Source of the DNA: a virus
DNA: 62,267 bases
Strand: one strand, 5' to 3'
IMG/VR virus record: IMGVR_UViG_3300023210_000034
Span: 1-62,267 of that record
The position numbers and the translations under genes were made by a program. The first letter of the stretch is position 1, and each line of letters begins with the position of its first letter. The notes beneath the pieces were generated by a model. That model did no database searches. It saw only the letters and a list, made by a program, of their open reading frames with translations, and was not told where the DNA came from. This document shows positions 1 to 62,267 of the stretch, one piece after another.

Positions 1-1
1 C

Positions 2-94
2 ACCGGCAACCCGCCCACCACCTACAAACTACATTCCACGGCTAACGGGACATACATTATCAAGGACAGCAATGGGAAAAGCAAAAAAAGATAA
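2..94 (+). CDS. Partial small basic protein, C-terminal end only
   Basis: An open frame enters from the left edge and ends at TAA 92-94, leaving 30 residues that finish in NGKSKKR. Its last 23 bases overlap the next gene, and the shared stretch encodes a GK-rich basic peptide in both frames. The PPTT motif and the overlapping stop resemble the protein at 307-561 (QPPTT near its end), so this is probably the previous member of the same tandem family. Its function is unknown. Confidence 0.5.
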   Translation, partial: TGNPPTTYKLHSTANGTYIIKDSNGKSKKR

Positions 95-329
95 GGCAAG
101 ACAAAGACGGAGCCACTATTCTTCGCCGATGCCCATCAGAACGCATTACAAAGGCGTGATGATACCGGACCGTAGACTATTGCCCCGACTTCGGGTAACA
201 ACAGCCGGTCAAATGGCTAGAGATATAGCAGGAATACAGCCAATGACAGGGTTCGTAGCAAGCGCACATACAATAAGAGTACGACATGGGACAATGAGAG
301 TACGACATGGGAAAACATCAAAAAGATAA
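72..329 (+). CDS. Small basic protein, MGK-KDKARQR family, copy 1
   Basis: This 85-residue, strongly basic protein starts MGKAKKDKARQR, an N-terminus repeated with variations in the genes at 307, 548 and 1031. The rest is not conserved between copies, so only the start defines the family. The ATG lies inside the end of the preceding frame and the stop lies inside the next gene, which suggests translational coupling. The last 20 residues contain a seven-residue tandem repeat (RVRHG twice). I do not recognise a function; the basic composition would allow nucleic-acid binding, but that is a guess. Confidence 0.6.
   Translation: MGKAKKDKARQRRSHYSSPMPIRTHYKGVMIPDRRLLPRLRVTTAGQMARDIAGIQPMTGFVASAHTIRVRHGTMRVRHGKTSKR
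276..317 (+). repeat. 21-bp tandem direct repeat
   Basis: Two adjacent 21-bp units (276-296 and 297-317) share AGAGTACGACATGGGA. Each contains an ATGGGA. The second is the start codon of the gene at 307. The first, at 286, gives a frame that stops after two codons. The unit is in frame within the upstream gene and adds RVRHG twice to its C-terminus. Confidence 0.85.
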
Positions 330-561
330 AGCAAGACAACGTGGGTTCTACGACGCCTACAAGAGATATTGTGATAACCCACGGGTCTGGACACGTATCA
401 ATGCACTGAAAACGGAATACGCTGGTGGGAATGCGAAGGACGCCGCATTCTTTTATGCGCCGTATGTTCCCTTACAGATGAAAATGTCACGTGGTTCTAA
501 ACAACCGCCAACCACATTCAATACTCGGTACGGAAAGGTGACGATCAATGGGGAAACATAG
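307..561 (+). CDS. Small basic protein, MGK-KDKARQR family, copy 2
   Basis: This protein of 84 residues begins MGKHQKDKARQR, nearly identical to the start of the gene at 72, and then diverges. It has several Tyr and Arg residues and a QPPTT stretch near the end. The start overlaps the previous gene by 23 bases and the stop overlaps the next by 14. No domain is recognised. The shared start may be a functional motif, or a by-product of duplicating the ATGGG-containing gene junction. Confidence 0.6.
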   Translation: MGKHQKDKARQRGFYDAYKRYCDNPRVWTRINALKTEYAGGNAKDAAFFYAPYVPLQMKMSRGSKQPPTTFNTRYGKVTINGET

Positions 562-796
562 AACAGATAAACGTCGCCAACAAAGAAATCAAAAATGGAA
601 CATGACAGCGAAGAAGACAAGAAAGCCCGGTGGATGGAAGAAATACTTCACGAATTACAAGTCGAATAAATCATACCTCGATCTCAACCGCAGTGGGTAC
701 TCGTGGGGCAACACCAGAAATCTAACAGCTTCCGTGTGGATTAACACATCAGCGACTGTTGATCGTTCGACTAAACCCAAGAAGATATCAAGATGA
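548..796 (+). CDS. Small basic protein, MGK-KDKARQR family, copy 3
   Basis: The 82-residue product starts MGKHRTDKRRQQR and is rich in Lys, Arg, Asn and aromatic residues, with no hydrophobic segment. It overlaps the genes before and after by 14 and 4 bases. It belongs with the genes at 72, 307 and 1031 on the basis of its N-terminus. Function unknown. Confidence 0.6.
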   Translation: MGKHRTDKRRQQRNQKWNMTAKKTRKPGGWKKYFTNYKSNKSYLDLNRSGYSWGNTRNLTASVWINTSATVDRSTKPKKISR

Positions 797-1038
797 AACC
801 GGGCAAATATCTAGTGATCGATAAGGACACAACCAGTACCAAAGGACTGATGTATCATTCTTTAAGGCTCACATACCGCAAGGGCAAGTCACCACTTGTC
901 AAGATAACCAAACAAGAACCTAGATTCAGAACCAGATATGATGCACGGAAATTTATTGAGGAACAATCAACACCAGACGTAATGAGGTCCGGAAACCTAA
1001 CTGATCCCCCAAGCTTCAGGATAGTGAAAGATGGGTAA
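793..1038 (+). CDS. Small FRFKR-family protein, divergent copy
   Basis: The 81-residue protein begins MKPGKYLVI, matching the xxGKYIIK start of the tandem array at 2054-3072. It has a central aromatic/basic block (RFRTRYDARKFIEE) at the place where the array members have FRFKRxA. It therefore looks like a detached member of that family, here placed between two MGK-type genes. It overlaps the upstream gene as ATGA and the downstream gene by eight bases. Function unknown. Confidence 0.6.
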   Translation: MKPGKYLVIDKDTTSTKGLMYHSLRLTYRKGKSPLVKITKQEPRFRTRYDARKFIEEQSTPDVMRSGNLTDPPSFRIVKDG

Positions 1039-1201
1039 GCAACTAAAAGATAACGCAAGGCAAGAACGACACATGCTGAAACGTCGTTCTGGACTTGGGC
1101 CAGTGAAATCATTCACCATATTCGGAAGAGGGAGTGGCAAAATCACCTATCACGAATCGGTGAAACATAGAGGAAAACATGTCTACTTTAAACAAACGTA
1201 A
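1031..1201 (+). CDS. Small basic protein, MGK-KDKARQR family, copy 4
   Basis: This 56-residue frame begins MGKQLKDNARQERH, clearly the same N-terminus as the genes at 72, 307 and 548. It starts in the last codons of the gene at 793 and its stop overlaps the start of the glycosyltransferase-like gene at 1179 by 23 bases. The conserved N-terminus and the overlap pattern support it as a real gene. Function unknown. Confidence 0.6.
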   Translation: MGKQLKDNARQERHMLKRRSGLGPVKSFTIFGRGSGKITYHESVKHRGKHVYFKQT

Positions 1202-2057
1202 GCGCGGATACTTAACCTTCGCAATCAATAACGAGAAACAAGATTACGTGAGACTAGCATACGGTCTCGCATTAAGTCTACGGTTGTCTCAACAAGAAAC
1301 TCCATACCTCAGTGTCGTGGTCACCGATCCAGATGACATGCCTGAGAAGTACAAAAAGGTATTCGATAACGTCATCCAAAACCCATGGGGTGATGATGAT
1401 TGGGATCGTGAATGGAAACTCCGTAACGAATGGAAATCCATGCACCTTACACCATACGAGGAAACAATCAAGACAGAAGCAGACATGCTGTACTTCGATG
1501 AAATGGAGCCATTGATCGATCATATCGCAGACCGCCAAGACGTGGCTATCTGTGACAACGTACGAACATTCCAAGACCAAGTGGCAGACATGACATTCTA
1601 TCGCAAAACATTCGTGAACAACAACTTGTATAATGCATACAGTGCGATGTCCTACTTTAAACAAGGCGATGAGTCTTGGAAGTTCTTTGAACTTATCAAA
1701 GAGATCGCAGACAATTGGTCAGAATACAGCTATGAATTCCTCCGCAAATACAGACAGCAAGAGTTCAGCACCGATGTAGCATACGGCCTAGCAGTCAGAC
1801 TACTCGATAAGAAGCGTGAGTACAAGCCATGCATTGAAGGCTTCAACTTCGTTCACATGAAGATGTTAGCACAACTGATGCCAGAACCCAATACCCATTT
1901 TGATGATGATTGGGACTTATGGCTAGACAACAGAATGAATGATAACTGTGAACTGTTCGTAAACAACTATTACATCAGCCGACCATTCCATTATCATGTG
2001 AAGGATTGGTTGACAGATGAGATCATTGAGCAGTACGAGGCAAAGCTAGGGTTATGA
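1179..2057 (+). CDS. Putative GT-A type glycosyltransferase
   Basis: The 292-residue protein has no signal peptide. Residues near 25-60 (AYGLALSLRLSQ, then VVVTDPDDMPEKYKKVF) resemble the start of nucleotide-diphospho-sugar transferase domains. An acidic KTEADMLYFDEM near residue 105 could be the metal-binding DxD-like site. Conserved-looking aromatic residues cluster towards the C-terminus (SRPFHYHVKDW). It is the first of several sugar-transferase-like genes in this arm, which supports a role in glycan synthesis or host surface modification. The assignment rests on pattern only; another nucleotide-sugar-binding enzyme is possible. Confidence 0.5.
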   Translation: MSTLNKRKRGYLTFAINNEKQDYVRLAYGLALSLRLSQQETPYLSVVVTDPDDMPEKYKKVFDNVIQNPWGDDDWDREWKLRNEWKSMHLTPYEETIKTEADMLYFDEMEPLIDHIADRQDVAICDNVRTFQDQVADMTFYRKTFVNNNLYNAYSAMSYFKQGDESWKFFELIKEIADNWSEYSYEFLRKYRQQEFSTDVAYGLAVRLLDKKREYKPCIEGFNFVHMKMLAQLMPEPNTHFDDDWDLWLDNRMNDNCELFVNNYYISRPFHYHVKDWLTDEIIEQYEAKLGL

Positions 2058-2272
2058 GACCCCCGCGATATCACATAGCATTCCTAACGGTTAAAATGAA
2101 AACAGTGGACAGTGATCAGGGAACATGGACATATCCAGTCTTGCACGATTATTATGTCATATCTGGCGCAAGCTTTCGATTCAAACGAGATGCTACTCGG
2201 GCATTGAAGGATTATTCACACGCGGACACGGTATATTTTGTGGTAGATTGTAAAGGGAAGTTGGGATTATGA
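2054..2272 (+). CDS. Small FRFKR-family protein, array copy 1
   Basis: This 72-residue protein is the first of five consecutive genes with one plan: a start of the type MxxPRYHI, a variable middle, then FRFKRDATRAL, then a C-terminal strand ending in hydrophobic or basic residues. It overlaps the gene at 1179 by four bases and the next gene by four. The plan suggests a small alpha/beta domain. No function is recognised. Confidence 0.65.
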   Translation: MRPPRYHIAFLTVKMKTVDSDQGTWTYPVLHDYYVISGASFRFKRDATRALKDYSHADTVYFVVDCKGKLGL

Positions 2273-2454
2273 GAAGACCAAAGTGGTGTATAAAGTATCA
2301 CAACAGTGATCCTACTAAATGGTATGTTCTTTCTGCCACGTACAGATTTAAACGTGATGCTGAAATTGATGCCAGAGAAAGACGCCAACATTGTATGATA
2401 CGTAAGGGCCATCACAAGTTTTATGTGGAGAAGGTGCCTTATGCGAAAAGGTAG
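2269..2454 (+). CDS. Small FRFKR-family protein, array copy 2
   Basis: The protein of 61 residues begins MRRPKWCIKY, has YRFKRDAEIDARERR in the middle and ends FYVEKVPYAKR. The ending 'EKxPxxxR' recurs in copies 3 and 4. Its last 14 bases, encoding AKR and the stop, also encode the MRKG start of the next gene, so the family's end and start motifs are overlapped in different frames. Confidence 0.7.
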   Translation: MRRPKWCIKYHNSDPTKWYVLSATYRFKRDAEIDARERRQHCMIRKGHHKFYVEKVPYAKR

Positions 2455-2668
2455 ATACGTGATCAAATTCCGAAGAGCACCAGACCACGGAGAAGACCCA
2501 TCCGAATGGGGTTACTATGGTGGCTACAAAAATGGCCCCGGCTGTTTCCGATTTCGCTTGGCTATCGATGCACGTAACCAATTGGATCACCTGTTAGCAA
2601 GCGTGGGATTTCCGGTATTTGATGGATACGAATTTTATATAGAAAAGATGCCTCATGAAAAAAGGTAA
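2441..2668 (+). CDS. Small FRFKR-family protein, array copy 3
   Basis: The start is placed at 2441, six codons inside the longest open frame, because MRKGRYVIKF aligns with the other copies and overlaps the upstream stop exactly as the later junctions do. The 75-residue product has CFRFRLAIDARNQ in the middle and ends FYIEKMPHEKR. Function unknown. Confidence 0.7.
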   Translation: MRKGRYVIKFRRAPDHGEDPSEWGYYGGYKNGPGCFRFRLAIDARNQLDHLLASVGFPVFDGYEFYIEKMPHEKR

Positions 2669-2858
2669 GTACATCATCAAAATCTTGAGCCATCAGATCA
2701 ATCCGCATACCTTTGAGCCTGAACGTGTGTGGATATATCATGGCCACTTTAGATTCAAGAGACCAGCAGAGAATTACGCACGTAACATCAACAGAAGAAA
2801 GTCTCCCCCGCCACACAATGTCGCATACATAGAGAAGTTACCACATGCGAGAAGGTAA
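2655..2858 (+). CDS. Small FRFKR-family protein, array copy 4
   Basis: The 67-residue protein begins MKKGKYIIKI, has HFRFKRPAENYARN and ends YIEKLPHARR. Its start overlaps the previous stop by 14 bases and its stop overlaps the next start by 14, the same junction geometry as copies 2 and 3. This regularity argues for expansion of the array by unequal recombination. Function unknown. Confidence 0.7.
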   Translation: MKKGKYIIKILSHQINPHTFEPERVWIYHGHFRFKRPAENYARNINRRKSPPPHNVAYIEKLPHARR

Positions 2859-3072
2859 GTACATCATCAGATATCACGATAAGCGGCCCGCCCGGAAGCC
2901 AGCAGACCCCACGTGGGGAATAGTATCTTCGCAGAATGGCCGACCCTATACTTACAAAGTTAAGTCTTTTCGGTTCAAGCGCGAAGCACAAGACTATATA
3001 CAAGAGAAATATAATATGTACACACAGGCCAATGAAATCCATTTCTATATTGTAAGGCACAAAAATGTTTGA
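2845..3072 (+). CDS. Small FRFKR-family protein, array copy 5
   Basis: The protein has 75 residues, starts MREGKYIIRY and contains SFRFKREAQDYIQ; the C-terminus FYIVRHKNV is less typical. It closes the array and overlaps the gene at 3065 by eight bases. A distant relative lies on the other strand at 32431-32622. Function unknown. Confidence 0.7.
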   Translation: MREGKYIIRYHDKRPARKPADPTWGIVSSQNGRPYTYKVKSFRFKREAQDYIQEKYNMYTQANEIHFYIVRHKNV

Positions 3073-3634
3073 CGAAGACTACACTTTTAGGGTATACTAT
3101 AACCAAGTGGGCGATATACATGCATGCTCATCTGAATCCAAACCAGATGAAAGCCTGAATGATATCCCATTTTTAGAAACAACGGAGTACGAATACAGGG
3201 ACGTTATCGCAGCACAACAAAATTACGGCGTAATCTCAATCAATGATGTGCCAACACTAGTTGCGGCAACCACCGACGAATACAAAGCATTCAGAAGGAA
3301 GTTCGATAAACAAAACATAACACTGATACCTGTGATCGACAAACAACGAGAACACTACGTGGTGAAGTTCACATACATGAAGAACCGCAACAAAGTACTC
3401 GTTGAGGGCATGGACGATTTCTACAAACGTGCAGGTAATAGAGATGCAGTCGTATGGGTGTTCGTTGTCCCAAGGAACTATATCTATGAGCCACCATTAC
3501 TCACATTGAAATGGATCGGCGGCGATGTAGTCATGAATAAAGAGTTATACGAGATTCCAGCAGGAGTCAATCAGGAGATCACATTGATCAGTAACATAGA
3601 TAAACATCTAACGTCGTTCGAGGTAAGGAAATGA
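3065..3634 (+). CDS. Hypothetical protein, 189 residues
   Basis: This is a soluble protein with mixed strand-like and charged segments and no recognised domain, signal peptide or cysteine motif. It sits between the small-gene array and a glycosyltransferase-like gene and overlaps both (eight and four bases), so it is probably co-translated with them. The tight fit in an overlapping operon supports it as a real gene. Confidence 0.6.
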   Translation: MFDEDYTFRVYYNQVGDIHACSSESKPDESLNDIPFLETTEYEYRDVIAAQQNYGVISINDVPTLVAATTDEYKAFRRKFDKQNITLIPVIDKQREHYVVKFTYMKNRNKVLVEGMDDFYKRAGNRDAVVWVFVVPRNYIYEPPLLTLKWIGGDVVMNKELYEIPAGVNQEITLISNIDKHLTSFEVRK

Positions 3635-4593
3635 AGCAAGAGTACAATATATCGGACTTTTCTGTTGTGTACATCTCATACGATGAACCAAACTGTGAGA
3701 AACATTGGGCCGATCTCCTAGAGAAAAACCCAGCAGCTAAACGTGTCCACCATGTCAAAGGATTCGACGCAGCCCATAGAGCAGCAGGGGAAGCAGGAAC
3801 AACCGACCGTATCATCACAGTAGACGCAGACAACATCATCCATCCAGAGTTCATGCTACAAAAGGTAATGATCGATGATGAACTACATCACGATTACGTG
3901 TACAGTTGGAAAGGTCTGAACATGGTCAATGGTCTATCGTATGGCAACGGTGGACTGAAACTATGGCCACGCGATGAACTCCTGAACATGGCATCACATG
4001 AACTGGCCGAAGATGGTAACGGCGTGGACTTCTGTTGGATGCCCACGTACGTACAAATGGCAAGCATATGGTCAGATGTATACGTGAATGGCTCACCCTT
4101 CCAAGCATTCCGCGCAGGGTATCGCGAAGGCGTGAAGATGAGTCTACACAATGGCGATAAGGTTGACAAGTGGAAGTTCTATGAAAAGAATGCAAGAGCG
4201 AACCTCGAACGATTAAGCATCTGGTGCTCAGTGGGACGAGATATCCTACACGGTAACTACGCTATGATTGGAGCAAGGATGGGTGCCGTGAAAGCATTCG
4301 ATCCAGAGTTCGAACCATCAAGCGTAGCTGAGTTCGATTACTTCGACACAGTATGGGACCAGCATAGAGCTATCTTCAATGACCCCCACACACTCAAGAG
4401 ATTCATGCTCAGACTTAATGAAGAGATCAATGATCTAATGCAGCTACGTGTCGCTGAACTCGATGAACAACAATCAGCGTGGTTCAAGTCAGTACACTTC
4501 GACAACAAGGCAAAGTACAGCATCATGGTAACAGAACAAGAAGCAGCAGGATTGGAACTCAAGAGAATGTTCGAGGACAGTACAGTAATATGA
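3631..4593 (+). CDS. Putative GT-A glycosyltransferase, paralogue A
   Basis: The 320-residue protein begins with a strand typical of a GT-A fold (VVYISYDEPNCEKHW). It then has a GFDAAHRAA helix and the metal-site motif VDADN, with D65-A-D67. Later it has NGLSYGNGGLKLWPRDELL and a NGSPFQAFRAGYREGVKM block. Both the DxD context and the later blocks recur in the genes at 14362 and 15312, so these three are paralogues. The expected role is transfer of a sugar from a nucleotide-sugar donor; donor and acceptor are unknown. The start overlaps the previous stop as ATGA. Confidence 0.6.
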   Translation: MKQEYNISDFSVVYISYDEPNCEKHWADLLEKNPAAKRVHHVKGFDAAHRAAGEAGTTDRIITVDADNIIHPEFMLQKVMIDDELHHDYVYSWKGLNMVNGLSYGNGGLKLWPRDELLNMASHELAEDGNGVDFCWMPTYVQMASIWSDVYVNGSPFQAFRAGYREGVKMSLHNGDKVDKWKFYEKNARANLERLSIWCSVGRDILHGNYAMIGARMGAVKAFDPEFEPSSVAEFDYFDTVWDQHRAIFNDPHTLKRFMLRLNEEINDLMQLRVAELDEQQSAWFKSVHFDNKAKYSIMVTEQEAAGLELKRMFEDSTVI

Positions 4594-4787
4594 CCGATGA
4601 AGAACTACTCAAGACAATACGAATGACGCACAGCAATCCTTGTGTGATGTGCAAGCATCAAGCCCCTGACGACGAACCGGGATGGAATTCCAGACCGGGT
4701 GACCGTTGCCACCTTCACTATCACCGTGACATGGCCAATTGTATAGACATAAATTACAAAGACTTTGAAATGAAAACAAATGACTGA
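4590..4787 (+). CDS. Small putative zinc-binding protein, TDEEL family
   Basis: The 65-residue protein begins MTDEELLKTI and carries CVMC, then 18 residues, Cys, then ten residues, Cys, with extra His residues. Four spaced cysteines suggest one zinc-binding knuckle. The genes at 20601 and 20770 have the same TDxEL start and Cys-x2-Cys...Cys...Cys layout, and they also directly adjoin a radical SAM gene. The start overlaps the upstream stop as ATGA. A partner or substrate role for the radical SAM enzymes is speculation. Confidence 0.6.
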   Translation: MTDEELLKTIRMTHSNPCVMCKHQAPDDEPGWNSRPGDRCHLHYHRDMANCIDINYKDFEMKTND

Positions 4788-5037
4788 AAAAACAAAAGTT
4801 GAATATTTTAGCGACGATTCCCTGTTCATGATAACGCACACAAAGAACGGCAAACGTCACAGTATCAAAGGCCCAGCGCAGTCCGAATGGTGGCGAACGG
4901 GGCAAATGGCAACTCGTTCATATTATGTCAATGATAGGTTACATAGGGTAGATGGCCCAGCATATATTCAGTGGCATCAAGATGGAACACTATGGCATGA
5001 AGACTATTATTTGAATGGTGAGAAACAAAATGACTGA
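4780..5037 (+). CDS. MORN-like repeat protein
   Basis: The 85-residue protein contains NDRLHRVDGPAYIQW and weaker repeats (KRHSIKGPAQSEWW, NGEK). This is the short beta-hairpin repeat 'NGxLHRxDGPA' found in phage and bacterial YwqK/MORN-like proteins. Such repeats are structural and often mediate binding. A better preserved paralogue is encoded on the other strand at 34400-34675. It overlaps both neighbours by eight bases. No activity can be inferred. Confidence 0.65.
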   Translation: MTEKTKVEYFSDDSLFMITHTKNGKRHSIKGPAQSEWWRTGQMATRSYYVNDRLHRVDGPAYIQWHQDGTLWHEDYYLNGEKQND

Positions 5038-6487
5038 AAAATCACAGAACCAATTGAACATCGAGAACATGCAAACACGCATGGACAAGGTAGAACAATC
5101 ATCATGTACTATGTGCACGGCTAAATGGTTGCAAACTACCCTGTATCTTATGAACGGAATGAACCACTCATGTCACCATCCAGTGGCACACAAAATTCCA
5201 CCAGAAGAACTCAAGGATAATCCAACCGCACTACACAACACAAAGTTCAAGAAAGAACAACGACAGCTAATGCTCGACGGTGAACGACCACCAGAATGCG
5301 AATACTGCTGGAACATCGAAGACCTAAAGGGAGACCATATCAGTGATCGTACCTATAAGTCAACCGATGAACAATGGAGCATGCCATACCTCGATAAGAT
5401 CATGGAAGCTAAAGCAACAGGTAACATCAACCCAAGCTATCTTGAAGTCGCATTCGAAAACACATGTAACTTCAAATGTGCGTACTGCTCACCAGAAGTG
5501 TCATCCAAATGGATGGAAGAAATAAAACAACATGGTCCATACACAACCTCGTGGTTGACAGGGAGCCTGACTTGGTTACAAGACTCAGGAAGAATGCCAC
5601 TACCAAACCGCGAAGACAATGTGTACGTGGATGCCTTTTGGGAATGGTGGCCCGACCTATACCAAGACCTGAACACATTCCGTATCACTGGTGGCGAACC
5701 ACTACTAAGCAAAAACACATGGAAGGTGCTTGAGTACATAAAAGAGAACCCACGTGAAGACTTCAATCTTGCCATCAATACCAACCTTGATGTTCCCGAA
5801 GAGTTCATTAATAAACTGATCCAGTATCATAACGATATCGCACCACATATCAATAGCTTCGAAATATATACATCATGTGAAGCCAAGGGCGATGCCGCTG
5901 AGTATATCCGCTATGGTATGGACTACACTCGATTCATGAAGAACGTTCATCGGGTACTAGCGAACACCGAAGCACGTGTGAACTTCATGATAACCTTCAA
6001 TGTGTTGAGCCTAGGCACCTTCCAAGACTTCTTGAAAGATATCTGGAACCTTAGATCATACTACAACGAATCAGACGCAATGAACCGTATCCCAATGATG
6101 ATCTCATATCTGCGCTGGCCACCGTTCCTGAACGCACAACTAGCAACAGATTACATAAAAGATATCTTCATACACCACATCAATGAATTCATTGATGCTC
6201 ATATGCGTGACACAAGCCCAACTGATAAAGCCAGATTCTATCTGGAAGAAAAAGATCAGATCGATAGGCTATGTGAATACCTCAGAGATCGTCCAGAGAC
6301 AAATGCACGAGATCAAACCGATCTAGTCACATTCGTGAAAGAATACGACAAACGTAGAGGAACTGATTTCGCAACAACGTTTCCCGAACACGATAAACTA
6401 ATACAGTGGTCATACCCACAACAAGGATACCACGATAATGATTGGGATCAGGGAGATGGAGATATAGCACATGTCACACCAATTTAG
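5030..6487 (+). CDS. Radical SAM protein (twitch type), paralogue 1
   Basis: The start is placed at 5030 (MTEKSQ), which overlaps the preceding gene by eight bases. The 485-residue protein has an N-terminal CTMC (Cys26, Cys29) followed by HSCHHP and CEYCW. It then has the radical SAM cluster motif CNFKCAYC (Cys146, 150, 153), which binds a 4Fe-4S cluster and S-adenosylmethionine, and RITGGEPLLS near residue 220. The extra N-terminal cysteines could bind a second cluster. The next gene is a close paralogue. The reaction and substrate are not predictable from this architecture. Confidence 0.9.
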   Translation: MTEKSQNQLNIENMQTRMDKVEQSSCTMCTAKWLQTTLYLMNGMNHSCHHPVAHKIPPEELKDNPTALHNTKFKKEQRQLMLDGERPPECEYCWNIEDLKGDHISDRTYKSTDEQWSMPYLDKIMEAKATGNINPSYLEVAFENTCNFKCAYCSPEVSSKWMEEIKQHGPYTTSWLTGSLTWLQDSGRMPLPNREDNVYVDAFWEWWPDLYQDLNTFRITGGEPLLSKNTWKVLEYIKENPREDFNLAINTNLDVPEEFINKLIQYHNDIAPHINSFEIYTSCEAKGDAAEYIRYGMDYTRFMKNVHRVLANTEARVNFMITFNVLSLGTFQDFLKDIWNLRSYYNESDAMNRIPMMISYLRWPPFLNAQLATDYIKDIFIHHINEFIDAHMRDTSPTDKARFYLEEKDQIDRLCEYLRDRPETNARDQTDLVTFVKEYDKRRGTDFATTFPEHDKLIQWSYPQQGYHDNDWDQGDGDIAHVTPI

Positions 6488-8012
6488 ACTACAAGAAAAC
6501 GGAGACCCCTTTCACGAGGAAGATAACGTTCTTACCATGAAAGACTTCCTGAATGATACAGGTTGTGGGATGTGTCTTGCCAAATGGACACAGGTAACCA
6601 TGCATCTAGGTACGGGACACACTCATTCATGCCATCACCCCGCAGCACATAAAATACCACTGGAAGAAATTCAAGCAAACCCTGCAGCATTACATAACAC
6701 AGAGTTCAAGAAAGAACAACGTAAATTAATGCTGAACGATAAGAAGCCAGACGAGTGTGACTATTGCTGGCGCATCGAAGACGCCAATGAACTCAGTGAT
6801 CGATACCATAAATCATTGGACTCATTCAGCTTCAACAATCGCAATGAGATCATTAAACTGGATGGCGATGAAGACGTGTACCCATCATATGTAGAGGTAA
6901 GCTTCTCTAACGTATGTAACTTCAAGTGCGGGTACTGTAGCCCTCAATATAGCTCAACATGGACCGAAGAGATCAATCAACATGGTCCGTATAAACTATC
7001 ATCAGATGGCTTCGAATTCAATGGCCTTGATCCAGATAAAACAAACATCCCAAACAATCAAGAGAACCCATACAAAGACGCTTGGTGGGAATGGTTCCCC
7101 GAAGCATACAAGCACATGAAGGTACTTCGCATCACTGGCGGCGAACCACTACTCAGCAAAGATACAATGAGAACCATTGACTTCCTCCTAGAGAACCCCA
7201 ATCCCGAACTGGACTTCGCGATCAACACAAACTTGTGTCCACCGCCCGAGCTATGGGAAGAGTTCAAGCTCAAGATATTCAGACTTACTGAACGTGGATG
7301 TGTGAAGAAGTTCACATTGTTCACAAGTATAGAGAATTGGGGAGCACGAGCCGAGTACAACAGATTTGGTATGGACTTCAACCAATTCCGTTCGAACTTC
7401 CATGAGTTCCTTGATGAAGTTCCACGTGCCAGAATAACCATCATGGCAGCGTTCAACATCATGAGCATCACATCATTCAAACGATTGCTGATGTGGGTGC
7501 TGGAACTGAAGAAGAAGTACAATCATAGCGCATACATGGAAGGTGTGTATGATCGCACCGGCATCAAATATACAGATAACTCCGAAACCCTGAACATCCG
7601 TCGAGAAGTCAACGGGTCCGGATACGACAGAGTGGGTATCGATATCCCATATGTTAGAGCACCACACTTCCTTGACGCTCATATCGCCACACCCGAACTT
7701 CTGGAAGAATACCTGTTGCCAGCCGTGGAATTCATGTACCAGAACCTCGGACACTCAGGATGGTCAGACAACCTTGGCTTCAATGTGCACGAAGCAGATA
7801 AACTAAAAAGAATCTTCACTGATCTATCCAACAAGATCACATACCATGGCAACTACCCCAAGGCGCAGGGCGTTGGCCAAGACCTCAATCGAGCACGGTT
7901 CTACAAATTTGTCGAAGAACACGATGCCCGTAGAGGTACAAACTTCTTAGAAGCGTTCCCCGAGATGGAAGACTTTTATAATATATGCAAAACAGAAAGC
8001 GATAACTATTAA
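6471..8012 (+). CDS. Radical SAM protein (twitch type), paralogue 2
   Basis: The 513-residue protein repeats the plan of its upstream neighbour: CGMCLAKWTQ, HSCHHPAAHKIP and CDYCWRIED at the N-terminus. These are followed by CNFKCGYC (Cys149, 153, 156) and LRITGGEPLLSKDT. The two overlap by 17 bases and arose by tandem duplication, but have diverged widely in the C-terminal half. Keeping both copies suggests different substrates or a two-step reaction. The cluster motif makes the family assignment firm; the function is not known. Confidence 0.9.
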   Translation: MSHQFRLQENGDPFHEEDNVLTMKDFLNDTGCGMCLAKWTQVTMHLGTGHTHSCHHPAAHKIPLEEIQANPAALHNTEFKKEQRKLMLNDKKPDECDYCWRIEDANELSDRYHKSLDSFSFNNRNEIIKLDGDEDVYPSYVEVSFSNVCNFKCGYCSPQYSSTWTEEINQHGPYKLSSDGFEFNGLDPDKTNIPNNQENPYKDAWWEWFPEAYKHMKVLRITGGEPLLSKDTMRTIDFLLENPNPELDFAINTNLCPPPELWEEFKLKIFRLTERGCVKKFTLFTSIENWGARAEYNRFGMDFNQFRSNFHEFLDEVPRARITIMAAFNIMSITSFKRLLMWVLELKKKYNHSAYMEGVYDRTGIKYTDNSETLNIRREVNGSGYDRVGIDIPYVRAPHFLDAHIATPELLEEYLLPAVEFMYQNLGHSGWSDNLGFNVHEADKLKRIFTDLSNKITYHGNYPKAQGVGQDLNRARFYKFVEEHDARRGTNFLEAFPEMEDFYNICKTESDNY

Positions 8013-8013
8013 C

Positions 8014-9480
8014 ATGTTCACAGAAAATGATATCAATTGGATTTACGAATACCATACTCCAGGTGGAGCATGGCCAAACGCTCAAGGATTCCCGAACTAC
8101 GGGGATAACCATTGGCTAGCACCACACTCCGGAATTACATACGTTCCAACACCACAAGATAGCGTGTTCATGCCACAACAGAATTTCGGACAATACCGAG
8201 ATAGCTTGTTCGAGTGTACGGAAAAAGGGGCAAACCCGAACACTAACCCGTTCAGCTTCATATATTATAAGCCGGGCAACATAAACAGTATGTCATGGCT
8301 GTACTCACAATGGAAACGTGGAGAACATCCACAATGGATATACCCCATTGATACGCTACATACTGACTTCTTCAAAATTGGTACCGACTACTTCGATACC
8401 ATGAAGCTAATCAACCCAAACATCATGCGATATATTCGTAGAACAGATGTGCCTAAATGCTACCTGATGTTCATGGTGGCGCTAGAAGGCGATGCCAGTG
8501 CTAATTACAATCACTGCCTGAACCGAATGGAAACATGGGCAAAACACAACAACATCCCTGCCGAGAAAATATTACTAGGAGATGGCAACGCTCGATTCAA
8601 TGAATCAATGGAAGAACCATCAACTGTTCGACATTTCTTTTATCATGGCACACAAACACAATCAATGTATTTCGCAGATGAATTGTCCAAACACTTGAAT
8701 TTGGGATTGAACATCAGAGATATCAATCTCACAGACGAACAACGACACGTGCTTACCGAATATCGACGCAAACAACGACCAACGCACAAGTATATCACAC
8801 TGAATAGAGCACCGAGAAGTCATAGATATGTATTAGTGTTCACCCTGATGGAACAACAAATGCAGGACGATGGGCTTATCAGCCTCGGATCAGATGTAGC
8901 AACCAACTTCGCAGGGCAACGATGTGATTGGTTCGATGATGACACCGCAGCCCGATATGAACAATGGTATAATACCACACATAAAGAGGGTCTGGAACTT
9001 GATTGTGACCTCAGTATCAATCGTGCCGCCGACTTCAACTTCGATCTATATAATCAAGCATACTATCAATTAGTTAGCGAAACATATTTCGAGGACGCAA
9101 ACTATGAAAATGCTAACAGCTTCATTTCAGAGAAAACATACAAACCTATCGCCAATCTTCAACCATTCGTGCTGTACAGCCCAGCCAAAACGTTGGCCGT
9201 TCTACACAAGCTCGGATATAAAACGTTTGACAAATGGTGGGACGAGAGCTATAATGATATCGAGGATGATCAAGAACGCCATTTAGCTATCATTGAACTG
9301 ACCAAAACACTGAACGCAATACCACTCGAAGAATGGCAACTGATGATCATGGATATGCTGCCAACATTGTTGCATAACTACGAACTGTTGTTGAATATTT
9401 TCGAATGGGAAAACACAGTGCTGTATAAACAAATGAAATCTCTACTACGAACCGGAAACATCATAGACTATCAACCATGA
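8014..9480 (+). CDS. Possible glycosyltransferase, GT-B-like C-terminus
   Basis: The 488-residue protein starts one base after the preceding stop. Most of it is unfamiliar. Near residue 368 it has FISEKTYKPIANLQPFVLYS followed by LHKLGYKTFDKWW. That resembles the nucleotide-sugar-binding region of fucosyltransferase/exostosin-like glycosyltransferases ('EKxxxxI...PfI'). It lies between radical SAM genes and overlaps the next by four bases, so a role in the same pathway is likely. The assignment is tentative and rests on that one region. Confidence 0.4.
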   Translation: MFTENDINWIYEYHTPGGAWPNAQGFPNYGDNHWLAPHSGITYVPTPQDSVFMPQQNFGQYRDSLFECTEKGANPNTNPFSFIYYKPGNINSMSWLYSQWKRGEHPQWIYPIDTLHTDFFKIGTDYFDTMKLINPNIMRYIRRTDVPKCYLMFMVALEGDASANYNHCLNRMETWAKHNNIPAEKILLGDGNARFNESMEEPSTVRHFFYHGTQTQSMYFADELSKHLNLGLNIRDINLTDEQRHVLTEYRRKQRPTHKYITLNRAPRSHRYVLVFTLMEQQMQDDGLISLGSDVATNFAGQRCDWFDDDTAARYEQWYNTTHKEGLELDCDLSINRAADFNFDLYNQAYYQLVSETYFEDANYENANSFISEKTYKPIANLQPFVLYSPAKTLAVLHKLGYKTFDKWWDESYNDIEDDQERHLAIIELTKTLNAIPLEEWQLMIMDMLPTLLHNYELLLNIFEWENTVLYKQMKSLLRTGNIIDYQP

Positions 9481-11366
9481 AAAACCTGTACCTAGTACAA
9501 ATGAGCCTAAGTCTACCCGGCTCCAAGTTCAGACACATCCCATACAGTGTGGGATTGTTGTGGTCGTATGCCTCGCAGTTCACCCGCATCACCGATAACT
9601 ACGACCTGAAAGGCATACTGTTCAACAAAGAACCAACCCAATCAGCCGTACAAAAGATTGAAGACCCCGATGTTATTGGGGTCAGTATATACACATGGAA
9701 CTACAATTACAGCATCAAATTGATCGAGGAAGTGAAACGACAGTACCCCGATTGTACTGTCATCGTTGGTGGTCCGGGTATACCAAATGATCCAGACAAA
9801 GCGAAGGTATTCATGCGCACCAATCCCGAAGTGGACTTCATGGTACACCACGAAGGCGAAGTCGTGTTCACTGATCTCCTTGACAGTCTTCTTGATCCCC
9901 TTGGCCTTGACCACAAGGATATCCCAAGCATCGTGTACCGTGATGATCACCAGATCAAACAAAACACTGGCTCTGGTCGCATCGATGATCTCGGTACTAT
10001 CCCATCACCATACCTGACCGGCGTCTTCGATGACCTGATCAATGAATACAAAAACAACACCGATATCGTACTGAATGGTGTGATGGAAACCAATAGAGGT
10101 TGCCCATTCCAATGTACCTTCTGTGATTGGGGTGGCCTAACCTTCCAGAAACTCAAGAAATTCGACATCGATAGAGTGAAGAAAGAGATCGCATGGTTCG
10201 GTGTGCATGAAGTCGAAATGATCGTGAACGCCGATGCGAACTTCGGTATCTTCAAAGATCGTGACCTACGTATCGCTGAACATATCGTCAGTACCAATAA
10301 ACAATTCGGATATCCTAAGATGTTCGATACAAACTACAACAAGAACAACAGCGAACTTGTGCTACAGATAGCCAACACCCTATCAACAATCAATAGACGC
10401 TTCACAGTGGCCCTACAGAGCACACATGAGCCAACACTGAACGCAATCAAGCGCGGTAACCTAGAGACCAGCGATCTCGATAAAATACTGGAGATCGCTA
10501 AACGAAATAACGTCGTCGTCAGTACCGAACTGATCACCGGACTACCATTGGAAACACTCGATAGCTGGAAGCAAGGCATCGCAACTATGATCGAAAAAGG
10601 TATCATGGTAGAAGCATTGCCACTGAGTCTATTAGAGAACTCTGAAATGAATGACCCAGCGTACCGAGCCAAGTACGGGATGATAACACATAACTCAGAG
10701 CTTCCATTCGGTTCATACGTGCCTGAATATCAAGACGTGATCACGTCCACCAGTACAATATCCCATGAAGAAATGGCCGAACTATGGATGTTCAATTGGA
10801 TAACCAATAGTATGCATTCACTCGGCTTCACTCACCTGATCTCACGATATATGCATGATCATCACGGTATATCATATATCGATTTCTATGACCAATTGTT
10901 GACAGACTTCCGGAACGACAGCGTGTTGTCAGCCATTACCGCTGAATTCGAAGTCTATGCGATGAATCATAATTACGTGAACTTCTATATCACATCAAGA
11001 CCAGAATGGCTAACATATATTAACAACCATCGTCGGGATTTAATGGATGTCCTCGTGGCTATGTGTCACAGTATGATCAGACCAATAGACCCACGCATTA
11101 TGATCAGACCAATAGACCCACGCATTCATGATCTATTGATATATCAATTCATGAAACAGGCAACTAATAAAAAACCTGTAGCAGAAGCCATTGAGTTCAA
11201 ATACAATTGGGATCATTGGGAACGTACAGGTGAACTCGAACACAAACAAACCAACATACTGTTCGAACATCCCGGCATGGGCAACTTCTACGACTTTGAA
11301 AACTTCATCGCCTACACCCGTAGAAACTCAGGATGGATGGTCAAAACATCAGAGGTATTAATATGA
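9477..11366 (+). CDS. Cobalamin-binding-type radical SAM protein
   Basis: The 629-residue protein has an N-terminal Rossmann-like B12-binding-type domain (residues about 1-150, including DPDVIGVSIYTWNYNYSI and TVIVGGPG). A radical SAM core with CPFQCTFCDWGG (Cys209, 213, 216) follows. B12-type radical SAM enzymes typically methylate unreactive carbons or rearrange ring systems. The C-terminal domain carries an exact nine-residue tandem duplication (MIRPIDPRI twice) encoded by a 27-bp repeat. The gene overlaps its upstream neighbour as ATGA. The domain assignment is strong; the reaction is not known. Confidence 0.9.
   Translation: MKNLYLVQMSLSLPGSKFRHIPYSVGLLWSYASQFTRITDNYDLKGILFNKEPTQSAVQKIEDPDVIGVSIYTWNYNYSIKLIEEVKRQYPDCTVIVGGPGIPNDPDKAKVFMRTNPEVDFMVHHEGEVVFTDLLDSLLDPLGLDHKDIPSIVYRDDHQIKQNTGSGRIDDLGTIPSPYLTGVFDDLINEYKNNTDIVLNGVMETNRGCPFQCTFCDWGGLTFQKLKKFDIDRVKKEIAWFGVHEVEMIVNADANFGIFKDRDLRIAEHIVSTNKQFGYPKMFDTNYNKNNSELVLQIANTLSTINRRFTVALQSTHEPTLNAIKRGNLETSDLDKILEIAKRNNVVVSTELITGLPLETLDSWKQGIATMIEKGIMVEALPLSLLENSEMNDPAYRAKYGMITHNSELPFGSYVPEYQDVITSTSTISHEEMAELWMFNWITNSMHSLGFTHLISRYMHDHHGISYIDFYDQLLTDFRNDSVLSAITAEFEVYAMNHNYVNFYITSRPEWLTYINNHRRDLMDVLVAMCHSMIRPIDPRIMIRPIDPRIHDLLIYQFMKQATNKKPVAEAIEFKYNWDHWERTGELEHKQTNILFEHPGMGNFYDFENFIAYTRRNSGWMVKTSEVLI
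11073..11126 (+). repeat. Perfect 27-bp in-frame tandem duplication
   Basis: Bases 11073-11099 are repeated exactly at 11100-11126 inside the B12-type radical SAM gene, adding nine residues (MIRPIDPRI) without disturbing the frame. The perfect identity at the DNA level suggests a recent slippage event, or an assembly artefact. Confidence 0.95.
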
Positions 11367-11689
11367 TTGATCCAAAAGCATTACGGGCCGCAATGCTAAA
11401 ATATCGTGAGCATTGGGACGATTTCGATGAAAAACACATGATTAAAGTTCTCGAAGCCTACGAGGCCGAAAAGCCTAGCAAGTGGCAACCGATTGAGACT
11501 GCAAAAAAGGACGGCGCTATTGTTCAGTTGCGCGTGATGTTCAACGAGCCGCTGAATACTGCTGGATCGTGGGAACATACATGTTGGAGGTATTACGGCG
11601 ATGACGGTTGTGACGATAACCAGCCAACGCACTGGCGACCGCTGGAAGCCTTGTCCGTATTACTATGCTCAAAAAATGGAGATTATTGA
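11363..11689 (+). CDS. DUF551-like small protein
   Basis: The start is set at 11363, which overlaps the radical SAM stop as ATGA and has AGAGG upstream. The 108-residue product contains KWQPIETAKKDGAIVQLRV and a later THWRPLEAL. This is the 'W-QPIETAPKDG...W-P' pattern of the small DUF551 proteins common in phages. It was probably acquired as a cassette. No activity is known for the family. Confidence 0.7.
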   Translation: MIDPKALRAAMLKYREHWDDFDEKHMIKVLEAYEAEKPSKWQPIETAKKDGAIVQLRVMFNEPLNTAGSWEHTCWRYYGDDGCDDNQPTHWRPLEALSVLLCSKNGDY

Positions 11690-11691
11690 AC

Positions 11692-11835
11692 ATGACCGCA
11701 CTTCAGATAATTGCCGGATTTTCGATAATTCTTCTGGTCGGCGCTGGTGTTAATTCAACGTTCATCCAGAAGCTCGCCTACGCATGTGCAGTTATTTTTG
11801 TGGTCGCAGCTTTGGTTGCTGAACACTTCCAATAA
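11692..11835 (+). CDS. Small membrane protein, 47 residues
   Basis: The frame starts two bases after the previous stop. The product, MTALQIIAGFSIILLVGAG and onwards, has two hydrophobic stretches (about residues 3-18 and 28-43) that would form a membrane hairpin. It is too short for domain recognition. Possible roles such as holin-like or superinfection-exclusion protein are guesses. Confidence 0.5.
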   Translation: MTALQIIAGFSIILLVGAGVNSTFIQKLAYACAVIFVVAALVAEHFQ

Positions 11836-11855
11836 TCCGGTTGAAAGAAATATAG

Positions 11856-12062
11856 ATGGCAAACGTACCTGAGACACAAACCAGATTGGCACAGCTTGAG
11901 CGAAAGGTTGAGCTTATGGAAGAACGCTTGAAGATGCTTGAGCCGGATAAAAAGCCACAGTTAGACAAAGAGGCGCTGGAGATTGTACTGGATGCTCTTG
12001 AACCGGCCCATCAATACTCTACAAAACTCAGAGAAGCTATCATAAAATTGAGAGGTGAATAA
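11856..12062 (+). CDS. Short coiled-coil protein
   Basis: The 68-residue protein has heptad-like LAQLERKVELMEERLKMLE in its first half and a second helix ending KLREAIIKLRGE, so it is probably a dimeric coiled coil. GTTGAAAG lies upstream, and the stop overlaps the next start as TAATG. Function unknown. Confidence 0.55.
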   Translation: MANVPETQTRLAQLERKVELMEERLKMLEPDKKPQLDKEALEIVLDALEPAHQYSTKLREAIIKLRGE

Positions 12063-12358
12063 TGGCAAAGTATAAAAAGATCAACCTGACCAAAGAAGAG
12101 AAGGTAGAGATCGCACAACGCATAACATCACGCAAAGGTTTACGTGAATTCATTGGACGAAGAGTGCAAGCCCTATGGGTAGCACCATCAAGCAAATCAG
12201 TGTATTCACCCCTGCCACTACTAGAAGAACAACTGAAATTGATGCACAATGATACCTTTTGGGGTACCGATCCTGTCCTAGAAGATAAATCAATAGCCGA
12301 ACTACAAGCAAGGCTCGACGGAAACTATCGCATCGAACGTGTAGAGAGCAAGAACTAA
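12062..12358 (+). CDS. Hypothetical protein, 98 residues
   Basis: This soluble, basic and mostly helical protein begins MAKYKKINLTKEEKVEIAQRI. It sits between the coiled-coil gene and the epimerase and shares a single base with each of its stop and start junctions. No family is recognised. Confidence 0.55.
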   Translation: MAKYKKINLTKEEKVEIAQRITSRKGLREFIGRRVQALWVAPSSKSVYSPLPLLEEQLKLMHNDTFWGTDPVLEDKSIAELQARLDGNYRIERVESKN

Positions 12359-13419
12359 TGACATTCAATATTATCGGCGGCAACGGACCAAACTTCATCC
12401 GAACTGTCCTCGTAACAGGATCAGCAGGATTCATAGGCACATACGTATGCCAACTCCTATTGGACAGAGGCTTCAAAGTCCGTGGCATCGATAACTACAG
12501 CAAATATGGTTACATCAAACGATCACACGATGACCACCCACACTACGAATTCATCGAAGGCGACTGTAAAGATGTCGATCTAATGCGAGAAGTCATGGCT
12601 GGTGTCGATCATGTCATACATCTCGCAGCACTAATCGGGGGCCTACGCTTCTTCAATGATCATGCATACGATATGATGGCAGAGAACGAACGCATTTGCG
12701 CAAGCTTATTCGACGCAGCCATCAATGCCCACCTGACCGATAACCTCAAAAAGGTCACATTGATAACAAGTTCTCAAGTGTACGAAATGACAGAAGAATT
12801 CCCAACACCAGAAGACTCAACCCTAATGGACCCACCACCACGATCAATGTATGGCTTCCAAAAACTCGCAGCAGAGTATTTCGCCGAAGGTGCGCGACTA
12901 CAACACGGACTACCATACACCATCCTTAGACCATTCAATGCTATCGGTACAGGAGAAGAACCCGGCACGTATGTCGATAAAGCTGGACAAGAAGTAGCAA
13001 TGAACCATGTCGTACCAGAATTCATCATGAAATGTCTCAAATCAGGCGGAACTGAACCCATCGAAATGCATGGATCAGGTAAACAAGTACGTGACTTCAC
13101 ACATGGTGTGGACTTCGCGACAGCAGTGGCAGAAACCCTCGACATCAATGCTTGCAAAAACCAAATATACAACGTGTGTGGTGGTATGCGATTATCAATG
13201 GAAGACCTATTACGAGCAATTCATTCACTAGTATATCCTGATCTCGATCCTAACTCACTACGTATTAGATACGTCAAATCATTCGATAACGATGTAATAT
13301 ATCGATATGGGGATAGCTCAAAATTGTACCGAACCACGGGATGGAAACCAACCAAAGACCTATACGGCAGTCTACAAGAAATAATCGATTATGTTAAAAC
13401 TACCGTCGATAAGGATTAA
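12358..13419 (+). CDS. NAD-dependent nucleotide-sugar epimerase/dehydratase
   Basis: This extended short-chain dehydrogenase of 353 residues has the NAD-binding motif TGSAGFIG (Gly21, 24, 27) and the catalytic Y165-x3-K169 (YGFQK). It also has the family pattern RPFNAIGTGE and a late VRDFTHGVDFATA. It is close to GalE/GDP-mannose-epimerase-type enzymes, which convert nucleotide sugars. The N-terminal extension before the first strand is about 14 residues. The surrounding glycosyltransferases suggest it supplies an activated sugar. The exact substrate cannot be told. Confidence 0.85.
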   Translation: MTFNIIGGNGPNFIRTVLVTGSAGFIGTYVCQLLLDRGFKVRGIDNYSKYGYIKRSHDDHPHYEFIEGDCKDVDLMREVMAGVDHVIHLAALIGGLRFFNDHAYDMMAENERICASLFDAAINAHLTDNLKKVTLITSSQVYEMTEEFPTPEDSTLMDPPPRSMYGFQKLAAEYFAEGARLQHGLPYTILRPFNAIGTGEEPGTYVDKAGQEVAMNHVVPEFIMKCLKSGGTEPIEMHGSGKQVRDFTHGVDFATAVAETLDINACKNQIYNVCGGMRLSMEDLLRAIHSLVYPDLDPNSLRIRYVKSFDNDVIYRYGDSSKLYRTTGWKPTKDLYGSLQEIIDYVKTTVDKD

Positions 13420-14317
13420 AATCAAACGGGAAATTGCGATTTAGGCTAACCAATGGCCCAAGACCCTTGAACTGATCGTGATACCACTTATCATACGTCT
13501 CCGAACTGAACTCAGGGTCATAGATAAGTGGTTCCCATTGATCCAATATATCCTGATTGTAGACATCATTGATCTCAACATCAAGACTGGTACTCATTCT
13601 CTCTGCAAACTCTCGCGCAGCCACAGGACTCGGATGACCATCTTCTTGCCGTGCCCCATCGTAATTCACGTACGTTACCCTCTTATCAGGATGTAATTTA
13701 TTCATGGAATATATGCTAGGTAACTCTTTGTCAATCGCATTTATAACACACTCCAAATAAGGATCATCTAAACTCTTCCGGATCACCTTGTCTGACCAAA
13801 CTTGTGGACTAATCCCCATTTCGTCATACATCGTGATAATCCTGTATCTACACGGTAAACGGTCGAGAAGCATTTTCATGCCAAGAATCAATTGAGACTC
13901 ATATCGTGTACAATGAATAGGGTTCAAGAAACCGTTGTCAAAAAATGATTGCATCTTGTCTTGAACATTATGCTTGTAGTTGTAGTGATTTACCATACTT
14001 CCACAGCCAGGACCCCAACCATATTCCATATCACCGGAATTCTCATGGGTGAAGTCTTTAATCTGATCACCACCAATCCAACCAGTGTAGGGCATAATAG
14101 TATCAATTCGCCCGAACTCTGTCAACTGTAGAACAACAACGTCTTCTGAGGTTAAATCAAAATCCATGATGATCTCCATCAACCTACTGTACATCGTTTG
14201 ATGGCCCTGTCCGCGTAATGCACCATTCCATACCTTGTAATCTCCCGACATGAAATCGACCCAACATGGCCATACCCAATTACTGAAACTACAACCTAAC
14301 ACAAACATACGATCCAT
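13400..14317 (-). CDS. SGNH-type hydrolase-like protein
   Basis: The 305-residue protein begins MDRMFVLGCSFSNW, where GCSFS matches the nucleophile block (GDSxS) of SGNH/GDSL hydrolases with Asp replaced by Cys. Near the C-terminus D226-G-H228 followed by PSP matches the Asp-x-His catalytic block. Members remove or transfer acyl groups, often on glycans. It is the only leftward gene in the left arm, converges on the epimerase gene with a 20-bp overlap and diverges from the gene at 14362. The start has AAAGGA upstream. Inversion or insertion as a cassette is likely. Confidence 0.7.
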   Translation of the reverse strand: MDRMFVLGCSFSNWVWPCWVDFMSGDYKVWNGALRGQGHQTMYSRLMEIIMDFDLTSEDVVVLQLTEFGRIDTIMPYTGWIGGDQIKDFTHENSGDMEYGWGPGCGSMVNHYNYKHNVQDKMQSFFDNGFLNPIHCTRYESQLILGMKMLLDRLPCRYRIITMYDEMGISPQVWSDKVIRKSLDDPYLECVINAIDKELPSIYSMNKLHPDKRVTYVNYDGARQEDGHPSPVAAREFAERMSTSLDVEINDVYNQDILDQWEPLIYDPEFSSETYDKWYHDQFKGLGPLVSLNRNFPFDFNPYRR

Positions 14318-14327
14318 AAAATAATCC

Positions 14328-14356
14328 TTTACTATTAAACGTATTTAATATATAAT
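14328..14356 (+). promoter_or_regulatory. Sigma70-type promoter for the gene at 14362
   Basis: TTTACT (14328-14333) and TATAAT (14351-14356) are separated by 17 bases in the short divergent gap after the inverted SGNH gene. The -10 box ends five bases before the ATG, so the transcript would start at or near the start codon. No Shine-Dalgarno sequence is visible. Confidence 0.55.
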
Positions 14357-14361
14357 ACAAC

Positions 14362-15063
14362 ATGTTTGATATTATATTCATAAGTTACCAAGAATCTAAC
14401 GCTGAAGAACATTGGGAAAAGCTGAATAAAAGATTCCCATTTAATACTATCAGGGTTAAAGATGTGCAAGGTATTCCACAGGCACACTATGAAGCAGCCA
14501 AACGATCCAGAACCAAATGGTTCTATGTGGTCGATGGCGATACCGTCGTAAATGATGACTTCATGTTTGATATCGATCCCAATATCGAGTCAGATTATAG
14601 CCTGAATGCCGACGAATGGGTGTTCGTAATGAGAGCATACAACCCCGTAACCGAATTAACATATGGATACAGTGGTATTAAACTATTCAATAAAAAACAT
14701 GTGTTAACCTTTGATCCAGATGTTATCGTAGACTTCACAACAACCGTCGCAGGAATATTTAAAGCTATGCCCATAATAGCAAGCACAACAGTATACGACA
14801 CATCACCATTCGAAACATGGAAATCAGCATTCAGAGAGTGTACCAAACTCTCAGCAAATGTCATCAAAGGGAATAAACCAGACGAAACACGAGAAAGATT
14901 GAACCAGTGGATGAACACCGGCAATGGAGAATACGGGCTGTTCAGTAAACAAGGAGCCGTGTATGGACACCAATACGGATCAGCGAACGCTAATAATCCA
15001 GAAGAACTTGCTCGAATAAATAATTTCGAATGGTTAAAGGAGCAATTCAATGGTAACACATAA
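14362..15063 (+). CDS. Putative GT-A glycosyltransferase, paralogue B
   Basis: The 233-residue protein is a shorter relative of the genes at 3631 and 15312. It has IIFISYQESNAEEHWEKL, then VVDGDT with D58-G-D60 as the likely metal/nucleotide-sugar site, then LTYGYSGIKLF and a shortened SPFETWKSAFRECTKL block. It lacks the C-terminal 80-100 residues of the paralogues. It has its own promoter and starts the second run of rightward genes. Confidence 0.6.
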   Translation: MFDIIFISYQESNAEEHWEKLNKRFPFNTIRVKDVQGIPQAHYEAAKRSRTKWFYVVDGDTVVNDDFMFDIDPNIESDYSLNADEWVFVMRAYNPVTELTYGYSGIKLFNKKHVLTFDPDVIVDFTTTVAGIFKAMPIIASTTVYDTSPFETWKSAFRECTKLSANVIKGNKPDETRERLNQWMNTGNGEYGLFSKQGAVYGHQYGSANANNPEELARINNFEWLKEQFNGNT

Positions 15064-15184
15064 AGAAAAAAGACGACAAGAACAACAACTAAGAGATCGT
15101 AAACGACTCAGAAGAGACAAAATCGTCATGATAGGAATCATGATATTCGCAGTAGCAACACTCATTTGGAACCACCTTAGATGA
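15050..15184 (+). CDS. Small single-pass membrane protein
   Basis: This 44-residue frame starts MVTHKEKRRQEQQ and ends with one transmembrane segment (IVMIGIMIFAVATLIW). It overlaps the glycosyltransferase gene by 14 bases and the next gene by four, and GGAG precedes the ATG. The basic head would lie in the cytoplasm. The following gene has the same layout, so the two may be distant paralogues. Confidence 0.5.
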   Translation: MVTHKEKRRQEQQLRDRKRLRRDKIVMIGIMIFAVATLIWNHLR

Positions 15185-15315
15185 CATCTGAACGTAAAAA
15201 ACAAAAAGAACTCGATGATCTGAAATTCAAACGTCAAATGAAACGATTGGATATTATCACAGTATGTGGACTGCTAGCCCTGATCGCAGTGATAACATCA
15301 ATGGTGATGATATGA
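15181..15315 (+). CDS. Small single-pass membrane protein, second of a pair
   Basis: The 44-residue frame begins MTSERKKQKELDDLK and ends in a hydrophobic segment (ITVCGLLALIAVITSMVMI). It has the same length and charged-head plus C-terminal anchor plan as its upstream neighbour. It overlaps both neighbours by four bases, which fits the operon style here. Function unknown. Confidence 0.5.
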   Translation: MTSERKKQKELDDLKFKRQMKRLDIITVCGLLALIAVITSMVMI

Positions 15316-16223
15316 AAGTACTAGACCTAGATTGGGTGTTCTTGAGCTACGATGAACCAGCAGCCGATCATAACTACAACCAATTACTCGAAACAATCCC
15401 TCATGCTAAACGATTACATGGAGTGAAAGGATTCGACGCAGCGCATAAATGTGCCGCAGACCTAGCCGAAACTGAACGATTTATCCTAGTCGATGGTGAT
15501 CATGTCATCACACCAGATTTCCATGAAACCGAATTCGAACCAGCAATAGACCCAAATGTCGTCCACTCGTGGGCCGCAAAGAATAACGTGAATAACCTAA
15601 TATATGGAACCGGTGGCGCTAAATGCTGGAATAAACATACATTAATGAATATCAACACGCATGAAGCTGCAACACATGAAAACTACTCAATAGACTTCTG
15701 CTACGGGGGTCTCGAATACCAACCAATGGGAAATATGTACTCCGGATTAACTTGGATCAGTGGAACACCATATCAAGCATACAGATCAGGGTTCAGAGAT
15801 GTTATCAAAATGTGTGTCAAAAATGGCGAACCCGTAAAGGATATCCTTACAGCATCAGGGGGGAACCTCGCACGATTGTTGATATGGTGCACAATAGGAA
15901 GAGATCAAAAATGGGGCGATTTCGCTATGTTAGGCGCAAGACAAGGCGTATATAACCTGTTCTTGAACCCGAAATTCGATTACCACAATATCATAGACTA
16001 TGATTGGTTCGATGATCATTGGGAAAAGGTATCAACACGATTTAGTATCAATCCAATGAATGATTTCAATTATAATAAACCTAATATGGAAACAGAATTG
16101 AATGCACTCAGACACGAACTCAAAACTATCGGACTACCAGTCGTAGAACTGTACGATGATGAATGCGAATGGTATCGAATGGCAGACATTAACCCAACTA
16201 GAATCCCTCCATTCCTGTATTAA
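15312..16223 (+). CDS. Putative GT-A glycosyltransferase, paralogue C
   Basis: The start is at 15312 (MKVLDLDWVFLSYDEP), overlapping the previous stop. The 303-residue protein shares with the gene at 3631 the blocks VKGFDAAHKCA and VDGDH (D61-G-D63). It also shares NLIYGTGGAKCW, SGTPYQAYRSGFRDVIKM and GNLARLLIWCTIGRD. It is the closest paralogue of the 3631 product. Nucleotide-sugar-dependent transfer is expected; the acceptor is unknown. Confidence 0.6.
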   Translation: MKVLDLDWVFLSYDEPAADHNYNQLLETIPHAKRLHGVKGFDAAHKCAADLAETERFILVDGDHVITPDFHETEFEPAIDPNVVHSWAAKNNVNNLIYGTGGAKCWNKHTLMNINTHEAATHENYSIDFCYGGLEYQPMGNMYSGLTWISGTPYQAYRSGFRDVIKMCVKNGEPVKDILTASGGNLARLLIWCTIGRDQKWGDFAMLGARQGVYNLFLNPKFDYHNIIDYDWFDDHWEKVSTRFSINPMNDFNYNKPNMETELNALRHELKTIGLPVVELYDDECEWYRMADINPTRIPPFLY

Positions 16224-16224
16224 T

Positions 16225-16917
16225 ATGACAGACCTATCAATCATCCTGAATGGACTTCAACGCATTTATCCGGATAAACTCCTGATGAACAATATAACAC
16301 ATATCCTACATCAATCAAATCCACCTAATATCGAATTGGCATTCAGTGCAGCACAAATCGAAAGTAAACAATGGCTGATACAAGAACTAATAAATCATAT
16401 CGAACCAAATAAAACTATCTTTATCCTCGGTGGATGGTATGGACTACTGCCAGCTATGATGTACGAACTGCCAGAATTCAATACAGCAAAAATTAGATCA
16501 TTCGATATCGAACCAACATGCGCACCAATCGCGGAACTAATGAATAGACAACGTGTGAAAGCAAATTGGCAATTTAAAGCATCAACAGCAGATATATACG
16601 ACCTCGACTACAATAAAACTACGTACACTACAACAAGACGTGACCAAACAATCGCCGATATGCAGGACGAACCCGATATCATCGTGAATACAATATGTGA
16701 ACACCTACTGAACTTCAATGAATGGTTCGATAAACTACCCAAAAACAAACTAATCGTACTACAATCTAATGACTACTTCGAATACACACAAGAACATGTG
16801 AACTGTGTCAATACACTACAAGAGTTTAAACAACAAGCACCAATGAATATACTATTCGAAGGACAAAACAAATTCGAGATGTATACAAGATTCATGCTGA
16901 TAGGAACAAAAATATGA
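16225..16917 (+). CDS. Putative class I SAM-dependent methyltransferase
   Basis: The start is at 16225, one base after the previous stop. The 230-residue protein has a glycine-containing first strand (IFILGGWYGLLPAM) and an acidic end of the second strand (IRSFDIEPTCAPIAE). A DIIVNTICEHL strand and a LIVLQSNDYF strand follow. This is the order expected of a Rossmann-fold methyltransferase. It follows a glycosyltransferase and may methylate a sugar, but a substrate cannot be assigned. Confidence 0.5.
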   Translation: MTDLSIILNGLQRIYPDKLLMNNITHILHQSNPPNIELAFSAAQIESKQWLIQELINHIEPNKTIFILGGWYGLLPAMMYELPEFNTAKIRSFDIEPTCAPIAELMNRQRVKANWQFKASTADIYDLDYNKTTYTTTRRDQTIADMQDEPDIIVNTICEHLLNFNEWFDKLPKNKLIVLQSNDYFEYTQEHVNCVNTLQEFKQQAPMNILFEGQNKFEMYTRFMLIGTKI

Positions 16918-16994
16918 ACAAAATAACAAAATACATCATTAAACTATGGGATGATCCAACCATCACTCGGTGCAGGTATGATGAAATACATTAA
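16914..16994 (+). CDS. Very short ORF, possible FRFKR-family remnant
   Basis: The 26-residue frame begins MNKITKYIIKLW, overlaps the preceding stop as ATGA and ends in the short leader before the gene at 17010. The TKYIIK start resembles the xxGKYIIK start of the array at 2054-3072, so it may be a truncated family member. It could equally be a meaningless short frame. Confidence 0.25.
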   Translation: MNKITKYIIKLWDDPTITRCRYDEIH

Positions 16995-17009
16995 GGAAGA
17001 ATAAACAGA

Positions 17010-17219
17010 ATGACCGTAACAAAAGTACTGATAATGCTAGCAGCACTGGTCGTGACCATGATAGGTTTCGTGATGGTTATCGGGATGCCTAAGTCTATAG
17101 AGAGATTCGAAGCATACAACAAAAAATGCACCGAACGAAACATGACTATGATCGTACCTTCAAGACTACCTCTAGGATTCTGTGTAGACCAAGAAGGAAA
17201 AGTCTGGTACTTCAAATGA
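17010..17219 (+). CDS. Small membrane-anchored or secreted protein
   Basis: The 69-residue protein has an N-terminal hydrophobic segment (VLIMLAALVVTMIGFVMVIG). A short soluble part follows with two cysteines (KKC, GFC) that could pair outside the cytoplasm. AAGGA lies upstream of the start and the stop overlaps the next gene. It is probably anchored in the inner membrane with the C-terminus in the periplasm. Function unknown. Confidence 0.55.
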   Translation: MTVTKVLIMLAALVVTMIGFVMVIGMPKSIERFEAYNKKCTERNMTMIVPSRLPLGFCVDQEGKVWYFK

Positions 17220-17422
17220 TGAACTATCATTACAACAAAGCTGTTCAAAAACTGTTCTACATGCGAGACCAGTACTTCAGAGGAACAGGAGCCTTCCATC
17301 TACTGGCGTCTCCCGAATACTTCCGGCAACAACAGTACCTCAGATATCGTCAACGTGAATACAATAAACACAGAGCATACATCCGAGCACGGTACAACAA
17401 ACGGGTACTACCACCGTTATGA
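17216..17422 (+). CDS. Small basic Tyr/Arg-rich protein, array member 1
   Basis: The start is at 17216 or 17219 (tandem Met), overlapping the previous stop. The 68-residue protein is dominated by Tyr, Arg and Gln (YLRYRQREYNKHRAY). It opens a run of six short overlapping genes that share a basic C-terminal helix of the type Y...R.L..h..Y..RRY. The similarity to the others is weak. Function unknown. Confidence 0.5.
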   Translation: MMNYHYNKAVQKLFYMRDQYFRGTGAFHLLASPEYFRQQQYLRYRQREYNKHRAYIRARYNKRVLPPL

Positions 17423-17619
17423 CACTAAAAAAACTATCATACAAAGAACGAAAACGGTTCGATCAAGACTTCGAAAAACTCATGAAATGGACTAAAAGAC
17501 ACAACCAAGCACTCTTTAACAGCACAGTAAACGATACCAACACAAAATTTTTACAGTACTGTACCAGAAAACGATGGTACATGCTAAGAAGATACAACGT
17601 AGGACCACCATTTATATGA
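17419..17619 (+). CDS. KLSYRE-family small protein, array member 2
   Basis: The 66-residue protein begins MTLKKLSYKERKRFDQDFEKL, has KFLQYCTRKR and ends with an LRRY motif. The following two genes have KQLSYRETKRFQQDQDKL and KKLSFREYKRFLKDQARL at the same place, so this is a clear tandem family. Overlaps are four bases at each end. The charged helical character suggests a small helical hairpin. Function unknown. Confidence 0.6.
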   Translation: MTLKKLSYKERKRFDQDFEKLMKWTKRHNQALFNSTVNDTNTKFLQYCTRKRWYMLRRYNVGPPFI

Positions 17620-17822
17620 CACGCAAACAACTATCATACAGGGAAACAAAACGATTTCAACAAGATCAGGATAAACTTGACTATTGGATAGAACAATACG
17701 ACCATTGCATGTTCTCTACATCATGGCAACCTAATCCACCAGATACCAAATTCTTGGACTATTGTGTGAAAAAACGTACTAGACAGAGAGAACTAATGAG
17801 ACGGAGATATCTTAAAGAATGA
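17616..17822 (+). CDS. KLSYRE-family small protein, array member 3
   Basis: The start is at 17616 (MTRKQLSYRE), overlapping the previous stop as ATGA. The 68-residue product aligns along its whole length with the neighbours. It has LSYRETKRFQQDQDKLDYW, then DTKFLDYCVKKR, then LMRRRYLKE. The last motif is shared with the next gene (YMARRYLK). Function unknown. Confidence 0.6.
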   Translation: MTRKQLSYRETKRFQQDQDKLDYWIEQYDHCMFSTSWQPNPPDTKFLDYCVKKRTRQRELMRRRYLKE

Positions 17823-18043
17823 CAATATCATACAGCGAACATAATAAAATTGAGGGGGCCAAAAAACTATCATTCAGGGAGTATAAACGATTCCTAAAAG
17901 ATCAGGCGAGGCTTAATCATTACGATAAATCAGGCTTCTTCAGCATCAAGGAAAAAGCTGGAATGAACGCAAAATACATGACGTACATGAATCGTGAACT
18001 ACTTAAACATACACAGTACATGGCTAGAAGATACTTGAAATGA
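17819..18043 (+). CDS. KLSYRE-family small protein, array member 4
   Basis: The 74-residue protein has an extra N-terminal stretch, then KKLSFREYKRFLKDQARLNHY, AKYMTYMNRELLKH and a terminal ARRYLK. It overlaps both neighbours by four bases. Function unknown. Confidence 0.6.
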   Translation: MTISYSEHNKIEGAKKLSFREYKRFLKDQARLNHYDKSGFFSIKEKAGMNAKYMTYMNRELLKHTQYMARRYLK

Positions 18044-18159
18044 AACTCAAATACAGAGAACATCTAAGATTCGAAGCCGATAGACTTAAACTAAATAAAT
18101 GGACAGAACGATTTAATACAGCCGTGAAACAATTTGTACCAAAGAGAGATCAACAATGA
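18040..18159 (+). CDS. KLSYRE-family small protein, shortened array member 5
   Basis: The 39-residue frame begins MKLKYREHLRFEADRLKLNKW, which matches the family start, and then ends early with FVPKRDQQ. The family's second half is missing. Its last 30 bases are almost the same as the last 30 bases of the next gene (27 of 30 identical), so recombination between the two 3' ends probably truncated it. Confidence 0.55.
   Translation: MKLKYREHLRFEADRLKLNKWTERFNTAVKQFVPKRDQQ
18130..18159 (+). repeat. 30-bp direct repeat at two gene 3' ends, copy 1
   Basis: Bases 18130-18159 and 18327-18356 match at 27 of 30 positions. Each copy encodes VPK(R/K)DQQ plus the stop codon and the ATGA overlap with the following gene. 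They are the only similar part of the two proteins. Confidence 0.85.
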
Positions 18160-18356
18160 CTAAATACGGAATATGGCATCATGGAGATTTCAAACGTGAT
18201 GTGCGCGTAGGGCCCGGTTGGCTACAGGATAATGGTACCACGTTTTTAAGAAACTCACGGGAAGAGACTCATGAGAAGTTAGTGTGGTACCAGCGGACGT
18301 TTCCGGATGTAAAATATCACACCAAACAATATGTCCCAAAGAAAGATCAACAATGA
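18156..18356 (+). CDS. Hypothetical protein, 66 residues
   Basis: This soluble protein begins MTKYGIWHHGDFKRDVRVG and ends VPKKDQQ. Apart from the shared end it does not resemble the KLSYRE family around it; the GDFKRDVRVGPGW block is distinctive but not recognised. It overlaps both neighbours as ATGA. Confidence 0.5.
   Translation: MTKYGIWHHGDFKRDVRVGPGWLQDNGTTFLRNSREETHEKLVWYQRTFPDVKYHTKQYVPKKDQQ
18327..18356 (+). repeat. 30-bp direct repeat at two gene 3' ends, copy 2
   Basis: This is the second copy of the repeat described at 18130-18159. It ends in the stop codon of the gene at 18156 and contains the start of the gene at 18353. Confidence 0.85.
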
Positions 18357-18595
18357 GTACATTAGAATCAGTCCATAAACATCCATCTAGAACACGTAAA
18401 CAATATCATCAAGATAACCATAGGACAAAACTTCTACACTGGCTGTTCCGCACTAAGTATCACACCGGAGTTCTTCAATACATGATCAAAGCACACGATC
18501 CAAGACGATACAACACACAAGAGAAATATACGCGATATTGTCTCAAGGAACTCAAACGACACGAATCACACTCGAATAAACAGGAAATAACATGA
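18353..18595 (+). CDS. Small basic protein, array member 6
   Basis: The start is at 18353, inside the stop of the previous gene. The 80-residue protein has LLHWLFRTKYHTGVLQYMIK and then YTRYCLKELKRHESH. These weakly echo the second half of the KLSYRE proteins (KFLQYCTRKR, MNRELLKH). It closes the array. Function unknown. Confidence 0.5.
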   Translation: MSTLESVHKHPSRTRKQYHQDNHRTKLLHWLFRTKYHTGVLQYMIKAHDPRRYNTQEKYTRYCLKELKRHESHSNKQEIT

Positions 18596-18897
18596 ATCTG
18601 ACCCAAAAACTGAAAACAGCACTCACTGCCTCGTGCAAATGTATCACCAAAACCAATGAAACAGCGTATCATCAAGACGATTGTCCCTATATGTTGTACT
18701 CAGAGAGCATTAAGGCCATAACAACACTACAACAAGGTAGAGATGAAGCATTCAACGACTTGATGATCATCTATGAATCATGGAACAAAATGGGGCCAGA
18801 GAAACATGATCTACCCCAAGATATGACTGATGTCATCTTGAAAGTAGCCGCCGCGAACTTTAAACTACAATATCCAACAATAAGGAAACAACAATGA
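18592..18897 (+). CDS. Hypothetical protein, 101 residues
   Basis: This soluble, helical protein has CKCITKTNETAYHQDDC near residues 15-31, where three Cys and one His could bind a metal. It overlaps the gene before and the short-chain dehydrogenase after by four bases each. No family is recognised. Confidence 0.55.
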   Translation: MNLTQKLKTALTASCKCITKTNETAYHQDDCPYMLYSESIKAITTLQQGRDEAFNDLMIIYESWNKMGPEKHDLPQDMTDVILKVAAANFKLQYPTIRKQQ

Positions 18898-19526
18898 AAG
18901 TACTATTAACAGGAGCATCATCAGGGATCGGTGAAGCTATCCTTCATGAACTTCAAGCAGATGGTCACGAGGTCATCGACCCAACACGTGATGAACTTGA
19001 CTTAAATGATCCAATTCAAGTGTCTGAATACGCTTCGACTGATATTCCCCTAGAGGATTTCGATATCCTGATCAATAATGCTGGTCATGATCATGGCGGA
19101 AAGACTCCATTTAGTCTACAACAACCACATGATGTTCAATCGATCATGCAAGTGAATCTTCTCGCCCCAATAGCCCTAACACAGTCTGTATTAAAACACA
19201 ACACTGTAGCGACAATCGTTAATATCACTAGTATGAATGTTCGAAGATATCCACCGAATGATCTCGCCTATACTCTAAGCAAGAAGAGTTTGCATGAGTT
19301 CACTGAACTGTTGCGTACAGAACATCGAGAAGCACGATTCATAGAGATTAGACCGGGACTTGTCAAGACAGGCTTCAATAAAGCACGGTTCTATGACCGT
19401 CGAGAGAGTTTTGATGATGGGTTGTACAGTAATCCTCATATGATGCCTATAGATGTTGCTCGTACAGTAATGAATGCCTTGAATGATCCTAATATGAACG
19501 TTGTGGAGTTAGAACCATCGAATTAA
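18894..19526 (+). CDS. Short-chain dehydrogenase/reductase
   Basis: The 210-residue protein carries the full classical SDR signature: TGASSGIG (residues 6-13), NNAG (61-64), Ser113, and Y126-x3-K130, followed by RPGLVKTGF. It should oxidise or reduce an alcohol/carbonyl with NAD(P)H. At 210 residues it is somewhat shorter than the usual 240-250. From here to about 20.95 kb the sense strand is richer in G and T than the preceding genes, which suggests a different origin. Its 3' end overlaps a radical SAM frame. Confidence 0.9.
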   Translation: MKVLLTGASSGIGEAILHELQADGHEVIDPTRDELDLNDPIQVSEYASTDIPLEDFDILINNAGHDHGGKTPFSLQQPHDVQSIMQVNLLAPIALTQSVLKHNTVATIVNITSMNVRRYPPNDLAYTLSKKSLHEFTELLRTEHREARFIEIRPGLVKTGFNKARFYDRRESFDDGLYSNPHMMPIDVARTVMNALNDPNMNVVELEPSN

Positions 19527-20614
19527 CACATCCATGGCAACTATACCATTGGCACTTCGAACCATCCTCTAAATGTGCTCTAGAATGCCCAAGGTGCCCT
19601 CGTACAGAGCTTCCGGACACTCCTTGGTTAAACCGTGAGCTATCGCTCGAACAGTTCCAAGAGATACTCACACCAGAGTTATTACAGGATGAAGTCAAAC
19701 GTATCACGATGTGTGGTGATGTTGGCGATCCAATCTATTGTAAAGAGTATCTCGCCATCATTCGATACATCAAAGAACATAACCCTAAGATACACGTGTA
19801 CACGATCACTAATGGTTCATATAAAACCCCATCATGGTGGAGAGAGTTCGCCTCGATCAGTAATCAATACGATACCATTAACTTCTCAGTAGATGGTTAC
19901 AATCAATCCTCGAATAACCTTTATCGAGTTAATAGTTCTTTTGATAGTATCATGACAGGGATGGGTATAATGTGTCGTGAATCGTCCTGTTATGTCAATT
20001 GGGCAATGATTGTGTTCAAGTTCAATGAGGATCACATCGATACCATGAAGGACATCGCTCGGGCACAGGGTTGTGATGGTTTCCAGATCACTAAATCGAC
20101 TAAGTTCAACAGTAAATACGGCAATCCTGAACCAGACGATCTCGAACCATCAGAGGATAATATCAGTTCATCCAATAGATATGAACGTGAATATATTAAT
20201 CTTCGCAATCGTCGGCTGGACAACACAGAGTATATGTTGTATAATCAAGAGAAGTACGAAGAAGTTCGAGAAGAATACGGTGGATTTATCATGCCGATGT
20301 GTCTCATTGGTAACCGAGGATTGTTTGTTAATGCTGCGGGAACATTACATCCATGTAGTTGGGTAAGTTATCCTTATACTAAACTGTCGAACAAGCGTAA
20401 GACGATAGAGTACAAGAACAGTTTTTATGCTGAATACCGTGAACAGTTGAATGTTATTGATCGTGGGCTAGAGGATGTATTGAATGATCCAGCGTGGGAT
20501 AAGTTGTTTAGAACGTTCAATGATCCTGATAAAGCATGGGTTGAATGTGAACAGAAATGCAATCAATGTATTGTACAACAAACGGGATATGCTGTAGGAT
20601 ATGAAACAAACTAG
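19517..20614 (+). CDS. Radical SAM protein with apparent non-canonical ATC start
   Basis: The open frame contains CALECPRC (Cys at codons starting 19574, 19586, 19595), then CGDVGDPIY and NGSY. A C-terminal twitch-like part follows, with MCLIGNRG, HPCSW and CEQKCNQC. The homologue at 23933 starts 20 residues before its first cluster Cys. Here no ATG, GTG or TTG lies in frame between the upstream stop (19490) and the cluster motif. The codon at the matching place is ATC (19517), eight bases after GGAG. The first in-frame ATG, 19709, would lose the cluster. Either a rare start, a frameshift from the SDR, or a mutation or sequencing error is involved. Confidence 0.75.
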   Translation: MELTHPWQLYHWHFEPSSKCALECPRCPRTELPDTPWLNRELSLEQFQEILTPELLQDEVKRITMCGDVGDPIYCKEYLAIIRYIKEHNPKIHVYTITNGSYKTPSWWREFASISNQYDTINFSVDGYNQSSNNLYRVNSSFDSIMTGMGIMCRESSCYVNWAMIVFKFNEDHIDTMKDIARAQGCDGFQITKSTKFNSKYGNPEPDDLEPSEDNISSSNRYEREYINLRNRRLDNTEYMLYNQEKYEEVREEYGGFIMPMCLIGNRGLFVNAAGTLHPCSWVSYPYTKLSNKRKTIEYKNSFYAEYREQLNVIDRGLEDVLNDPAWDKLFRTFNDPDKAWVECEQKCNQCIVQQTGYAVGYETN

Positions 20615-20777
20615 TCCATATACTGATCAAGAATTGCTTGACATATTATCACGATCATGCAAGACGTGCGGTCGAACAACGTGGTCGTTTCAAAGTGGTG
20701 TAACCTGTATTCTATTCGATACGAAGAAGTCACGATGCATCGACAATAAGTATCTCTATTGGGTGAAGAATGACTGA
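20601..20777 (+). CDS. Small putative zinc-binding protein, TDEEL family
   Basis: The 58-residue frame starts MKQTSPYTDQELLDIL and has CKTC, 12 residues, Cys, nine residues, Cys. It overlaps the radical SAM gene by 14 bases and the next, paralogous gene by eight. With the genes at 4590 and 20770 it forms a family of Cys4 proteins next to radical SAM genes. The cysteine spacing suggests zinc binding. Confidence 0.6.
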   Translation: MKQTSPYTDQELLDILSRSCKTCGRTTWSFQSGVTCILFDTKKSRCIDNKYLYWVKND

Positions 20778-20955
20778 TTCACCATACACTGATGAAGAAC
20801 TGATAGAAGCCTTAACTGTTAGGCGGCATTGTCCTACATGTCATTGGTGGTTCACGCACAGTACAGGGTCAATGTGTAGGGTACGCTCGGGTAACTATGT
20901 GGAATGTATCCTCAATGATTACGATGCATGGTACCGCAGGAAACCTAAATCCTAG
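20770..20955 (+). CDS. Small putative zinc-binding protein, TDEEL family
   Basis: The 61-residue protein begins MTDSPYTDEELIEAL and has CPTC, 11 residues, Cys, nine residues, Cys, like its upstream neighbour. It is a tandem duplicate. It is the last gene of the rightward block; its stop directly abuts the stop of the leftward gene at 20956. No clear terminator hairpin separates them. Confidence 0.65.
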   Translation: MTDSPYTDEELIEALTVRRHCPTCHWWFTHSTGSMCRVRSGNYVECILNDYDAWYRRKPKS

Positions 20956-21312
20956 TTATCTCCCTGTGCATTGTTCATTATACGTGGCGCGAAGTTTATC
21001 ATGCTGATCAGTAGCATTCTTGTACAGTTCCACCACAGCATCCTCACGAGCATAAGCCGACATTGCCGCTTCCGTAGTTGAATCATTTATCCGGAAATTA
21101 GCGGTGGCCATACGCTCAATATGTCGTTGGGCTTGAAGAGCATTCCTGCGCATCATGTTATAGGTGATGTCTTCTGTCATCATACGACAGTTGTCGGCAC
21201 GTTCGGCATGAGCATTCACATGATCTATCCACGAAGGTCCGTATGCCACAACCACTAGGGCTACGATCACGGACAAGATAGCGATCATGATCTTCTCTCT
21301 GATATAATTCAT
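20956..21312 (-). CDS. Membrane-anchored hypothetical protein
   Basis: The 118-residue protein has an N-terminal hydrophobic segment (IMIAILSVIVALVVVAYG) and a long, mostly helical soluble part with two cysteines (DNCRMM and EQC). The layout, one anchor and a periplasmic helix, is seen in spanin-like proteins among others, but no partner gene or lipobox is present, so no function is assigned. It overlaps the gene at 21309 as ATGA. Confidence 0.5.
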   Translation of the reverse strand: MNYIREKIMIAILSVIVALVVVAYGPSWIDHVNAHAERADNCRMMTEDITYNMMRRNALQAQRHIERMATANFRINDSTTEAAMSAYAREDAVVELYKNATDQHDKLRATYNEQCTGR

Positions 21313-21773
21313 TTGATTTTCCTTTTCCGGGGTTTACCTTGCTTGGTCAATGATGCTTGATACTCCAGAGCAATAGCAATCTTGACCAGTTTCTCTTCTC
21401 TACTATGACCCACCCGTACCATGTCGTCGGGTGAAGCGGTCAGGCCGGACTTACCATTCTTCTCGTGGTTAGTGGTCATGCACAATGCTGGCATACCCTG
21501 TTTCGCGTATGCGTCTGATGCTGCCATCTGGATAACTGTTGCGAAATAGTTACGTGTCATATCCCACACTTGAACAAGATCACCCACTTTAATTTCGTTC
21601 AGGGGAGTTTCAAGGCTTTTCATGTAATATGTATGGGCCAGTTCCCCGCGCTTGGTGAATGACAGTCCACCGCCATGACACTTAAAGCATTTAGTACCGT
21701 ATGCGCGACAGTAGCTGTATTGTCCAGTACCGCCGCATCGTGAGCATGTTGTTGTTTCAAATGATGTAGCCAT
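21309..21773 (-). CDS. DnaJ-type zinc-finger protein
   Basis: The 154-residue protein has CSRCGGTGQY and CFKCHGGG near its N-terminus (residues about 10-37), two halves of a CxxCxGxG zinc-binding module like that of DnaJ. A basic C-terminus (KPRKRKIK) follows. Without a J-domain it is not a DnaJ. Such stand-alone modules occur in many phage proteins of unknown role. It has CGGAG before the start and a promoter at 21814-21841. Confidence 0.65.
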   Translation of the reverse strand: MATSFETTTCSRCGGTGQYSYCRAYGTKCFKCHGGGLSFTKRGELAHTYYMKSLETPLNEIKVGDLVQVWDMTRNYFATVIQMAASDAYAKQGMPALCMTTNHEKNGKSGLTASPDDMVRVGHSREEKLVKIAIALEYQASLTKQGKPRKRKIK

Positions 21774-21813
21774 GTTTGCATCTCCGGTGTTTGATGTTTC
21801 TTTCTACCCTCTG

Positions 21814-21841
21814 AGTGTACCATGAATCCCTGTGGGGTCAA
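21814..21841 (-). promoter_or_regulatory. Sigma70-type promoter, conserved phage type
   Basis: On the minus strand TTGACC (21836-21841) and TACACT (21814-21819) are separated by 16 bases ending ATGG. The surrounding 45 bases are repeated with two differences at 22094-22138. It lies about 40 bases upstream of the gene at 21309-21773. Confidence 0.7.
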
Positions 21842-21856
21842 TCTTTTTTGAGAGGT

Positions 21857-22072
21857 TTATTTTGCGCTGATCTCGTCGGCGTACCGGTTGAATTCGGCAT
21901 AGAACTCTTCGGTATCATCGCGGATATCGATGCCAGCGTCCATGACATCCATGAAGGTATCGCTATCAACCCAGTTCCAATTGATTGAACCATCTTCGTT
22001 GCGATTTTCAGCTAACACGATTGCTTTGTCCATTGCGTTCCGGATGATGGTTTTCAGTCCACTGTAAGTCAT
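21857..22072 (-). CDS. Small acidic hypothetical protein
   Basis: The start is at 22072 (MTYSGLKTII), with CAGGAG nine bases upstream and a promoter at 22111-22138. The longer open frame upstream reads through the promoter and is rejected. The 71-residue acidic protein ends FYAEFNRYADEISAK. Having its own copy of the conserved promoter suggests early, independent expression. Function unknown. Confidence 0.6.
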   Translation of the reverse strand: MTYSGLKTIIRNAMDKAIVLAENRNEDGSINWNWVDSDTFMDVMDAGIDIRDDTEEFYAEFNRYADEISAK

Positions 22073-22110
22073 GATGTTCGCTCCTGTTCGGTGTTTCTTT
22101 CTACCCTCTG

Positions 22111-22138
22111 AGTGTACCATGAATCCATGTGGTGTCAA
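22111..22138 (-). promoter_or_regulatory. Sigma70-type promoter, conserved phage type
   Basis: TTGACA (22133-22138) and TACACT (22111-22116) are separated by 16 bases whose sequence (CCA...ATTCATGG) nearly matches the promoter at 21814. TGG before the -10 box adds an extended -10 element. It drives the small gene at 21857-22072. Confidence 0.75.
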
Positions 22139-22299
22139 CTGTTTCAGGATGTTATTCCACACAACCTATGATACCCAAGAATCTGTACCTGATTCTTTTA
22201 CTCAGGTATTATCTGAGATGGCTGTATCCCTTACTGGAAGCCAAACACGATTTCCGATAATGCATGTTATGCCGCTTAAATTACAAACTCAAGGTTGTA
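22139..22299. other. Intergenic stretch without recognised feature
   Basis: This 161-bp gap lies between the promoter of the small gene at 21857 and the end of the radical SAM gene at 22300. I see no convincing gene, tRNA or hairpin with a T-run in it on either strand. Confidence 0.5.
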
Positions 22300-23364
22300 T
22301 TAATTCTCTCGAATGATTTCAGAGATGCTCGGGATTAGTTTTTGAATGTCTACCCCACGATGCTTCAAGTTGTACTCAGCACGTGCCCAGAACTGTTCAA
22401 TCAATGATTGATCCACCTCAGTATCAATGGCCAGATCGATCTCCTTCAATAACCCTTGATCTTGTATATGTTGTCGAACTTGTTTAAGATATTCCGGCTT
22501 CAACATTTTGATATGATAATACTCAGGGTCACACAATACATTAGAGAACCATGACTCAGCAAAATACCCATCGATCTCATCAATGGTCTCAGGCAATTGC
22601 ATTAAATTCAAGCAGGTTATTGTCGGTGACCAGTGTAATTTGATGTTCGAACGCATAGAGAACTTCTTGATGTTCTCATAAACCACATCCCAATCACCCC
22701 CAGCGCGTTGATAGTTGAATACATCTCCCATACCATCTATAGAACATGTCAACCCACCCAAGCTAAACGTTTCTAACTCATCCAATAGCTCATCGTCATA
22801 TCGTGAACCATTAGTGAACGATACTACCCGAACATCCTTGATAGGTATCTGACGCAAGAACTCTATCACTGTGTTCTTGATGACAAAGGGTTCACCACCG
22901 GCCAACATGATCTGCTTCAATCCTGTCATGCTTGGGAGATCATTGATTAAGGCAGCATGATGATCAACGGGCATCTCAACATATGGAGTCTCGTTCGGAT
23001 ACGTCTCCTTATGAATGAGATGACTATAGCTGGGGTTACACATCACACAATTGAAATTACATACATTGTTGAAGCGTACGTGAAGGTATTCTATATCAGA
23101 GGCTTGAACAGTCTCAGAGGTCACGATGCCATCGTTGCTGTACTTCCTAGTGATCCCCTTACTATGCTTACACCCAACACACTCAGGGGGAGTGATACCA
23201 TTCATTACATCACGTCTGATCGCTTTCAATACAGGATGATTATGCAAGTCTGAGGTAACGATCTCTTTATATTCTGGTCTATTGTTGCTACGTACATAAC
23301 AACATGGGGTCACTCTGGAAGAAGTATCAACGAACACCCCATTATTCAAGTGTGAACATATCAT
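22300..23364 (-). CDS. Radical SAM protein (twitch type)
   Basis: The 354-residue protein has the cluster motif CNFNCVMC (Cys102, 106, 109), MLAGGEPFV and SIDGMG. An N-terminal C...CC pattern (Cys3, 21, 22) and ECVGC (Cys62, 65) precede the core and could hold an auxiliary cluster. This is the phage twitch-domain arrangement, with auxiliary cysteines before the core. The start overlaps the upstream gene at 23361 by four bases, linking it to a 2OG oxygenase. Substrate unknown. Confidence 0.88.
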   Translation of the reverse strand: MICSHLNNGVFVDTSSRVTPCCYVRSNNRPEYKEIVTSDLHNHPVLKAIRRDVMNGITPPECVGCKHSKGITRKYSNDGIVTSETVQASDIEYLHVRFNNVCNFNCVMCNPSYSHLIHKETYPNETPYVEMPVDHHAALINDLPSMTGLKQIMLAGGEPFVIKNTVIEFLRQIPIKDVRVVSFTNGSRYDDELLDELETFSLGGLTCSIDGMGDVFNYQRAGGDWDVVYENIKKFSMRSNIKLHWSPTITCLNLMQLPETIDEIDGYFAESWFSNVLCDPEYYHIKMLKPEYLKQVRQHIQDQGLLKEIDLAIDTEVDQSLIEQFWARAEYNLKHRGVDIQKLIPSISEIIREN

Positions 23365-23936
23365 TCAACTATCCCGAACACCAAGTGTATTCTATAGGGG
23401 AAACTCTGCATGGGATCATATCCAGACATGTTCACAAAGCTATGGGTCTTCACCGTTTCTGCATGATATACGGAACCCTCCTTCATATGATATGATTGAA
23501 CATCGTTCTGAAGAGCATCCAATCCATTAGGATAGAATAACATCTGGTTATTAGGGCTAGTGAGCACTGGTATATGAATGCGGTTTGATGGGTCTGTATG
23601 GGCCGTGTAGGACGACTGAGTATTGACCAGCATCCATCTCCCCCGAACTAATGTGTATGGTATTTCATCTAGGATATCAGGTAGTATAGAGTCAATCATG
23701 TCGGGGGTCAATGCGGTGTACGCTTCCTCTGGATGAGAGAGGTCTGCTATCCTTCCGCACGAGTCCATATAACTATCGAACATATGTTCCGGCACCATTT
23801 GAACCGCCCGTTGAACATTCTTATTGAAGTCCTTTTGATCTCTATTCCACCAATCATCACTTTGTTCCCATATCGAATGGAATAATTGCTGTAATTTGAT
23901 CACGTCTACATTAATACCTAAATCGGTTACACTCAT
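23361..23936 (-). CDS. 2OG-Fe(II) oxygenase, aspartyl-hydroxylase-like
   Basis: The 191-residue protein has H113-x-D115 (AHTDPSNRIHIPV), a distal His (His158 or His165) and Arg182 in FPYRIHLVFG. These are the iron and 2-oxoglutarate ligands of the double-stranded beta-helix oxygenases. The context resembles aspartyl/asparaginyl beta-hydroxylases. It is overlapped by four bases on each side by radical SAM genes, which suggests action on the same product. Confidence 0.7.
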   Translation of the reverse strand: MSVTDLGINVDVIKLQQLFHSIWEQSDDWWNRDQKDFNKNVQRAVQMVPEHMFDSYMDSCGRIADLSHPEEAYTALTPDMIDSILPDILDEIPYTLVRGRWMLVNTQSSYTAHTDPSNRIHIPVLTSPNNQMLFYPNGLDALQNDVQSYHMKEGSVYHAETVKTHSFVNMSGYDPMQSFPYRIHLVFGIVE

Positions 23937-24907
23937 TCTTTAATCCTCTGACTTGTGGGGGATACCCATGTGTTCTCTTGTTGTAGTGTTCGATCTTTGG
24001 TACATTTCTTCCTACATTGTGATGGAGCGTTGTCATAATCCTCTAATGATCTAATGAAATCCTGTGACCGTTGATCAATGATCTGCTGTAATGTATGATA
24101 CCTGATACTGTAGTTATCCCTCTGAATGCCAAAGGGTGAAACCTCTAGGTAATCATTGTTCGAGGCTATCCAACAACATGGAGTATAGACTCCTTCTGCG
24201 CTGATGTAATGTAGATTGCCCGTGCTGCATAATGGTTGGATCATCTTGTTATTAGGCTCGATCACTGGCTTGGCGGTCTTGTTCGAACTTACCCAATCAT
24301 CTGATGGGCGTAAGGGATCATCCAGTCCCTTGTATCGATCACTCTTGATCAATGTGAATTCATCTAACCCTATCTCGGTACATAGTTCACGTGCCTCTTC
24401 AAGCTGGTGTTCGTTATGCTTGAATACGATTAGTTCCCAATGAGATCGTGCTTTGGAGGTAGCCATAATACGCATACCTGCCTCAATAGAGTCCCAATCA
24501 GCATTCTCTCTATAGATATGATTGGTGTCACGTAACCCATCAACACAGAAGCTCATGGTGTCATGTTCTTGTAGTATCGAAGCAGTCTTTTCCCACCAGT
24601 CGGTCGAACGATATGAACCATTCGTCCGTATTGAGATCATTTGATTATGCTCTTTCAGATATTCAAGATACCCATGGAAGTTGTTATGATAGATCGCATC
24701 ACCATAGTTACCACATAGTAGAAACTTGTAACGCTTCTTCAATATCTCAGGGGTAAACGCTTGCTTGAAGACATCCAATGGTAACGAGGTATTTGTATTA
24801 GCTTCTGGGAATACGACACGAGAACATTTGGAACAGTTCACGGCACACTTCGAGACGATCTCTACATGCCACGATTTTATATCATTCAGGGAGATCGGTG
24901 CTGTCAC
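23933..24907 (-). CDS. Radical SAM protein, homologue of the 19517 gene
   Basis: The 324-residue protein has CAVNCSKC (Cys21, 25, 28), LLCGNYGDAIY and RTNGSYRS. The C-terminal cysteines (MIQPLCSTGN, TPCCW, CRKKC) form a twitch-like auxiliary cluster region. It aligns along its length with the frame at 19517-20614 and shows where that one should start. It overlaps the gene at 24882 by 26 bases. The reaction is unknown. Confidence 0.88.
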   Translation of the reverse strand: MTAPISLNDIKSWHVEIVSKCAVNCSKCSRVVFPEANTNTSLPLDVFKQAFTPEILKKRYKFLLCGNYGDAIYHNNFHGYLEYLKEHNQMISIRTNGSYRSTDWWEKTASILQEHDTMSFCVDGLRDTNHIYRENADWDSIEAGMRIMATSKARSHWELIVFKHNEHQLEEARELCTEIGLDEFTLIKSDRYKGLDDPLRPSDDWVSSNKTAKPVIEPNNKMIQPLCSTGNLHYISAEGVYTPCCWIASNNDYLEVSPFGIQRDNYSIRYHTLQQIIDQRSQDFIRSLEDYDNAPSQCRKKCTKDRTLQQENTWVSPTSQRIKE

Positions 24908-26132
24908 GATATACTCCTTTGATGCCTATGGTATGTTTGTCAAACATCTCTTGAAAGGCTTCTCTATCGTTTGATTTAGGTACACACATTCCACAACCAC
25001 ACATGCTATTAGGGCAGGTGATGATTGGTATGGTTCCATTTGCCTCTATTTGTTCCCTCAAGAACAAGTTGATCTTATCGAACTCTGTTATGGTACCAAT
25101 AGGTCCAGTTGCTCCATTGAAGTCGGCCCGACATGTTTGGTGATGATACACTAAATCGTTACCCTGTTCAATATGTAGGAAGAACCAATTCACCATACAG
25201 TCCCATCCTTTAAAGCGGGTATCATTAACGAACTTAAGTTTGTCCCATTCTTTGGTCTCGGAGTCCCTTAAGCATAGTGTACGTCCACCACAACACATAC
25301 GCCCGAGCTTACGCCCTACTTGTTTCTGGTTAGATTTCTCTTTATAGTCTGGTTCGAGGGATTTTTCCTGTGGTTCTTCGGTACTGGTTGTGGAGTCTTG
25401 TAGTTTATTGCCGCTTACTTCAGCGTTCTTTTTATCCCAAAAGGTTTTCATGTATTCTAATTGCCATGCATCATATGTATGAACAACCTTTCTCATGATA
25501 CCATCGGTGTCGGGGAACCAATCTGAATTGAAGCTTGACCCATCACCAATGACCCGAGGGGTGAATGCGATATCATTTGGTATAAGGAAGTTTTCGATTA
25601 AGTCCACACATTCTTCGAAGTGCTCTGCATGCATCATGACATTAACTGTCAACCATGTATTAGCATCGGGGGAGTTCTTAATCAATAGCATGTTCTCTTT
25701 GGCACGTTGTTTGAGTTTCTCTGGACCTTCGGTATGATATGATATCGTCATACCAGAGAAGTACTTCAATATTTCTTGATGTTTATCTGGATGCCATGTA
25801 CCATTTGTTGTCAAGCCGAGGTTAAAGTTCTCGCTGTATTGTTCTTTGATATGTGCGGCGAGTTCAAAGAACGCTGGGTTCACCACCGGTTCACCACCAG
25901 TGAATGATATAGTTGCCTTTGTCCAATCATCTGAATGATGTTGTTTGTATATTTCGTAGTATTCATTCAAGTGTGCGGCGGTAGTTTTAAGTTCTTCGAT
26001 GCTGGAATGAGGGCTATAGTTGTTATGCATATATCCGGTACAGTACGAGCAATCGAAGTTGCATCGTTTACCTAAGTCCCATATGATCATCATTTTATTG
26101 AATGAGTCTGAATCGATTGTGTCAAATGACAT
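24882..26132 (-). CDS. Radical SAM protein with cysteine-rich C-terminus
   Basis: The 416-residue protein has CNFDCSYC (Cys24, 28, 31), ISFTGGEPVVNP and TTNGTWH. Its C-terminal third is cysteine-rich (MCCGGRTLC, WDC, QTC, TCPNSMCGCGMC), consistent with SPASM-like auxiliary Fe-S clusters. SPASM enzymes often modify peptides or proteins, but that is family knowledge and not shown here. It overlaps the gene at 26122 by 11 bases. Confidence 0.9.
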   Translation of the reverse strand: MSFDTIDSDSFNKMMIIWDLGKRCNFDCSYCTGYMHNNYSPHSSIEELKTTAAHLNEYYEIYKQHHSDDWTKATISFTGGEPVVNPAFFELAAHIKEQYSENFNLGLTTNGTWHPDKHQEILKYFSGMTISYHTEGPEKLKQRAKENMLLIKNSPDANTWLTVNVMMHAEHFEECVDLIENFLIPNDIAFTPRVIGDGSSFNSDWFPDTDGIMRKVVHTYDAWQLEYMKTFWDKKNAEVSGNKLQDSTTSTEEPQEKSLEPDYKEKSNQKQVGRKLGRMCCGGRTLCLRDSETKEWDKLKFVNDTRFKGWDCMVNWFFLHIEQGNDLVYHHQTCRADFNGATGPIGTITEFDKINLFLREQIEANGTIPIITCPNSMCGCGMCVPKSNDREAFQEMFDKHTIGIKGVYRDSTDLPE

Positions 26133-27033
26133 GTTGCACTCCTAGAATTTTGGTTGAACCCATTATGCGGGATTTGATTTCTTGGACATCTCCGATGACC
26201 CGTCCTACTATTGCTTTACCTATTGCTGCTCTAGGATCATCGCGTGTTATCCCTAGAGTGCTTAGATAGTTTGAATTACGATGGAACCACTCTTCGAAGT
26301 GAGCGGCCCGTTCAGTATTATAGAACGGCCCCCTATCGAATTGCAAGCAAAAATCTGCACTGTATTTCCATTGTGGTATCAATGCTTCTTCCCCTGCATG
26401 AGTTCCATCTTCTTGATCTTTATAGTAGTCCCAAAGATGCTTACCTTTATGACAATAGTTCAAAGAGATGTCGCCTGGATCATGTAATACGGTAAATGAA
26501 TCGAAGTCTTGATCTTCCATTGCAGTAGCTTCACGGTTGAAGAAGTGTGATACTATTCTACCTGCTGCACCCAAGTCTTCCCAACGATGGATCAATACAT
26601 TGTATGTTTCGATAGCGGTTCTGATATCACTTGGCGCTGCTACATACCATGGATTAGGGTCTTCGTTTTTCCCTCTCATATCCTCGAAGAACTTATGACA
26701 TCTATTGGAGTCTTGTTGTGTCATGTATGGTCCTTGAATTTTGAACATAGGGTCTTTTGGATTGTATGTATTTCGTCCTTCAAGGAACATTGATTGGGGA
26801 TCATACAGGTTTATGGTATCGATGATCGTGTTCAATTTGTTGATGATATCTAGTTCTGACCATTCGCTATTGAGGTTATATATTCTATCGGGTTGTGCTA
26901 TGGGATGATGTATGCGATTTTCACAAACATGTATCAATGCCTGTTTCCATTTTTGACCTAATGGTGTATCTGCGGCATCGAATTGTATGATTTCATTGGT
27001 TTGATTTGGTTTCTGTAATGTTAATTCAAACAT
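26122..27033 (-). CDS. Conserved-looking hypothetical protein, 303 residues
   Basis: The protein is soluble and rich in His, Trp and acidic residues, including the blocks HDPGDISLNYCHKGKHLWDYY and WKYSADFCLQFDRGPFY, which look like an enzyme active site. I recognise no family. It is translationally coupled to the radical SAM gene at 24882 (11-base overlap), so it may be a partner enzyme. ATAAATA (27039-27045) lies five bases before the ATG. Confidence 0.6.
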   Translation of the reverse strand: MFELTLQKPNQTNEIIQFDAADTPLGQKWKQALIHVCENRIHHPIAQPDRIYNLNSEWSELDIINKLNTIIDTINLYDPQSMFLEGRNTYNPKDPMFKIQGPYMTQQDSNRCHKFFEDMRGKNEDPNPWYVAAPSDIRTAIETYNVLIHRWEDLGAAGRIVSHFFNREATAMEDQDFDSFTVLHDPGDISLNYCHKGKHLWDYYKDQEDGTHAGEEALIPQWKYSADFCLQFDRGPFYNTERAAHFEEWFHRNSNYLSTLGITRDDPRAAIGKAIVGRVIGDVQEIKSRIMGSTKILGVQHVI

Positions 27034-27096
27034 GACATTATTTATGGTTCATTTTGACCTCAACAATTATTATTGAGTTCTTGTGACAAAAATTTG

Positions 27097-27423
27097 CTAG
27101 ATCAATGGTTCAGATGATAGTACCGTGACTGTAATATTTGATGTTGCTGCGCATGCATAGAAATCGTCTTGATGCGTTAGCCAATCTTGATATTCCACGG
27201 TATCCCATATACTGACTAGTGTCACTGTAGATTCCACCTCATCCCATGTGTATGTTCTATCCACGGTATAATTAGTCATTATTTCGATCATTGCGTCCCA
27301 TTCTGGTCTTGTGCTATAGAATGTGTTCATTGCGGTTCCGGCTGCTGCGGCAAAATCGATTGTAGCGCATTCTTCTGGGAAATTGCTGAAATCGAATGTA
27401 GATGTTATTTTAATTTGGGCCAT
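27097..27423 (-). CDS. Hypothetical protein, 108 residues
   Basis: This acidic protein is rich in Thr, aromatic and Asp residues (TVDRTYTWDEVESTVTLVSIW) and contains two Cys. AGGAG precedes the start. It lies between two radical SAM genes and could be a substrate or carrier, but it lacks a repeated or Cys/Ser/Thr-rich core that would mark a RiPP precursor. Function unknown. Confidence 0.5.
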   Translation of the reverse strand: MAQIKITSTFDFSNFPEECATIDFAAAAGTAMNTFYSTRPEWDAMIEIMTNYTVDRTYTWDEVESTVTLVSIWDTVEYQDWLTHQDDFYACAATSNITVTVLSSEPLI

Positions 27424-27432
27424 ATTGTACTC

Positions 27433-28845
27433 CTATGTGTTATTTATCATGTTGTGTTGTTGATAGTTCAGTAACTTCCGTTGTAACCCATTGGTGAGCC
27501 ATCTAGCTGCCCCTTCCAATTGTAGTTCTTTCACGGTATCATCGAACTTCAAGTATCTCTGGATACGTACCTGTTCTGTGTTCTCTCCGTATTCCCAATC
27601 ATATGAGAGCACGTTATCTGGATTGAGTTTTAATTCGATATTATTGTTTGTCGCCCATTGATGGAGTGGTGTACTATGAATGATTACTGCTGGGTTATTC
27701 ACTGTGATATTATATGTTCCCGTGTATTCTGGGTTCATTTTGATTTGATCATGGATAGTTTGGATCATTTGTAGTGACATCTGGAAGTCTTCTTCGGTTT
27801 CGGTTGGGTATCCCACCATCATCAGTATATCTATATCGATATTTCGTTGTACGAGTTCCTTCAGCATTGTGAACAGGTCTTGATCGGTGAATGTTTTGGT
27901 CATATGTTCACGGACTATTGTGCTACCGGATTCGACTCCGATGATGGCTCTACTGTATCCGGATTGTTTCAGGATATCGTAGTCATTTGCAGTCATTTGG
28001 TGTTCTGGTCTACAAATGAATTGGCCCCACCATTTGATGTTCATATTTTTCTCTATAATATTGTGGCACCAATCTCTCATGGCTTTCATACTACCATTGA
28101 TAAGACTGTCCGTGAAGTAGAATTTATCTATCCCATGGGTTTGATTTAGGTATTCGAGTTCGGATGCCACACTAATTCCTGTACGGAATCTATATGTTGG
28201 CCATATCGTTGCGATGTTACAGAACGTACAGTTTTTGACGCATCCCCTTGATCCTGTCACCAATAAAATACCATTGTCCTCATACATGTCCAAATCAAGG
28301 TCTGAGTAATCTGGTATTGGTATTTGGTTCATATCCTGTAGTTGGACTGGTTTGAATACGTTCGCCCGTGAGGTATTGTTTTGCAGTAGTTCCACTAGGG
28401 TTTCTTCTGCGTCACCGGAGATGAAAGCGTCTATGAGGTTATTTTCCTGTAGTTCTTTAATGAACGTTACACCTATACTGATGTGGGCACCGCCTATGAC
28501 TGTTTTGATGTTTGATTTTTGTTTAATTTTGTGCAGGAGTTTTCTTGCAACGGGTATTTGCTTATAGCTGAACAGGGATATCCCTATCCATGTGGGGTTG
28601 GTTTCGATCAATTGATTTGCCCATGCATCGATGCATTGCTCATCGATATCGAGAATATTTTCGGTGATGTTATCTACTGTTCGAAAGTATTCTTTACTTC
28701 CTACTGTATTCCAATATTCGATATTGAAATCGACATACTTCGCTTTGAATCCATTATCATTGAGCACGGCCTTAAGGATAGCGGGACCAATCAATGGGTA
28801 CTTTCTTTCTAGCGGGGGTATTGCACATATTACGATATCAAGCAT
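27433..28845 (-). CDS. Cobalamin-binding-type radical SAM protein
   Basis: The 470-residue protein has an N-terminal B12-binding-type domain (residues 1-150: LIGPAILKAVLNDNGF, WIGISLFSYKQIPVA, TVIGGAHISIG). A radical SAM core follows with CVKNCTFC (Cys202, 206, 209), YFTDSLING and IGVESGS. It ends in a PTETEEDF-type motif, as in methylthiotransferase-like and magnesium-protoporphyrin cyclase-like enzymes. It is the second B12-type enzyme in the window. Substrate unknown. Confidence 0.9.
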   Translation of the reverse strand: MLDIVICAIPPLERKYPLIGPAILKAVLNDNGFKAKYVDFNIEYWNTVGSKEYFRTVDNITENILDIDEQCIDAWANQLIETNPTWIGISLFSYKQIPVARKLLHKIKQKSNIKTVIGGAHISIGVTFIKELQENNLIDAFISGDAEETLVELLQNNTSRANVFKPVQLQDMNQIPIPDYSDLDLDMYEDNGILLVTGSRGCVKNCTFCNIATIWPTYRFRTGISVASELEYLNQTHGIDKFYFTDSLINGSMKAMRDWCHNIIEKNMNIKWWGQFICRPEHQMTANDYDILKQSGYSRAIIGVESGSTIVREHMTKTFTDQDLFTMLKELVQRNIDIDILMMVGYPTETEEDFQMSLQMIQTIHDQIKMNPEYTGTYNITVNNPAVIIHSTPLHQWATNNNIELKLNPDNVLSYDWEYGENTEQVRIQRYLKFDDTVKELQLEGAARWLTNGLQRKLLNYQQHNMINNT

Positions 28846-29563
28846 TATTCATCAATGATTGGCCAGTAACCCCGACGACGAAGTGTGTGCGTTCGGTATC
28901 GCCCATATTCTCGGCATAATGTTCGAATCCAGCATTAACGAAGTACACATGGCCATCGACTGGTATATGTAGTACTTCGAAATCATCCTTGGGAGAATGT
29001 CTGAAGCCTAGTTTACAGTCATCATTGGTTGTCAGTGCGATATGATATCTCATTCCGTATCGTGTACAATAATCGATATGAGGTTTGATTTGAAAGTCTG
29101 GTTGAATTCTGGCAAACCTTGCTCTTGAGATAGGGTCTTGGAATTGTTCTAACACATCACGAATGTATGGTGCATTATCCATCATAGGTCTGAGTTGATT
29201 GTACGCAGATTCATTCAAGCCTGATTTAGCTTTGTCCATATCTTGTTTGTATTGCGATAGGGTACCGCCAGTGGCATCGATTGTTTTAGTAGCGTTTTGA
29301 TCTTCGTTGTATTCTGTACAGATGATTTGTTCATACGAGTGGTATTCCCCATCATCGTTTTGGAAGACCTGTGTGAGTCTGTCGCGACCATGGGTGAGTT
29401 CTTTGATCAAGGGTGCATTGGTTTTCATGTCGTTCCACCCACCATTCAGTTCTTCGAGAATTTTAAGTTCTGCCATGATTTTTTCTGGATCGAATTGTAG
29501 ATCGAGTTTTTCATAGAACGGAAAGTGTTTACGTGTTAGCATTGAATTTTGATCGGTATTCAT
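28838..29563 (-). CDS. 2OG-Fe(II) oxygenase, aspartyl-hydroxylase-like
   Basis: The 241-residue protein shows H162-x-D164 (PHIDYCTRYGMRYHIALTT), His215 (NAGFEHYAENMGD) and Arg225 (TERTHFVVG). These are the complete set of iron and 2-oxoglutarate ligands in the order of an Asp/Asn beta-hydroxylase. The N-terminal 140 residues are unfamiliar. It overlaps the B12-type radical SAM gene by eight bases and the gene at 29529 by 35. Confidence 0.75.
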   Translation of the reverse strand: MNTDQNSMLTRKHFPFYEKLDLQFDPEKIMAELKILEELNGGWNDMKTNAPLIKELTHGRDRLTQVFQNDDGEYHSYEQIICTEYNEDQNATKTIDATGGTLSQYKQDMDKAKSGLNESAYNQLRPMMDNAPYIRDVLEQFQDPISRARFARIQPDFQIKPHIDYCTRYGMRYHIALTTNDDCKLGFRHSPKDDFEVLHIPVDGHVYFVNAGFEHYAENMGDTERTHFVVGVTGQSLMNNA

Positions 29564-30173
29564 CGAATGATATTCCTTTATCTAATAGGGTATTTAGGGT
29601 ATCCTCGGTGGTGGTATAAATCAAATGTTGCCAACAAGAGGCTTGATCTTGATCACACACTGGATACAGCATTTCGTGGTTGGTCCATTCTAGTGGTGTA
29701 CTGTTGTTGTAGTTCGCGGCGGTTTTCTTTGCCCATCTCGTTTTGAATGGTTCTTTGGAGATAAACATCACGTTGCTATTATCTGGCATAAATGCTTGTT
29801 GTTGCATTACCATTGCTGGCCCGATCACATTCACCCGTGGGTTCAATGATGGTTGGTTTCCGGCGACACGGTTCCATGTTCGTATGCTTGGATCGAAATA
29901 CAAACGATTTAAGCATCGTGCTGCTTGGCCATAACAGTCTCTATGTAATAGAGTACTGAACGCCACCACGGAGTAATCCTCGACGAGCAATGATACACAT
30001 AGTTGGTCTTCGACCTTAAGGCGATCTGGTTCATAGTTTCTGATCATCTTCTGGTCGGATGGATCATTTTTGGTAAGGATCGCGTCTCGGTATTCTTCGA
30101 ACAGTCGGATGTATTCTTCGTCAGGACTAATCGTGATCAGTTCATATCCTTGGATGATCTGTTCGCGTTTCAT
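29529..30173 (-). CDS. Possible GNAT-like acyltransferase
   Basis: The 214-residue protein has a strand pair and helix arrangement (VSLLVEDYSVVAFSTLLHRDCYG, then LNRLYFDPSIR). This looks like the start of a GNAT domain, with a central VIGPAMVMQQQ stretch. It is flanked by 2OG oxygenases, and a GNAT could add an acyl group in the same pathway. The call is tentative; no clear acetyl-CoA loop is seen. Confidence 0.35.
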   Translation of the reverse strand: MKREQIIQGYELITISPDEEYIRLFEEYRDAILTKNDPSDQKMIRNYEPDRLKVEDQLCVSLLVEDYSVVAFSTLLHRDCYGQAARCLNRLYFDPSIRTWNRVAGNQPSLNPRVNVIGPAMVMQQQAFMPDNSNVMFISKEPFKTRWAKKTAANYNNSTPLEWTNHEMLYPVCDQDQASCWQHLIYTTTEDTLNTLLDKGISFDEYRSKFNANT

Positions 30174-30526
30174 ATTGCAAATCCGAAGCTTAATACGTAT
30201 CGTGATCCTTGAACCTTTGACACTTGATGTTCATAGATATCTGGACGGATCAGGATGACTCTGTTGAATAGATTGAAGATCACTCCACCTTCTTCGGTTG
30301 TGAACTCCCCGCCGGATTTAGGTTTCTTGATAACGATGTTCAGTCGATAATGCTTGAGCTTCTTCCACTTGCCACGCATTGGGTCTTTGTGTGGTGGGAG
30401 TTCTGATTGATCTGGCATCTTGAGGATATAGCAGTCGCCCATGAAAGGCCACGTGATTGTGTATATTCTCATTCGGAAGTATCCGGTTTCCTGTCTACCT
30501 GCTTGCCATTTGAAATATTCTGCCAT
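30170..30526 (-). CDS. 2OG-Fe(II) oxygenase, compact
   Basis: The 118-residue protein contains LPPHKDP (His46, Asp48), RLNIVIKKPKSGGEF, then IYEHQVSKVQGSRYVLSFGF with His100 and Arg109. The full ligand set fits in a domain near the minimum size for the fold. It overlaps the next oxygenase gene by a single base and the GNAT-like gene by four. Confidence 0.7.
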   Translation of the reverse strand: MAEYFKWQAGRQETGYFRMRIYTITWPFMGDCYILKMPDQSELPPHKDPMRGKWKKLKHYRLNIVIKKPKSGGEFTTEEGGVIFNLFNRVILIRPDIYEHQVSKVQGSRYVLSFGFAI

Positions 30527-31191
30527 TAATCGATCTTTGCAATGAACACCAAGCGTTGAAATGGTCCGATGGCATTCATTCCGGCGTGGAGTTGTGTGTT
30601 TGGGAATCGTATAGCTTTGTTGTACCGGTGGAAGATCACTTCGTCTGGCCGGAAGTATGGATACATTTCGTGACTACAGTGGTCGAGCATTGACTTCACG
30701 GTGTCGGAATGATCCATCCATGGAGAAGGGACCATGAATTTTCCCATGTTCTCTGAGGTGATTGGAGTGTACCCCATGGTTCGATAGATTTCGAGTTTGT
30801 CTTCGGAGGTATCATTGTCCACCGCGATGACCTTTTGATCACAATGGTCAGTGAACAGCACTATGCCTTGGTCTTGTTGTTCGCCAAGGCTGACGCAAGT
30901 GTTCACATGGTATCCCGACACATTGACGGGATTATTGTCGGTATGTATTTGGAATGGTTCTGGTGCATCTGACATGAAGCCCCGTGTAATTTGGTAGACA
31001 TCCGTTCCGAACCAATCACTAAGTGTTGCTGGATCGATAATTGACTTGATGGTTTTCCCCCGCAACGGGACGAATCTTCTATCGATTGCACCATTCATTG
31101 TGATAGCATCATTACCGGCACCATTCCACAACTCATTGAAGGCTTGCAATTCTTGGTCACTCAGGAAGTTATTACGGGTCACGGTTGTCAT
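30526..31191 (-). CDS. 2OG-Fe(II) oxygenase-like protein
   Basis: The 221-residue protein has QIHTDN (His83, Asp85), an intermediate insertion, and LHAGMNAIGPFQRLVFIAKI (His202, Arg213), consistent with a 2-oxoglutarate/iron oxygenase. It is larger than its neighbour and only distantly similar. Tandem placement of two such enzymes suggests successive hydroxylations or different positions on one substrate. Confidence 0.65.
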   Translation of the reverse strand: MTTVTRNNFLSDQELQAFNELWNGAGNDAITMNGAIDRRFVPLRGKTIKSIIDPATLSDWFGTDVYQITRGFMSDAPEPFQIHTDNNPVNVSGYHVNTCVSLGEQQDQGIVLFTDHCDQKVIAVDNDTSEDKLEIYRTMGYTPITSENMGKFMVPSPWMDHSDTVKSMLDHCSHEMYPYFRPDEVIFHRYNKAIRFPNTQLHAGMNAIGPFQRLVFIAKID

Positions 31192-31931
31192 GATTTTGTT
31201 CCTATTAGTTCAATTAAGCTTCCGCCGATATCCACCTCCCACCATTGTTCACCAAACATGGATCGTTTAGGGTGAGCATGATGGGTGTTATGCCAGCCTT
31301 CTCCCCATACCAAATATCCGGTAAAGAGATTGTTGGTACTGTGGTCATTGGTCACGTGTGGTTTGTATCCATACAAGTGGTTCAGGTTGTTCACGGCACT
31401 CCCTAGGTTCCATAGGATGGCCGCTGGAGCGAGGTACGCTGCGATCAGGAGCATTGGGTCAAGTAGCAACAGCGCGACGATGATCAGGGCGTGTATCTTG
31501 AAGTAGTTCTTATGTAGGAATAGATGGAATGGGTCACGTAGCATATTGGTCACGTACTTGATATGTACTGGTTCGAACATACTAAGGAACTGTACCTTGA
31601 AAATTCCTTTGGTTAATGGAGAATGCGGGTCTTTCTCGGTGTCGGAGAATGCATGATGTTTTTTATGTGATGCTACCCAACTGATTGACGAGCCGGTCAG
31701 TCCGTATATCCCACAGATAGTGCCGAAGTATTTAAACCATGTTGGCATATTCCATGAGTTATGAGAGAGACCACGATGAAATGTCATAGTCATGCCGAAG
31801 CATCCGGTCAGGAAGTACACAAACAATGTGATCCCGAAGTGATATGTTTCTCCATATAGAAACAATCCCAGCAAACCGACATGTGCCAGCAACTGTAGCA
31901 GGAATAATTTCATTGAATCATGTGTTATCAT
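31188..31931 (-). CDS. Membrane fatty-acid desaturase (delta-9 type)
   Basis: The 247-residue membrane protein has the three histidine boxes of acyl desaturases in order: HRGLSH (His52, His57), HKKHH (His89-93) and HNTHH (His214-218). Hydrophobic segments around 8-45, 66-86 and 145-175 separate them. The di-iron enzyme introduces a double bond in acyl chains at the inner membrane, and would alter host lipid fluidity or make an unsaturated acyl donor. It overlaps the oxygenase gene by four bases and the deaminase gene by one. Confidence 0.88.
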   Translation of the reverse strand: MITHDSMKLFLLQLLAHVGLLGLFLYGETYHFGITLFVYFLTGCFGMTMTFHRGLSHNSWNMPTWFKYFGTICGIYGLTGSSISWVASHKKHHAFSDTEKDPHSPLTKGIFKVQFLSMFEPVHIKYVTNMLRDPFHLFLHKNYFKIHALIIVALLLLDPMLLIAAYLAPAAILWNLGSAVNNLNHLYGYKPHVTNDHSTNNLFTGYLVWGEGWHNTHHAHPKRSMFGEQWWEVDIGGSLIELIGTKS

Positions 31932-32434
31932 TATTCGAGATGCTCCACCCTAATATTACATCTTCTCAGAAAGTCCCACCCTTCCGTGCTACGGTATTCA
32001 TGTTTGAAGTATACTTCGGTGATACCGGCTTGGTGGATCAGTTTAGCGCAATCGATACATGGAGAGTGTGTAACGAACAGTGCAGCACCATCGCCACTTT
32101 CATGTGACTTAGCTAACTTAGCTATAGCATTGGTTTCGGCATGAAGTACTTCTGGAAGTGATGTAAGTTTTTCGTATACACCGCCTTGATTGGTTCCGGC
32201 GACAGGCGTATACCCACGTTTGATCATTTCATCACCATCTTCTTTGGAATGTACGGTGATCTTATCTGATCTTTCACATACGTTGGACCATCCTGAAGGC
32301 ATACCGTTGTATCCAATACTGAGGACTCGGTTGTCTTTGACAATGATACAGCCGACGTGTAGTCGAACGGCGGAACTAAGTTCAGCGTATCGTTCGGCTA
32401 CATCCATATGGGCTTGTTTAAATTTATCCTTCAT
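31931..32434 (-). CDS. cd: dCMP deaminase
   Basis: The 167-residue protein has the zinc-binding motifs HAETNAIAKL (HAE) and SPCIDCAKLI (PCxxC) and the family start VGCIIVKDNRVLSIGYNGMPSG. It converts dCMP to dUMP, feeding thymidylate synthase, which is encoded 1 kb downstream on the same strand. Length and motifs match the T4-type enzyme. Overlaps with both neighbours show it is in the same operon. Confidence 0.92.
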   Translation of the reverse strand: MKDKFKQAHMDVAERYAELSSAVRLHVGCIIVKDNRVLSIGYNGMPSGWSNVCERSDKITVHSKEDGDEMIKRGYTPVAGTNQGGVYEKLTSLPEVLHAETNAIAKLAKSHESGDGAALFVTHSPCIDCAKLIHQAGITEVYFKHEYRSTEGWDFLRRCNIRVEHLE

Positions 32435-32622
32435 TTTGAATGCGATGGCATACGTTTTTCAACGAACCATACGTGCTTCTTCAATACTGGATCGAACTTT
32501 CTGAAACGAAACTTCTCGCCGGTCTTTGTGCCCTTTGTTGATTTTTTAATTGTGTAGACTGTACCTGTCTCGGGTTGTTCTTCTGGTACCAATCTCACAA
32601 GCATGTAACTCTTTTTAGCCAT
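32431..32622 (-). CDS. Small FRFKR-family protein on the opposite arm
   Basis: The start is at 32622 (MAKKSYMLVRL), with AAGGA seven bases upstream. The 63-residue protein has EKFRFRKFDPVLKKHVWFVEKRMPSHSK. FRFR followed by a strand and 'VEKxMPxxxK' matches the central and C-terminal motifs of the array at 2054-3072 on the other strand. It appears to be a translocated single copy. Function unknown. Confidence 0.55.
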   Translation of the reverse strand: MAKKSYMLVRLVPEEQPETGTVYTIKKSTKGTKTGEKFRFRKFDPVLKKHVWFVEKRMPSHSK

Positions 32623-32626
32623 GTTG

Positions 32627-32893
32627 TTATCCTTCGCTGGTAATTTCTGGTTGACCTTCGATTTCAAGTGGATCGGGGGTAGGTGTTAGTTCATCGATCA
32701 GGTTCTGATAATGTTCGATAGCTTGGTCTTCGTTTTCGAACTTATCCTCGGAGAGTTTTGTCAATGTTTCGTGAACATTATTTCCGTATCCTAGACGCCG
32801 TAATTGCGCGGCATAGATAACGAGGTCACACTTTCCTAGGTTAGTGTTATTGAGAATTTCGCTAGCGAATACGTGTTGATTAGGTTGTGTCAT
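32627..32893 (-). CDS. Hypothetical protein, 88 residues
   Basis: This acidic protein has a helical middle (LGKCDLVIYAAQLRRLGYG) and a Pro/Glu-rich tail. It overlaps the gene at 32880 by 14 bases. No family is recognised. Confidence 0.5.
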   Translation of the reverse strand: MTQPNQHVFASEILNNTNLGKCDLVIYAAQLRRLGYGNNVHETLTKLSEDKFENEDQAIEHYQNLIDELTPTPDPLEIEGQPEITSEG

Positions 32894-33185
32894 TTTGTAT
32901 TTCCTTATTGAGGATCGCTTTCACTCGATCATTGACTTCATCCCATTCTTCATCTTCTGTGAAGTTCGGTGACCAGTTGTTGATCCATTCCATGACATCG
33001 GTCAATGCTTGGACGGTGGTGTCGATATCTTTTTCTAGATTATCGACTTGGGCAGCAATACTGTATGCATTTTCGTTAGGGTTTTGTACTGCTTCCCAAT
33101 TGGTATTTCGTAGCATACCTGCGGGTCCATACACGTCATATCTCAGACCTGATTTCTCTATACGATCTCGTTCTTGATGTGCCAT
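32880..33185 (-). CDS. Hypothetical protein, 101 residues
   Basis: This acidic protein has a predicted long helix (YSIAAQVDNLEKDIDTTVQAL) and a WINNWSPNF block. It has AAGGA upstream and the strong promoter at 33212-33241, so it is the first gene of an operon running through the dCMP deaminase. Function unknown. Confidence 0.55.
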   Translation of the reverse strand: MAHQERDRIEKSGLRYDVYGPAGMLRNTNWEAVQNPNENAYSIAAQVDNLEKDIDTTVQALTDVMEWINNWSPNFTEDEEWDEVNDRVKAILNKEIQNDTT

Positions 33186-33211
33186 CAGTATTTCCTTATG
33201 GTTAATTCATG

Positions 33212-33241
33212 ATTATAGCATCATGAAGTGGTTGATGTCAA
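33212..33241 (-). promoter_or_regulatory. Strong sigma70-type promoter
   Basis: On the minus strand TTGACA (33236-33241) and a perfect TATAAT (33212-33217) are 18 bases apart, with TGC before the -10 box as an extended element. It overlaps the last codons of the gene at 33238 and would transcribe the genes from 33185 leftwards. Confidence 0.8.
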
Positions 33242-33492
33242 TGGGTAATTGCGTACGCGACTAGATCGGATTGTAGTTCGAATGTGAGGATAGCATTGTT
33301 CTTCATTGAGTATGGGTCTGCGAGATATGGCACATGGTTGAAATACCATCCCCATTTACCTTCACAATGTTCGGCGCACCATTCGACTATCTGAACGGAT
33401 ACCCCTCCGGTGTGTAGACTGCATCGGTGATCGTACTTATGATCGTATCCACAGTCTGGATATAGACTATGGTCTCTTGTCATGTCTATCAT
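33238..33492 (-). CDS. Small Cys/His-rich hypothetical protein
   Basis: The 84-residue protein has Cys and His in its first half (DCGYDHKYDHRCSLH, EWCAEHCEGKW), which could form a metal site. A hydrophobic strand region (AILTFELQSDLVAYAI) follows. The start overlaps the thymidylate synthase stop as ATGA. No family is recognised. Confidence 0.5.
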   Translation of the reverse strand: MIDMTRDHSLYPDCGYDHKYDHRCSLHTGGVSVQIVEWCAEHCEGKWGWYFNHVPYLADPYSMKNNAILTFELQSDLVAYAITH

Positions 33493-34403
33493 ACCGCCAT
33501 ATCTGCTTTGATGGCGGCTTGAGGATTGTAGTCTTCCAGTACGAAATCATCCATAGTGAAGTTGTTGATATCTTTGGTTGTGGATTTGATGTTCAGTGTT
33601 GGTAGTACATCTGGAGTTCTAGACAACTGTTCTTGCACTTGATCGAAGTGGTTATTGTAGATATGAGCATCATTGAGTGTGATTACTAGCTCACCCACGT
33701 CGAGATCGGTCACTTGCGCTACAAGGTGTGTTAGCAGGGCATATGAGGCTATGTTGAATGGCACACCTAGGAACATATCACATGATCGTTGTGTCATGTG
33801 GCATGATAGTTTACCATCTGCGACATAGAATTGAAAAGAAAAATGGCAAGGGGGCAAGCACATTTGATCAAGCTCTCCTGGATTATAAGCAATAATCAAA
33901 TGTCTACGATCCCACGGCTTGTCTTTGATGTTTTGAATTACGTTAGCGATTTGGTCTACCGTGTGATACGGTTTGAATTCGCGCACCTTAGTAATGTCGT
34001 TATTTTTCCACCATTCCGCTGATTCTTCGTCGGACCATGATTCACTGGTCCGCCATTCACGCCATTGTTTACCATACACACGACCTAAATCTGTACCATG
34101 TTTCCAATAATCTGCTTCTGCATTAGCAGTCCAGATAGTAGTCTTACCTTCCAACTCTGCCCGAGGTTTACCATACCGTATCTCAGCAAGCCTACGTTCG
34201 TCACTGGAACCTTCTAGGAACCATAACAACTCTGATACAACACTCTTAAATGCTAGTTTTTTAGTTGTAACTGCTGGAAAACCTTGTTGCAAATCAAAAC
34301 GCATCTGATGAGCAAAGATCGAGCGTGTGCCTGTACCAGTGCGGTCATCACGATCAACACCAGTGTCCATTATTAGTTTAAGAGTTTCAAGATATTGATT
34401 CAT
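33489..34403 (-). CDS. thyA: Thymidylate synthase
   Basis: The 304-residue protein has the ThyA signatures: DRTGTGTRSIF, WFLEGSSDER, GRVYGKQWREW and the catalytic LPPCHFSFQFYV (Cys186). It also has RSCDMFLGVPFNIASYALL and LNDAHIYNNH. It methylates dUMP to dTMP with methylene-tetrahydrofolate, and the dihydrofolate produced can be recycled by the DHFR encoded at 34872. Full length. It overlaps the MORN-like gene by four bases. Confidence 0.97.
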   Translation of the reverse strand: MNQYLETLKLIMDTGVDRDDRTGTGTRSIFAHQMRFDLQQGFPAVTTKKLAFKSVVSELLWFLEGSSDERRLAEIRYGKPRAELEGKTTIWTANAEADYWKHGTDLGRVYGKQWREWRTSESWSDEESAEWWKNNDITKVREFKPYHTVDQIANVIQNIKDKPWDRRHLIIAYNPGELDQMCLPPCHFSFQFYVADGKLSCHMTQRSCDMFLGVPFNIASYALLTHLVAQVTDLDVGELVITLNDAHIYNNHFDQVQEQLSRTPDVLPTLNIKSTTKDINNFTMDDFVLEDYNPQAAIKADMAV

Positions 34404-34675
34404 TGTAATTCTCCGTGAATCCAGTGTTCAGTTTCGCCATTCGGGTATGTTGCTGCAGGTCCATCTACACGATGTAGTTCGCCGTTCAAGAACCATTTTT
34501 CTCCACCGTTGCCATATACAGCGGCAGGGCCATCTGTTCTATGCCCTTTGCCGTGTTGATACCAAAGCTCAGTACCATTTTCATGTATACGTGCTGGTCC
34601 ATCTACCCGATGAAGTTTGCCATCTAGGTACCATTCTTGCGTACCGTACTCGTTAACAATTAGACCTTGTTTCAT
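34400..34675 (-). CDS. MORN-like repeat protein
   Basis: The start is at 34675 (MKQGLIV), four bases after GGAG and overlapping the upstream stop. The 91-residue protein is made of three to four repeats of about 22 residues: GKLHRVDGPARIHENG, GKGHRTDGPAAVYGNG and GELHRVDGPAATYPNG. It is a paralogue of the gene at 4780 and lies between thyA and the DHFR gene. The role of such repeat proteins in phages is unknown. Confidence 0.7.
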   Translation of the reverse strand: MKQGLIVNEYGTQEWYLDGKLHRVDGPARIHENGTELWYQHGKGHRTDGPAAVYGNGGEKWFLNGELHRVDGPAATYPNGETEHWIHGELQ

Positions 34676-34875
34676 TTTCTCCATCCGATTGGGATATAAT
34701 CTTTGTGTACACATGCTGTATATACGTGTATAAAATCTTTGTCTAAGTTATCATATGCAGTATGACATTCTTGTTGTGATGAATATGTCTTGATGTTGCC
34801 ATCAAGACTATGGTGGTAATAAGAACCTTGACCATTACTTCCTATAAGCATTGTCAATAATACAAATACGTTCAT
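34672..34875 (-). CDS. Small secreted or membrane-anchored protein
   Basis: The start is at 34875 (MNVFVLLTMLIGSNG), which overlaps the DHFR stop as ATGA. An upstream Met at 34887 lies inside the DHFR gene. The 67-residue product has a short hydrophobic signal-like N-terminus and two Cys (QEC, TAC) in the exported part. Function unknown. Confidence 0.5.
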   Translation of the reverse strand: MNVFVLLTMLIGSNGQGSYYHHSLDGNIKTYSSQQECHTAYDNLDKDFIHVYTACVHKDYIPIGWRK

Positions 34876-35393
34876 TGTCTTTTCCATGTTTGAAACGTGA
34901 ACAAATGTTCGCCAAAATCTCTTGTAGCATCTGCCATCAATCCATGACCAGTTTGCTCAAAGCCTTTGATAAGTTCATCATAATCCATGAACACATCGCC
35001 CTCGTATTCGCCATGTACCTTAGTAATGTAAAGTTTATCGCATGCTGGCAAACATTGCTTGTATATCTCAGCACCACCGATGATAACGATCTCTTTATCT
35101 GGATATGCTTTCACGAATGTTTGCAGACCTTTGGTGAGATCATCGCCGTGTAATGTACCACTGGCACCGGGGAAGTCTGAGAGGGGTTTAGATGTAACCA
35201 CGACATTGATTCGGTTTGGTAGTGGTCGGTATTTGGGTGGCAATGAGTCCCATGTTTTTCGGCCCATTACCACCACTTGGTTTATTGTTTTTTCTACGAA
35301 CCGTTCCATATCATCTTTGATGTGAGGCCACGGTAAACCGTTTTCGGACCCGATGGCTCCGTCGTCGGCTATAGCTAAGATCGCTGTTATCAT
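34872..35393 (-). CDS. folA: Dihydrofolate reductase
   Basis: The 173-residue protein has the DHFR landmarks: IGSENGLPWPHIKDDMERF, VVVMGRKTWDSLP, LPNRINVVVTS and IVIIGGAEIYKQCLP. It reduces dihydrofolate to tetrahydrofolate with NADPH and so supports the phage thymidylate synthase. Length and motifs are normal. The start overlaps the gene at 35390 as ATGA. Confidence 0.95.
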   Translation of the reverse strand: MITAILAIADDGAIGSENGLPWPHIKDDMERFVEKTINQVVVMGRKTWDSLPPKYRPLPNRINVVVTSKPLSDFPGASGTLHGDDLTKGLQTFVKAYPDKEIVIIGGAEIYKQCLPACDKLYITKVHGEYEGDVFMDYDELIKGFEQTGHGLMADATRDFGEHLFTFQTWKRQ

Positions 35394-35743
35394 AAGTCTT
35401 TCAACGTTTTTTCTGTTTGAGCTTCGATTGTTATTGCGACTTCGTTCATATCCAGTTTGAATTCGATCAGGTGAATTTCTTCGCTGATGTCTTCGATATG
35501 TTGGTTGATCAGCATTTCAAGACGCCTTGGGTTAATGTTTTCATTAGCCAAGGTATCCTGAATGTCGATTGGTATATACTCTCCGTTGGTAAGCACTATT
35601 TCAATATGTTTGATAAGTTCTATGGGAACATCTTCCAGACGAACGTCTTGGAATGTTGTGTCCCATTTTTCTAAGAACTCAGTACTGAAATAACTATGCT
35701 GCGGTTTTTTTGTTGGCACTACCTTTTGGCCTTCCGCGTCCAC
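35390..35743 (-). CDS. Hypothetical protein, 117 residues
   Basis: This acidic protein has a clear alpha/beta pattern (DVPIELIKHIEIVLTNGEYIPIDI, ISEEIHLIEFKLDMNEVAITIEA). Its only in-frame ATG lies 50 bases inside the gene at 35694. Either the genes overlap by 50 bases or translation starts at a non-ATG codon near 35700. No family is recognised with confidence. Confidence 0.55.
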   Translation of the reverse strand: MDAEGQKVVPTKKPQHSYFSTEFLEKWDTTFQDVRLEDVPIELIKHIEIVLTNGEYIPIDIQDTLANENINPRRLEMLINQHIEDISEEIHLIEFKLDMNEVAITIEAQTEKTLKDL

Positions 35744-36401
35744 GTTTTGGCTTTAACGATGGGTCCATAGAATATGCTTCTTCAGTTAGTCGGCTAGCTT
35801 CTCCTTGTAGCGCAGCAATTTGTGCTTCGATTTGCTGTGCTTGTGTTAGATTGGCAGTTGCCAATCCGGTCATTCCCACCAAACCTTCTTCAACCTCATT
35901 AGGTGGTGGTGCCCAACCTTCGATTTCATTGGTTTCGAGAACCTTTTCACGGGCTTCTTCTGCCAATCGGGTTTCTGCAGCATGCCTAATAACTTCTGGA
36001 TCAGCCATTCCTGTACCTTTATCGTTGTCGGCAAGAACTTTAGCGGCTTCTCCCCCTGAATCGATCTGAGACAGTAGGCTATTCAGTTCATCGAGACGAA
36101 TTTTACTTTTAGCATTCGGCAAGATAGTCACTTGGTTTGTTTGAACTTTCTTTATCATACCCTCTTTGTGTAGAGTATGCAACATATTATTTCCGTTTGC
36201 GAACACATTTCTGTGCAATGCGTCTGCGAAGTTTTTGGCTTGTTGGCCGACATCGCTTTCTAGCACTCGCATAATGCCATCGTGATACTGCACTGGCAGT
36301 ACATCTGGATAGCATACAAGGCACATGTGCTCTTCTTCTGGCACTGTGTTATATAATACTACTACTTTCTTGTCTCCGTGTTTTCCACTATGTTTAATCA
36401 T
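35694..36401 (-). CDS. Hypothetical protein with AT-hook-like C-terminus
   Basis: The 235-residue protein has an N-terminal domain (GDKKVVVLYNTVPEEEHMCLVCYPDVLP), a helical Ala/Glu-rich middle and a basic tail KPKRGRGRPKGSANKK. GRGRPKG is an AT-hook-like motif, so minor-groove DNA binding by the tail is plausible. It lies with the gene at 36411 between the DHFR operon and a promoter-like AT-rich gap. Role unknown. Confidence 0.55.
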   Translation of the reverse strand: MIKHSGKHGDKKVVVLYNTVPEEEHMCLVCYPDVLPVQYHDGIMRVLESDVGQQAKNFADALHRNVFANGNNMLHTLHKEGMIKKVQTNQVTILPNAKSKIRLDELNSLLSQIDSGGEAAKVLADNDKGTGMADPEVIRHAAETRLAEEAREKVLETNEIEGWAPPPNEVEEGLVGMTGLATANLTQAQQIEAQIAALQGEASRLTEEAYSMDPSLKPKRGRGRPKGSANKKTAA

Positions 36402-36410
36402 GTTGGTTCC

Positions 36411-36731
36411 TTATTTTTGAGGCTTTTGGTCAAGCACTCCTGCTTGGTCTAGGAATGAGTGTAGACGTTTGTATAGACCGCCGACATCTTCCATTTCTTC
36501 TGGCTTCACCCCACCACGAGCAGATACAACGTTAATGATTTGCATCATCAGCACGAAGTCGTTAACACTTAATGCTGGTTGTTCTGGCTCACCCGGACCA
36601 TTTTGGTCTGGATCAGCCTGTTCTGGTGTTGGTGCTGCCTGTTCAGGTTCCGGTGTTGGTTCCTGATATGTTGGTTCCCCTTGGATTGGTGCTGGTGCCA
36701 CGGGTGCCTGATCTAATGTTTCTTCGGTCAT
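36411..36731 (-). CDS. Pro/Glu-rich hypothetical protein
   Basis: The start is at 36731 (MTEETLDQAP), with AAAGGA upstream. The first 50 of 106 residues are a low-complexity Pro/Glu/Ala linker, followed by a helical domain (LSVNDFVLMMQIINVVSARGG, LYKRLHSFLDQAG). The layout suggests a disordered tether plus a small interaction domain. Function unknown. Confidence 0.55.
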   Translation of the reverse strand: MTEETLDQAPVAPAPIQGEPTYQEPTPEPEQAAPTPEQADPDQNGPGEPEQPALSVNDFVLMMQIINVVSARGGVKPEEMEDVGGLYKRLHSFLDQAGVLDQKPQK

Positions 36732-36788
36732 TTTGTTTTCCTTTATGAACTGACTGATAAGTACATATATAATTATCAAGGAAAAAAC

Positions 36789-37403
36789 ATGCGCAAATAT
36801 TTCTTAGCTCCCTTTTTACTAGTAACAATGATGTTTTCTGCCCCAGCTTCATCACTGGATTTCTTCAGTTACAGTGGGTATCCATTGAAGTTTTCACCCA
36901 TCTTTGAGTCAGTTGACCGTATGGTGACATGCCAAGCCACGATCAATGAAATGATCGATAACTTACAACTGTATCAACTTATGATGAAGATGGAGAAGGA
37001 TCAACAAGGAATCCCGATGACCGAGCCAAACAAGTGGGCGGTACTTCGGATCAATCAGTTAAAGGTGGATTGGAGAAAGATTGAGGATACATTGGTTGCG
37101 GTGAATGGAATGTTAGCGAAGACTACGAAGATTGAGCTTCGAACACTCACGCGCAAGCAGCAAAGATCGTATATCACCGACCGTCAGGAACTAGTGCAGA
37201 TACGTATCGCCGGAAACTATTTACAGTTTTGGAATGCTTTGGGCGCGACTGTAGTTGGATGTATTGCCGATCATCAGGCACAGATCAAGCCGACGATGGA
37301 TAAGATACTCGCGAATGTTCAAGAAGCAATAACGGCGACACCAGCAGTACCGGCATCGCCATTAAAACCACGTCCGAAAACGGATATCCCTGAAACAGAA
37401 TAG
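36789..37403 (+). CDS. Secreted hypothetical protein, rightward island
   Basis: The 204-residue protein has a signal peptide (KYFLAPFLLVTMMFSAPASS, cleavage likely after APASS). A helical mature part follows with two Cys, and the C-terminus is Pro/Ala-rich. It should act in the periplasm or be exported. It is the only rightward gene in the right arm and diverges from the gene at 36411 across 57 bases of AT-rich DNA that include TATAAT at 36768-36773 (no good -35 box). Function unknown; it may be a cassette insertion. Confidence 0.6.
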   Translation: MRKYFLAPFLLVTMMFSAPASSLDFFSYSGYPLKFSPIFESVDRMVTCQATINEMIDNLQLYQLMMKMEKDQQGIPMTEPNKWAVLRINQLKVDWRKIEDTLVAVNGMLAKTTKIELRTLTRKQQRSYITDRQELVQIRIAGNYLQFWNALGATVVGCIADHQAQIKPTMDKILANVQEAITATPAVPASPLKPRPKTDIPETE

Positions 37404-38105
37404 CTATTTGGTTATGATGATGCAGCTTTGACGTTCGGCGTCTGTGTCGATAGACCGCCCACATACATAGCGTTGTTTGAAACCGGCTTCCGCGATCATG
37501 GAAAGGAAATACTTTGGTGTATGGAACCCCGTATAGCTACTTGTATCGTCGGCATTGTCATCGTTTTGATTAATTTCAACGCCATCGTGTAGCCAGAAGT
37601 AGTCAAGATGTTTAACTTGTTCAAGTTTTTCATCTTGATCGAAGGTTTCGTATTTGGCTCGATGTTCTAAAAACCATGGCAAGGCGTATGGTTCCAAGAA
37701 GGTAACGACCATCACACCATCATCATTTAGATGATCATGCAACATGGCATGGACAAGCTCTTTAGTTTCGGCATGAGGGGTGTGAGTAAACACACTGAAT
37801 GCTAATATGAAATCGAAACGAGCAAGCATGGGAAGCGGTTCGCCAACGATTCCGGTTGGGTTATAGTGGGGCTGATACCGGTCGAAATGATGCCATGCTG
37901 CTTCTGGATAATCATCATTTCCGAGAATAGTAGCAAAATTGTCCACGTCAACGCAGGTGTAGTTTTTTGGTTCAATTTTAGAAACATCATCGCGAATGAT
38001 ATTACCGTGACTGCCCCCGAAATCGAGAACGGTTTTGTTGACCCAATCAGGGCGTTCGAGTATTGTGTCGAAAAAATCAAATTTCTTAGCGTGGTGATAC
38101 ATCAC
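37404..38105 (-). CDS. Class I SAM-dependent methyltransferase
   Basis: The 233-residue protein has motif I VLDFGGSHGNI and an acidic end of strand 2 (CVDVDNF). Motif IV-like FDFILAFSVFTHTP, a post-motif helix and DDGVMVVTFLEP follow. The set is typical of small-molecule or glycan methyltransferases. The stop abuts that of the convergent gene at 36789. The substrate cannot be predicted. Confidence 0.75.
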   Translation of the reverse strand: MMYHHAKKFDFFDTILERPDWVNKTVLDFGGSHGNIIRDDVSKIEPKNYTCVDVDNFATILGNDDYPEAAWHHFDRYQPHYNPTGIVGEPLPMLARFDFILAFSVFTHTPHAETKELVHAMLHDHLNDDGVMVVTFLEPYALPWFLEHRAKYETFDQDEKLEQVKHLDYFWLHDGVEINQNDDNADDTSSYTGFHTPKYFLSMIAEAGFKQRYVCGRSIDTDAERQSCIIITK

Positions 38106-38284
38106 GGTTTCCTAGTCGGTAGTTCGGCTAATTTTTCTTCATCCCGCAGGGCTTCTAACATTTTTACCCGTTCATTGACTTCTTTCCGGTCGATATATGC
38201 CCCGAAGGCGGCTTGGCCAACCTTGGCGAATGCTATCCCAAGAACTAGGAGAAACATCAGCACCAACACGCCAACCATTATCAT
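38102..38284 (-). CDS. Small single-pass membrane protein
   Basis: The 60-residue protein starts with a transmembrane segment (MVGVLVLMFLLVLGIAFA) followed by a charged cytoplasmic or periplasmic helix. Its 5' part overlaps the 3' part of the gene at 38172 by 113 bases in another frame. It overlaps the methyltransferase gene as ATGA. The deep overlap makes one of the pair less certain. Confidence 0.5.
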   Translation of the reverse strand: MIMVGVLVLMFLLVLGIAFAKVGQAAFGAYIDRKEVNERVKMLEALRDEEKLAELPTRKP

Positions 38285-38372
38285 TTTCAGGACCGAACAG
38301 ATACATCATTCCCGCCATTAATGCGGTAAAGAATGTCAGGAATACGATGACTACTGCCATGGGAAGAGGCAT
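38172..38372 (-). CDS. Small membrane protein, overlapping frame
   Basis: The 66-residue frame starts at a TAATG junction with the VWA gene stop and encodes one transmembrane segment (MAVVIVFLTFFTALMAGMMYLF) and a basic tail. The tail is read from DNA that also encodes the start of the next gene, so only the first half may matter. No lipobox is present in either overlapping protein. Confidence 0.45.
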   Translation of the reverse strand: MPLPMAVVIVFLTFFTALMAGMMYLFGPENDNGWRVGADVSPSSWDSIRQGWPSRLRGIYRPERSQ

Positions 38373-39667
38373 TACCTAATCCCATCATAGTGGCAGGTTT
38401 GACCGAATGGTGCGGTGATATGTCCTGCACCCTCGCCGTGGATGATGAACACTGTATCGCAGTAGTCTTCATCGCCCCATGAACCCCAAGGATAACCGTC
38501 CGTGAAGAACAACAGGATGTCGGGTTCGATTTCGTTTTCTTTCATGAAGTCCCAATTCACGGAGAACTCGGTGCCGCCATTACCTGCTGGCATGTAGTCT
38601 TTGAGTTCATCGCCATTGTATTGCGTGAATTCTTTCAGACCGTACACTTGAGTATCGAAGGTCCAGATTGTGACTTTGTAGTCAGTGTACTGTTCCATGA
38701 TGCCGTGGATTTCACCAAAGATTTCCTTACCCATTTCGGTGGTCATAGACCCACTCATATCAACTGCCACGTGGACGTTGACCGTAGGCTCTGGCTCCAT
38801 GCCGGGAAGGATTGCGTCAAGTTCCCAGCCCTTGCGAGACGGACGTTGGAAGGTGAAGTTTGACTTCACTTGACCTTGGATACTGGCAGTAATCATTTCC
38901 CGCCAATCAATCTTTGATTCGTTCCAGTCATCAAGCATGGACTGAATGCCAGCGGGGATATCACCGGCTTCGCATGCTGCTGCAGACTGACGAATGCTAT
39001 CGCGGACTTCGGCTTTGATTTCGTCACGCTCTTCTTTGGTCAATGGCTTTGGACGACCTTTGCCTTTGCCATCTTTGCCGCCAGCTTTGCCTTTGCCGGA
39101 ACCAGCACCTTCGCCATCTTCGTCTTCGACATCCAAGTGATCATCGAGAACCATTCCGGCCAATTTAGGAAGATCGATGCGCTCTGCATTCTCCATCAGA
39201 TCAGCATAAATCTGTTCCATGGACCAACCGTAGTATTTGGTTTCGTGCAGGATAGGAACCTGATCGATTACTTTACCGATACGGTTCTGGATCAGATCAC
39301 CATTCACTGCATAGTCACATGCGATGTTGGCGATATCAGGCCGACGACCTTCGTTACGATCCATATGATCCCAAGCGTTGTGCAAAATCTCGTGTCCGAA
39401 CAGGAACACGTTTTGAGCATCATCCAGAGAAAGAATGAACTTACTGTTGTAATAGAAGTGGCGACCATCGGTTGCGGCGGTTGAAAGCCACGCATCACCG
39501 TTGACCAATATCAGTCGTGCAGCCATGTTCCCGAAGAATGGTTGTGTCAACAGCAAGCGAATCTTGGCCGTGACCAATTTCTTGATAGCTTCTTCGTCCT
39601 CGTACGGATCAGTTTTGAATCCGACAGGGAGTGCTGACTTGCCTTCTGGTTTAATTATGCTTGACAT
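38372..39667 (-). CDS. VWA-like metallopeptidase (DUF2201 type)
   Basis: The 431-residue protein has an N-terminal zinc-peptidase-like domain with H92-EILH96 and a further His101. A Gly/Lys-rich acidic linker (about 180-205) follows, then a von Willebrand A-like domain with the MIDAS motif D303-x-S305-x-S307 and DILLFFTDGYPWG. This two-domain type is usually encoded beside a MoxR ATPase, as here (40480). Such pairs act as chaperone or remodelling systems. A promoter lies at 39695-39722. Confidence 0.85.
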   Translation of the reverse strand: MSSIIKPEGKSALPVGFKTDPYEDEEAIKKLVTAKIRLLLTQPFFGNMAARLILVNGDAWLSTAATDGRHFYYNSKFILSLDDAQNVFLFGHEILHNAWDHMDRNEGRRPDIANIACDYAVNGDLIQNRIGKVIDQVPILHETKYYGWSMEQIYADLMENAERIDLPKLAGMVLDDHLDVEDEDGEGAGSGKGKAGGKDGKGKGRPKPLTKEERDEIKAEVRDSIRQSAAACEAGDIPAGIQSMLDDWNESKIDWREMITASIQGQVKSNFTFQRPSRKGWELDAILPGMEPEPTVNVHVAVDMSGSMTTEMGKEIFGEIHGIMEQYTDYKVTIWTFDTQVYGLKEFTQYNGDELKDYMPAGNGGTEFSVNWDFMKENEIEPDILLFFTDGYPWGSWGDEDYCDTVFIIHGEGAGHITAPFGQTCHYDGIR

Positions 39668-39694
39668 ATTGTTTCCTTATTTGAATGTACACGG

Positions 39695-39722
39695 AGTATA
39701 CCATGATTCATTCTGGTGTCAA
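39695..39722 (-). promoter_or_regulatory. Sigma70-type promoter, conserved phage type
   Basis: TTGACA (39717-39722) and TATACT (39695-39700) are separated by 16 bases, with TGG as an extended -10. The spacer (CCA...ATCATGG) resembles those at 21814 and 22111. It sits inside the end of the gene at 39708 and drives the VWA gene. Confidence 0.8.
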
Positions 39723-39989
39723 TGTTTTTTCTGGCATTTGTGCGATAGGGAATTCAACGTATCTGGCTTTTCTTCCTTTGGAAGTATATGGTTGTCTGTA
39801 CCCGATTGCATAACCGTTGTCGAGTTCCACCCAATAGTTAACATCTTTTTCGGGACCGGGCCATCCAAAGTTTGATCCGTTGCGGTGTTTGATTAGTTGT
39901 GTTCCGTGTTCTTTGGCGGGGATGTCGCGTGTTTTATATTTTCGCATGCTCCACCAAGCATCGAAATCATCTTTGAGGTTGCCGTACAT
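39708..39989 (-). CDS. Hypothetical protein, 93 residues
   Basis: This soluble, basic and aromatic-rich protein (FDAWWSMRKYKTRD, NYWVELDNGYAIGYRQPY) ends KARYVEFPIAQMPEK. Its last codons double as the promoter of the downstream VWA gene. No family is recognised. Confidence 0.5.
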   Translation of the reverse strand: MYGNLKDDFDAWWSMRKYKTRDIPAKEHGTQLIKHRNGSNFGWPGPEKDVNYWVELDNGYAIGYRQPYTSKGRKARYVEFPIAQMPEKTLTPE

Positions 39990-39999
39990 TTACGAACTC

Positions 40000-40260
40000 C
40001 TATGAGTCGAGGGTGTCTTTTTGTTCAGATTCGTACACGGCGATTACCATGTCGATTCCACGAATGATTTCTTTGACGATTTGTTTCATACCGTCTTTGT
40101 TATCAGGGTGTGCTTCTGTCATGCCTACGGTGATTTGCATGATCATGTCTTGAACATCTTCGAGGGTCTCGATTTTAGCTTCACCGACTTGCAGTTCTAG
40201 GAAATCTTTGAAGTCTTCTGGTGTGGGTGTGTTCATCATTGTATTTATCCCAGTACTCAT
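40000..40260 (-). CDS. Hypothetical protein, 86 residues
   Basis: This is a small acidic, helical protein. The start at 40260 is chosen because it overlaps the stop of the small membrane gene at 40257 as ATGA. Met residues at 40239 and 40236 are alternatives that begin MNTPTPEDFKDF, and ATAAATA lies just before them. Function unknown. Confidence 0.5.
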   Translation of the reverse strand: MSTGINTMMNTPTPEDFKDFLELQVGEAKIETLEDVQDMIMQITVGMTEAHPDNKDGMKQIVKEIIRGIDMVIAVYESEQKDTLDS

Positions 40261-40409
40261 TCTGATCCCTGCTTGTGTGTAGAGATCATGCCCGTGGCGA
40301 TCATTGCGAACATCCCTACAAGGATGACTGCGCCACCAACCTCACTAAACGCAATAGCGGCGGTACCGCCCCAAATGCCACATATAGCGATGCCTTGGCC
40401 TATGCTCAT
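40257..40409 (-). CDS. Small membrane protein, 50 residues
   Basis: The frame has a good ribosome-binding site (CAGGAG, five bases before ATG). It encodes two hydrophobic segments rich in Gly, Ala and Ile (GQGIAICGIWGGTAAIAF and GGAVILVGMFAMIATGMI). It lies directly after the terminator of the MoxR gene, so its transcription depends on readthrough. The Gly-rich hairpin could oligomerise in the membrane. Function unknown. Confidence 0.6.
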   Translation of the reverse strand: MSIGQGIAICGIWGGTAAIAFSEVGGAVILVGMFAMIATGMISTHKQGSE

Positions 40410-40430
40410 GGTATCTCCTGTAAAGAAAAG

Positions 40431-40467
40431 GATGGGGTGAGGGCTGGCTACAGTCCCTCACCCCATC
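40431..40467 (-). terminator. Strong intrinsic terminator after the MoxR gene
   Basis: GATGGGGTGAGGG (40431-40443) pairs perfectly with CCCTCACCCCATC (40455-40467), giving a 13-bp stem and an 11-base loop. On the minus strand it is followed by CTTTTCTTT. It lies 12 bases after the MoxR stop and just before the ribosome-binding site of the small membrane gene, so it may act as an attenuator. Confidence 0.85.
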
Positions 40468-40479
40468 AGGGGCCGACGA

Positions 40480-41637
40480 TTAGTCGTCAATATCGCCAAG
40501 AGCGGCGGCGATGAAGTGGCCGTACTCTTTGTTGAACTTCTCGAACTGTGTCATCTTTTGAGGGATGACTGGAAGTTCAAACTTAACCAGAGCGGTTCGG
40601 ACAGCCATGACAACGATTTCTGTGGTCATGTTATCCATCATGAAGGTAACGAAGTGGTCGAACTTATCGTACCAAGCATCATCGCCTTTGGTTTTCTCGA
40701 AATCCTCTTTCAACTCGTAGCAGAGAGAAACCGAGAGGGAGAAGTGAGCGGACACGTTGTCGATCTTCAACTCTTTGACCTTACCCATCAGGATATCGGT
40801 CGGGTTAGGCATCTTGTGAACGATGGCGCGTGTTGCCATGAACTTGCCAGCCATTGCATCACCGATGCTGCCACCCAAGAGTTTGCGAAGTGTGGAGTCT
40901 TTGACACCCTTGACTGCGCAGAAGTCAGAAACGAAAGACCAAGAGCGAGGGGTGGCGAAAGCGCGACCAGAAGACTTCGGCTTGAAATCGTACAAGTCAG
41001 CTTTGTTCGCATTCAAGTATGCGATAACAGTAGCGTCTTGACGGTTTGCGATTGCCCATTCTTCCCAGCACTTGTAGTCATGCTTCATTTCCAAGTGAGA
41101 GAAACGGTTGGACAGTGGAGTAGGCATGCGGTACACGACACCTTTGTCGGTTTCGCGGTTACCAGCGGCAACGATAACAACGTTGTCTGGCAGTTTGTAT
41201 TCGCCGACACGACGGTTCAGGATAAGCTGATAACCACTTGCCATAACGGCGGGAGAAGCGGTGTTCATTTCATCAAGGAACAGTGTGACGATTGGGAAGT
41301 CGATGCACTTCATGCCCTTCATTCCATCAGGAATTTTGTCAGTGAACAGCATGTCGTCATCATTTGGCAGACAGCCGGGACGTGCCCATTCCATTGTGTT
41401 GGTGGATTTGGAGTAGAACGGCATGCCTTTGATGTCGGTGACATCAAGCAGTGGCATACGGAGATCGATCACATAACCACCGCGATCAACAGTGATCTGC
41501 TCGATGATTTCTGATTTACCGATACCCGGTGGACCCCAAAGGAATACTGGACGTTTTACCATGAAGGCAACTTCCAGAGCTTCCGCTACTTCTTTTGGAG
41601 TGCATATTTCGATATTTAGTGCGTCGTTACTAGCCAT
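40480..41637 (-). CDS. MoxR-type AAA+ ATPase
   Basis: The start is at 41637 (MASNDALN). The 385-residue protein has Walker A GPPGIGKS (35-42), Walker B TLFLDEMN (Asp122, Glu123), AAGNRETD as sensor 1 and RMPTPLSNRFSHLEM as the arginine-finger region. MoxR ATPases work with VWA-domain partners, and the likely partner is encoded just downstream at 38372. The module may remodel a phage or host protein complex. Two tandem promoters precede it and a strong terminator follows. Confidence 0.88.
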   Translation of the reverse strand: MASNDALNIEICTPKEVAEALEVAFMVKRPVFLWGPPGIGKSEIIEQITVDRGGYVIDLRMPLLDVTDIKGMPFYSKSTNTMEWARPGCLPNDDDMLFTDKIPDGMKGMKCIDFPIVTLFLDEMNTASPAVMASGYQLILNRRVGEYKLPDNVVIVAAGNRETDKGVVYRMPTPLSNRFSHLEMKHDYKCWEEWAIANRQDATVIAYLNANKADLYDFKPKSSGRAFATPRSWSFVSDFCAVKGVKDSTLRKLLGGSIGDAMAGKFMATRAIVHKMPNPTDILMGKVKELKIDNVSAHFSLSVSLCYELKEDFEKTKGDDAWYDKFDHFVTFMMDNMTTEIVVMAVRTALVKFELPVIPQKMTQFEKFNKEYGHFIAAALGDIDD

Positions 41638-41679
41638 TTTCGTCAACCCTTTCAAAGGTGGTTTGTTTTCTTGATGCAG

Positions 41680-41707
41680 ATAGTATCACAAAAAAGCTGT
41701 GTGTCAA
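41680..41707 (-). promoter_or_regulatory. Sigma70-type promoter, proximal to the MoxR gene
   Basis: TTGACA (41702-41707) and TACTAT (41680-41685) are separated by 16 bases. It lies 42 bases upstream of the MoxR start and about 60 bases downstream of a second promoter. Confidence 0.65.
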
Positions 41708-41764
41708 TCGTTTTTTAAAACTTTGTTGAAACTCTTTAGTGACGGTCTCGATTTGTTAAGGGGA

Positions 41765-41793
41765 AGTATACACGTACATCCGACATATGTCAA
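41765..41793 (-). promoter_or_regulatory. Sigma70-type promoter, distal to the MoxR gene
   Basis: TTGACA (41788-41793) and TATACT (41765-41770) are 17 bases apart, close to consensus. Together with the proximal promoter it suggests strong early transcription of the MoxR gene. Confidence 0.75.
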
Positions 41794-41799
41794 CTGCTA

Positions 41800-42147
41800 T
41801 TATCGTTGTTGTGTAATTAAAAAGCGTTGGATGTCAAAACCACATAGTGCAAACCAATTGAAGATCGCTCGATCAAAGAAGATGATCCTCTTTCTGTATA
41901 TGTAGTATGGGCAATTGATCTTTTTATCTAATGCCAACAATGTCTTGAAATTGGACTCAATGTTCTTGCGTTGTTTGACGTTTGCATGAAATGCTTCTAG
42001 ATCAAGCTTGTGTTGAAATTCATGTAGACCTATCTCGGTCAATCTTAATCCGCCGCCTTTGCGTGGGTTCATCCATATGATTGGAAACAATTGTTCCGCA
42101 GTTTCGGCAGACTTTTCTGCAACTAACTCCGTAAGTTTTTGTTTCAT
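41800..42147 (-). CDS. Hypothetical protein, 115 residues
   Basis: This basic protein has a helical start (LTELVAEKSAETAEQLFPIIW) and an aromatic/basic end (YYIYRKRIIFFDRAIFNWFALCGFDIQRF). Overlaps with the gene at 42144 show operon membership. No family is recognised. Confidence 0.55.
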   Translation of the reverse strand: MKQKLTELVAEKSAETAEQLFPIIWMNPRKGGGLRLTEIGLHEFQHKLDLEAFHANVKQRKNIESNFKTLLALDKKINCPYYIYRKRIIFFDRAIFNWFALCGFDIQRFLITQQR

Positions 42148-42437
42148 GGATACACCTGTTGCCCCTTGATTAATTTCATGACAACGAATAGGTCTGTCTT
42201 GAATTCGGTGTTCAGTTTCTTGGCGAGGTTGATCGCATGTCCGGGATTGCTGAATGAAACCTTTTTATATTTCGGGGGATTCTTCTTGAGGTTCTTCAAC
42301 AAGTTCAATGTTTTTAGATTGATAGGTTGCCCATCATAGTACACAGCCCAAATCCCATCACTCAATAGGACTTGTTCAGAGTCATATGTTTCTTTGTTTG
42401 TGTTCTCTCGGAGAACGGTCGGGGCAGGACGCGACAT
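42144..42437 (-). CDS. Hypothetical protein, 97 residues
   Basis: The start is at 42437 (MSRPAPTV), sharing a TAATG junction with the homing endonuclease gene upstream. The basic protein has VSFSNPGHAINLAKKLNTEFKTDLFVVMKL, an alpha/beta pattern. Its function is unknown. Confidence 0.55.
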   Translation of the reverse strand: MSRPAPTVLRENTNKETYDSEQVLLSDGIWAVYYDGQPINLKTLNLLKNLKKNPPKYKKVSFSNPGHAINLAKKLNTEFKTDLFVVMKLIKGQQVYP

Positions 42438-42994
42438 TATCCTTCTCCCTTTAGTTTGCGCCATCTAGCAAGTTGAGATTGGCGGCATTTTTCTTTTTGT
42501 TCCTCGGACATAGGACCACGTTTTGGCATAACCTGTTTTGCACGAGCTACCCGAAGCTTTTCCTTTTGTTCCTCTTTCATTTTCCAACCGCTGGGCATAA
42601 CCTGCTTTGCTCTAGCATCGCGGATTTTTTGTTTGGATTCTTCTGAATGTTTACGTTTTAATCCTTTCTCACTGAGTATTTTTCTACCAGCTTCGGAAAT
42701 GCCAGTATCGCCACCCATTTGTCCGTCTTCTTGTTTTAAATTAGCCCATTCGCGAGATTCGACTATGTTATTGTTGGTTGAGAAATTCAGAGCATACTCT
42801 ATCAACTCTTGTTCGTCCGTGAACTGTTTTTTCCAAACAGTGGTAACATTATTGGAATGCTTTTTAATATGCCTAACCCAATACAAACCAGAACCGCTAT
42901 ATCCATCCGGATCGTTCACAGTCTTTCCGAAATATTTCATACCCGTATCATTGTGTTCTTTGATATATAACCACGTTGGTTTAAAATTGTCCAT
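42437..42994 (-). CDS. Free-standing GIY-YIG homing endonuclease
   Basis: The start at 42994 is chosen because the domain begins there (MDNFKPTWLYIKEHN). The 185-residue protein has LYI...MKYFGKT...GSGLYWVRHIKKH, the GIY-YIG catalytic pattern. Three NUMOD3-like helical DNA-binding repeats follow (KHSEESKQKIRDAR, MKEEQKEKLRVARAK, MSEEQKEKCRQSQLARW). Such enzymes cut intronless alleles in co-infecting phages and spread by gene conversion. No intron is evident. ATAAATA lies four bases before the ATG. Confidence 0.85.
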   Translation of the reverse strand: MDNFKPTWLYIKEHNDTGMKYFGKTVNDPDGYSGSGLYWVRHIKKHSNNVTTVWKKQFTDEQELIEYALNFSTNNNIVESREWANLKQEDGQMGGDTGISEAGRKILSEKGLKRKHSEESKQKIRDARAKQVMPSGWKMKEEQKEKLRVARAKQVMPKRGPMSEEQKEKCRQSQLARWRKLKGEG

Positions 42995-43025
42995 ACTGTA
43001 TTTATCTATTATATGGGTATATAAC

Positions 43026-43259
43026 TCAAAAAGTTCCACCATCGAATTTACTAGGCAATCCTTGGCTGGCCAAATTGGCCTCGTCTTGATATTGGGTTTT
43101 TGATTGTAGTTCAGCCACGAGATCAATCAATCCAAACATCTCATTGTGTAAATCTCTTGCGTCTTTGGCGGTCATGGTTAATTGTTTACCCGCCTGATCG
43201 TTCATCAGTTTCACCTTCTCGCGAAACTTTTTGATGTGCAATGAGCTATACGCTGCCAT
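43026..43259 (-). CDS. Hypothetical protein, 77 residues
   Basis: The start is at 43259 (MAAYSSLHIKKF), with GGAAG upstream and a 14-base overlap with the previous gene. It is helical (KDARDLHNEMFGLIDLVAEL) and may form a coiled coil. It lies just before the homing endonuclease. Function unknown. Confidence 0.55.
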   Translation of the reverse strand: MAAYSSLHIKKFREKVKLMNDQAGKQLTMTAKDARDLHNEMFGLIDLVAELQSKTQYQDEANLASQGLPSKFDGGTF

Positions 43260-43713
43260 TGTCGATTGCTTCCTTGACGGTATTGAACGGTCCCTGATAG
43301 CCATAGCGTTGTAGTGTAATCAGTTTAGGACAGAACATATATTTCCATTGCCCGTTGTTCTTCAGATCGACCATATAATGACCGGCACAGAAGTAACTCT
43401 TTGATTTCGCGCCTTTGGTAAACAATGGTACACGTCGAACGACATCATACATTGTATTGAATGGCATAGCGTCGGTGCTATAACCATATACATCCAATGG
43501 TGCTTGTGGCGTTTTCTTCACTGACTTAGTGAACTTGATGTCGTATTTGGCACCAATTTCTTTCAATGATACAAACTGTTCGGACTTATTCCCGAAATGA
43601 ATGGTCATTGTGTCTCCGTTGCCGGAACTAATGATTGATCCGACCTTGGACCCATTAGTCTTATTGATTACCCAACACTTGTTTTTTACGATGGGATTTG
43701 CTATTAGTTTCAT
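43246..43713 (-). CDS. Hypothetical protein, 155 residues
   Basis: The start is at 43713 (MKLIANPIVKNKCWVI), overlapping the exonuclease stop as ATGA. The protein is basic, with strand-rich segments (SIISSGNGDTMTIHFGNKSEQFVSL) and a GPFNTVKEAIDNG end. No family is recognised; position next to the exonuclease suggests a replication-related role. Confidence 0.55.
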   Translation of the reverse strand: MKLIANPIVKNKCWVINKTNGSKVGSIISSGNGDTMTIHFGNKSEQFVSLKEIGAKYDIKFTKSVKKTPQAPLDVYGYSTDAMPFNTMYDVVRRVPLFTKGAKSKSYFCAGHYMVDLKNNGQWKYMFCPKLITLQRYGYQGPFNTVKEAIDNGSV

Positions 43714-44705
43714 ATTTGTTCTCCGTATGATGAACTCAGCCATGCTGTATATTGCTTTGAAAACCCTGAAATAGTATTTAGGTCGTATTTTGAGCAAAAG
43801 CGCATAAACATCAGGCCAACCTTCGCGATATCCTTTGGATGTTCGGCCAGTTCAATGGCTTCATCGATCTTTTCAATCACGTATTCTGGCTGTTTGGTGA
43901 GATCAATCAGGGTCTTGTTGCGCTCATAATCTTCTTTGACTACGTGCTCTGCCCCTTCGTGATCGGTCCATGTTTGTTGCATCAGGTTATTCCAATCATA
44001 ACCTCTGGTGGGTTTATCGGCAAATGCTTCCAACAGTCCTGTACGTTTAGCTGAACCCTTCTTTCGAACGCCGGGGTACGCACTGAATACATTATCGGCG
44101 CTATCTCCACGGATACATTTCTCGAACAATACCCATTCTGGATTAGGTGGCTCCTTTGGTTCTTGTGTCTTCTTATCGATCACTGGCTTATCGTTGTCAC
44201 CAAAGATACCATGAACGGTAATCAATTGGCTTGCCAATCCATTGTACTGGTATACGGTTTCGCTCAACAATTGATGGAAGTCAGAGTCGGAACTCAGAAT
44301 GATATGAGTATCGTTCGGATGGGTTTGAATCCATCGAGCAATCATATCATCGGCTTCGGCCACATGATTTTGTAGCACAGTGCAGTTCGTTCGTTCGGTA
44401 AGATATTCGGTGAAATGTCCATACGCTTCGAAGAACTCTTCATCTTCTTTGATTTCTTTGGGTGTACGTTTTTGTTTCAACACATCCCGATTACGTTTGT
44501 ATGGTTCGTAGAAATCTTTGCGCCATGATCGGCCTTCGAGACAGAAGATCACATGGTCAACATTTTCTTTGAGGACTGATTTGTTCACGATTGATAGGGT
44601 AGTATGGATAGCCATCCCGATCTTCAAGTGGGATTCTGATCCTTTAGCTGCCATATGTTTAGCGCGGAAGAAAGCATTCATAGTGTCTACTAGTAGATAT
44701 CGCAT
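43710..44705 (-). CDS. rnh: T4-type 5'-3' exonuclease / RNase H
   Basis: The 331-residue protein begins MRYLLVDTMNAFFRAKH (Asp7). It has FYEPYKRNRD, NHVAEADDMIARWI, IILSSDSDFHQLL and FEKCIRGDSADNVFSAYPGVRKKGSAKR. These are the acidic active-site residues and helix-hairpin region of flap endonuclease-family enzymes. It would remove RNA primers during lagging-strand synthesis, as T4 Rnh does. Length is close to the T4 enzyme. Confidence 0.85.
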   Translation of the reverse strand: MRYLLVDTMNAFFRAKHMAAKGSESHLKIGMAIHTTLSIVNKSVLKENVDHVIFCLEGRSWRKDFYEPYKRNRDVLKQKRTPKEIKEDEEFFEAYGHFTEYLTERTNCTVLQNHVAEADDMIARWIQTHPNDTHIILSSDSDFHQLLSETVYQYNGLASQLITVHGIFGDNDKPVIDKKTQEPKEPPNPEWVLFEKCIRGDSADNVFSAYPGVRKKGSAKRTGLLEAFADKPTRGYDWNNLMQQTWTDHEGAEHVVKEDYERNKTLIDLTKQPEYVIEKIDEAIELAEHPKDIAKVGLMFMRFCSKYDLNTISGFSKQYTAWLSSSYGEQI

Positions 44706-45085
44706 TAAGTTACCTCTGTTCTGCCATTACCAATTTTACGCCGACCGGATGGTTCTATGTCAGGGTTCATGGCTTCATCTTTTTCGAAGTTCTCCATGGC
44801 GATCTGACGACATACATCTTGGAACCAATGGTCTACCATTTCGGCATCCGTTTTGGCTTCGTAGCCTGATTTGGCTAGACGTACGATGAAAGCATCATTC
44901 CAATCGAATTCAAATGATCCACCGGCAGTTGGGTTGTCTGGATCGACTTCTACATTGATCACGTCAATATATGATAGCCCTTGTTGATCCGCGTATTCTT
45001 TATCGGTTAGTTCCGGATCGATTTTATCCGTGTTGTCTACATCCGGCTTGCCGCCGAATATTCCTTTAAGTATAGCTCCGAACAT
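44705..45085 (-). CDS. Hypothetical protein, 126 residues
   Basis: The start is at 45085 (MFGAILKGIFGG), sharing TAATG with the upstream stop and preceded by GAGGAA. The protein is acidic, with a short hydrophobic start and a DWNDAFIVRLAKSGYEAKTDAEMVDHWFQDVCRQ block. It sits directly upstream of the exonuclease. No family is recognised. Confidence 0.55.
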   Translation of the reverse strand: MFGAILKGIFGGKPDVDNTDKIDPELTDKEYADQQGLSYIDVINVEVDPDNPTAGGSFEFDWNDAFIVRLAKSGYEAKTDAEMVDHWFQDVCRQIAMENFEKDEAMNPDIEPSGRRKIGNGRTEVT

Positions 45086-45321
45086 TATAGTTCCTCTATG
45101 ATACCGAGTACTTCCGCAAAGCCCATCAGGGATGCGAATACCCATACTGCATTTGCGTCGATTTGAATGCCATACAGTCCTAAAATAATACATGCAGCAA
45201 TACGTGCTACGCTTTTTGTCACACTAATTCGGAAGTGTGTTTTCCTTGGGTCTTGTCCTACCGGCATTGTGTCATCCTCGTGTTCATTGTATGCTTGCCT
45301 TGCTCGTTCTTCCGGTGTCAT
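45085..45321 (-). CDS. Small membrane protein, 78 residues
   Basis: The N-terminal half is charged and soluble. The C-terminal half has two hydrophobic segments (ARIAACIILGLYGI and AVWVFASLMGFAEVLGI), so the protein would be anchored in the inner membrane. It overlaps both neighbours. Function unknown. Confidence 0.55.
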   Translation of the reverse strand: MTPEERARQAYNEHEDDTMPVGQDPRKTHFRISVTKSVARIAACIILGLYGIQIDANAVWVFASLMGFAEVLGIIEEL

Positions 45322-45512
45322 TTGATTTCCTTAATATAGATACCATCATCCCGAACTTCATAGTCAAGGTCTGTATCTTCATCCCATCCCATTCGTTCCA
45401 GCAGTTCTGGCGGCAATGGTAAGATCAAATTATCAGCATCATCCGGATCGGATTGAATGATAAGTGTTTCGTACCACGGCTTGTTATTTAAACGTTTTTC
45501 AAGCATGCTCAT
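45318..45512 (-). CDS. AbrB/MazE-like small DNA-binding domain protein
   Basis: The start is at 45512 (MSMLEKRLNNKPW). The 64-residue protein has LILPLPPELLERMGWDEDTDLDYEV followed by a short strand, the swapped-hairpin pattern of SpoVT-AbrB domains. Such domains bind DNA in regulators and antitoxins. No toxin gene adjoins it, so a regulatory role is more likely. It starts five bases after the HAD gene stop. Confidence 0.5.
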   Translation of the reverse strand: MSMLEKRLNNKPWYETLIIQSDPDDADNLILPLPPELLERMGWDEDTDLDYEVRDDGIYIKEIK

Positions 45513-45516
45513 AATT

Positions 45517-45927
45517 TTATAACGTGAAAGTGTCAATGAAATCAATACCATAGCGTTCACAACCGGGCAATACCCACTCGGGCATATCGTCAATCATGAT
45601 GGTGATATCTCTTTCGTAACACATCAGTCCTTTCCAATGCATAGATTCATCACCATCCAGAATGATACTTTGGGTGGCGATATCTGGTTGACGTACCTGC
45701 ATAACGATATCTTCGAAATGATCCATTGTCAGCTTGGTATGTGATTGTAAATCAAAGATCGTTTGTTCTCTGGTCCAGAAACCTGTGTTGTTTCTGAACG
45801 TGACGATCCAATATTCTTTATCGGGATTGGCCAAGATATACTCTTCGAACAAGTGTGTCTTGTTACTGTTCACAAGTGTATGATCGAAGTCAATCCCGAT
45901 CTTTTGATGTTTGTCTAATCGATTCAT
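45517..45927 (-). CDS. HAD-family phosphatase
   Basis: The 136-residue protein has HAD motif I IDFDHTLVNS (Asp13, Asp15), YWIVTFRNN as motif II and MIDDMPEW as motif IV. It is close in size to small phage HAD phosphatases and 5'-nucleotidases acting on nucleotides or DNA ends. The deoxyribonucleotide genes elsewhere in the window make a nucleotide role plausible. It overlaps the gene at 45924 as ATGA. Confidence 0.7.
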   Translation of the reverse strand: MNRLDKHQKIGIDFDHTLVNSNKTHLFEEYILANPDKEYWIVTFRNNTGFWTREQTIFDLQSHTKLTMDHFEDIVMQVRQPDIATQSIILDGDESMHWKGLMCYERDITIMIDDMPEWVLPGCERYGIDFIDTFTL

Positions 45928-46397
45928 TGTATATCCAGTCTCGCAATTGGTAGATTGTAACAGTCTGCTTTTACGATGAAATTATTTGATGGATCAACAT
46001 CGCCTTTTTTCATAAATCGGGCAGCATCGAAATATTCCTGCTTACCCATGGCTCCAAGGAACCAAGCCTTCTTGCATTTAGAGTCTACTCGCACGAAGGC
46101 ATACGCATCGCATTGTTGTTTTGTATTGAATGCAGCAACACTGCACTCATAGTGTGGGCGTGGTGCTGATGTCACTCGTTTTGTTTTCACATCAACCGTC
46201 AGTCCGTTCGTGAGAATGAGATCATAATCGTACGTATTCGCTATGGTCCCGCCGAATATCTGATGTGCCACCAGTTCTCCAATAAACCCAGCGGTATTGC
46301 CTTTACCGCTGAGAATACTGTTATTTAACTTTCCCATTCTGAGGGCTTCTTGTTCGGCGTAGTCGCGCATGTCTTGTGTAATATTTACATACTCCAT
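45924..46397 (-). CDS. Putative PD-(D/E)XK-like nuclease
   Basis: The start is at 46397 (MEYVNITQDMRDYAEQEA). The 157-residue protein has GNTAGFIGELVAHQIFGG (Glu), then YDYDLILTNGLTVDVKTKR. Together these form E...D...DVK, the active-site layout of PD-(D/E)XK nucleases. Small enzymes of this type in phages include recombination and restriction-like nucleases. A promoter at 46519-46548 precedes it. Confidence 0.5.
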   Translation of the reverse strand: MEYVNITQDMRDYAEQEALRMGKLNNSILSGKGNTAGFIGELVAHQIFGGTIANTYDYDLILTNGLTVDVKTKRVTSAPRPHYECSVAAFNTKQQCDAYAFVRVDSKCKKAWFLGAMGKQEYFDAARFMKKGDVDPSNNFIVKADCYNLPIARLDIQ

Positions 46398-46518
46398 TAT
46401 CGTTCCGGTGTACTCATTTTGTTTTCCTTTAGTACTTTTGTTTTTCTGGTATAACGCCTCTAAAGTATAAATACAATGTAGTTCGCGATGCTCTAACATC
46501 CAACTACTCTATAACTGT

Positions 46519-46548
46519 ATTATAACATAGGAGTTACAGCAATGTCAA
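46519..46548 (-). promoter_or_regulatory. Sigma70-type promoter for the nuclease-like gene
   Basis: TTGACA (46543-46548) and a perfect TATAAT (46519-46524) are separated by 18 bases, about 120 bases upstream of the start at 46397. The leader between them and the gene has no other recognised feature. Confidence 0.75.
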
Positions 46549-46602
46549 TGTTTAATAAATCTAATCTGAATATACTATAAACAAATATGCAAACGGCGAA
46601 CG

Positions 46603-47082
46603 TTAAGATTCATCAGTTTTAGAATAATGCGGCGAAGTGTGATAATTTCCGCGATCAGGTATGCAATATCTAATGCCGCCAGCAGGATCTTTCATATCAC
46701 CGTCACGTCGTGGAATCAAATGTACATGAGGGAACGCGACTGTTTGACCTGATGCTTTACCAGCGTTAAGTCCTACATTGAAGCCATCACACAATCCTTG
46801 TTGGACCATTTTGTTGCCTTGTATGTATGCTTGTTTCATGCATTCAGGGATTAGCTCCCACGGATTTCCACTTGAGTAAGTCAGGATTTGCTCTGGTGCA
46901 TTTGTCTTTGAGCGATCCCAATTCTCAATAAACCCTTTAGGAACGAATAGCATATGACCTTTGGTGACAGGATAGATGTCTAGATATACGTCGATATCGC
47001 CGTTGATATCGAACAACCATTCGGTCCATGGACGTAATGGTTTCAATCCTTTTTCGACGGTGTGGTTGAATTTTGCTGGCAT
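46603..47082 (-). CDS. HIT-family protein
   Basis: The start is at 47082 (MPAKFNHTV), six bases after GGAG. The 159-residue protein has VYLDIYPVTKGHMLFVPKG, GFNVGLNAGKASGQTVAFPHVHLIPRR. This is the histidine-triad region with PHVHLIPR, in which the last His is replaced. HIT proteins hydrolyse or transfer nucleotides. An early T4-like phage role in nucleotide metabolism is plausible. It has its own promoter (47111-47139). Confidence 0.8.
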   Translation of the reverse strand: MPAKFNHTVEKGLKPLRPWTEWLFDINGDIDVYLDIYPVTKGHMLFVPKGFIENWDRSKTNAPEQILTYSSGNPWELIPECMKQAYIQGNKMVQQGLCDGFNVGLNAGKASGQTVAFPHVHLIPRRDGDMKDPAGGIRYCIPDRGNYHTSPHYSKTDES

Positions 47083-47110
47083 GTTCTGCTCCATTTACGA
47101 TTAATGAACC

Positions 47111-47139
47111 ATTGTATCTGATTCAAGCATAGGAGTCAA
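47111..47139 (-). promoter_or_regulatory. Sigma70-type promoter for the HIT gene
   Basis: TTGACT (47134-47139) and TACAAT (47111-47116) are separated by 17 bases. The -10 box lies 28 bases upstream of the HIT start codon. Confidence 0.7.
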
Positions 47140-47142
47140 ATG

Positions 47143-48855
47143 TTAAATGTCGTACAGTCGCTGTTCTAAATCTTCACGTGCGCCTTCTTCTTGGAAATCG
47201 CCGTGGAAGCCATATCGACCATCGTCGAGGTTGATACCTTTATCGCCGTACCAACCGCTGGTGTATTCGATATCATACAGCATGTCTTCGTCGGACAATA
47301 CATGAACGATCTCGTACAACGGCATTACATACTTTACCGGTTCATGTATACTGGTGAAAAGAATTCTTCCACCATATGGTAAGGTTGGATCATTCAGTTC
47401 GCGCTTAATAGCATTGTACACTTCGGTTTCGTAACCATATCTTACGCCAGTTTCGGTTGCCCAGTGAACAGCAGACCTGATATCGTCCATGCCTTCCATA
47501 TCTTCATATTGATCGATGGTTTCCCATATGTCACCGTCGTTCATGTTGATCCATTCGTCTAGGTCTTCCCCATTGTTATCTGCGATGACCCGCATTTTAT
47601 CTTTTAGCGTCTGGGTGAGATTGTCTGGTAATTCGTTTACAAAATCCTTCACTTGATCCGGATCAACATAATGCTCTTGATCATAGTCGCCCTGTACTAC
47701 GCCAACATAATGACTTAGATTTCCTTTTTGATAGTTCGCGAATGTTTCTAGGTCTTTGTCTTCGTCTAGTACAATTAATGCTTTGCTGTAATCTTTGATC
47801 TGGTCTTTGTCGAATGGTAGTTTTGATTCACCATCGTCATCGCTCTCAGCGAACTCAACGCGAACATAACTTATGTCATGACTGTCCAGTGTTTTTAAGA
47901 CACGATCTAATACTTCTTTAGAAGGCCCACGTGCTCTAAGCATGTCTTTCAGTGTGCCAAGATCGGGTTTCGCTTGGATTAGGCGTTCACGTTCTTGCTC
48001 TGGGAGATCGGATAGTGCGAAGTTATTCTCTGGTTGATAGCCACCACCGGATATACCTTTAACCATTTTATGTTCTAACAGTTTGATAATGTAAGGGTGA
48101 TAACGTTCTGCAGGTTTTTCATTAGCTCGACCTTTTGTTTCGCCAAGATATCCATCCTCGTCTATGATAAATGTCAGGTGGGGCTTCCAACGGTTGTTGG
48201 GTTGTAGTGAACGGAAACTCAGAATACGATGATTTTTGTATCCACCAGCGTTTCCGCAGTGTCCCATGGCGTCGGCCTCGGAAGGACATGAAGAACGATT
48301 CAATAGCCACCATGAGCCTTGATCCAGTTTGATAATTTCATGATCATCTTCTCGAATATCTACGGTTCCCTTCGCGTCTACCGCCCACTTCTTTTCATGC
48401 TCTCTGAATATATCGAACAATTCTGCAGGTTTTTCGCTCCTAAATACGTGGTTCTGTATGGCGGGAACATTATGTACAATTCCCATGAAATGCGTTAATT
48501 GTGCATGTATCCAATGGGCACGGGGAATGTTAAACATGTCTGTCCATCCCATTTTGTGCATTATTTTGGATCGAAGGTCTTTGAGTGTATCTGCTATTTC
48601 TGGATGCTGTTTAGATAGTTGACCATTGAACCCCGGCGCTCCAACTAACTCATTCAACATATCGAGCCGAACCCATTTCAAATACCATGCAATTCGGTCA
48701 TTCTTTCGAAGAAGTTCCTTTGCAAGTTTTATAGAATGTTTGCTAGTTTCGCGCCACCACGCTGCTTGTTCTTCGGGCAATATCTTCAACACACCAGCGA
48801 ACATCTGTTCGTAGTTCTGTGCCTCAGTTAAAAATGTGAATTCTCTGGCTCTCAT
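47143..48855 (-). CDS. Large protein with PcfJ-like domain
   Basis: The 570-residue protein starts at 48855 (MRAREFTFLTEA) with AAGGGA upstream. Residues about 185-255 contain SSCPSEADAMGHCGNAGGYKNHRILSFR. They are followed by PHLTFIID, G-x-LGETKGRANEKP, which resembles the Cys/His-containing core of PcfJ-like domains. The rest is acidic and helical. The family occurs on plasmids and in phages, with no established activity. Position near replication genes is uninformative. Confidence 0.55.
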   Translation of the reverse strand: MRAREFTFLTEAQNYEQMFAGVLKILPEEQAAWWRETSKHSIKLAKELLRKNDRIAWYLKWVRLDMLNELVGAPGFNGQLSKQHPEIADTLKDLRSKIMHKMGWTDMFNIPRAHWIHAQLTHFMGIVHNVPAIQNHVFRSEKPAELFDIFREHEKKWAVDAKGTVDIREDDHEIIKLDQGSWWLLNRSSCPSEADAMGHCGNAGGYKNHRILSFRSLQPNNRWKPHLTFIIDEDGYLGETKGRANEKPAERYHPYIIKLLEHKMVKGISGGGYQPENNFALSDLPEQERERLIQAKPDLGTLKDMLRARGPSKEVLDRVLKTLDSHDISYVRVEFAESDDDGESKLPFDKDQIKDYSKALIVLDEDKDLETFANYQKGNLSHYVGVVQGDYDQEHYVDPDQVKDFVNELPDNLTQTLKDKMRVIADNNGEDLDEWINMNDGDIWETIDQYEDMEGMDDIRSAVHWATETGVRYGYETEVYNAIKRELNDPTLPYGGRILFTSIHEPVKYVMPLYEIVHVLSDEDMLYDIEYTSGWYGDKGINLDDGRYGFHGDFQEEGAREDLEQRLYDI

Positions 48856-48887
48856 GCTAATCCCTTATAGGGTATTTAGCATTTTTC

Positions 48888-49313
48888 TCATTCGTGCTTC
48901 TTCTTCTTCAAAGCTTTCCACATCTTCACACCCTGCAACTCATGCTGATACAAGTCATATGCGGCCTTGAGTTCAGGTGGAACCAATGTTTCTTCAGCCA
49001 GAACCTTCTTTAACACCACATCATAGGCATCTCTGGCGTCTTGTAATCTACTGTATTCTTGGTGAGTTCTATCATTAGGAGTGGTATCAGGGACAACACA
49101 CAACATCTTACACAGCTTCAATACCGTGGCCATTAGCTGAACATCTGGATTGGTTTCCGTCGAAAACGTGATATCTTGCTCTGTAATCACGAGACTGTTC
49201 GCTGTCATGTCGCAACCGTCCACCAGATAGGGGTCTTTGATCGCTGTCAATGACATCGAGCTACCCCATGGCTGCGTTGATGTTGATAGGAGATTGGTAT
49301 TAATTGTTGCCAT
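48888..49313 (-). CDS. Hypothetical protein, paralogue of the 49313 gene
   Basis: The start is at 49313 (MATINTNLLSTST), sharing TAATG with the upstream stop. The 141-residue protein ends LKAAYDLYQHELQGVKMWKALKKKK, which matches the end of the upstream gene (LKEVYDKYMETLQNLKNWEILK). The two are diverged tandem paralogues with different N-termini. Such pairs may be small structural or accessory virion proteins, but this is not shown. Confidence 0.55.
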   Translation of the reverse strand: MATINTNLLSTSTQPWGSSMSLTAIKDPYLVDGCDMTANSLVITEQDITFSTETNPDVQLMATVLKLCKMLCVVPDTTPNDRTHQEYSRLQDARDAYDVVLKKVLAEETLVPPELKAAYDLYQHELQGVKMWKALKKKKHE

Positions 49314-49762
49314 TATTCTTCCCCACGGTTCTTCTTTGCTGGGGCCTTCAGAATTTCCCAATTCTTGAGGTTCTGTAACGTCTCCATGTATTTGTCGTAC
49401 ACTTCTTTCAACATTGGATACTTTTCTTCAATGATGGTATCCCGACGTAGGATCAACAATGTTTCTTCGATATTCTTTAGACGTTCATTGATCTCTTCTA
49501 CCTCGACAAGAATAGTCTGCATGGTGCCAGTGTCGGTATTTGGCCACGTGTTGATGGTTGTCGTGCCATCATATGGCGACTTTGTGATACCCGTTCCCGG
49601 ATAAAGCGGGTTCGGGGTAGAACTATCCGTCCACTGGCCATTGAAATGGTTACGGTAGAAATCCGTAGCGGAAGTGTTGATGTTGGTGTCATCGGTAGAT
49701 ATGTTAATCGTTTTCAGTTTATCTAATAAATCTTGGTAGTCTGTGTCGTCCATTTTACTCAT
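49313..49762 (-). CDS. Hypothetical protein, paralogue of the 48888 gene
   Basis: The start is at 49762 (MSKMDDTDYQDLL), with AAAGGA six bases upstream. The 149-residue protein has a Thr/Asn/Pro-rich middle and a coiled-coil stretch (VEEINERLKNIEETLLILRRD). It ends with the LKxxYDxYxxxLQxxKxW motif shared with its neighbour. Function unknown. Confidence 0.55.
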   Translation of the reverse strand: MSKMDDTDYQDLLDKLKTINISTDDTNINTSATDFYRNHFNGQWTDSSTPNPLYPGTGITKSPYDGTTTINTWPNTDTGTMQTILVEVEEINERLKNIEETLLILRRDTIIEEKYPMLKEVYDKYMETLQNLKNWEILKAPAKKNRGEE

Positions 49763-49868
49763 CGGATTTCCTTTCGATATCACTCTCTACACAATCACCT
49801 GATTGTATCTCTATGATATGCAATACTTCTGTTTCACTGGTATTAATTAGTTGATGCCATTCATACAT
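49755..49868 (-). pseudogene. Cupin (mannose-6-phosphate isomerase-like) C-terminal remnant
   Basis: The 37-residue frame reads MYEWHQLINTSETEVLHIIE and ends in SDIERKSDE. It matches the last strands of type II mannose-6-phosphate isomerase cupins (EWHQL-NxT-xxVIEIQxG-xCxExDIERxxD). The metal-binding first half is absent. It lies just downstream of a cytidylyltransferase N-terminus and is probably the tail of the same former gene. Confidence 0.65.
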
Positions 49869-49947
49869 CATATGACATGACGGGGTTCATTTGCCGGTTG
49901 CTAATAATATCATGATACCAGTTGGTATATTTGTTGTTTATGAACAT
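49861..49947 (-). pseudogene. Homing endonuclease N-terminal remnant
   Basis: The 28-residue frame begins MFINNKYTNWYHDIISNRQ, the NKYTxWYxxII start typical of phage HNH-type homing endonucleases, and then ends. It has a perfect GGAGG before the ATG. Upstream is an inverted repeat (CCAAGGT and ACCTTGG) enclosing TATAAAATAC, which resembles the hairpin plus late-promoter leader of free-standing phage endonucleases. The catalytic domain is gone. Confidence 0.55.
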
Positions 49948-50033
49948 TTCGTGGTTCCTCCAAGGTCGTATTGTATTTTATACAACCTTGGATCAAAGCC
50001 ACCAGATACTACAACTATCTTATACGAGTCCAC
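49938..50033 (-). pseudogene. Cytidylyltransferase N-terminal remnant
   Basis: A GTG at 50033 opens a frame reading MDSYKIVVVSGGFDP. This is the first strand and nucleotide-binding turn of cytidylyltransferase-type enzymes, which normally continue with LHxGH. Here the match stops after FDP and the frame ends at 49938 with 16 unrelated residues. The break occurs exactly where the inverted repeat of the endonuclease leader begins. Confidence 0.6.
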
Positions 50034-50283
50034 CGTTCCACTCTTTCATGGTTGCGGCGTGAGCTTGTACCGCATTGGTATCGAAGTTCCAATTGCGATC
50101 ATCCCGTTTCCAATGGTTAGGGATTTTGTACTTGTTGACTGGATTCTTGAAACTTAAATAGTCCTTCCAGTTTTCCTTGTTGTGCTGATACATATCAGCT
50201 TCGTTAAATACTCTACCAAATCGAACACAAAACTTTGTGTATTCGTCCACGTCATAGAAAATTTTACTCGACTCTCGCTTCAT
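50020..50283 (-). CDS. Hypothetical protein, 87 residues
   Basis: The start is at 50283 (MKRESSKIFYDVDEY), seven bases after AAGGAG. The protein is rich in Asn, Lys and aromatic residues (NKENWKDYLSFKNPVNKYK) and probably soluble. It follows the sliding clamp gene. Its 3' end overlaps the cytidylyltransferase remnant. Function unknown. Confidence 0.6.
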   Translation of the reverse strand: MKRESSKIFYDVDEYTKFCVRFGRVFNEADMYQHNKENWKDYLSFKNPVNKYKIPNHWKRDDRNWNFDTNAVQAHAATMKEWNGGLV

Positions 50284-50293
50284 ATTGTGCTCC

Positions 50294-51031
50294 TTAAAGC
50301 GTTTGTTTTGGCAAATAGTAGGTGTACTCTGCAAACCCGCTATCGACCGTGATGCGCATTATTCCTCTTTGGGAAAATTGTATGCACATCTCATCCTCCA
50401 ATCTGAGAATGTTCAGGACTTGTTTTGTGTTCCAGTAGAATTCAGATGGGTACGATGTGCCCACCTGTTCCGCGAACTTAAACCGTCCTGCATTAGTGGC
50501 CTCGTCTCCGAAGCAAAAATATAGATCACCGTCTTCAACTTCACATCTAAACTTCTCCCCATCTGCAATATCCGCTTGCCATTTCATTTGATCGATGGCA
50601 TTGTCCTCTGGTATGATATTGATCTCGTATGACTTCGGCATCATTTTCTCGATCTCAATTCGTCCCATCTCATCCAAAATAACATGAGTTGTCTGGAGAC
50701 GATGATCGTTCTGAAATTCGCTAGTTGTCGTCTCAAAATGTAATGATGCAGGAGAGGACACTCCATTACGTTCACGTGATTCGATCTCAATAACACAGTT
50801 TTTCTTGTATGGTTCGATCTTAAGAAGATTCTGAATCTTTGGAAGGTTCGGGATACCAAATTCTCCGTGAAGAAGTGGCATTGTTCCATGTAGTACTGCC
50901 TTCAATACTACTTGGTGGTCATCGGTAACCCCTTCGATATACACGGTATCTTCCCGTGCATCGACCTTTACCCTGTCCATTAGCCCTAACATAGTTGTAT
51001 GTTTGACTAGATCATCTAGAAACGTCTTCAT
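50294..51031 (-). CDS. 45: Sliding clamp, T4 gp45-like
   Basis: The 245-residue protein has the length and two-fold strand-rich pattern of the T4 clamp. It ends with the recognisable block IMRITVDSGFAEYTYYLPKQTL. In T4 the trimeric gp45 clamp tethers the DNA polymerase and is also needed for late transcription. The gene lies directly downstream of the polymerase gene, with its own promoter at 51049-51077 and AGGAG before the start. Confidence 0.85.
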   Translation of the reverse strand: MKTFLDDLVKHTTMLGLMDRVKVDAREDTVYIEGVTDDHQVVLKAVLHGTMPLLHGEFGIPNLPKIQNLLKIEPYKKNCVIEIESRERNGVSSPASLHFETTTSEFQNDHRLQTTHVILDEMGRIEIEKMMPKSYEINIIPEDNAIDQMKWQADIADGEKFRCEVEDGDLYFCFGDEATNAGRFKFAEQVGTSYPSEFYWNTKQVLNILRLEDEMCIQFSQRGIMRITVDSGFAEYTYYLPKQTL

Positions 51032-51048
51032 GTATTCTCCTACTATTA

Positions 51049-51077
51049 ATTGTACCTGAAACTTGCATGTAATACAA
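51049..51077 (-). promoter_or_regulatory. Promoter for the sliding clamp gene
   Basis: TTGTAT (51072-51077) and TACAAT (51049-51054) are separated by 17 bases in the 48-bp gap between the polymerase stop and the clamp start. The -10 box lies 17 bases before the start codon. Confidence 0.6.
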
Positions 51078-51079
51078 GT

Positions 51080-53788
51080 TTATTTTGTAATTGTGAAAAA
51101 GGTATTGAATGCGGTGGTGATGTCGGTAGCGGTCCTTAATTCCCACTCCAAGATACCAAGCAGGTTGTCAACTTTCTTGCCAACAATTGCTTCTTCCATC
51201 GCTGCGTCATCGAACGGTAATTCAGTGAACCATTCCGGCAAACGCTTTTCATCAATGGGATATCCAATTCTCTCGTAGCCTAAAGAATTTGGTCTAAGCT
51301 GACATACAATGGTTTTCTGCCCATCAACAATTCCCATGCTGTGTTGATCACCATTGAATTCTTTCAAGCTATTCCAGTGCCATGCTGCGCGAACGTGACC
51401 GGGCATATTGGATTTGCCGTGGTGGATTTCATGATGAGTATATCTGGTGAGATTGTTAACTCGTTTCGGTGTACCCTTTTCCCACGGCTGCAAATTGTGG
51501 AACTCAGTCTTGAATGCAACGATCTTATCAACAATGCTCTCTCTTGATTTACCATCCAATAGATCAGTCAAAATGTCACCCAAGAACACCTGAACCTTCG
51601 CTGGGGTATCCGACCGTTTCAAGTCCAAGCCCATAGCTTTCAGTTTAGGGGTATTCAATCGTTTGCCTTCATAATCATAGATGGACAATGCGTAGCGTTT
51701 CTTCTTGATAAACAACCCACGAGAAGCCACCATCTCACGACCACCCTTGATGATTGCACCAAGTTCTTCGGGACACTTAAAGGCTTTAGCCATGAAAGCA
51801 GGGAAGGAGTCGTTGACCGAATCAGATAATGCATCGTACAGTTCAACAACATTGCTGTTTGTCCAATGAATGTCACCGGCCTCGATCTGTTTAGCCAGAA
51901 CCTTATCACCACTGAAATACACCGAGTCAGTATCGCCGTAAATGATAGATTCACCTAAGTGATCATATTCGCCCGTTAACGTTTCGTTAACATATGCAGA
52001 CATGTGTTTGGTGATACATCTTCCCGTTAGAGTAGTACTTTGTCCAAGACGTTGATCATAAAATCTACACCATTGGTTCAACAAAGCGCCGTATAAACTG
52101 TTCAAGTTAATCTTCTTCACATGTTGACGCTTATCCCAAAATGATATTTCTTCTGGATCGGTGGCGGCATACATTTTCTTCTGTAGTTCTTTACGTTCAG
52201 CGTACCATTTCCGAAGTAACCCCGGAATGATTGCTTCGTGCTCGGTATCAAACAAGGTACCGTTTGCGCTAAGACACAAAAAGTTCTCTGTATTGAATAC
52301 CATATTATATACTTCGGCAGCACTATTGGTTGATATTTCACCATCGAACCATTCAATTTGGATCATAGTGTCGGTCTCTTGGTTCATTACTGCTTGGTAT
52401 TCCAATGATCCGAACACGCCTTCCCATGCTGCAGCAAATGACATTCCCTTCTTGGGTTTGCCCTTTACCATCGTAGGAGCCATTTTATCGGCAATCATTT
52501 GATCGGTCATGGTGGGGATTAGTTGCCCCTTCAATGTTTCCGGTGCCATATTCAATGCACGAATAGCACTTGGGTACAATGAGTTGATATCGATTGAGCC
52601 AATCTGTTCATGTATTCCGCGTTTGGGTGGCGCTACGTATGCACCCGCCGCACGATTGGCTTCAGCCCTCGCTTCGGCTTCTTCCTCGGTCTCATTGAAA
52701 TTGCGTTCGGCTTTGTTCTGAACCACTAGTCCTTGAGCGTGTGCTTCATTGATGATGCCCTGCTCGGTCACGGCAACAGCACCCATCGTCGTTGGGATTA
52801 ATACGGTGTTAGCGTGAGCCAGTGCGTTCGCCAGATCGATAAACTTGTTGCGTTCATCAATACGAAATAACAGCATAGCATCCTGTAAACTGTATTCAAC
52901 AAACTTTCGGAAGTCATTGTTGTACAGTTGATCCAATGTGCCTTCGTATTCCACTTTCTTCTCGCCAAGTTCATACTCGGCAATAGCGTCCAACGAATAC
53001 GAGTGCATTTCGTGGTATGTGTACTTTTCGTACAAGTTCATGTAATCCAGATGGATACGACCAACTAGATCATAGGTAAGTTGTTCCGCACCGTATTTTT
53101 CAAATACTCGCTTCTTGGGCTGCTCGTTCCATAAACAAAACTCGTTCATGCGGGTTTCGCCAAATAACCACTTTACTCGGTGGAGCATGTATGGAATATC
53201 ATACGTGGTTGAATTCCAACCAGACAATACATCCGCATCTTGAATGATTCCAATGAAGGTAGATAACATCTCTTCTTCACTATCGAACAGAGTCACGCCT
53301 TTGAGGTCTTCGACTTCTCGTTCGGCTTCTTCCATTGTCATACCCTCGGGAGGTATCGCGTATGCTATAAGTTCATTAGACCAATCCAGATAACAACTGA
53401 TAGCTGTGATCTTATTGAACGCTTCTTCGGTACTACTATAGCCACGAACTTTATCGAAATCTGTCTCGATATCGAAGAAGCAGGTATGTAATTTTGGAAT
53501 CTCGGCGTCTAGATATTCTGTAGACAAACATTTAGCCACGGGTCTGATGTCAGATTCCCATAGGTTTTTGTGTTCGTGCTTGTACTTCTTCTTTTTGAAG
53601 TCAGCTAAATCTTTGCAGTTCACTTTGGTTACACGTGTACCGTAAGTAGTAGTACAGTCACCATTAGGATTAGTGAAGTAGAACTGGTAAATGGCCGGGT
53701 ATTCTTTGAATACTCGTTTACCATCTACCCGTTCCACGACTTTAATCACTTCGTTGAACATACCGCCTTGTATTGCATCAACGTACAT
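51080..53788 (-). CDS. 43: Family B DNA polymerase, T4 gp43-like
   Basis: The 902-residue protein has the 3'-5' exonuclease motif CFFDIETDF (Asp106, Glu108). The polymerase motif A is DINSLYPSAIR (near 403), motif B region KKINLNSLYGAL, and motif C YGDTDSVYF (near 618). The length equals that of T4 gp43 and no intein or split is present. It ends VTKVNTxFxTITK-like (FNTFFTITK), which may be the clamp-binding tail. It is the replicative polymerase. Confidence 0.97.
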   Translation of the reverse strand: MYVDAIQGGMFNEVIKVVERVDGKRVFKEYPAIYQFYFTNPNGDCTTTYGTRVTKVNCKDLADFKKKKYKHEHKNLWESDIRPVAKCLSTEYLDAEIPKLHTCFFDIETDFDKVRGYSSTEEAFNKITAISCYLDWSNELIAYAIPPEGMTMEEAEREVEDLKGVTLFDSEEEMLSTFIGIIQDADVLSGWNSTTYDIPYMLHRVKWLFGETRMNEFCLWNEQPKKRVFEKYGAEQLTYDLVGRIHLDYMNLYEKYTYHEMHSYSLDAIAEYELGEKKVEYEGTLDQLYNNDFRKFVEYSLQDAMLLFRIDERNKFIDLANALAHANTVLIPTTMGAVAVTEQGIINEAHAQGLVVQNKAERNFNETEEEAEARAEANRAAGAYVAPPKRGIHEQIGSIDINSLYPSAIRALNMAPETLKGQLIPTMTDQMIADKMAPTMVKGKPKKGMSFAAAWEGVFGSLEYQAVMNQETDTMIQIEWFDGEISTNSAAEVYNMVFNTENFLCLSANGTLFDTEHEAIIPGLLRKWYAERKELQKKMYAATDPEEISFWDKRQHVKKINLNSLYGALLNQWCRFYDQRLGQSTTLTGRCITKHMSAYVNETLTGEYDHLGESIIYGDTDSVYFSGDKVLAKQIEAGDIHWTNSNVVELYDALSDSVNDSFPAFMAKAFKCPEELGAIIKGGREMVASRGLFIKKKRYALSIYDYEGKRLNTPKLKAMGLDLKRSDTPAKVQVFLGDILTDLLDGKSRESIVDKIVAFKTEFHNLQPWEKGTPKRVNNLTRYTHHEIHHGKSNMPGHVRAAWHWNSLKEFNGDQHSMGIVDGQKTIVCQLRPNSLGYERIGYPIDEKRLPEWFTELPFDDAAMEEAIVGKKVDNLLGILEWELRTATDITTAFNTFFTITK

Positions 53789-53791
53789 GTA

Positions 53792-54049
53792 TTAAATTTT
53801 ACCAGTGGTTGCTAGAATTGATTCCAATAGTTCGTAATCACTTGTTTGATCACCGAAGTCGCCTCTGTGGGCTACCTTGATGGCTTTATTCAAAACACTT
53901 GCTTTGATTTCTAGTTCTTTTGCAATCGCCGCGACAGTATCTTTCAACCCGCCTTGCATTGTTTCAACTTCTTGCAAAACTGTCATACCCTCGGTTAGTA
54001 GTTGGGTTAGTTTTGCTTTCTCTTCTTGTCCGAAAACTCTATCACTCAT
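53792..54049 (-). CDS. dsbA: DsbA-like double-stranded DNA-binding protein
   Basis: The 85-residue protein has EEKAKLTQLLTEGMTVLQEVETMQGGLKDTVAAIAKELEIKASVLNKAIK. This follows the T4 DsbA pattern (EGxxxLQE-xxxxGGLxDTVxAIAxELxIKxxxLxKAIK). DsbA binds DNA near late promoters in T4. It has TAAGGAG before the start and lies three bases upstream of the polymerase gene. Confidence 0.8.
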   Translation of the reverse strand: MSDRVFGQEEKAKLTQLLTEGMTVLQEVETMQGGLKDTVAAIAKELEIKASVLNKAIKVAHRGDFGDQTSDYELLESILATTGKI

Positions 54050-54073
54050 GTTGTATCTCCTTACTGTAGATAC

Positions 54074-54103
54074 ATTATATTATAAATCGTTGTCTGGAGT
54101 CTA
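54074..54103 (-). promoter_or_regulatory. Probable promoter for dsbA and the polymerase gene
   Basis: TATAAT (54074-54079) has a weak TAGACT (54098-54103) 18 bases upstream on the minus strand. A second overlapping TATAAT is present at 54079-54084. The lone good -10 boxes suggest activator-dependent (middle-type) or weak transcription. Confidence 0.45.
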
Positions 54104-54108
54104 GTTTT

Positions 54109-54756
54109 TTATTGACCTAATACGCCAGCGAACAAACCATTCAATGCTTGGATGAATGATACCTTGTCGTGGCCCATGCGCATAGCCATTGCTCTGGCTA
54201 AATCTTCATCGAAACCCTTCTTGAGAAGTTTGGCAGTGGTTTGATCGATGTTGCGTTGGGTGTATAAATCTTGGGTTTTCCGTTCAGCATCGTTCTCTTG
54301 ATCGGTGCCTTTCCAGAAATCCTTGAAACTTTCGTTTGTGTCGGCTTCACTCATTGGCGCTTTACATTGGAAACATTGCTCATCATACACCACATTATCG
54401 GCACCACACTGTTGGCATGGTTTCATCTTTGGTTCATAATCGCTTTTATCAGCACCAACCAATCTATGACTGAATGGATGCTCTTGGTATGGATCGCCTG
54501 TTGCTGGAGATGCCGCCTCATGGCCTTTGACCTGTGCACCGGGTGCTGGACCCTGTTGTGCTTCGACTACATGTCGTTCTGGATTAACAGAATGGAAGCC
54601 TGCGAGAATATTGCGCATTGCCTGCTGATCCATTGATCCAGCACCTGTTGTTGGTGCAGGTCCAGCGGTGCCGGTCTCGCGATTTGTTACTCGTTGGTTG
54701 TTATCGATTTGGCTTAGTTTACCAAGGATATTGGCTAATTCATTATCTGCGGCCAT
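54109..54756 (-). CDS. Hypothetical protein with zinc ribbon
   Basis: The 215-residue protein has a helical start (ELANILGKLSQI), a Gly/Pro/Gln-rich linker, and CQQCGADNVVYDEQCFQCKA, a four-cysteine zinc ribbon near residues 115-135. A helical C-terminus follows (DEDLARAMAMRMGHDKVSFIQALNGLF). The start motif recurs in the next gene upstream (KELLGKLAILNE). It may be a small virion or capsid-associated protein. Function unknown. Confidence 0.55.
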   Translation of the reverse strand: MAADNELANILGKLSQIDNNQRVTNRETGTAGPAPTTGAGSMDQQAMRNILAGFHSVNPERHVVEAQQGPAPGAQVKGHEAASPATGDPYQEHPFSHRLVGADKSDYEPKMKPCQQCGADNVVYDEQCFQCKAPMSEADTNESFKDFWKGTDQENDAERKTQDLYTQRNIDQTTAKLLKKGFDEDLARAMAMRMGHDKVSFIQALNGLFAGVLGQ

Positions 54757-55567
54757 GTTGACTCTTTCTCTCGTTTAATTCGGATTCGAACGCCTGTTTG
54801 ATTGCTTGGAGCACATCGGCGTCTTGTAGTAATTCGTGCTTGCTTGATACCCAATCTACAAAATCTTGTTGTTCCATCGGCCAAACATCTGAGTTGATAA
54901 CATCTTTTGCTGTTTCAACTGCGGCCTCGTACTCTTGGTCCATTTCGTCGTCGGTTGGATCATTATCGTATGGGCTAATCATTCCACCACGATATGGGTC
55001 GGCTTCTTTGAATTGCATGTACGTTCCTTCATGAACTTCATGGCGCTTCTCCATCCGTTGAATTCTGGCTGAATTAACGTTGTTGAAATACGCAGTCTTT
55101 TCTTGGTCGGATAGTGCGGCGATACTTTCTTTAACACGTTGGAATGATTCCGGTAGCTTGTTTTTATACAATGGATTGCCGTGTTTTGCCTTGTAGTTGT
55201 CAATCGCATCCTGATTATGATCAACTGGTTTCTTATGTTTTCGTTCCTGCCGATTTATCTCTCGTTCAACATCGATGCGATCTCTTGACATTTGATGATC
55301 GTGAGCATTCTTTTCTGAATGTGGTTTATCAGGATCGTGTTGATGATCCTGTGGTCTAGCGAATTTCGAGACGCCTTCGCCAACATCTTTTGGTTTCATG
55401 GCTTTATTCCATTTCTCACTACCACCAGATTTACCAGCATCATAAGCAAGCATTCCGCCTTTATCTTTGTGACCGTAATCGGCACCATTGGCACCAATCA
55501 CGTGACCGCGATTATCAATTTGATAACTCTCGTTCAGTATAGCTAATTTACCAAGCAGTTCTTTCAT
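54743..55567 (-). CDS. His/Lys-rich hypothetical protein, 274 residues
   Basis: The protein begins MKELLGKLAILNESYQIDN. It has a hydrophilic His/Asp/Lys-rich middle (DHQHDPDKPHSEKNAHDHQM) and an acidic helical C-terminus (DDEMDQEYEAAVETAKDVI). Disorder is likely in the middle. It overlaps the zinc-ribbon gene by 14 bases and shares the LGKLxxL start with it. No family is recognised. Confidence 0.55.
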   Translation of the reverse strand: MKELLGKLAILNESYQIDNRGHVIGANGADYGHKDKGGMLAYDAGKSGGSEKWNKAMKPKDVGEGVSKFARPQDHQHDPDKPHSEKNAHDHQMSRDRIDVEREINRQERKHKKPVDHNQDAIDNYKAKHGNPLYKNKLPESFQRVKESIAALSDQEKTAYFNNVNSARIQRMEKRHEVHEGTYMQFKEADPYRGGMISPYDNDPTDDEMDQEYEAAVETAKDVINSDVWPMEQQDFVDWVSSKHELLQDADVLQAIKQAFESELNERKSQHGRR

Positions 55568-55576
55568 CGTGTTTCC

Positions 55577-56212
55577 TTAGAGTGCTGAGTTCAGAACTTC
55601 CATTACAGCTTCCCAAATATCTTCTGCTTGGAAACCTGTTTCGAGTTTAAGATCAGACTCGTTCAGAGATTTGATCATGTCTTGTTCTGTGACATGTGCA
55701 GAAGCACGAACTGTGCTTAGATTTTCAGCTACTGTATGAAGAACATATGCTTTCTGTTGATCATGTGCCAACATCTCTTCAGAAGCTTCGCGTAGAACAG
55801 CTACAACTTGTGACAGTTTATAACCAAATTCTTCACTCAAAGAACGACTTTCGTTCTCAACTTCGCTGATCTTATCTTCAAATGATGGGGATAGTTCTGC
55901 CATTCCGTGATCAACATCGGACATTCCGGAGTGACCGAGGTCATCTCCGTCTTCTTTTGTCATGGTCAGGGTATCACCCGGCTCCATATCTTCTGCAAAA
56001 CGCTCGGCATTACGACGAGCTTTCTCGATTGTTTTAGCGAAATCGCCGTGCAATGTTTTACCAGAGTTAGTAACTGCTACCCAATAACCGGGAATACGAG
56101 TACCTTCTTTGATTACTTTCCCGCCGCGCTTTCCTCTTGATTCTGTAATAACTGGCTTTTCGGCTGATGTTACGACATTGATTAGATTTTTAAAGTTATC
56201 TCTTTGATCCAT
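55577..56212 (-). CDS. Hypothetical protein, 211 residues
   Basis: The start is at 56212 (MDQRDNFKNLINVV), with AAAGGA upstream. A short domain (GGKVIKEGTRIPGYWVAVTNSGKTLHGDFAKTIEKARRNAERFA) resembles a part near the C-terminus of the 1255-residue neighbour (GYWMDNRDSNSGKSHFNSIKAVKDYI). The C-terminal half is helical and acidic. It overlaps the large gene by 17 bases. Function unknown. Confidence 0.55.
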   Translation of the reverse strand: MDQRDNFKNLINVVTSAEKPVITESRGKRGGKVIKEGTRIPGYWVAVTNSGKTLHGDFAKTIEKARRNAERFAEDMEPGDTLTMTKEDGDDLGHSGMSDVDHGMAELSPSFEDKISEVENESRSLSEEFGYKLSQVVAVLREASEEMLAHDQQKAYVLHTVAENLSTVRASAHVTEQDMIKSLNESDLKLETGFQAEDIWEAVMEVLNSAL

Positions 56213-59200
56213 TGGTAGTATCCTTTGTGTTCTTGTATTTAGGTGTTTTGGCCTTCTTCGGAGCATTACCACGTCGTTGTGGGTTAGCATACACTGATGC
56301 CTTGGGGTCGCCAGCACCTAATGCCATATCGCCCCCAGTAGCTATGCTGCCGGTAGACATACCACCAGCGGTCTCTGATACATCAGTTTTACTATCATCG
56401 TTGATTTTTTGGTTGATATAATCTTTTACAGCTTTAATACTGTTGAAATGACTTTTACCTGAATTAGAGTCTCGATTATCCATCCAATATCCACCACGTT
56501 TCTGACCTCTCCGTGCTCCACCGCCATTAGGGTAATATTTCATACCTTTATATGTTAATGTAACTTCGTTGACAACAGAAACGTTCTCTGTGACTTCGGC
56601 TTTCTTCTTATTCCATGCTTCACGGATGCTTGCTGATGCCTTACGTGCTGCCGAACGTACACCTTTTTTACGAGAAGTCTTTAACTTCTTGGTTTTGGAC
56701 CGGATTTTGGTCTTCAGCTTATGTTCAGGGAGTGTTTGAACATCATCGGCTAGGTATTGCTCTGCCTTTTCTCGGGCGTTAGTGTATTCTTTTAGGTACG
56801 ATTCAGATATGCTTTCTTGAATGTCGTTCAATTCTTTGAGTGTTTTCTGTAGTTCAGTATCGTGATCCATAATGTTATCTCCTGTGATGTTCTCTTCGAC
56901 TTTTTTAAGACGGTCGTAATAGTCTGGAAATTCAGCGAGGTGATCTCTTGCGATCTCACTAGCTAGTGTTTCGTTCTCTGTGTGTTCTTTTTCTACATTG
57001 ATGCCCTTCAAGAGTTGTTGTCTGATTTGTTTGATAGGCACATCGTGCATCTTTGCGATTTGTTGAACACTTGGTGTTTGTGGACCCATTTGATCTTCGG
57101 TCACCAACTTCTTGGATGTAGCGATCAAAGTCGTGCCGTATCCCGCCTTGTTGTAATCATCACGCTCTTGGCGGTATGATTTATTGGCTTTACGCATTAA
57201 CTTGATAGCATCTTCTTCGGACATTCTCCCCGCACCAACTTCAGTATTCAACATAGCTTCATATGCCCAGATGTCATCTTCGATGTCCATCCCATCGGAA
57301 TTATCGTGGCGATCAGGTTCAGAATACACTTCATCATGTGCGCCATGTAAATGCCCATCTGGTCCAATCTCGACATTCTGGAATCGGTTGTTCTTTTTAC
57401 CAAGACGATAGGAATACACATTGATTCCTCGTGTCTTGAACAGCTTCGCCCACGCTTTGGCTGAACCGGGTGTTTGTGTTTTGTCTGATTGTAGGGTGTA
57501 TCCAAGTTTTTCAATACAGAATTTGTACAGTCGATACCCTAGACTCATGCCTTGGTATTCGGTGAGAACCCTAGAGTATTGGGTGATCCACGTTTTGCCT
57601 TCACGATATAGAGTGATCGCAGCTATCGGTTCATGTTTTTCCGGAGTGTACAACATGATCTCCCGACGATTGTATTGTCCTCTTATATTGTTAAGAGCAA
57701 CGGGATATTTCCCTATTTTACCCACCCATTCCAAGTCATCTGGTTCGCCCCATAAACCATAACTGGTGCCTATATCATCGACCTCATGTCCCATGTCGTC
57801 TCGGTTAACTTCATCAAGCTTCTCATCGGGCATCAACTTCTTGATACGTCCCTTGAAGATTTGCTGATCGCCTTTGTCGGTTTTAGCAATAGGTTGGTTG
57901 TTCTTGTCTTTCTTGAACCCTGTGATTGTTGCTTTACGGTTCTTGAACTTTCCAACCATCATTTCGTCATCTGTTTCAAGGTCAGGCAAGCTGATCTTTT
58001 CTTCTTGGATGCCCATGCCTTTCAACATCATTTGAACTCTTGGAGCACCAAACGATCCGTTCTTCACAGATACATCAAAGTTCTTTTTGAACCAACGAAT
58101 ATCTTGTAGGAATTCACGGTTCTCTGGCTCGAACAACAACTCTCCGTCCGATGACATTTCAAGCCGTCCCATGTGTTGATATTCCAGTCCTAACTTTTTA
58201 CACATCTCTACATGAATAGCATACGCTGCATCCCACCAATAAACTTTGTTGCCTTCTTCATCATAAAATCCACGTAACTCTTTCATGGATGATTCCTGTA
58301 GATGAGATGCCAACATATTGGCTGGTGGATTAACTAGTACCTTGAGTTGGATGCCTCTGCGTGGGATGGATACGTATTCAACATATTCTAATAGTTTGGA
58401 TTCTGTAATCTCATCCTTCTTGGTAATAATATCGTCATTATCTGTTTTAGCTTGAGCCACATAACGGTCATCGTCCATCTGAATCCATTTATGCCCATAT
58501 GGGGTAGTTAAAGATTCCAACAATGGCGGAACACCACCCTTGGTGACCTTGTTGCCAAACTTCTTGGCTTGTTTCTTGGTTTCATCTGGACCAACATCGA
58601 CTGTTTGGTTTTGCTTGGTGATGATGCCAACGCCTTCGGCCACCATTCCTTTCACCCAAAGTGGTCGCCACCCCATATCTTCTTCGATATAAAACACTGT
58701 GTCAATCCATCGGTTGGCTTCCAATTCATCGCGTATGGTTTCCTCGTAATCCAATTCACCACGTGCGGATAAGAAAAGGCGATTGCGTTCCTCATAGTCG
58801 AGACCCAGTTCCTTCACCATTGCGTGATGTATCAAGAACTCCGAATCCCACCAATAAACATGGTCATCATCATAATAGCCACGCAATTCTTGGTATTCTG
58901 AATTTTTCAACATTGCTATTAATTGTCGGCTGCTGGGGTTCACATACACCTCTGCCTCTTTATTGTCTCCATGCCGGGTAACAATATGCTTCAGTTCATT
59001 TAGTGTCTCAGTGCTTTCTTGAAACTGTGCTATCTTAGAAGGTTGTTTACCAGTACGAGCGAACAACTTTACTGCCTTACGAGTTTTGACGGCAAAGCCT
59101 TCTTCCCAGCCATATCCACTATCTACTGCTATGGATTCGATATCCATGCCAGCACTGAGGGTCATTCTCAGAGCGAGTTTTATGGTATCAACCTCAATCG

Positions 59201-59963
59201 ATTGAAAATATCCATTACCTCGTTCGAGAGAAAAACGAACCCAGCCGTTGTCGTACATCAACTCAGCCGTATGGTCACATAGAACGGCCTCGGCATCGTA
59301 ATACTCTTTATGTTTATGAACCACATCAGCAGGTAATCCAAACCAGTCAGGATGCTGATGTACGAATTGAGTATGATGGGCGTTATCAACTTTTATCATC
59401 TCTTTCGGAAAGGTCGGATGAATCCAGTATTTCAGTACATCCAATCCCTCTGATACCACTTCGGTGTCTTCGGTCATCGCGCTCAATGCCCGCTTGATGT
59501 TGCCGGATAATGGCTGACGTTGGCGACCAATCTCATCACGCTCATCAGGGAATACACTTAACTCTTCATCATCAGTCATCGGAACTGCCGAAGCATCATT
59601 CCCTACTTCTGGGTTTACGCCGTCTTCCCATGGACCAAAATGCCCAGTATCCTGCATGAATGCGAATGCTTGCATTGTTTCATATCGGTGCTGTTTCTTT
59701 GAATCGATGTTTCCCAAGTCATAATAGAACTCACGGGGAAGCAGGATATCTCTGCCATTGGACTTATCGATGACACGCCACATGCCATCTATTTCAACTT
59801 CTACCCAAGCATGACCAAATCGCTGACCACTAAGTGGTCCCTGCCCAGACACAACACCGTGTACCAAGTGAACAGTATCATCTCCATGAAGATTTTGGGT
59901 GTTTGCTTCGAGCATATACTTACCTGCTGCTGCGTAACAATCACCGCCGCCATTGCGTTCCAT
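56196..59963 (-). CDS. Large multidomain protein: protease-like, repeats, GNAT, DUF5661
   Basis: The 1255-residue protein begins with a transglutaminase/papain-like arrangement: GGGDCYAAAG (Cys9), GHAWVEVE (His about 50), VIDKSNG. Two copies of a repeat follow, containing ELRGYYDDDHVYWWDSEFLIHHAMVKELGLDY-like blocks near 360-395 and 565-600. A GNAT-like domain has YQGMSLGYRLYKFCIEKLGY near 800. A DUF5661-like HTENETLASEIARDHLAEFPDYYDRL lies near 1000. The tail is basic. The mixture resembles phage proteins packaged in or ejected from virions, but this is inference. Confidence 0.65.
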   Translation of the reverse strand: MERNGGGDCYAAAGKYMLEANTQNLHGDDTVHLVHGVVSGQGPLSGQRFGHAWVEVEIDGMWRVIDKSNGRDILLPREFYYDLGNIDSKKQHRYETMQAFAFMQDTGHFGPWEDGVNPEVGNDASAVPMTDDEELSVFPDERDEIGRQRQPLSGNIKRALSAMTEDTEVVSEGLDVLKYWIHPTFPKEMIKVDNAHHTQFVHQHPDWFGLPADVVHKHKEYYDAEAVLCDHTAELMYDNGWVRFSLERGNGYFQSIEVDTIKLALRMTLSAGMDIESIAVDSGYGWEEGFAVKTRKAVKLFARTGKQPSKIAQFQESTETLNELKHIVTRHGDNKEAEVYVNPSSRQLIAMLKNSEYQELRGYYDDDHVYWWDSEFLIHHAMVKELGLDYEERNRLFLSARGELDYEETIRDELEANRWIDTVFYIEEDMGWRPLWVKGMVAEGVGIITKQNQTVDVGPDETKKQAKKFGNKVTKGGVPPLLESLTTPYGHKWIQMDDDRYVAQAKTDNDDIITKKDEITESKLLEYVEYVSIPRRGIQLKVLVNPPANMLASHLQESSMKELRGFYDEEGNKVYWWDAAYAIHVEMCKKLGLEYQHMGRLEMSSDGELLFEPENREFLQDIRWFKKNFDVSVKNGSFGAPRVQMMLKGMGIQEEKISLPDLETDDEMMVGKFKNRKATITGFKKDKNNQPIAKTDKGDQQIFKGRIKKLMPDEKLDEVNRDDMGHEVDDIGTSYGLWGEPDDLEWVGKIGKYPVALNNIRGQYNRREIMLYTPEKHEPIAAITLYREGKTWITQYSRVLTEYQGMSLGYRLYKFCIEKLGYTLQSDKTQTPGSAKAWAKLFKTRGINVYSYRLGKKNNRFQNVEIGPDGHLHGAHDEVYSEPDRHDNSDGMDIEDDIWAYEAMLNTEVGAGRMSEEDAIKLMRKANKSYRQERDDYNKAGYGTTLIATSKKLVTEDQMGPQTPSVQQIAKMHDVPIKQIRQQLLKGINVEKEHTENETLASEIARDHLAEFPDYYDRLKKVEENITGDNIMDHDTELQKTLKELNDIQESISESYLKEYTNAREKAEQYLADDVQTLPEHKLKTKIRSKTKKLKTSRKKGVRSAARKASASIREAWNKKKAEVTENVSVVNEVTLTYKGMKYYPNGGGARRGQKRGGYWMDNRDSNSGKSHFNSIKAVKDYINQKINDDSKTDVSETAGGMSTGSIATGGDMALGAGDPKASVYANPQRRGNAPKKAKTPKYKNTKDTTNGSKR

Positions 59964-59965
59964 AG

Positions 59966-62260
59966 TTAAATATCCGAGTAATCTTTACTGATGCCGCGAC
60001 TGCCGCGTCCACCTTTTCGCCTAACCTTTTCCAAATCATCAAATGCTTCGATCAATGAATCCATCATCAATTGAAGTGTTCCTTTGTCCATGAACCCTTT
60101 AGCACGACGCCAACTGTATGGGTGAACGCCAGTGGTTACTTTGACCAATTCCTTGAGCTTACCGCGAACGCTTGCCATAAGTGACTCGATGCTATAAATG
60201 CCCATACCTGCAACATACACGTGGGATTTACCAACGTTTTCGTTGTCTAGTTTGTATAGGTTCTCATGAAGTTGATTGTATTGTTTGAAACATTCGGTAA
60301 CTTCCAAGTGACGTAGCTGAGATGCAATCTTGATGATTTGATCTCCAACACGCTTGCGCATTTCTTTTTCTACCGGTTCTTTATCATTCAGCTTATCAAA
60401 TGCTTGAACAACCTTGGACAGTCGTTTGTATTGTGCCACAAGAAGACCCTTGTTACCACCGAACATCTGTCTGCCATAAAAAGGATCAGATGGTGAAATC
60501 ATATCACTTCTGCCACGCTTGCCGCTTGGCTTATGGTGTGGGTAATCAGTTTTGCGTTGAAGTGATGGCTCGACCTCGGACATAAAATCTTCATCGACGC
60601 CGACAATACTCGCGAACTTCTCTTTGGTGAAACCTCGTTCCATATCCCTTTCGAGGTTGCTTTTGCCTTCTCCGTCATGATCTTCTTGGAAGTTAATACC
60701 GCTCACGTCAAGTTCTGTGTCTGCTGTCGCATCAGGTTTTGCATGTGGGTCTGGTCCTTTGACGAAGGCTCGCATTTTGGCTTTATCATCAGGCATAAAG
60801 AAATCCTTATGTGCTTTATTATAACGGTCATTTGTCACGCTATCGACAGTGTTGATGGTGACTACTCGTGTATCCAACGACGCCGCCGTTCCCCACCAAA
60901 TTGGTGTCAATGCAGCTATTGCATCAAAGTGCCCCTCAAGAATTAGATGGGTATCATCGTCCGATTCAAAACGTATCAATTTATTTGCGAAAGCACCTTC
61001 ATAACTTTGATAATCGGCGAAGATGGCATCGTGATGACCAAATTTTGCAACATGTCTAACCGTTTTATCTGGATAAATCCAGCCGCCATATTCTTCTCTA
61101 TGAATAAGTTCACGAAGTTCATTAAGTTGCTGTTCTTGTACTGGGGTGTCCTTGCCAATACTAGATATCCATGCAATCATTTCTTTATTTTCTTCTGGCA
61201 AACGATAACTGAAGCTATTTCCGGCATATGGGTCGCCCCGTTCTTTTACTGAAATTCTCAAATGATCTGACTGTTTTGCAGTTGGCATCCATACACCACG
61301 CAATGCTTTGATATCTTCTTCGTATCCTTCCACACCAATCGAATTCTCGTTTTCTGTAATGAAGCGGATATACCCGTTATCGAACATGTAATGATACGCT
61401 CTTGGATATCCTAAGTTATCAGACATCGCGTTGGCGAGCGTTATATGTTGTTGATACGGAACATAGGTAATTTCTTTATCAGCCGCTATCCATCCACCAT
61501 AATTACTAACATCAATAAGTTCACGAAGTTCATTAAGTTGCTGTTCTTGAACATTCTCGGCGTCAGGTGTTCTAATAAATTCTCTGAGTTTTCTTTTGGC
61601 TTCCGGATCGTCTTGCATCTGGAATATAACATTTACTGATGCGTGTCGCTCTCCGCTATCTGGAACAACACTAATTCGCACCATATCAGTACGTTCGTGT
61701 GATGCCGTTGGCCACCATCTACCAAAAGTATTAACTAGTGCCGCCTTTGTGCCTTCTAAATTCAATTGAGGATTATAATCAGTTTCCACTCGAACATATC
61801 CCTCTTTAAACGCTTCTCCATAACTGGATATACCAAATGTTCTCATCATATGGCCCATATGACCATACTCTCCTACCTGCTCAATGGTTTTATCTGGGTA
61901 AATCCATGCACCGTATTCTTGTACATCAAGAGGTTCACGAAGTTCAGTGAGTTCTTCTTCACGAACATTTTCTTTATTCAATACAAATGCTCTCAGACGA
62001 CCTTTGTCCTGTGGCATCTGGAAACGATGGTTACCGTTATCGTCAAATGGTCCACTCCGTATGCCCCAGCGTGTCCCATCATCGGCTGCTAATTCAATGA
62101 AGACATCCTTTGATGTACCAGCAGTTCTCCACCAAACAGGAAGAGAGTTCTCGATAGCCTTTCTGGTGCCTTCTAGTGTAATATCGCCAAAGTTTGTGGT
62201 GAATCGAACGTGCCCATCGCCGAATGCTTCGGAAAAGGACATGTATCCTAGATTCTTCAT
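59966..62260 (-). CDS. Repeat protein with four about 125-residue units
   Basis: The 764-residue protein has four tandem units over residues about 5-500. Each runs from a YxxAFxxGxVRFxxD strand through LEGxxxAI...WWxTA and FxMPxDK to ELREL(I/L)D-x2-YGGWIYPDKT. The C-terminal 260 residues differ: a basic PHHKPSGKRGRSDMI stretch, a long helical region and RRKGGRGSRG. A stop codon lies six bases before the ATG at 62260, so the gene is complete. Repeat units suggest a structural or binding role. No family is recognised. Confidence 0.65.
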   Translation of the reverse strand: MKNLGYMSFSEAFGDGHVRFTTNFGDITLEGTRKAIENSLPVWWRTAGTSKDVFIELAADDGTRWGIRSGPFDDNGNHRFQMPQDKGRLRAFVLNKENVREEELTELREPLDVQEYGAWIYPDKTIEQVGEYGHMGHMMRTFGISSYGEAFKEGYVRVETDYNPQLNLEGTKAALVNTFGRWWPTASHERTDMVRISVVPDSGERHASVNVIFQMQDDPEAKRKLREFIRTPDAENVQEQQLNELRELIDVSNYGGWIAADKEITYVPYQQHITLANAMSDNLGYPRAYHYMFDNGYIRFITENENSIGVEGYEEDIKALRGVWMPTAKQSDHLRISVKERGDPYAGNSFSYRLPEENKEMIAWISSIGKDTPVQEQQLNELRELIHREEYGGWIYPDKTVRHVAKFGHHDAIFADYQSYEGAFANKLIRFESDDDTHLILEGHFDAIAALTPIWWGTAASLDTRVVTINTVDSVTNDRYNKAHKDFFMPDDKAKMRAFVKGPDPHAKPDATADTELDVSGINFQEDHDGEGKSNLERDMERGFTKEKFASIVGVDEDFMSEVEPSLQRKTDYPHHKPSGKRGRSDMISPSDPFYGRQMFGGNKGLLVAQYKRLSKVVQAFDKLNDKEPVEKEMRKRVGDQIIKIASQLRHLEVTECFKQYNQLHENLYKLDNENVGKSHVYVAGMGIYSIESLMASVRGKLKELVKVTTGVHPYSWRRAKGFMDKGTLQLMMDSLIEAFDDLEKVRRKGGRGSRGISKDYSDI

Positions 62261-62267
62261 GCTCTAC

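Follow-up and report, generated by a model that had tools for sequence, protein, structure and literature searches.

The left part of the window, that is, of the whole 62,267-nucleotide stretch analysed here, carries an island made of a recurrent core and exchangeable cassettes, and not one fixed pathway. It combines eight radical SAM (rSAM) enzymes with glycosyltransferases (GTs), lies beside tail-fibre genes, and has homologous rSAM/GT islands in chromosomes of Bdellovibrionota. We read it, tentatively but as a quite possible interpretation, as a surface-glycoconjugate tailoring island of a jumbo myovirus, with cassettes swapped with Bdellovibrionota as the likeliest hosts.

The window covers part of the genome of an uncultured jumbo phage of the T4 superfamily. 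Its family B DNA polymerase (g88; 51080-53788, minus strand; phrog_262, E 7e-189) is of the jumbo T4-superfamily type, with best isolate matches in Phosso, GAP32 and Atu_ph07, and is 52% identical to its counterpart in the 335-kb contig C57. This contig is syntenic with the window, and its size suggests a myovirus genome of ~335 kb for the window as well. The gene order in C57, as in the window and its sister contig G001, runs from the polymerase through g87, g77-g61, the variable rSAM island and a conserved arm to the fibres and a 5,265-aa virion protein, the rSAM genes forming a hypervariable region between tail-fibre/baseplate and DNA-metabolism genes. The latter (thymidylate synthase, DHFR, g61-g63, g68 and g71-g77; 33489-46499, minus strand) are largely syntenic with C57, from whose corresponding flank thymidylate synthase and DHFR are absent. 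G001, with proteins 99-100% identical across most of the window's left part, continues leftward of it with a GT8-like gene, a gene of family 11, a tail-fibre-like protein (phrog_19602, Peptidase_G2-like) and a YHYH/baseplate-wedge protein. In both G001 and C57 the variable island lies beside tail-fibre and VrlC/YHYH-type virion genes, and the first 32 kb of the window probably represent a hypervariable 'host-recognition' cluster adjoining tail-fibre/baseplate genes. No cultured members of this jumbo-phage lineage were found, nor any tRNA or Rfam family in the window, and single-protein searches of viral contigs with the polymerase, g46 and g43, which reach close relatives only, returned no relatives.

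The eight rSAM enzymes named in a preliminary description of this DNA were borne out. Seven exceed the PF04055 gathering score: the CHHP N-twitch proteins g15 (5015-6487, plus strand; 35.4 bits) and g16 (6471-8012, plus; 29.9 bits), g18 (9477-11366, plus), g35 (19517-20614, plus; 35.3 bits), the N-twitch protein g40 (22300-23364, minus; 55.9 bits), g43 (24882-26132, minus; 45.4 bits) and g46 (27433-28845, minus). The eighth, g42 (23933-24907, minus), matches Pfam weakly (E 0.015) and is backed by TIGR04317 (E 1e-12) and the phage rSAM family phrog_21308 (E 4e-14). Chance matches are not an issue, since these are full-domain profile matches and not the CxxxCxxC motif alone. The N_Twi_rSAM profile NF033640 (cut-off 170 bits) was passed by g15 (335.8), g16 (293) and g40 (199.6) and failed by g42 (25.8) and g43 (44.3 bits). 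Neither g15 nor g40, nor the glycosyltransferase g12, had a match among 50,697 phage records. In g35 no ATG, GTG or TTG precedes the cluster motif, and the start codon is uncertain: an ATC at 19517 stands 8 nt after GGAG, and a start at the first ATG (19709) would leave the motif out. The protein has SPASM-like cysteines at its C-terminus and falls just under the PF13186 cut-off.

Two of the eight, g18 and g46, are of the cobalamin-dependent (class B) type, as had been proposed, with a B12-binding domain (PF02310) above cut-off and the rSAM core in one chain. The first is related to the cobalamin rSAM C-methylases TokK, CysS and KedN5 (PDB 7kdx, 9n1b), aligning over residues 17-502 (TokK, E 2e-77) and sharing their domain order and the CDWG after the cluster motif. 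However, it scores 260.1 bits against the KedN5-type methylcobalamin rSAM C-methyltransferase profile NF033712, below the curated cut-off of 700, and has no beta-lactam or enediyne context; its relatives in other phages are found near Gmd/Fcl/DegT/NeuB-type genes (by inspection). Against rSAM_ladder_B12 (TIGR04072), g46 reaches 118.2 bits, below the curated cut-off of 360.

Among the partner genes, one of four suggested 2-oxoglutarate (2OG) oxygenases stood: g47 (28838-29563, minus) is aspartyl/asparaginyl beta-hydroxylase-like (PF05118, 44.2 bits; gathering score 22.6). Of the others, g49 (30170-30526, minus) is a possible, sub-threshold member (PF05118, E 0.03; 14.6 bits, cut-off 22.6), and g41 (23361-23936, minus; HTD...H by eye) and g50 (30526-31191, minus) are 2OG-oxygenase-like by motif only, with no Pfam match. 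The fatty-acid desaturase g51 (31188-31931, minus; PF00487, E 1e-15) was confirmed, as were both dehydrogenases, the short-chain enzyme (SDR) g34 (18894-19526, plus; PF00106, E 2e-25) and the NAD-dependent epimerase/dehydratase g22 (12358-13419, plus; PF01370, E 5e-45; PF16363, E 6e-33), which is of nucleotide-sugar type. No supporting profile match was found for an acyltransferase in g48 (29529-30173, minus), a protein of no assigned family like g44 (26122-27033, minus), whose sole homologue found lies in a Bdellovibrionota rSAM/GT locus (31%, E 2e-41). The methyltransferase proposed at g26 (16156-16917, plus), a conserved partner, is such by class-I methyltransferase-like motifs only (GGWYG...DID...DxIINTSCEH), with no profile match, and its family profile gave no credible match in the PDB. 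Neighbouring genes of the minus-strand run overlap at 10 of 12 junctions, in agreement with the earlier remark that most do.

The GT8-like glycosyltransferase g05 (1179-2057, plus) has no Pfam match; its family profile (A3) matches the characterised GT8 glycogenin (E 7.6e-6), and synteny makes it one of a tandem pair beside tail-fibre genes in relatives, its partner lying in G001, left of the window. The long-form g12 (3631-4593, plus) is a GT-A-type (GT2-like) enzyme, for which the Foldseek and VIA matches of its AF2 model (pLDDT 85.7) are headed by GT-A enzymes (best Z 10.0, B4GALNT1), with nucleotidyltransferases also among them. The same family (alignment A2) includes the short-form g24 (14362-15063, plus; weak PF00535) and the long-form g25 (15264-16223, plus). 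Between the GT8-like and GT2-like genes, g11 (3065-3634, plus), of no assigned family, takes the position of the relatives' family 27 genes without a sequence match to them. The conserved island protein g17 (8014-9480, plus) recurs in islands and perhaps has a GT-B-like fold, its AF2 model (pLDDT 59.6) giving weak matches only, none with E < 0.001. At a position similar to that of g22, relatives encode a UDP-glucose/GDP-mannose dehydrogenase; family 19 was counted with g22 among the nucleotide-sugar enzymes. The adjacent g23 (13400-14317, minus) is SGNH-hydrolase-like by eye, with a weak homologue (29%) at the corresponding place in C57 and no Pfam match.

The designation of this region as a biosynthetic island is supported, together with the recurrence of rSAM clusters in phages: IMG/VR contigs with 7-14 rSAM matches were found, and syntenic islands occur in at least eight contigs. 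MAG contigs L122/L124, L137, L163, L164 and L167 were assigned to phages on the presence of the fibre/GT arm or of other genes from phage islands. The recurrent core consists of tandem GT8-like GTs, long and short GT2-like GTs, the CHHP N-twitch rSAM and g26. When the same gene set and order were sought in other phages, as had been proposed, the order of the core was seen to recur. The non-core cassettes vary among phages: their rSAMs and partner genes are not the same in different islands, homologues being 25-39% identical, and no non-CHHP rSAM of the window has a homologue above ~39% identity in the phages compared. The cassettes are exchangeable, yet occur together. A single multistep pathway, as first envisaged, is not supported: the conserved set is limited to CHHP rSAMs and the GT8-like, GT2-like and g26 genes, with the remaining cassettes varying. 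Family 11 was considered as a substrate or precursor and rejected; it stands beside fibre genes in the sister contig but is not rSAM-specific.

The size of the rSAM set, thought to be unprecedented, has parallels. The Campylobacter phages CP220 and CPt10 (Firehammervirus) have 11-12 rSAM genes, five of which form a cluster that has been termed an interchangeable module (PMC2853527); the recount for CP220 in this analysis was 11. They share with the window the rSAM load, nucleotide-diphospho-sugar transferases alongside and a location near baseplate/fibre genes, but infect another host, belong to another phage family and have rSAM proteins only ~25% identical to those of the window. The CP220 module also has an amidinotransferase-like gene, for which the pentein-family proteins of the window's relatives gave no tblastn match to the window, and isolates yielded no match to the CHHP rSAM. 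The T4-like marine genome TARA_ERS488813_N000010 has 12 rSAM genes, treated by its authors as part of Fe-S metabolism (PMC5332604), a similar load in a T4-superfamily genome that is likened here by description, not sequence. Pelagimyophages have a host recognition cluster in which GTs and rSAM cassettes fill a hypervariable island bordered by tail fibres and VrlC (PMC7029224), which the window's island resembles in its place beside tail fibres and in both gene classes. In T4-like marine phages the other flank of this cluster is the neck gene gp14; in the window DNA-metabolism genes were seen on that side, and no gp14 flank was noticed. Pelagibacter phage Mosig EXVC030M likewise carries rSAM, two Asp_Arg_Hydrox, fatty-acid desaturase, aminotransferase and epimerase genes, but is a 141-kb Kyanoviridae phage with 2 rSAM matches; g35 matches Mosig at 28% identity over half its length. 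Cyanophage clusters for capsular polysaccharide or halogenated products show the same logic of 2OG oxygenases, carbamoyltransferase, halogenase and GTs with other gene families, and the paper describing them mentions no rSAM (PMC7824862).

A new observation is that, among the cells sampled, the CHHP rSAM occurs almost exclusively in Bdellovibrionota, being present in 47 of 192 of their genomes and in 0 of 199 Pseudomonadota, the only contrast phylum (p 1e-16). The g12-type GT was found in 11/192 and 0/199, respectively, and 10 of the 11 GT-bearing genomes also have the CHHP rSAM (p 3e-6). The GT8-like arm occurs in 1/192, so only part of the island is common to Bdellovibrionota. Also new are chromosomal islands in this phylum in which most of the window's cassettes have homologues; several of these are more similar to the window's genes than anything found in phages. 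The nearest relative of g15 in the tree is a chromosomal Pseudobdellovibrio gene (55%), and the best homologues of g43 (36% over 413 residues) and g46 (33%, E 4e-88) are chromosomal genes of Bdellovibrionota. In one island, which lies between tuf/tRNA-Trp and secE/nusG/rplK, 14-15 rSAM matches are accompanied by homologues of g12, g18, g24, g26, g35/g42, g43, g46, g47, g48 and g51. The homologues of g46, g47, g48 and g51 sit together in one chromosomal island, that of g48 (32%, E 3e-18) adjoining a desaturase and a hydroxylase-like gene; g51 is 57% identical over 128 residues to the island gene and 38% to that of phage C57. A 349-kb Bdellovibrionota contig (G139:C34) was considered as a phage contig and rejected, its island being flanked by tuf/tRNA-Trp and secE-nusG-rplK with lpxC-, ruv- and proS-like genes close by (by inspection). 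Cellular CHHP rSAMs are accompanied by an ABC-2 exporter, a carbamoyltransferase and a DegT aminotransferase, or by GT2s, PMT-like GTs, a g12-family GT and g26. Some Bdellovibrionota N-twitch rSAMs stand alone beside ATP-synthase or nuo genes, without glycan genes.

In the tailoring of a surface glycoconjugate, the GTs would build a glycan from nucleotide sugars supplied by g22 and, in relatives, the dehydrogenase, and the rSAM, B12-rSAM, 2OG hydroxylase and desaturase would afterwards modify it through C-methylation, dehydrogenation, epimerisation or hydroxylation. The product may decorate the virion fibres, which is slightly favoured, or the host envelope. The GT8-glycogenin match, the GT-A fold of g12 and the nucleotide-sugar enzymes g22 and family 19 speak for a glycan, as do the genes near g18 relatives in other phages and around cellular CHHP rSAMs. 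Against it count the stand-alone N-twitch rSAMs of Bdellovibrionota and the window island itself, which showed no gene for a flippase, polymerase or exporter. Judged from the shared genes, Bdellovibrionota are the likeliest hosts, with which the cassettes would have been swapped, and the island is probably used on predatory-bacterium hosts. Shared genes need not indicate a host, however, as predators could acquire phage genes from infected prey.

Several window rSAMs are no less similar to peptide maturases than to any other enzymes, their best NCBIfam relatives including peptide/protein maturases, which counts against a glycan and for an unlikely alternative, in which a virion protein or ribosomal peptide would be hypermodified directly (RiPP-like) by the rSAM, B12-rSAM and 2OG enzymes and also glycosylated by the GTs. 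The aspartyl/asparaginyl-hydroxylase type of g47 fits this, as does one Bdellovibrionota chromosome in which the fibre-adjacent family 10, family 11, the GT8-like pair and g12 stand together beside rSAM genes. Yet no short, conserved precursor gene was recognised beside the rSAMs among conserved ORFs of at least 60 aa; family 14, tried as substrate or precursor and rejected, is confined to four phage contigs and absent from the window; and the nucleotide-sugar enzymes are left unexplained. A diffusible small molecule, or support of host metabolism during infection, seems improbable. The closest relatives of g18 are natural-product methylases (TokK, CysS), genes for a tryptophan halogenase, an amidinotransferase-like protein and carbamoyltransferases occur in relatives, and a secondary metabolite was proposed for the cyanophage cluster of similar make-up (PMC7824862), but no carrier-protein, NRPS or PKS genes and no exporter were recognised, and the constant position beside tail fibres suggests a surface role.

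That same position tells against DNA base hypermodification, in which a glycosylated or otherwise modified base would be made with the neighbouring dCMP deaminase, thymidylate synthase and DHFR. These lie directly downstream on the same strand (31931-35393), and relatives encode QueE-like proteins (by inspection), but the core arm borders on fibre rather than replication genes, and the Bdellovibrionota chromosomal homologues sit with glycan or membrane genes; because the corresponding flank of C57 lacks thymidylate synthase and DHFR, this explanation was downgraded to very unlikely. Equally improbable as a small molecule is a collection of independent cassettes gathered in a hypervariable region with no common product. 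The non-core rSAMs and partners do differ between islands, and CP220 and CPt10 exchanged similar modules (PMC2853527). Against this stand the recurrence of core synteny across phages, the co-occurrence of GT and rSAM in Bdellovibrionota, and the chromosomal island that unites homologues of g46, g47, g48 and g51.

Phages rich in rSAM genes have been on record since 2010, to our knowledge with no function assigned. The present case offers three handles on them: a conserved core at a fixed place beside tail fibres, a candidate host group for this jumbo-phage lineage, and chromosomal counterparts in Bdellovibrionota, a phylum with predators kept in laboratory culture, which makes the chemistry accessible to direct tests. 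It is conceivable, though doubtful, that an uncultured jumbo-phage clade infects Bdellovibrionota with its own version of the multi-rSAM surface-modification islands of these predators, that fibre, GT and rSAM genes move between the two, and that both recognise prey or host with the help of a shared, previously undescribed glycan or fibre modification tailored by radical chemistry. If true, this would be a new layer of surface chemistry common to predators and their phages.

The window is a linear IMG/VR virus fragment of 62,267 bases whose DNA polymerase is of the T4-superfamily type and, among isolates, best matches those of jumbo phages (Sinorhizobium phage Phosso, 469 kb; Atu_ph07, 490 kb; GAP32/RaK2-type, 345-380 kb). 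Its sister contig G001 (IMG/VR, 28.5 kb) shares 99-100% protein identity with most proteins of the first 18 kb (90-95% for two small proteins) and extends about 10 kb further leftward. A 335,231-bp contig (G044:C57, hereafter C57) from a MAG labelled 'Neomarinimicrobiota', with a polymerase 52% identical to that of the window, is collinear with it over about 60 kb and is read here as a misbinned jumbo-phage genome, a reading supported by its fibre genes and by a virion protein of 5,265 aa. Phage contigs that appear misbinned in public MAGs comprise L122/L124 (the 335-kb G044:C57), L137, L163, L164 and L167, under the labels Neomarinimicrobiota, Betaproteobacteria, Pelagibacterales/Pelagibacter and Rickettsiales. 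The jumbo relatives keep a syntenic pair present at 38372-41655 of the window, comprising the genes of a MoxR-like ATPase (phrog_1297) and of a VWA/metallopeptidase-like protein (phrog_1314), for which the PHROGs name 'HNH endonuclease' is probably misleading. QueE-like (7-carboxy-7-deazaguanine synthase-like) and phosphoribosyltransferase-like proteins occur near g76/g77 in relatives (loci L066, L082, L093 and L180), which hints that some of these phages have 7-deazaguanine in their DNA.

The island consists of two arms facing each other. The left arm (+) carries g05 (GT8-like, 1179..2057), g11, g12 (3631..4593), the tandem CHHP radical SAM (rSAM) genes g15 and g16 (5015..6487 and 6471..8012), g17, g18 (9477..11366), g22 (12358..13419), g24-g26 (g26, 16156..16917) and g34-g35. 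The right arm (-) carries g40-g51, followed by dCMP deaminase, TS, DHFR and further DNA-metabolism genes. Outward from the left arm, G001 has a second GT8-like gene, followed by gene #11 and by genes for tail-fibre-like and YHYH/baseplate-wedge proteins. C57 runs from the polymerase and g87 through g77-g61 and the variable arm to the conserved arm, the fibres and the giant virion protein. The island matches the pelagimyophage 'host recognition cluster' (PMC7029224) in place and character, with one of the flanks that define such a cluster. Next to its fibre genes, the sister contig has a GIY-YIG homing-endonuclease-type gene (L090, 3897-4643; Pfam/PHROG), and one that looks similar by eye lies at 42437-43126 of the window. 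Five small tandem paralogues of 61-81 aa (g06-g10, 2054-3072) have an FRFKR-type motif in common; the small basic, partly paralogous proteins between the arms (g27-g32, 17126-18595) seem to be confined to the window's phage and G001.

The preliminary description of eight rSAM enzymes within a biosynthetic island was upheld overall, with some sub-claims unproven: seven of the eight exceed Pfam's gathering score, two other libraries back the remaining one, and the curated N_Twi_rSAM subfamily takes in three. The desaturase (g51), SDR (g34) and epimerase (g22) were also confirmed, as was one hydroxylase (g47) among the proposed oxygenases, but the other oxygenases and the acyltransferase and methyltransferase calls have motifs or nothing as their basis. 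The g18 protein has a B12-binding domain together with an rSAM domain and can be aligned to TokK, a carbapenem methylase (E 2e-77); its score is far under the KedN5 family cut-off, and it is therefore classed by sequence as TokK/CysS-like, outside formal KedN5 membership. A second B12-rSAM, g46, had no close characterised relative found. The rSAM gene g35 (19517..20614), which follows the SDR, has no ATG/GTG/TTG ahead of its cluster motif (region inspected, 19480-19720). An ATC at 19517 stands 8 nt past GGAG within the end of the SDR gene, and the gene may have a non-standard start, be fused by a frameshift or contain a base error.

The GT8-like family matches glycogenin. The best alignments of the g12 model (pLDDT 85.7) are to GT-A glycosyltransferases (B4GALNT1, Z 10.0; Leptospira GT, 9.8; WrtF, 9.4; ThuS, 9.2), but IspD/MobA nucleotidyltransferases of similar fold are also among the matches (8.5-9.4), so that the predicted fold is clear and the exact reaction is not. 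In other phages, g18-type B12-rSAM genes have neighbours that by inspection resemble Gmd, Fcl, DegT and NeuB. The simplest common reading is that a glycan or glycoconjugate, as putative substrate, would undergo C-methylation and further C-H reactions by radical chemistry.

Similar islands recur in other phages, with 13-14 (122 kb), 11 (98 kb), 10 (82 kb), 8 (60 kb), 8 (61 kb) and 7 (26 kb) PF04055 matches per contig, and several rSAM matches in C57. The recurrent core, found in G026, G030, G032, G034, G036, G037, C57 and the window's own phage, combines glycosyltransferase-like genes (two GT8-like, one long and one short GT2-like) with a fibre gene, #11, a CHHP rSAM and g26, often joined by a g42-type rSAM. 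Close to the short GT, C57, G037 and G030 have a UDP-glucose/GDP-mannose dehydrogenase, at which place the window encodes an epimerase-family protein. The non-core rSAMs are variable cassettes: as to whether the genes are independent cassettes never found together, they do occur together, but mostly as different genes each time. A tryptophan-halogenase-family gene is present in rSAM islands of relatives (L068 of G037, 14137-15651, Pfam-confirmed; G041, about 85.3 kb, clustering with the L068 gene). Timms et al. (2010) described CP220/CPt10 with 11-12 rSAM genes (for CP220, a recount in this analysis gave 11) and an interchangeable five-rSAM module (PMC2853527), Nishimura et al. (2017) reported a T4-like marine genome with 12 rSAM genes (PMC5332604), and the island of Pelagibacter phage Mosig has a similar enzyme list. 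The window island is a variant of this already known rSAM-loaded hypervariable island of large phages.

A CHHP profile scan of 84,980 species genomes gave 77 loci, 57 with Bdellovibrionota names (by count of titles), several of the remainder being misbinned phage contigs. A controlled sample compared 192 genomes sharing the phylum of a Halobacteriovoraceae MAG (Bdellovibrionota according to NCBI), 47 of which had the CHHP rSAM, with 200 from the phylum of a Pelagibacter MAG, of which only one did. This exception is the genome on which the sample was centred, and it owes the match to a phage contig (Fisher p 1e-16, exception left out). The g12 family occurred in 11/192 versus the same single exception, and the rSAM accompanied it in 10 of these 11 genomes versus 37 of the 181 without it (p 3e-6); the GT8-like family occurred in 1/192. 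An open-library search for 'Bdellovibrio' with 'radical SAM' gave no title or abstract on the topic.

Bacterial CHHP rSAMs lie beside an ABC-2 exporter, carbamoyltransferase and DegT aminotransferase, beside GT2s, a PMT-like GT, an FAD protein, g12-family GT and g26, or in rSAM clusters without a glycan gene. The most telling locus is a ~47 kb island on a Bdellovibrionota chromosome (G139:C34, about 146-195 kb; L203, L199, L204), flanked by tuf/tRNA-Trp and secE-nusG-rplK, where 14-15 rSAM matches are accompanied by homologues of g12, g18, g24, g26, g35/g42, g43, g46, g47, g48 and g51. It splits the usual tuf-secE-nusG order and looks as if it had been inserted at tRNA-Trp. In the Bdellovibrionota contigs G045:C41, G047:C9 and C12, and G048:C3 (L108, L120, L184-L189), rSAM genes form tandem arrays with as many as about ten members, these genomes having 16-50 rSAM matches each, for which no described function was found.

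Phage and bacterial sequences interleave in the CHHP rSAM tree (105 rows), in which the well-supported branches require at least six changes. The window's g15 falls together with a chromosomal gene of Pseudobdellovibrio (support 87), at 55% identity versus 47% to any phage. For g43, g44, g46, g47, g48 and g51, too, the better match or the sole one is to a Bdellovibrionota locus, whereas the flank genes g57-g89 have matches in phages only. Host prediction by best match is an accepted yet soft method (PMC12619734), and an alternative is that predators acquired such genes from phage-infected prey. In a second Bdellovibrionota genome, G215, rSAMs and a GT2 pair after pheT are followed by a phage-type arm (#10-#11-GT8-GT8-g12), which is probably of phage origin since no other genome of the sample has the GT8-like family. 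To the known kind of island, the analysis adds a specific and non-trivial link, spanning several genes, to Bdellovibrionota chromosomes. Phage-fibre-like MAT adhesins on Bdellovibrio bind prey glycans (PMC10769870), and would be a natural putative site for a shared fibre or glycan modification.
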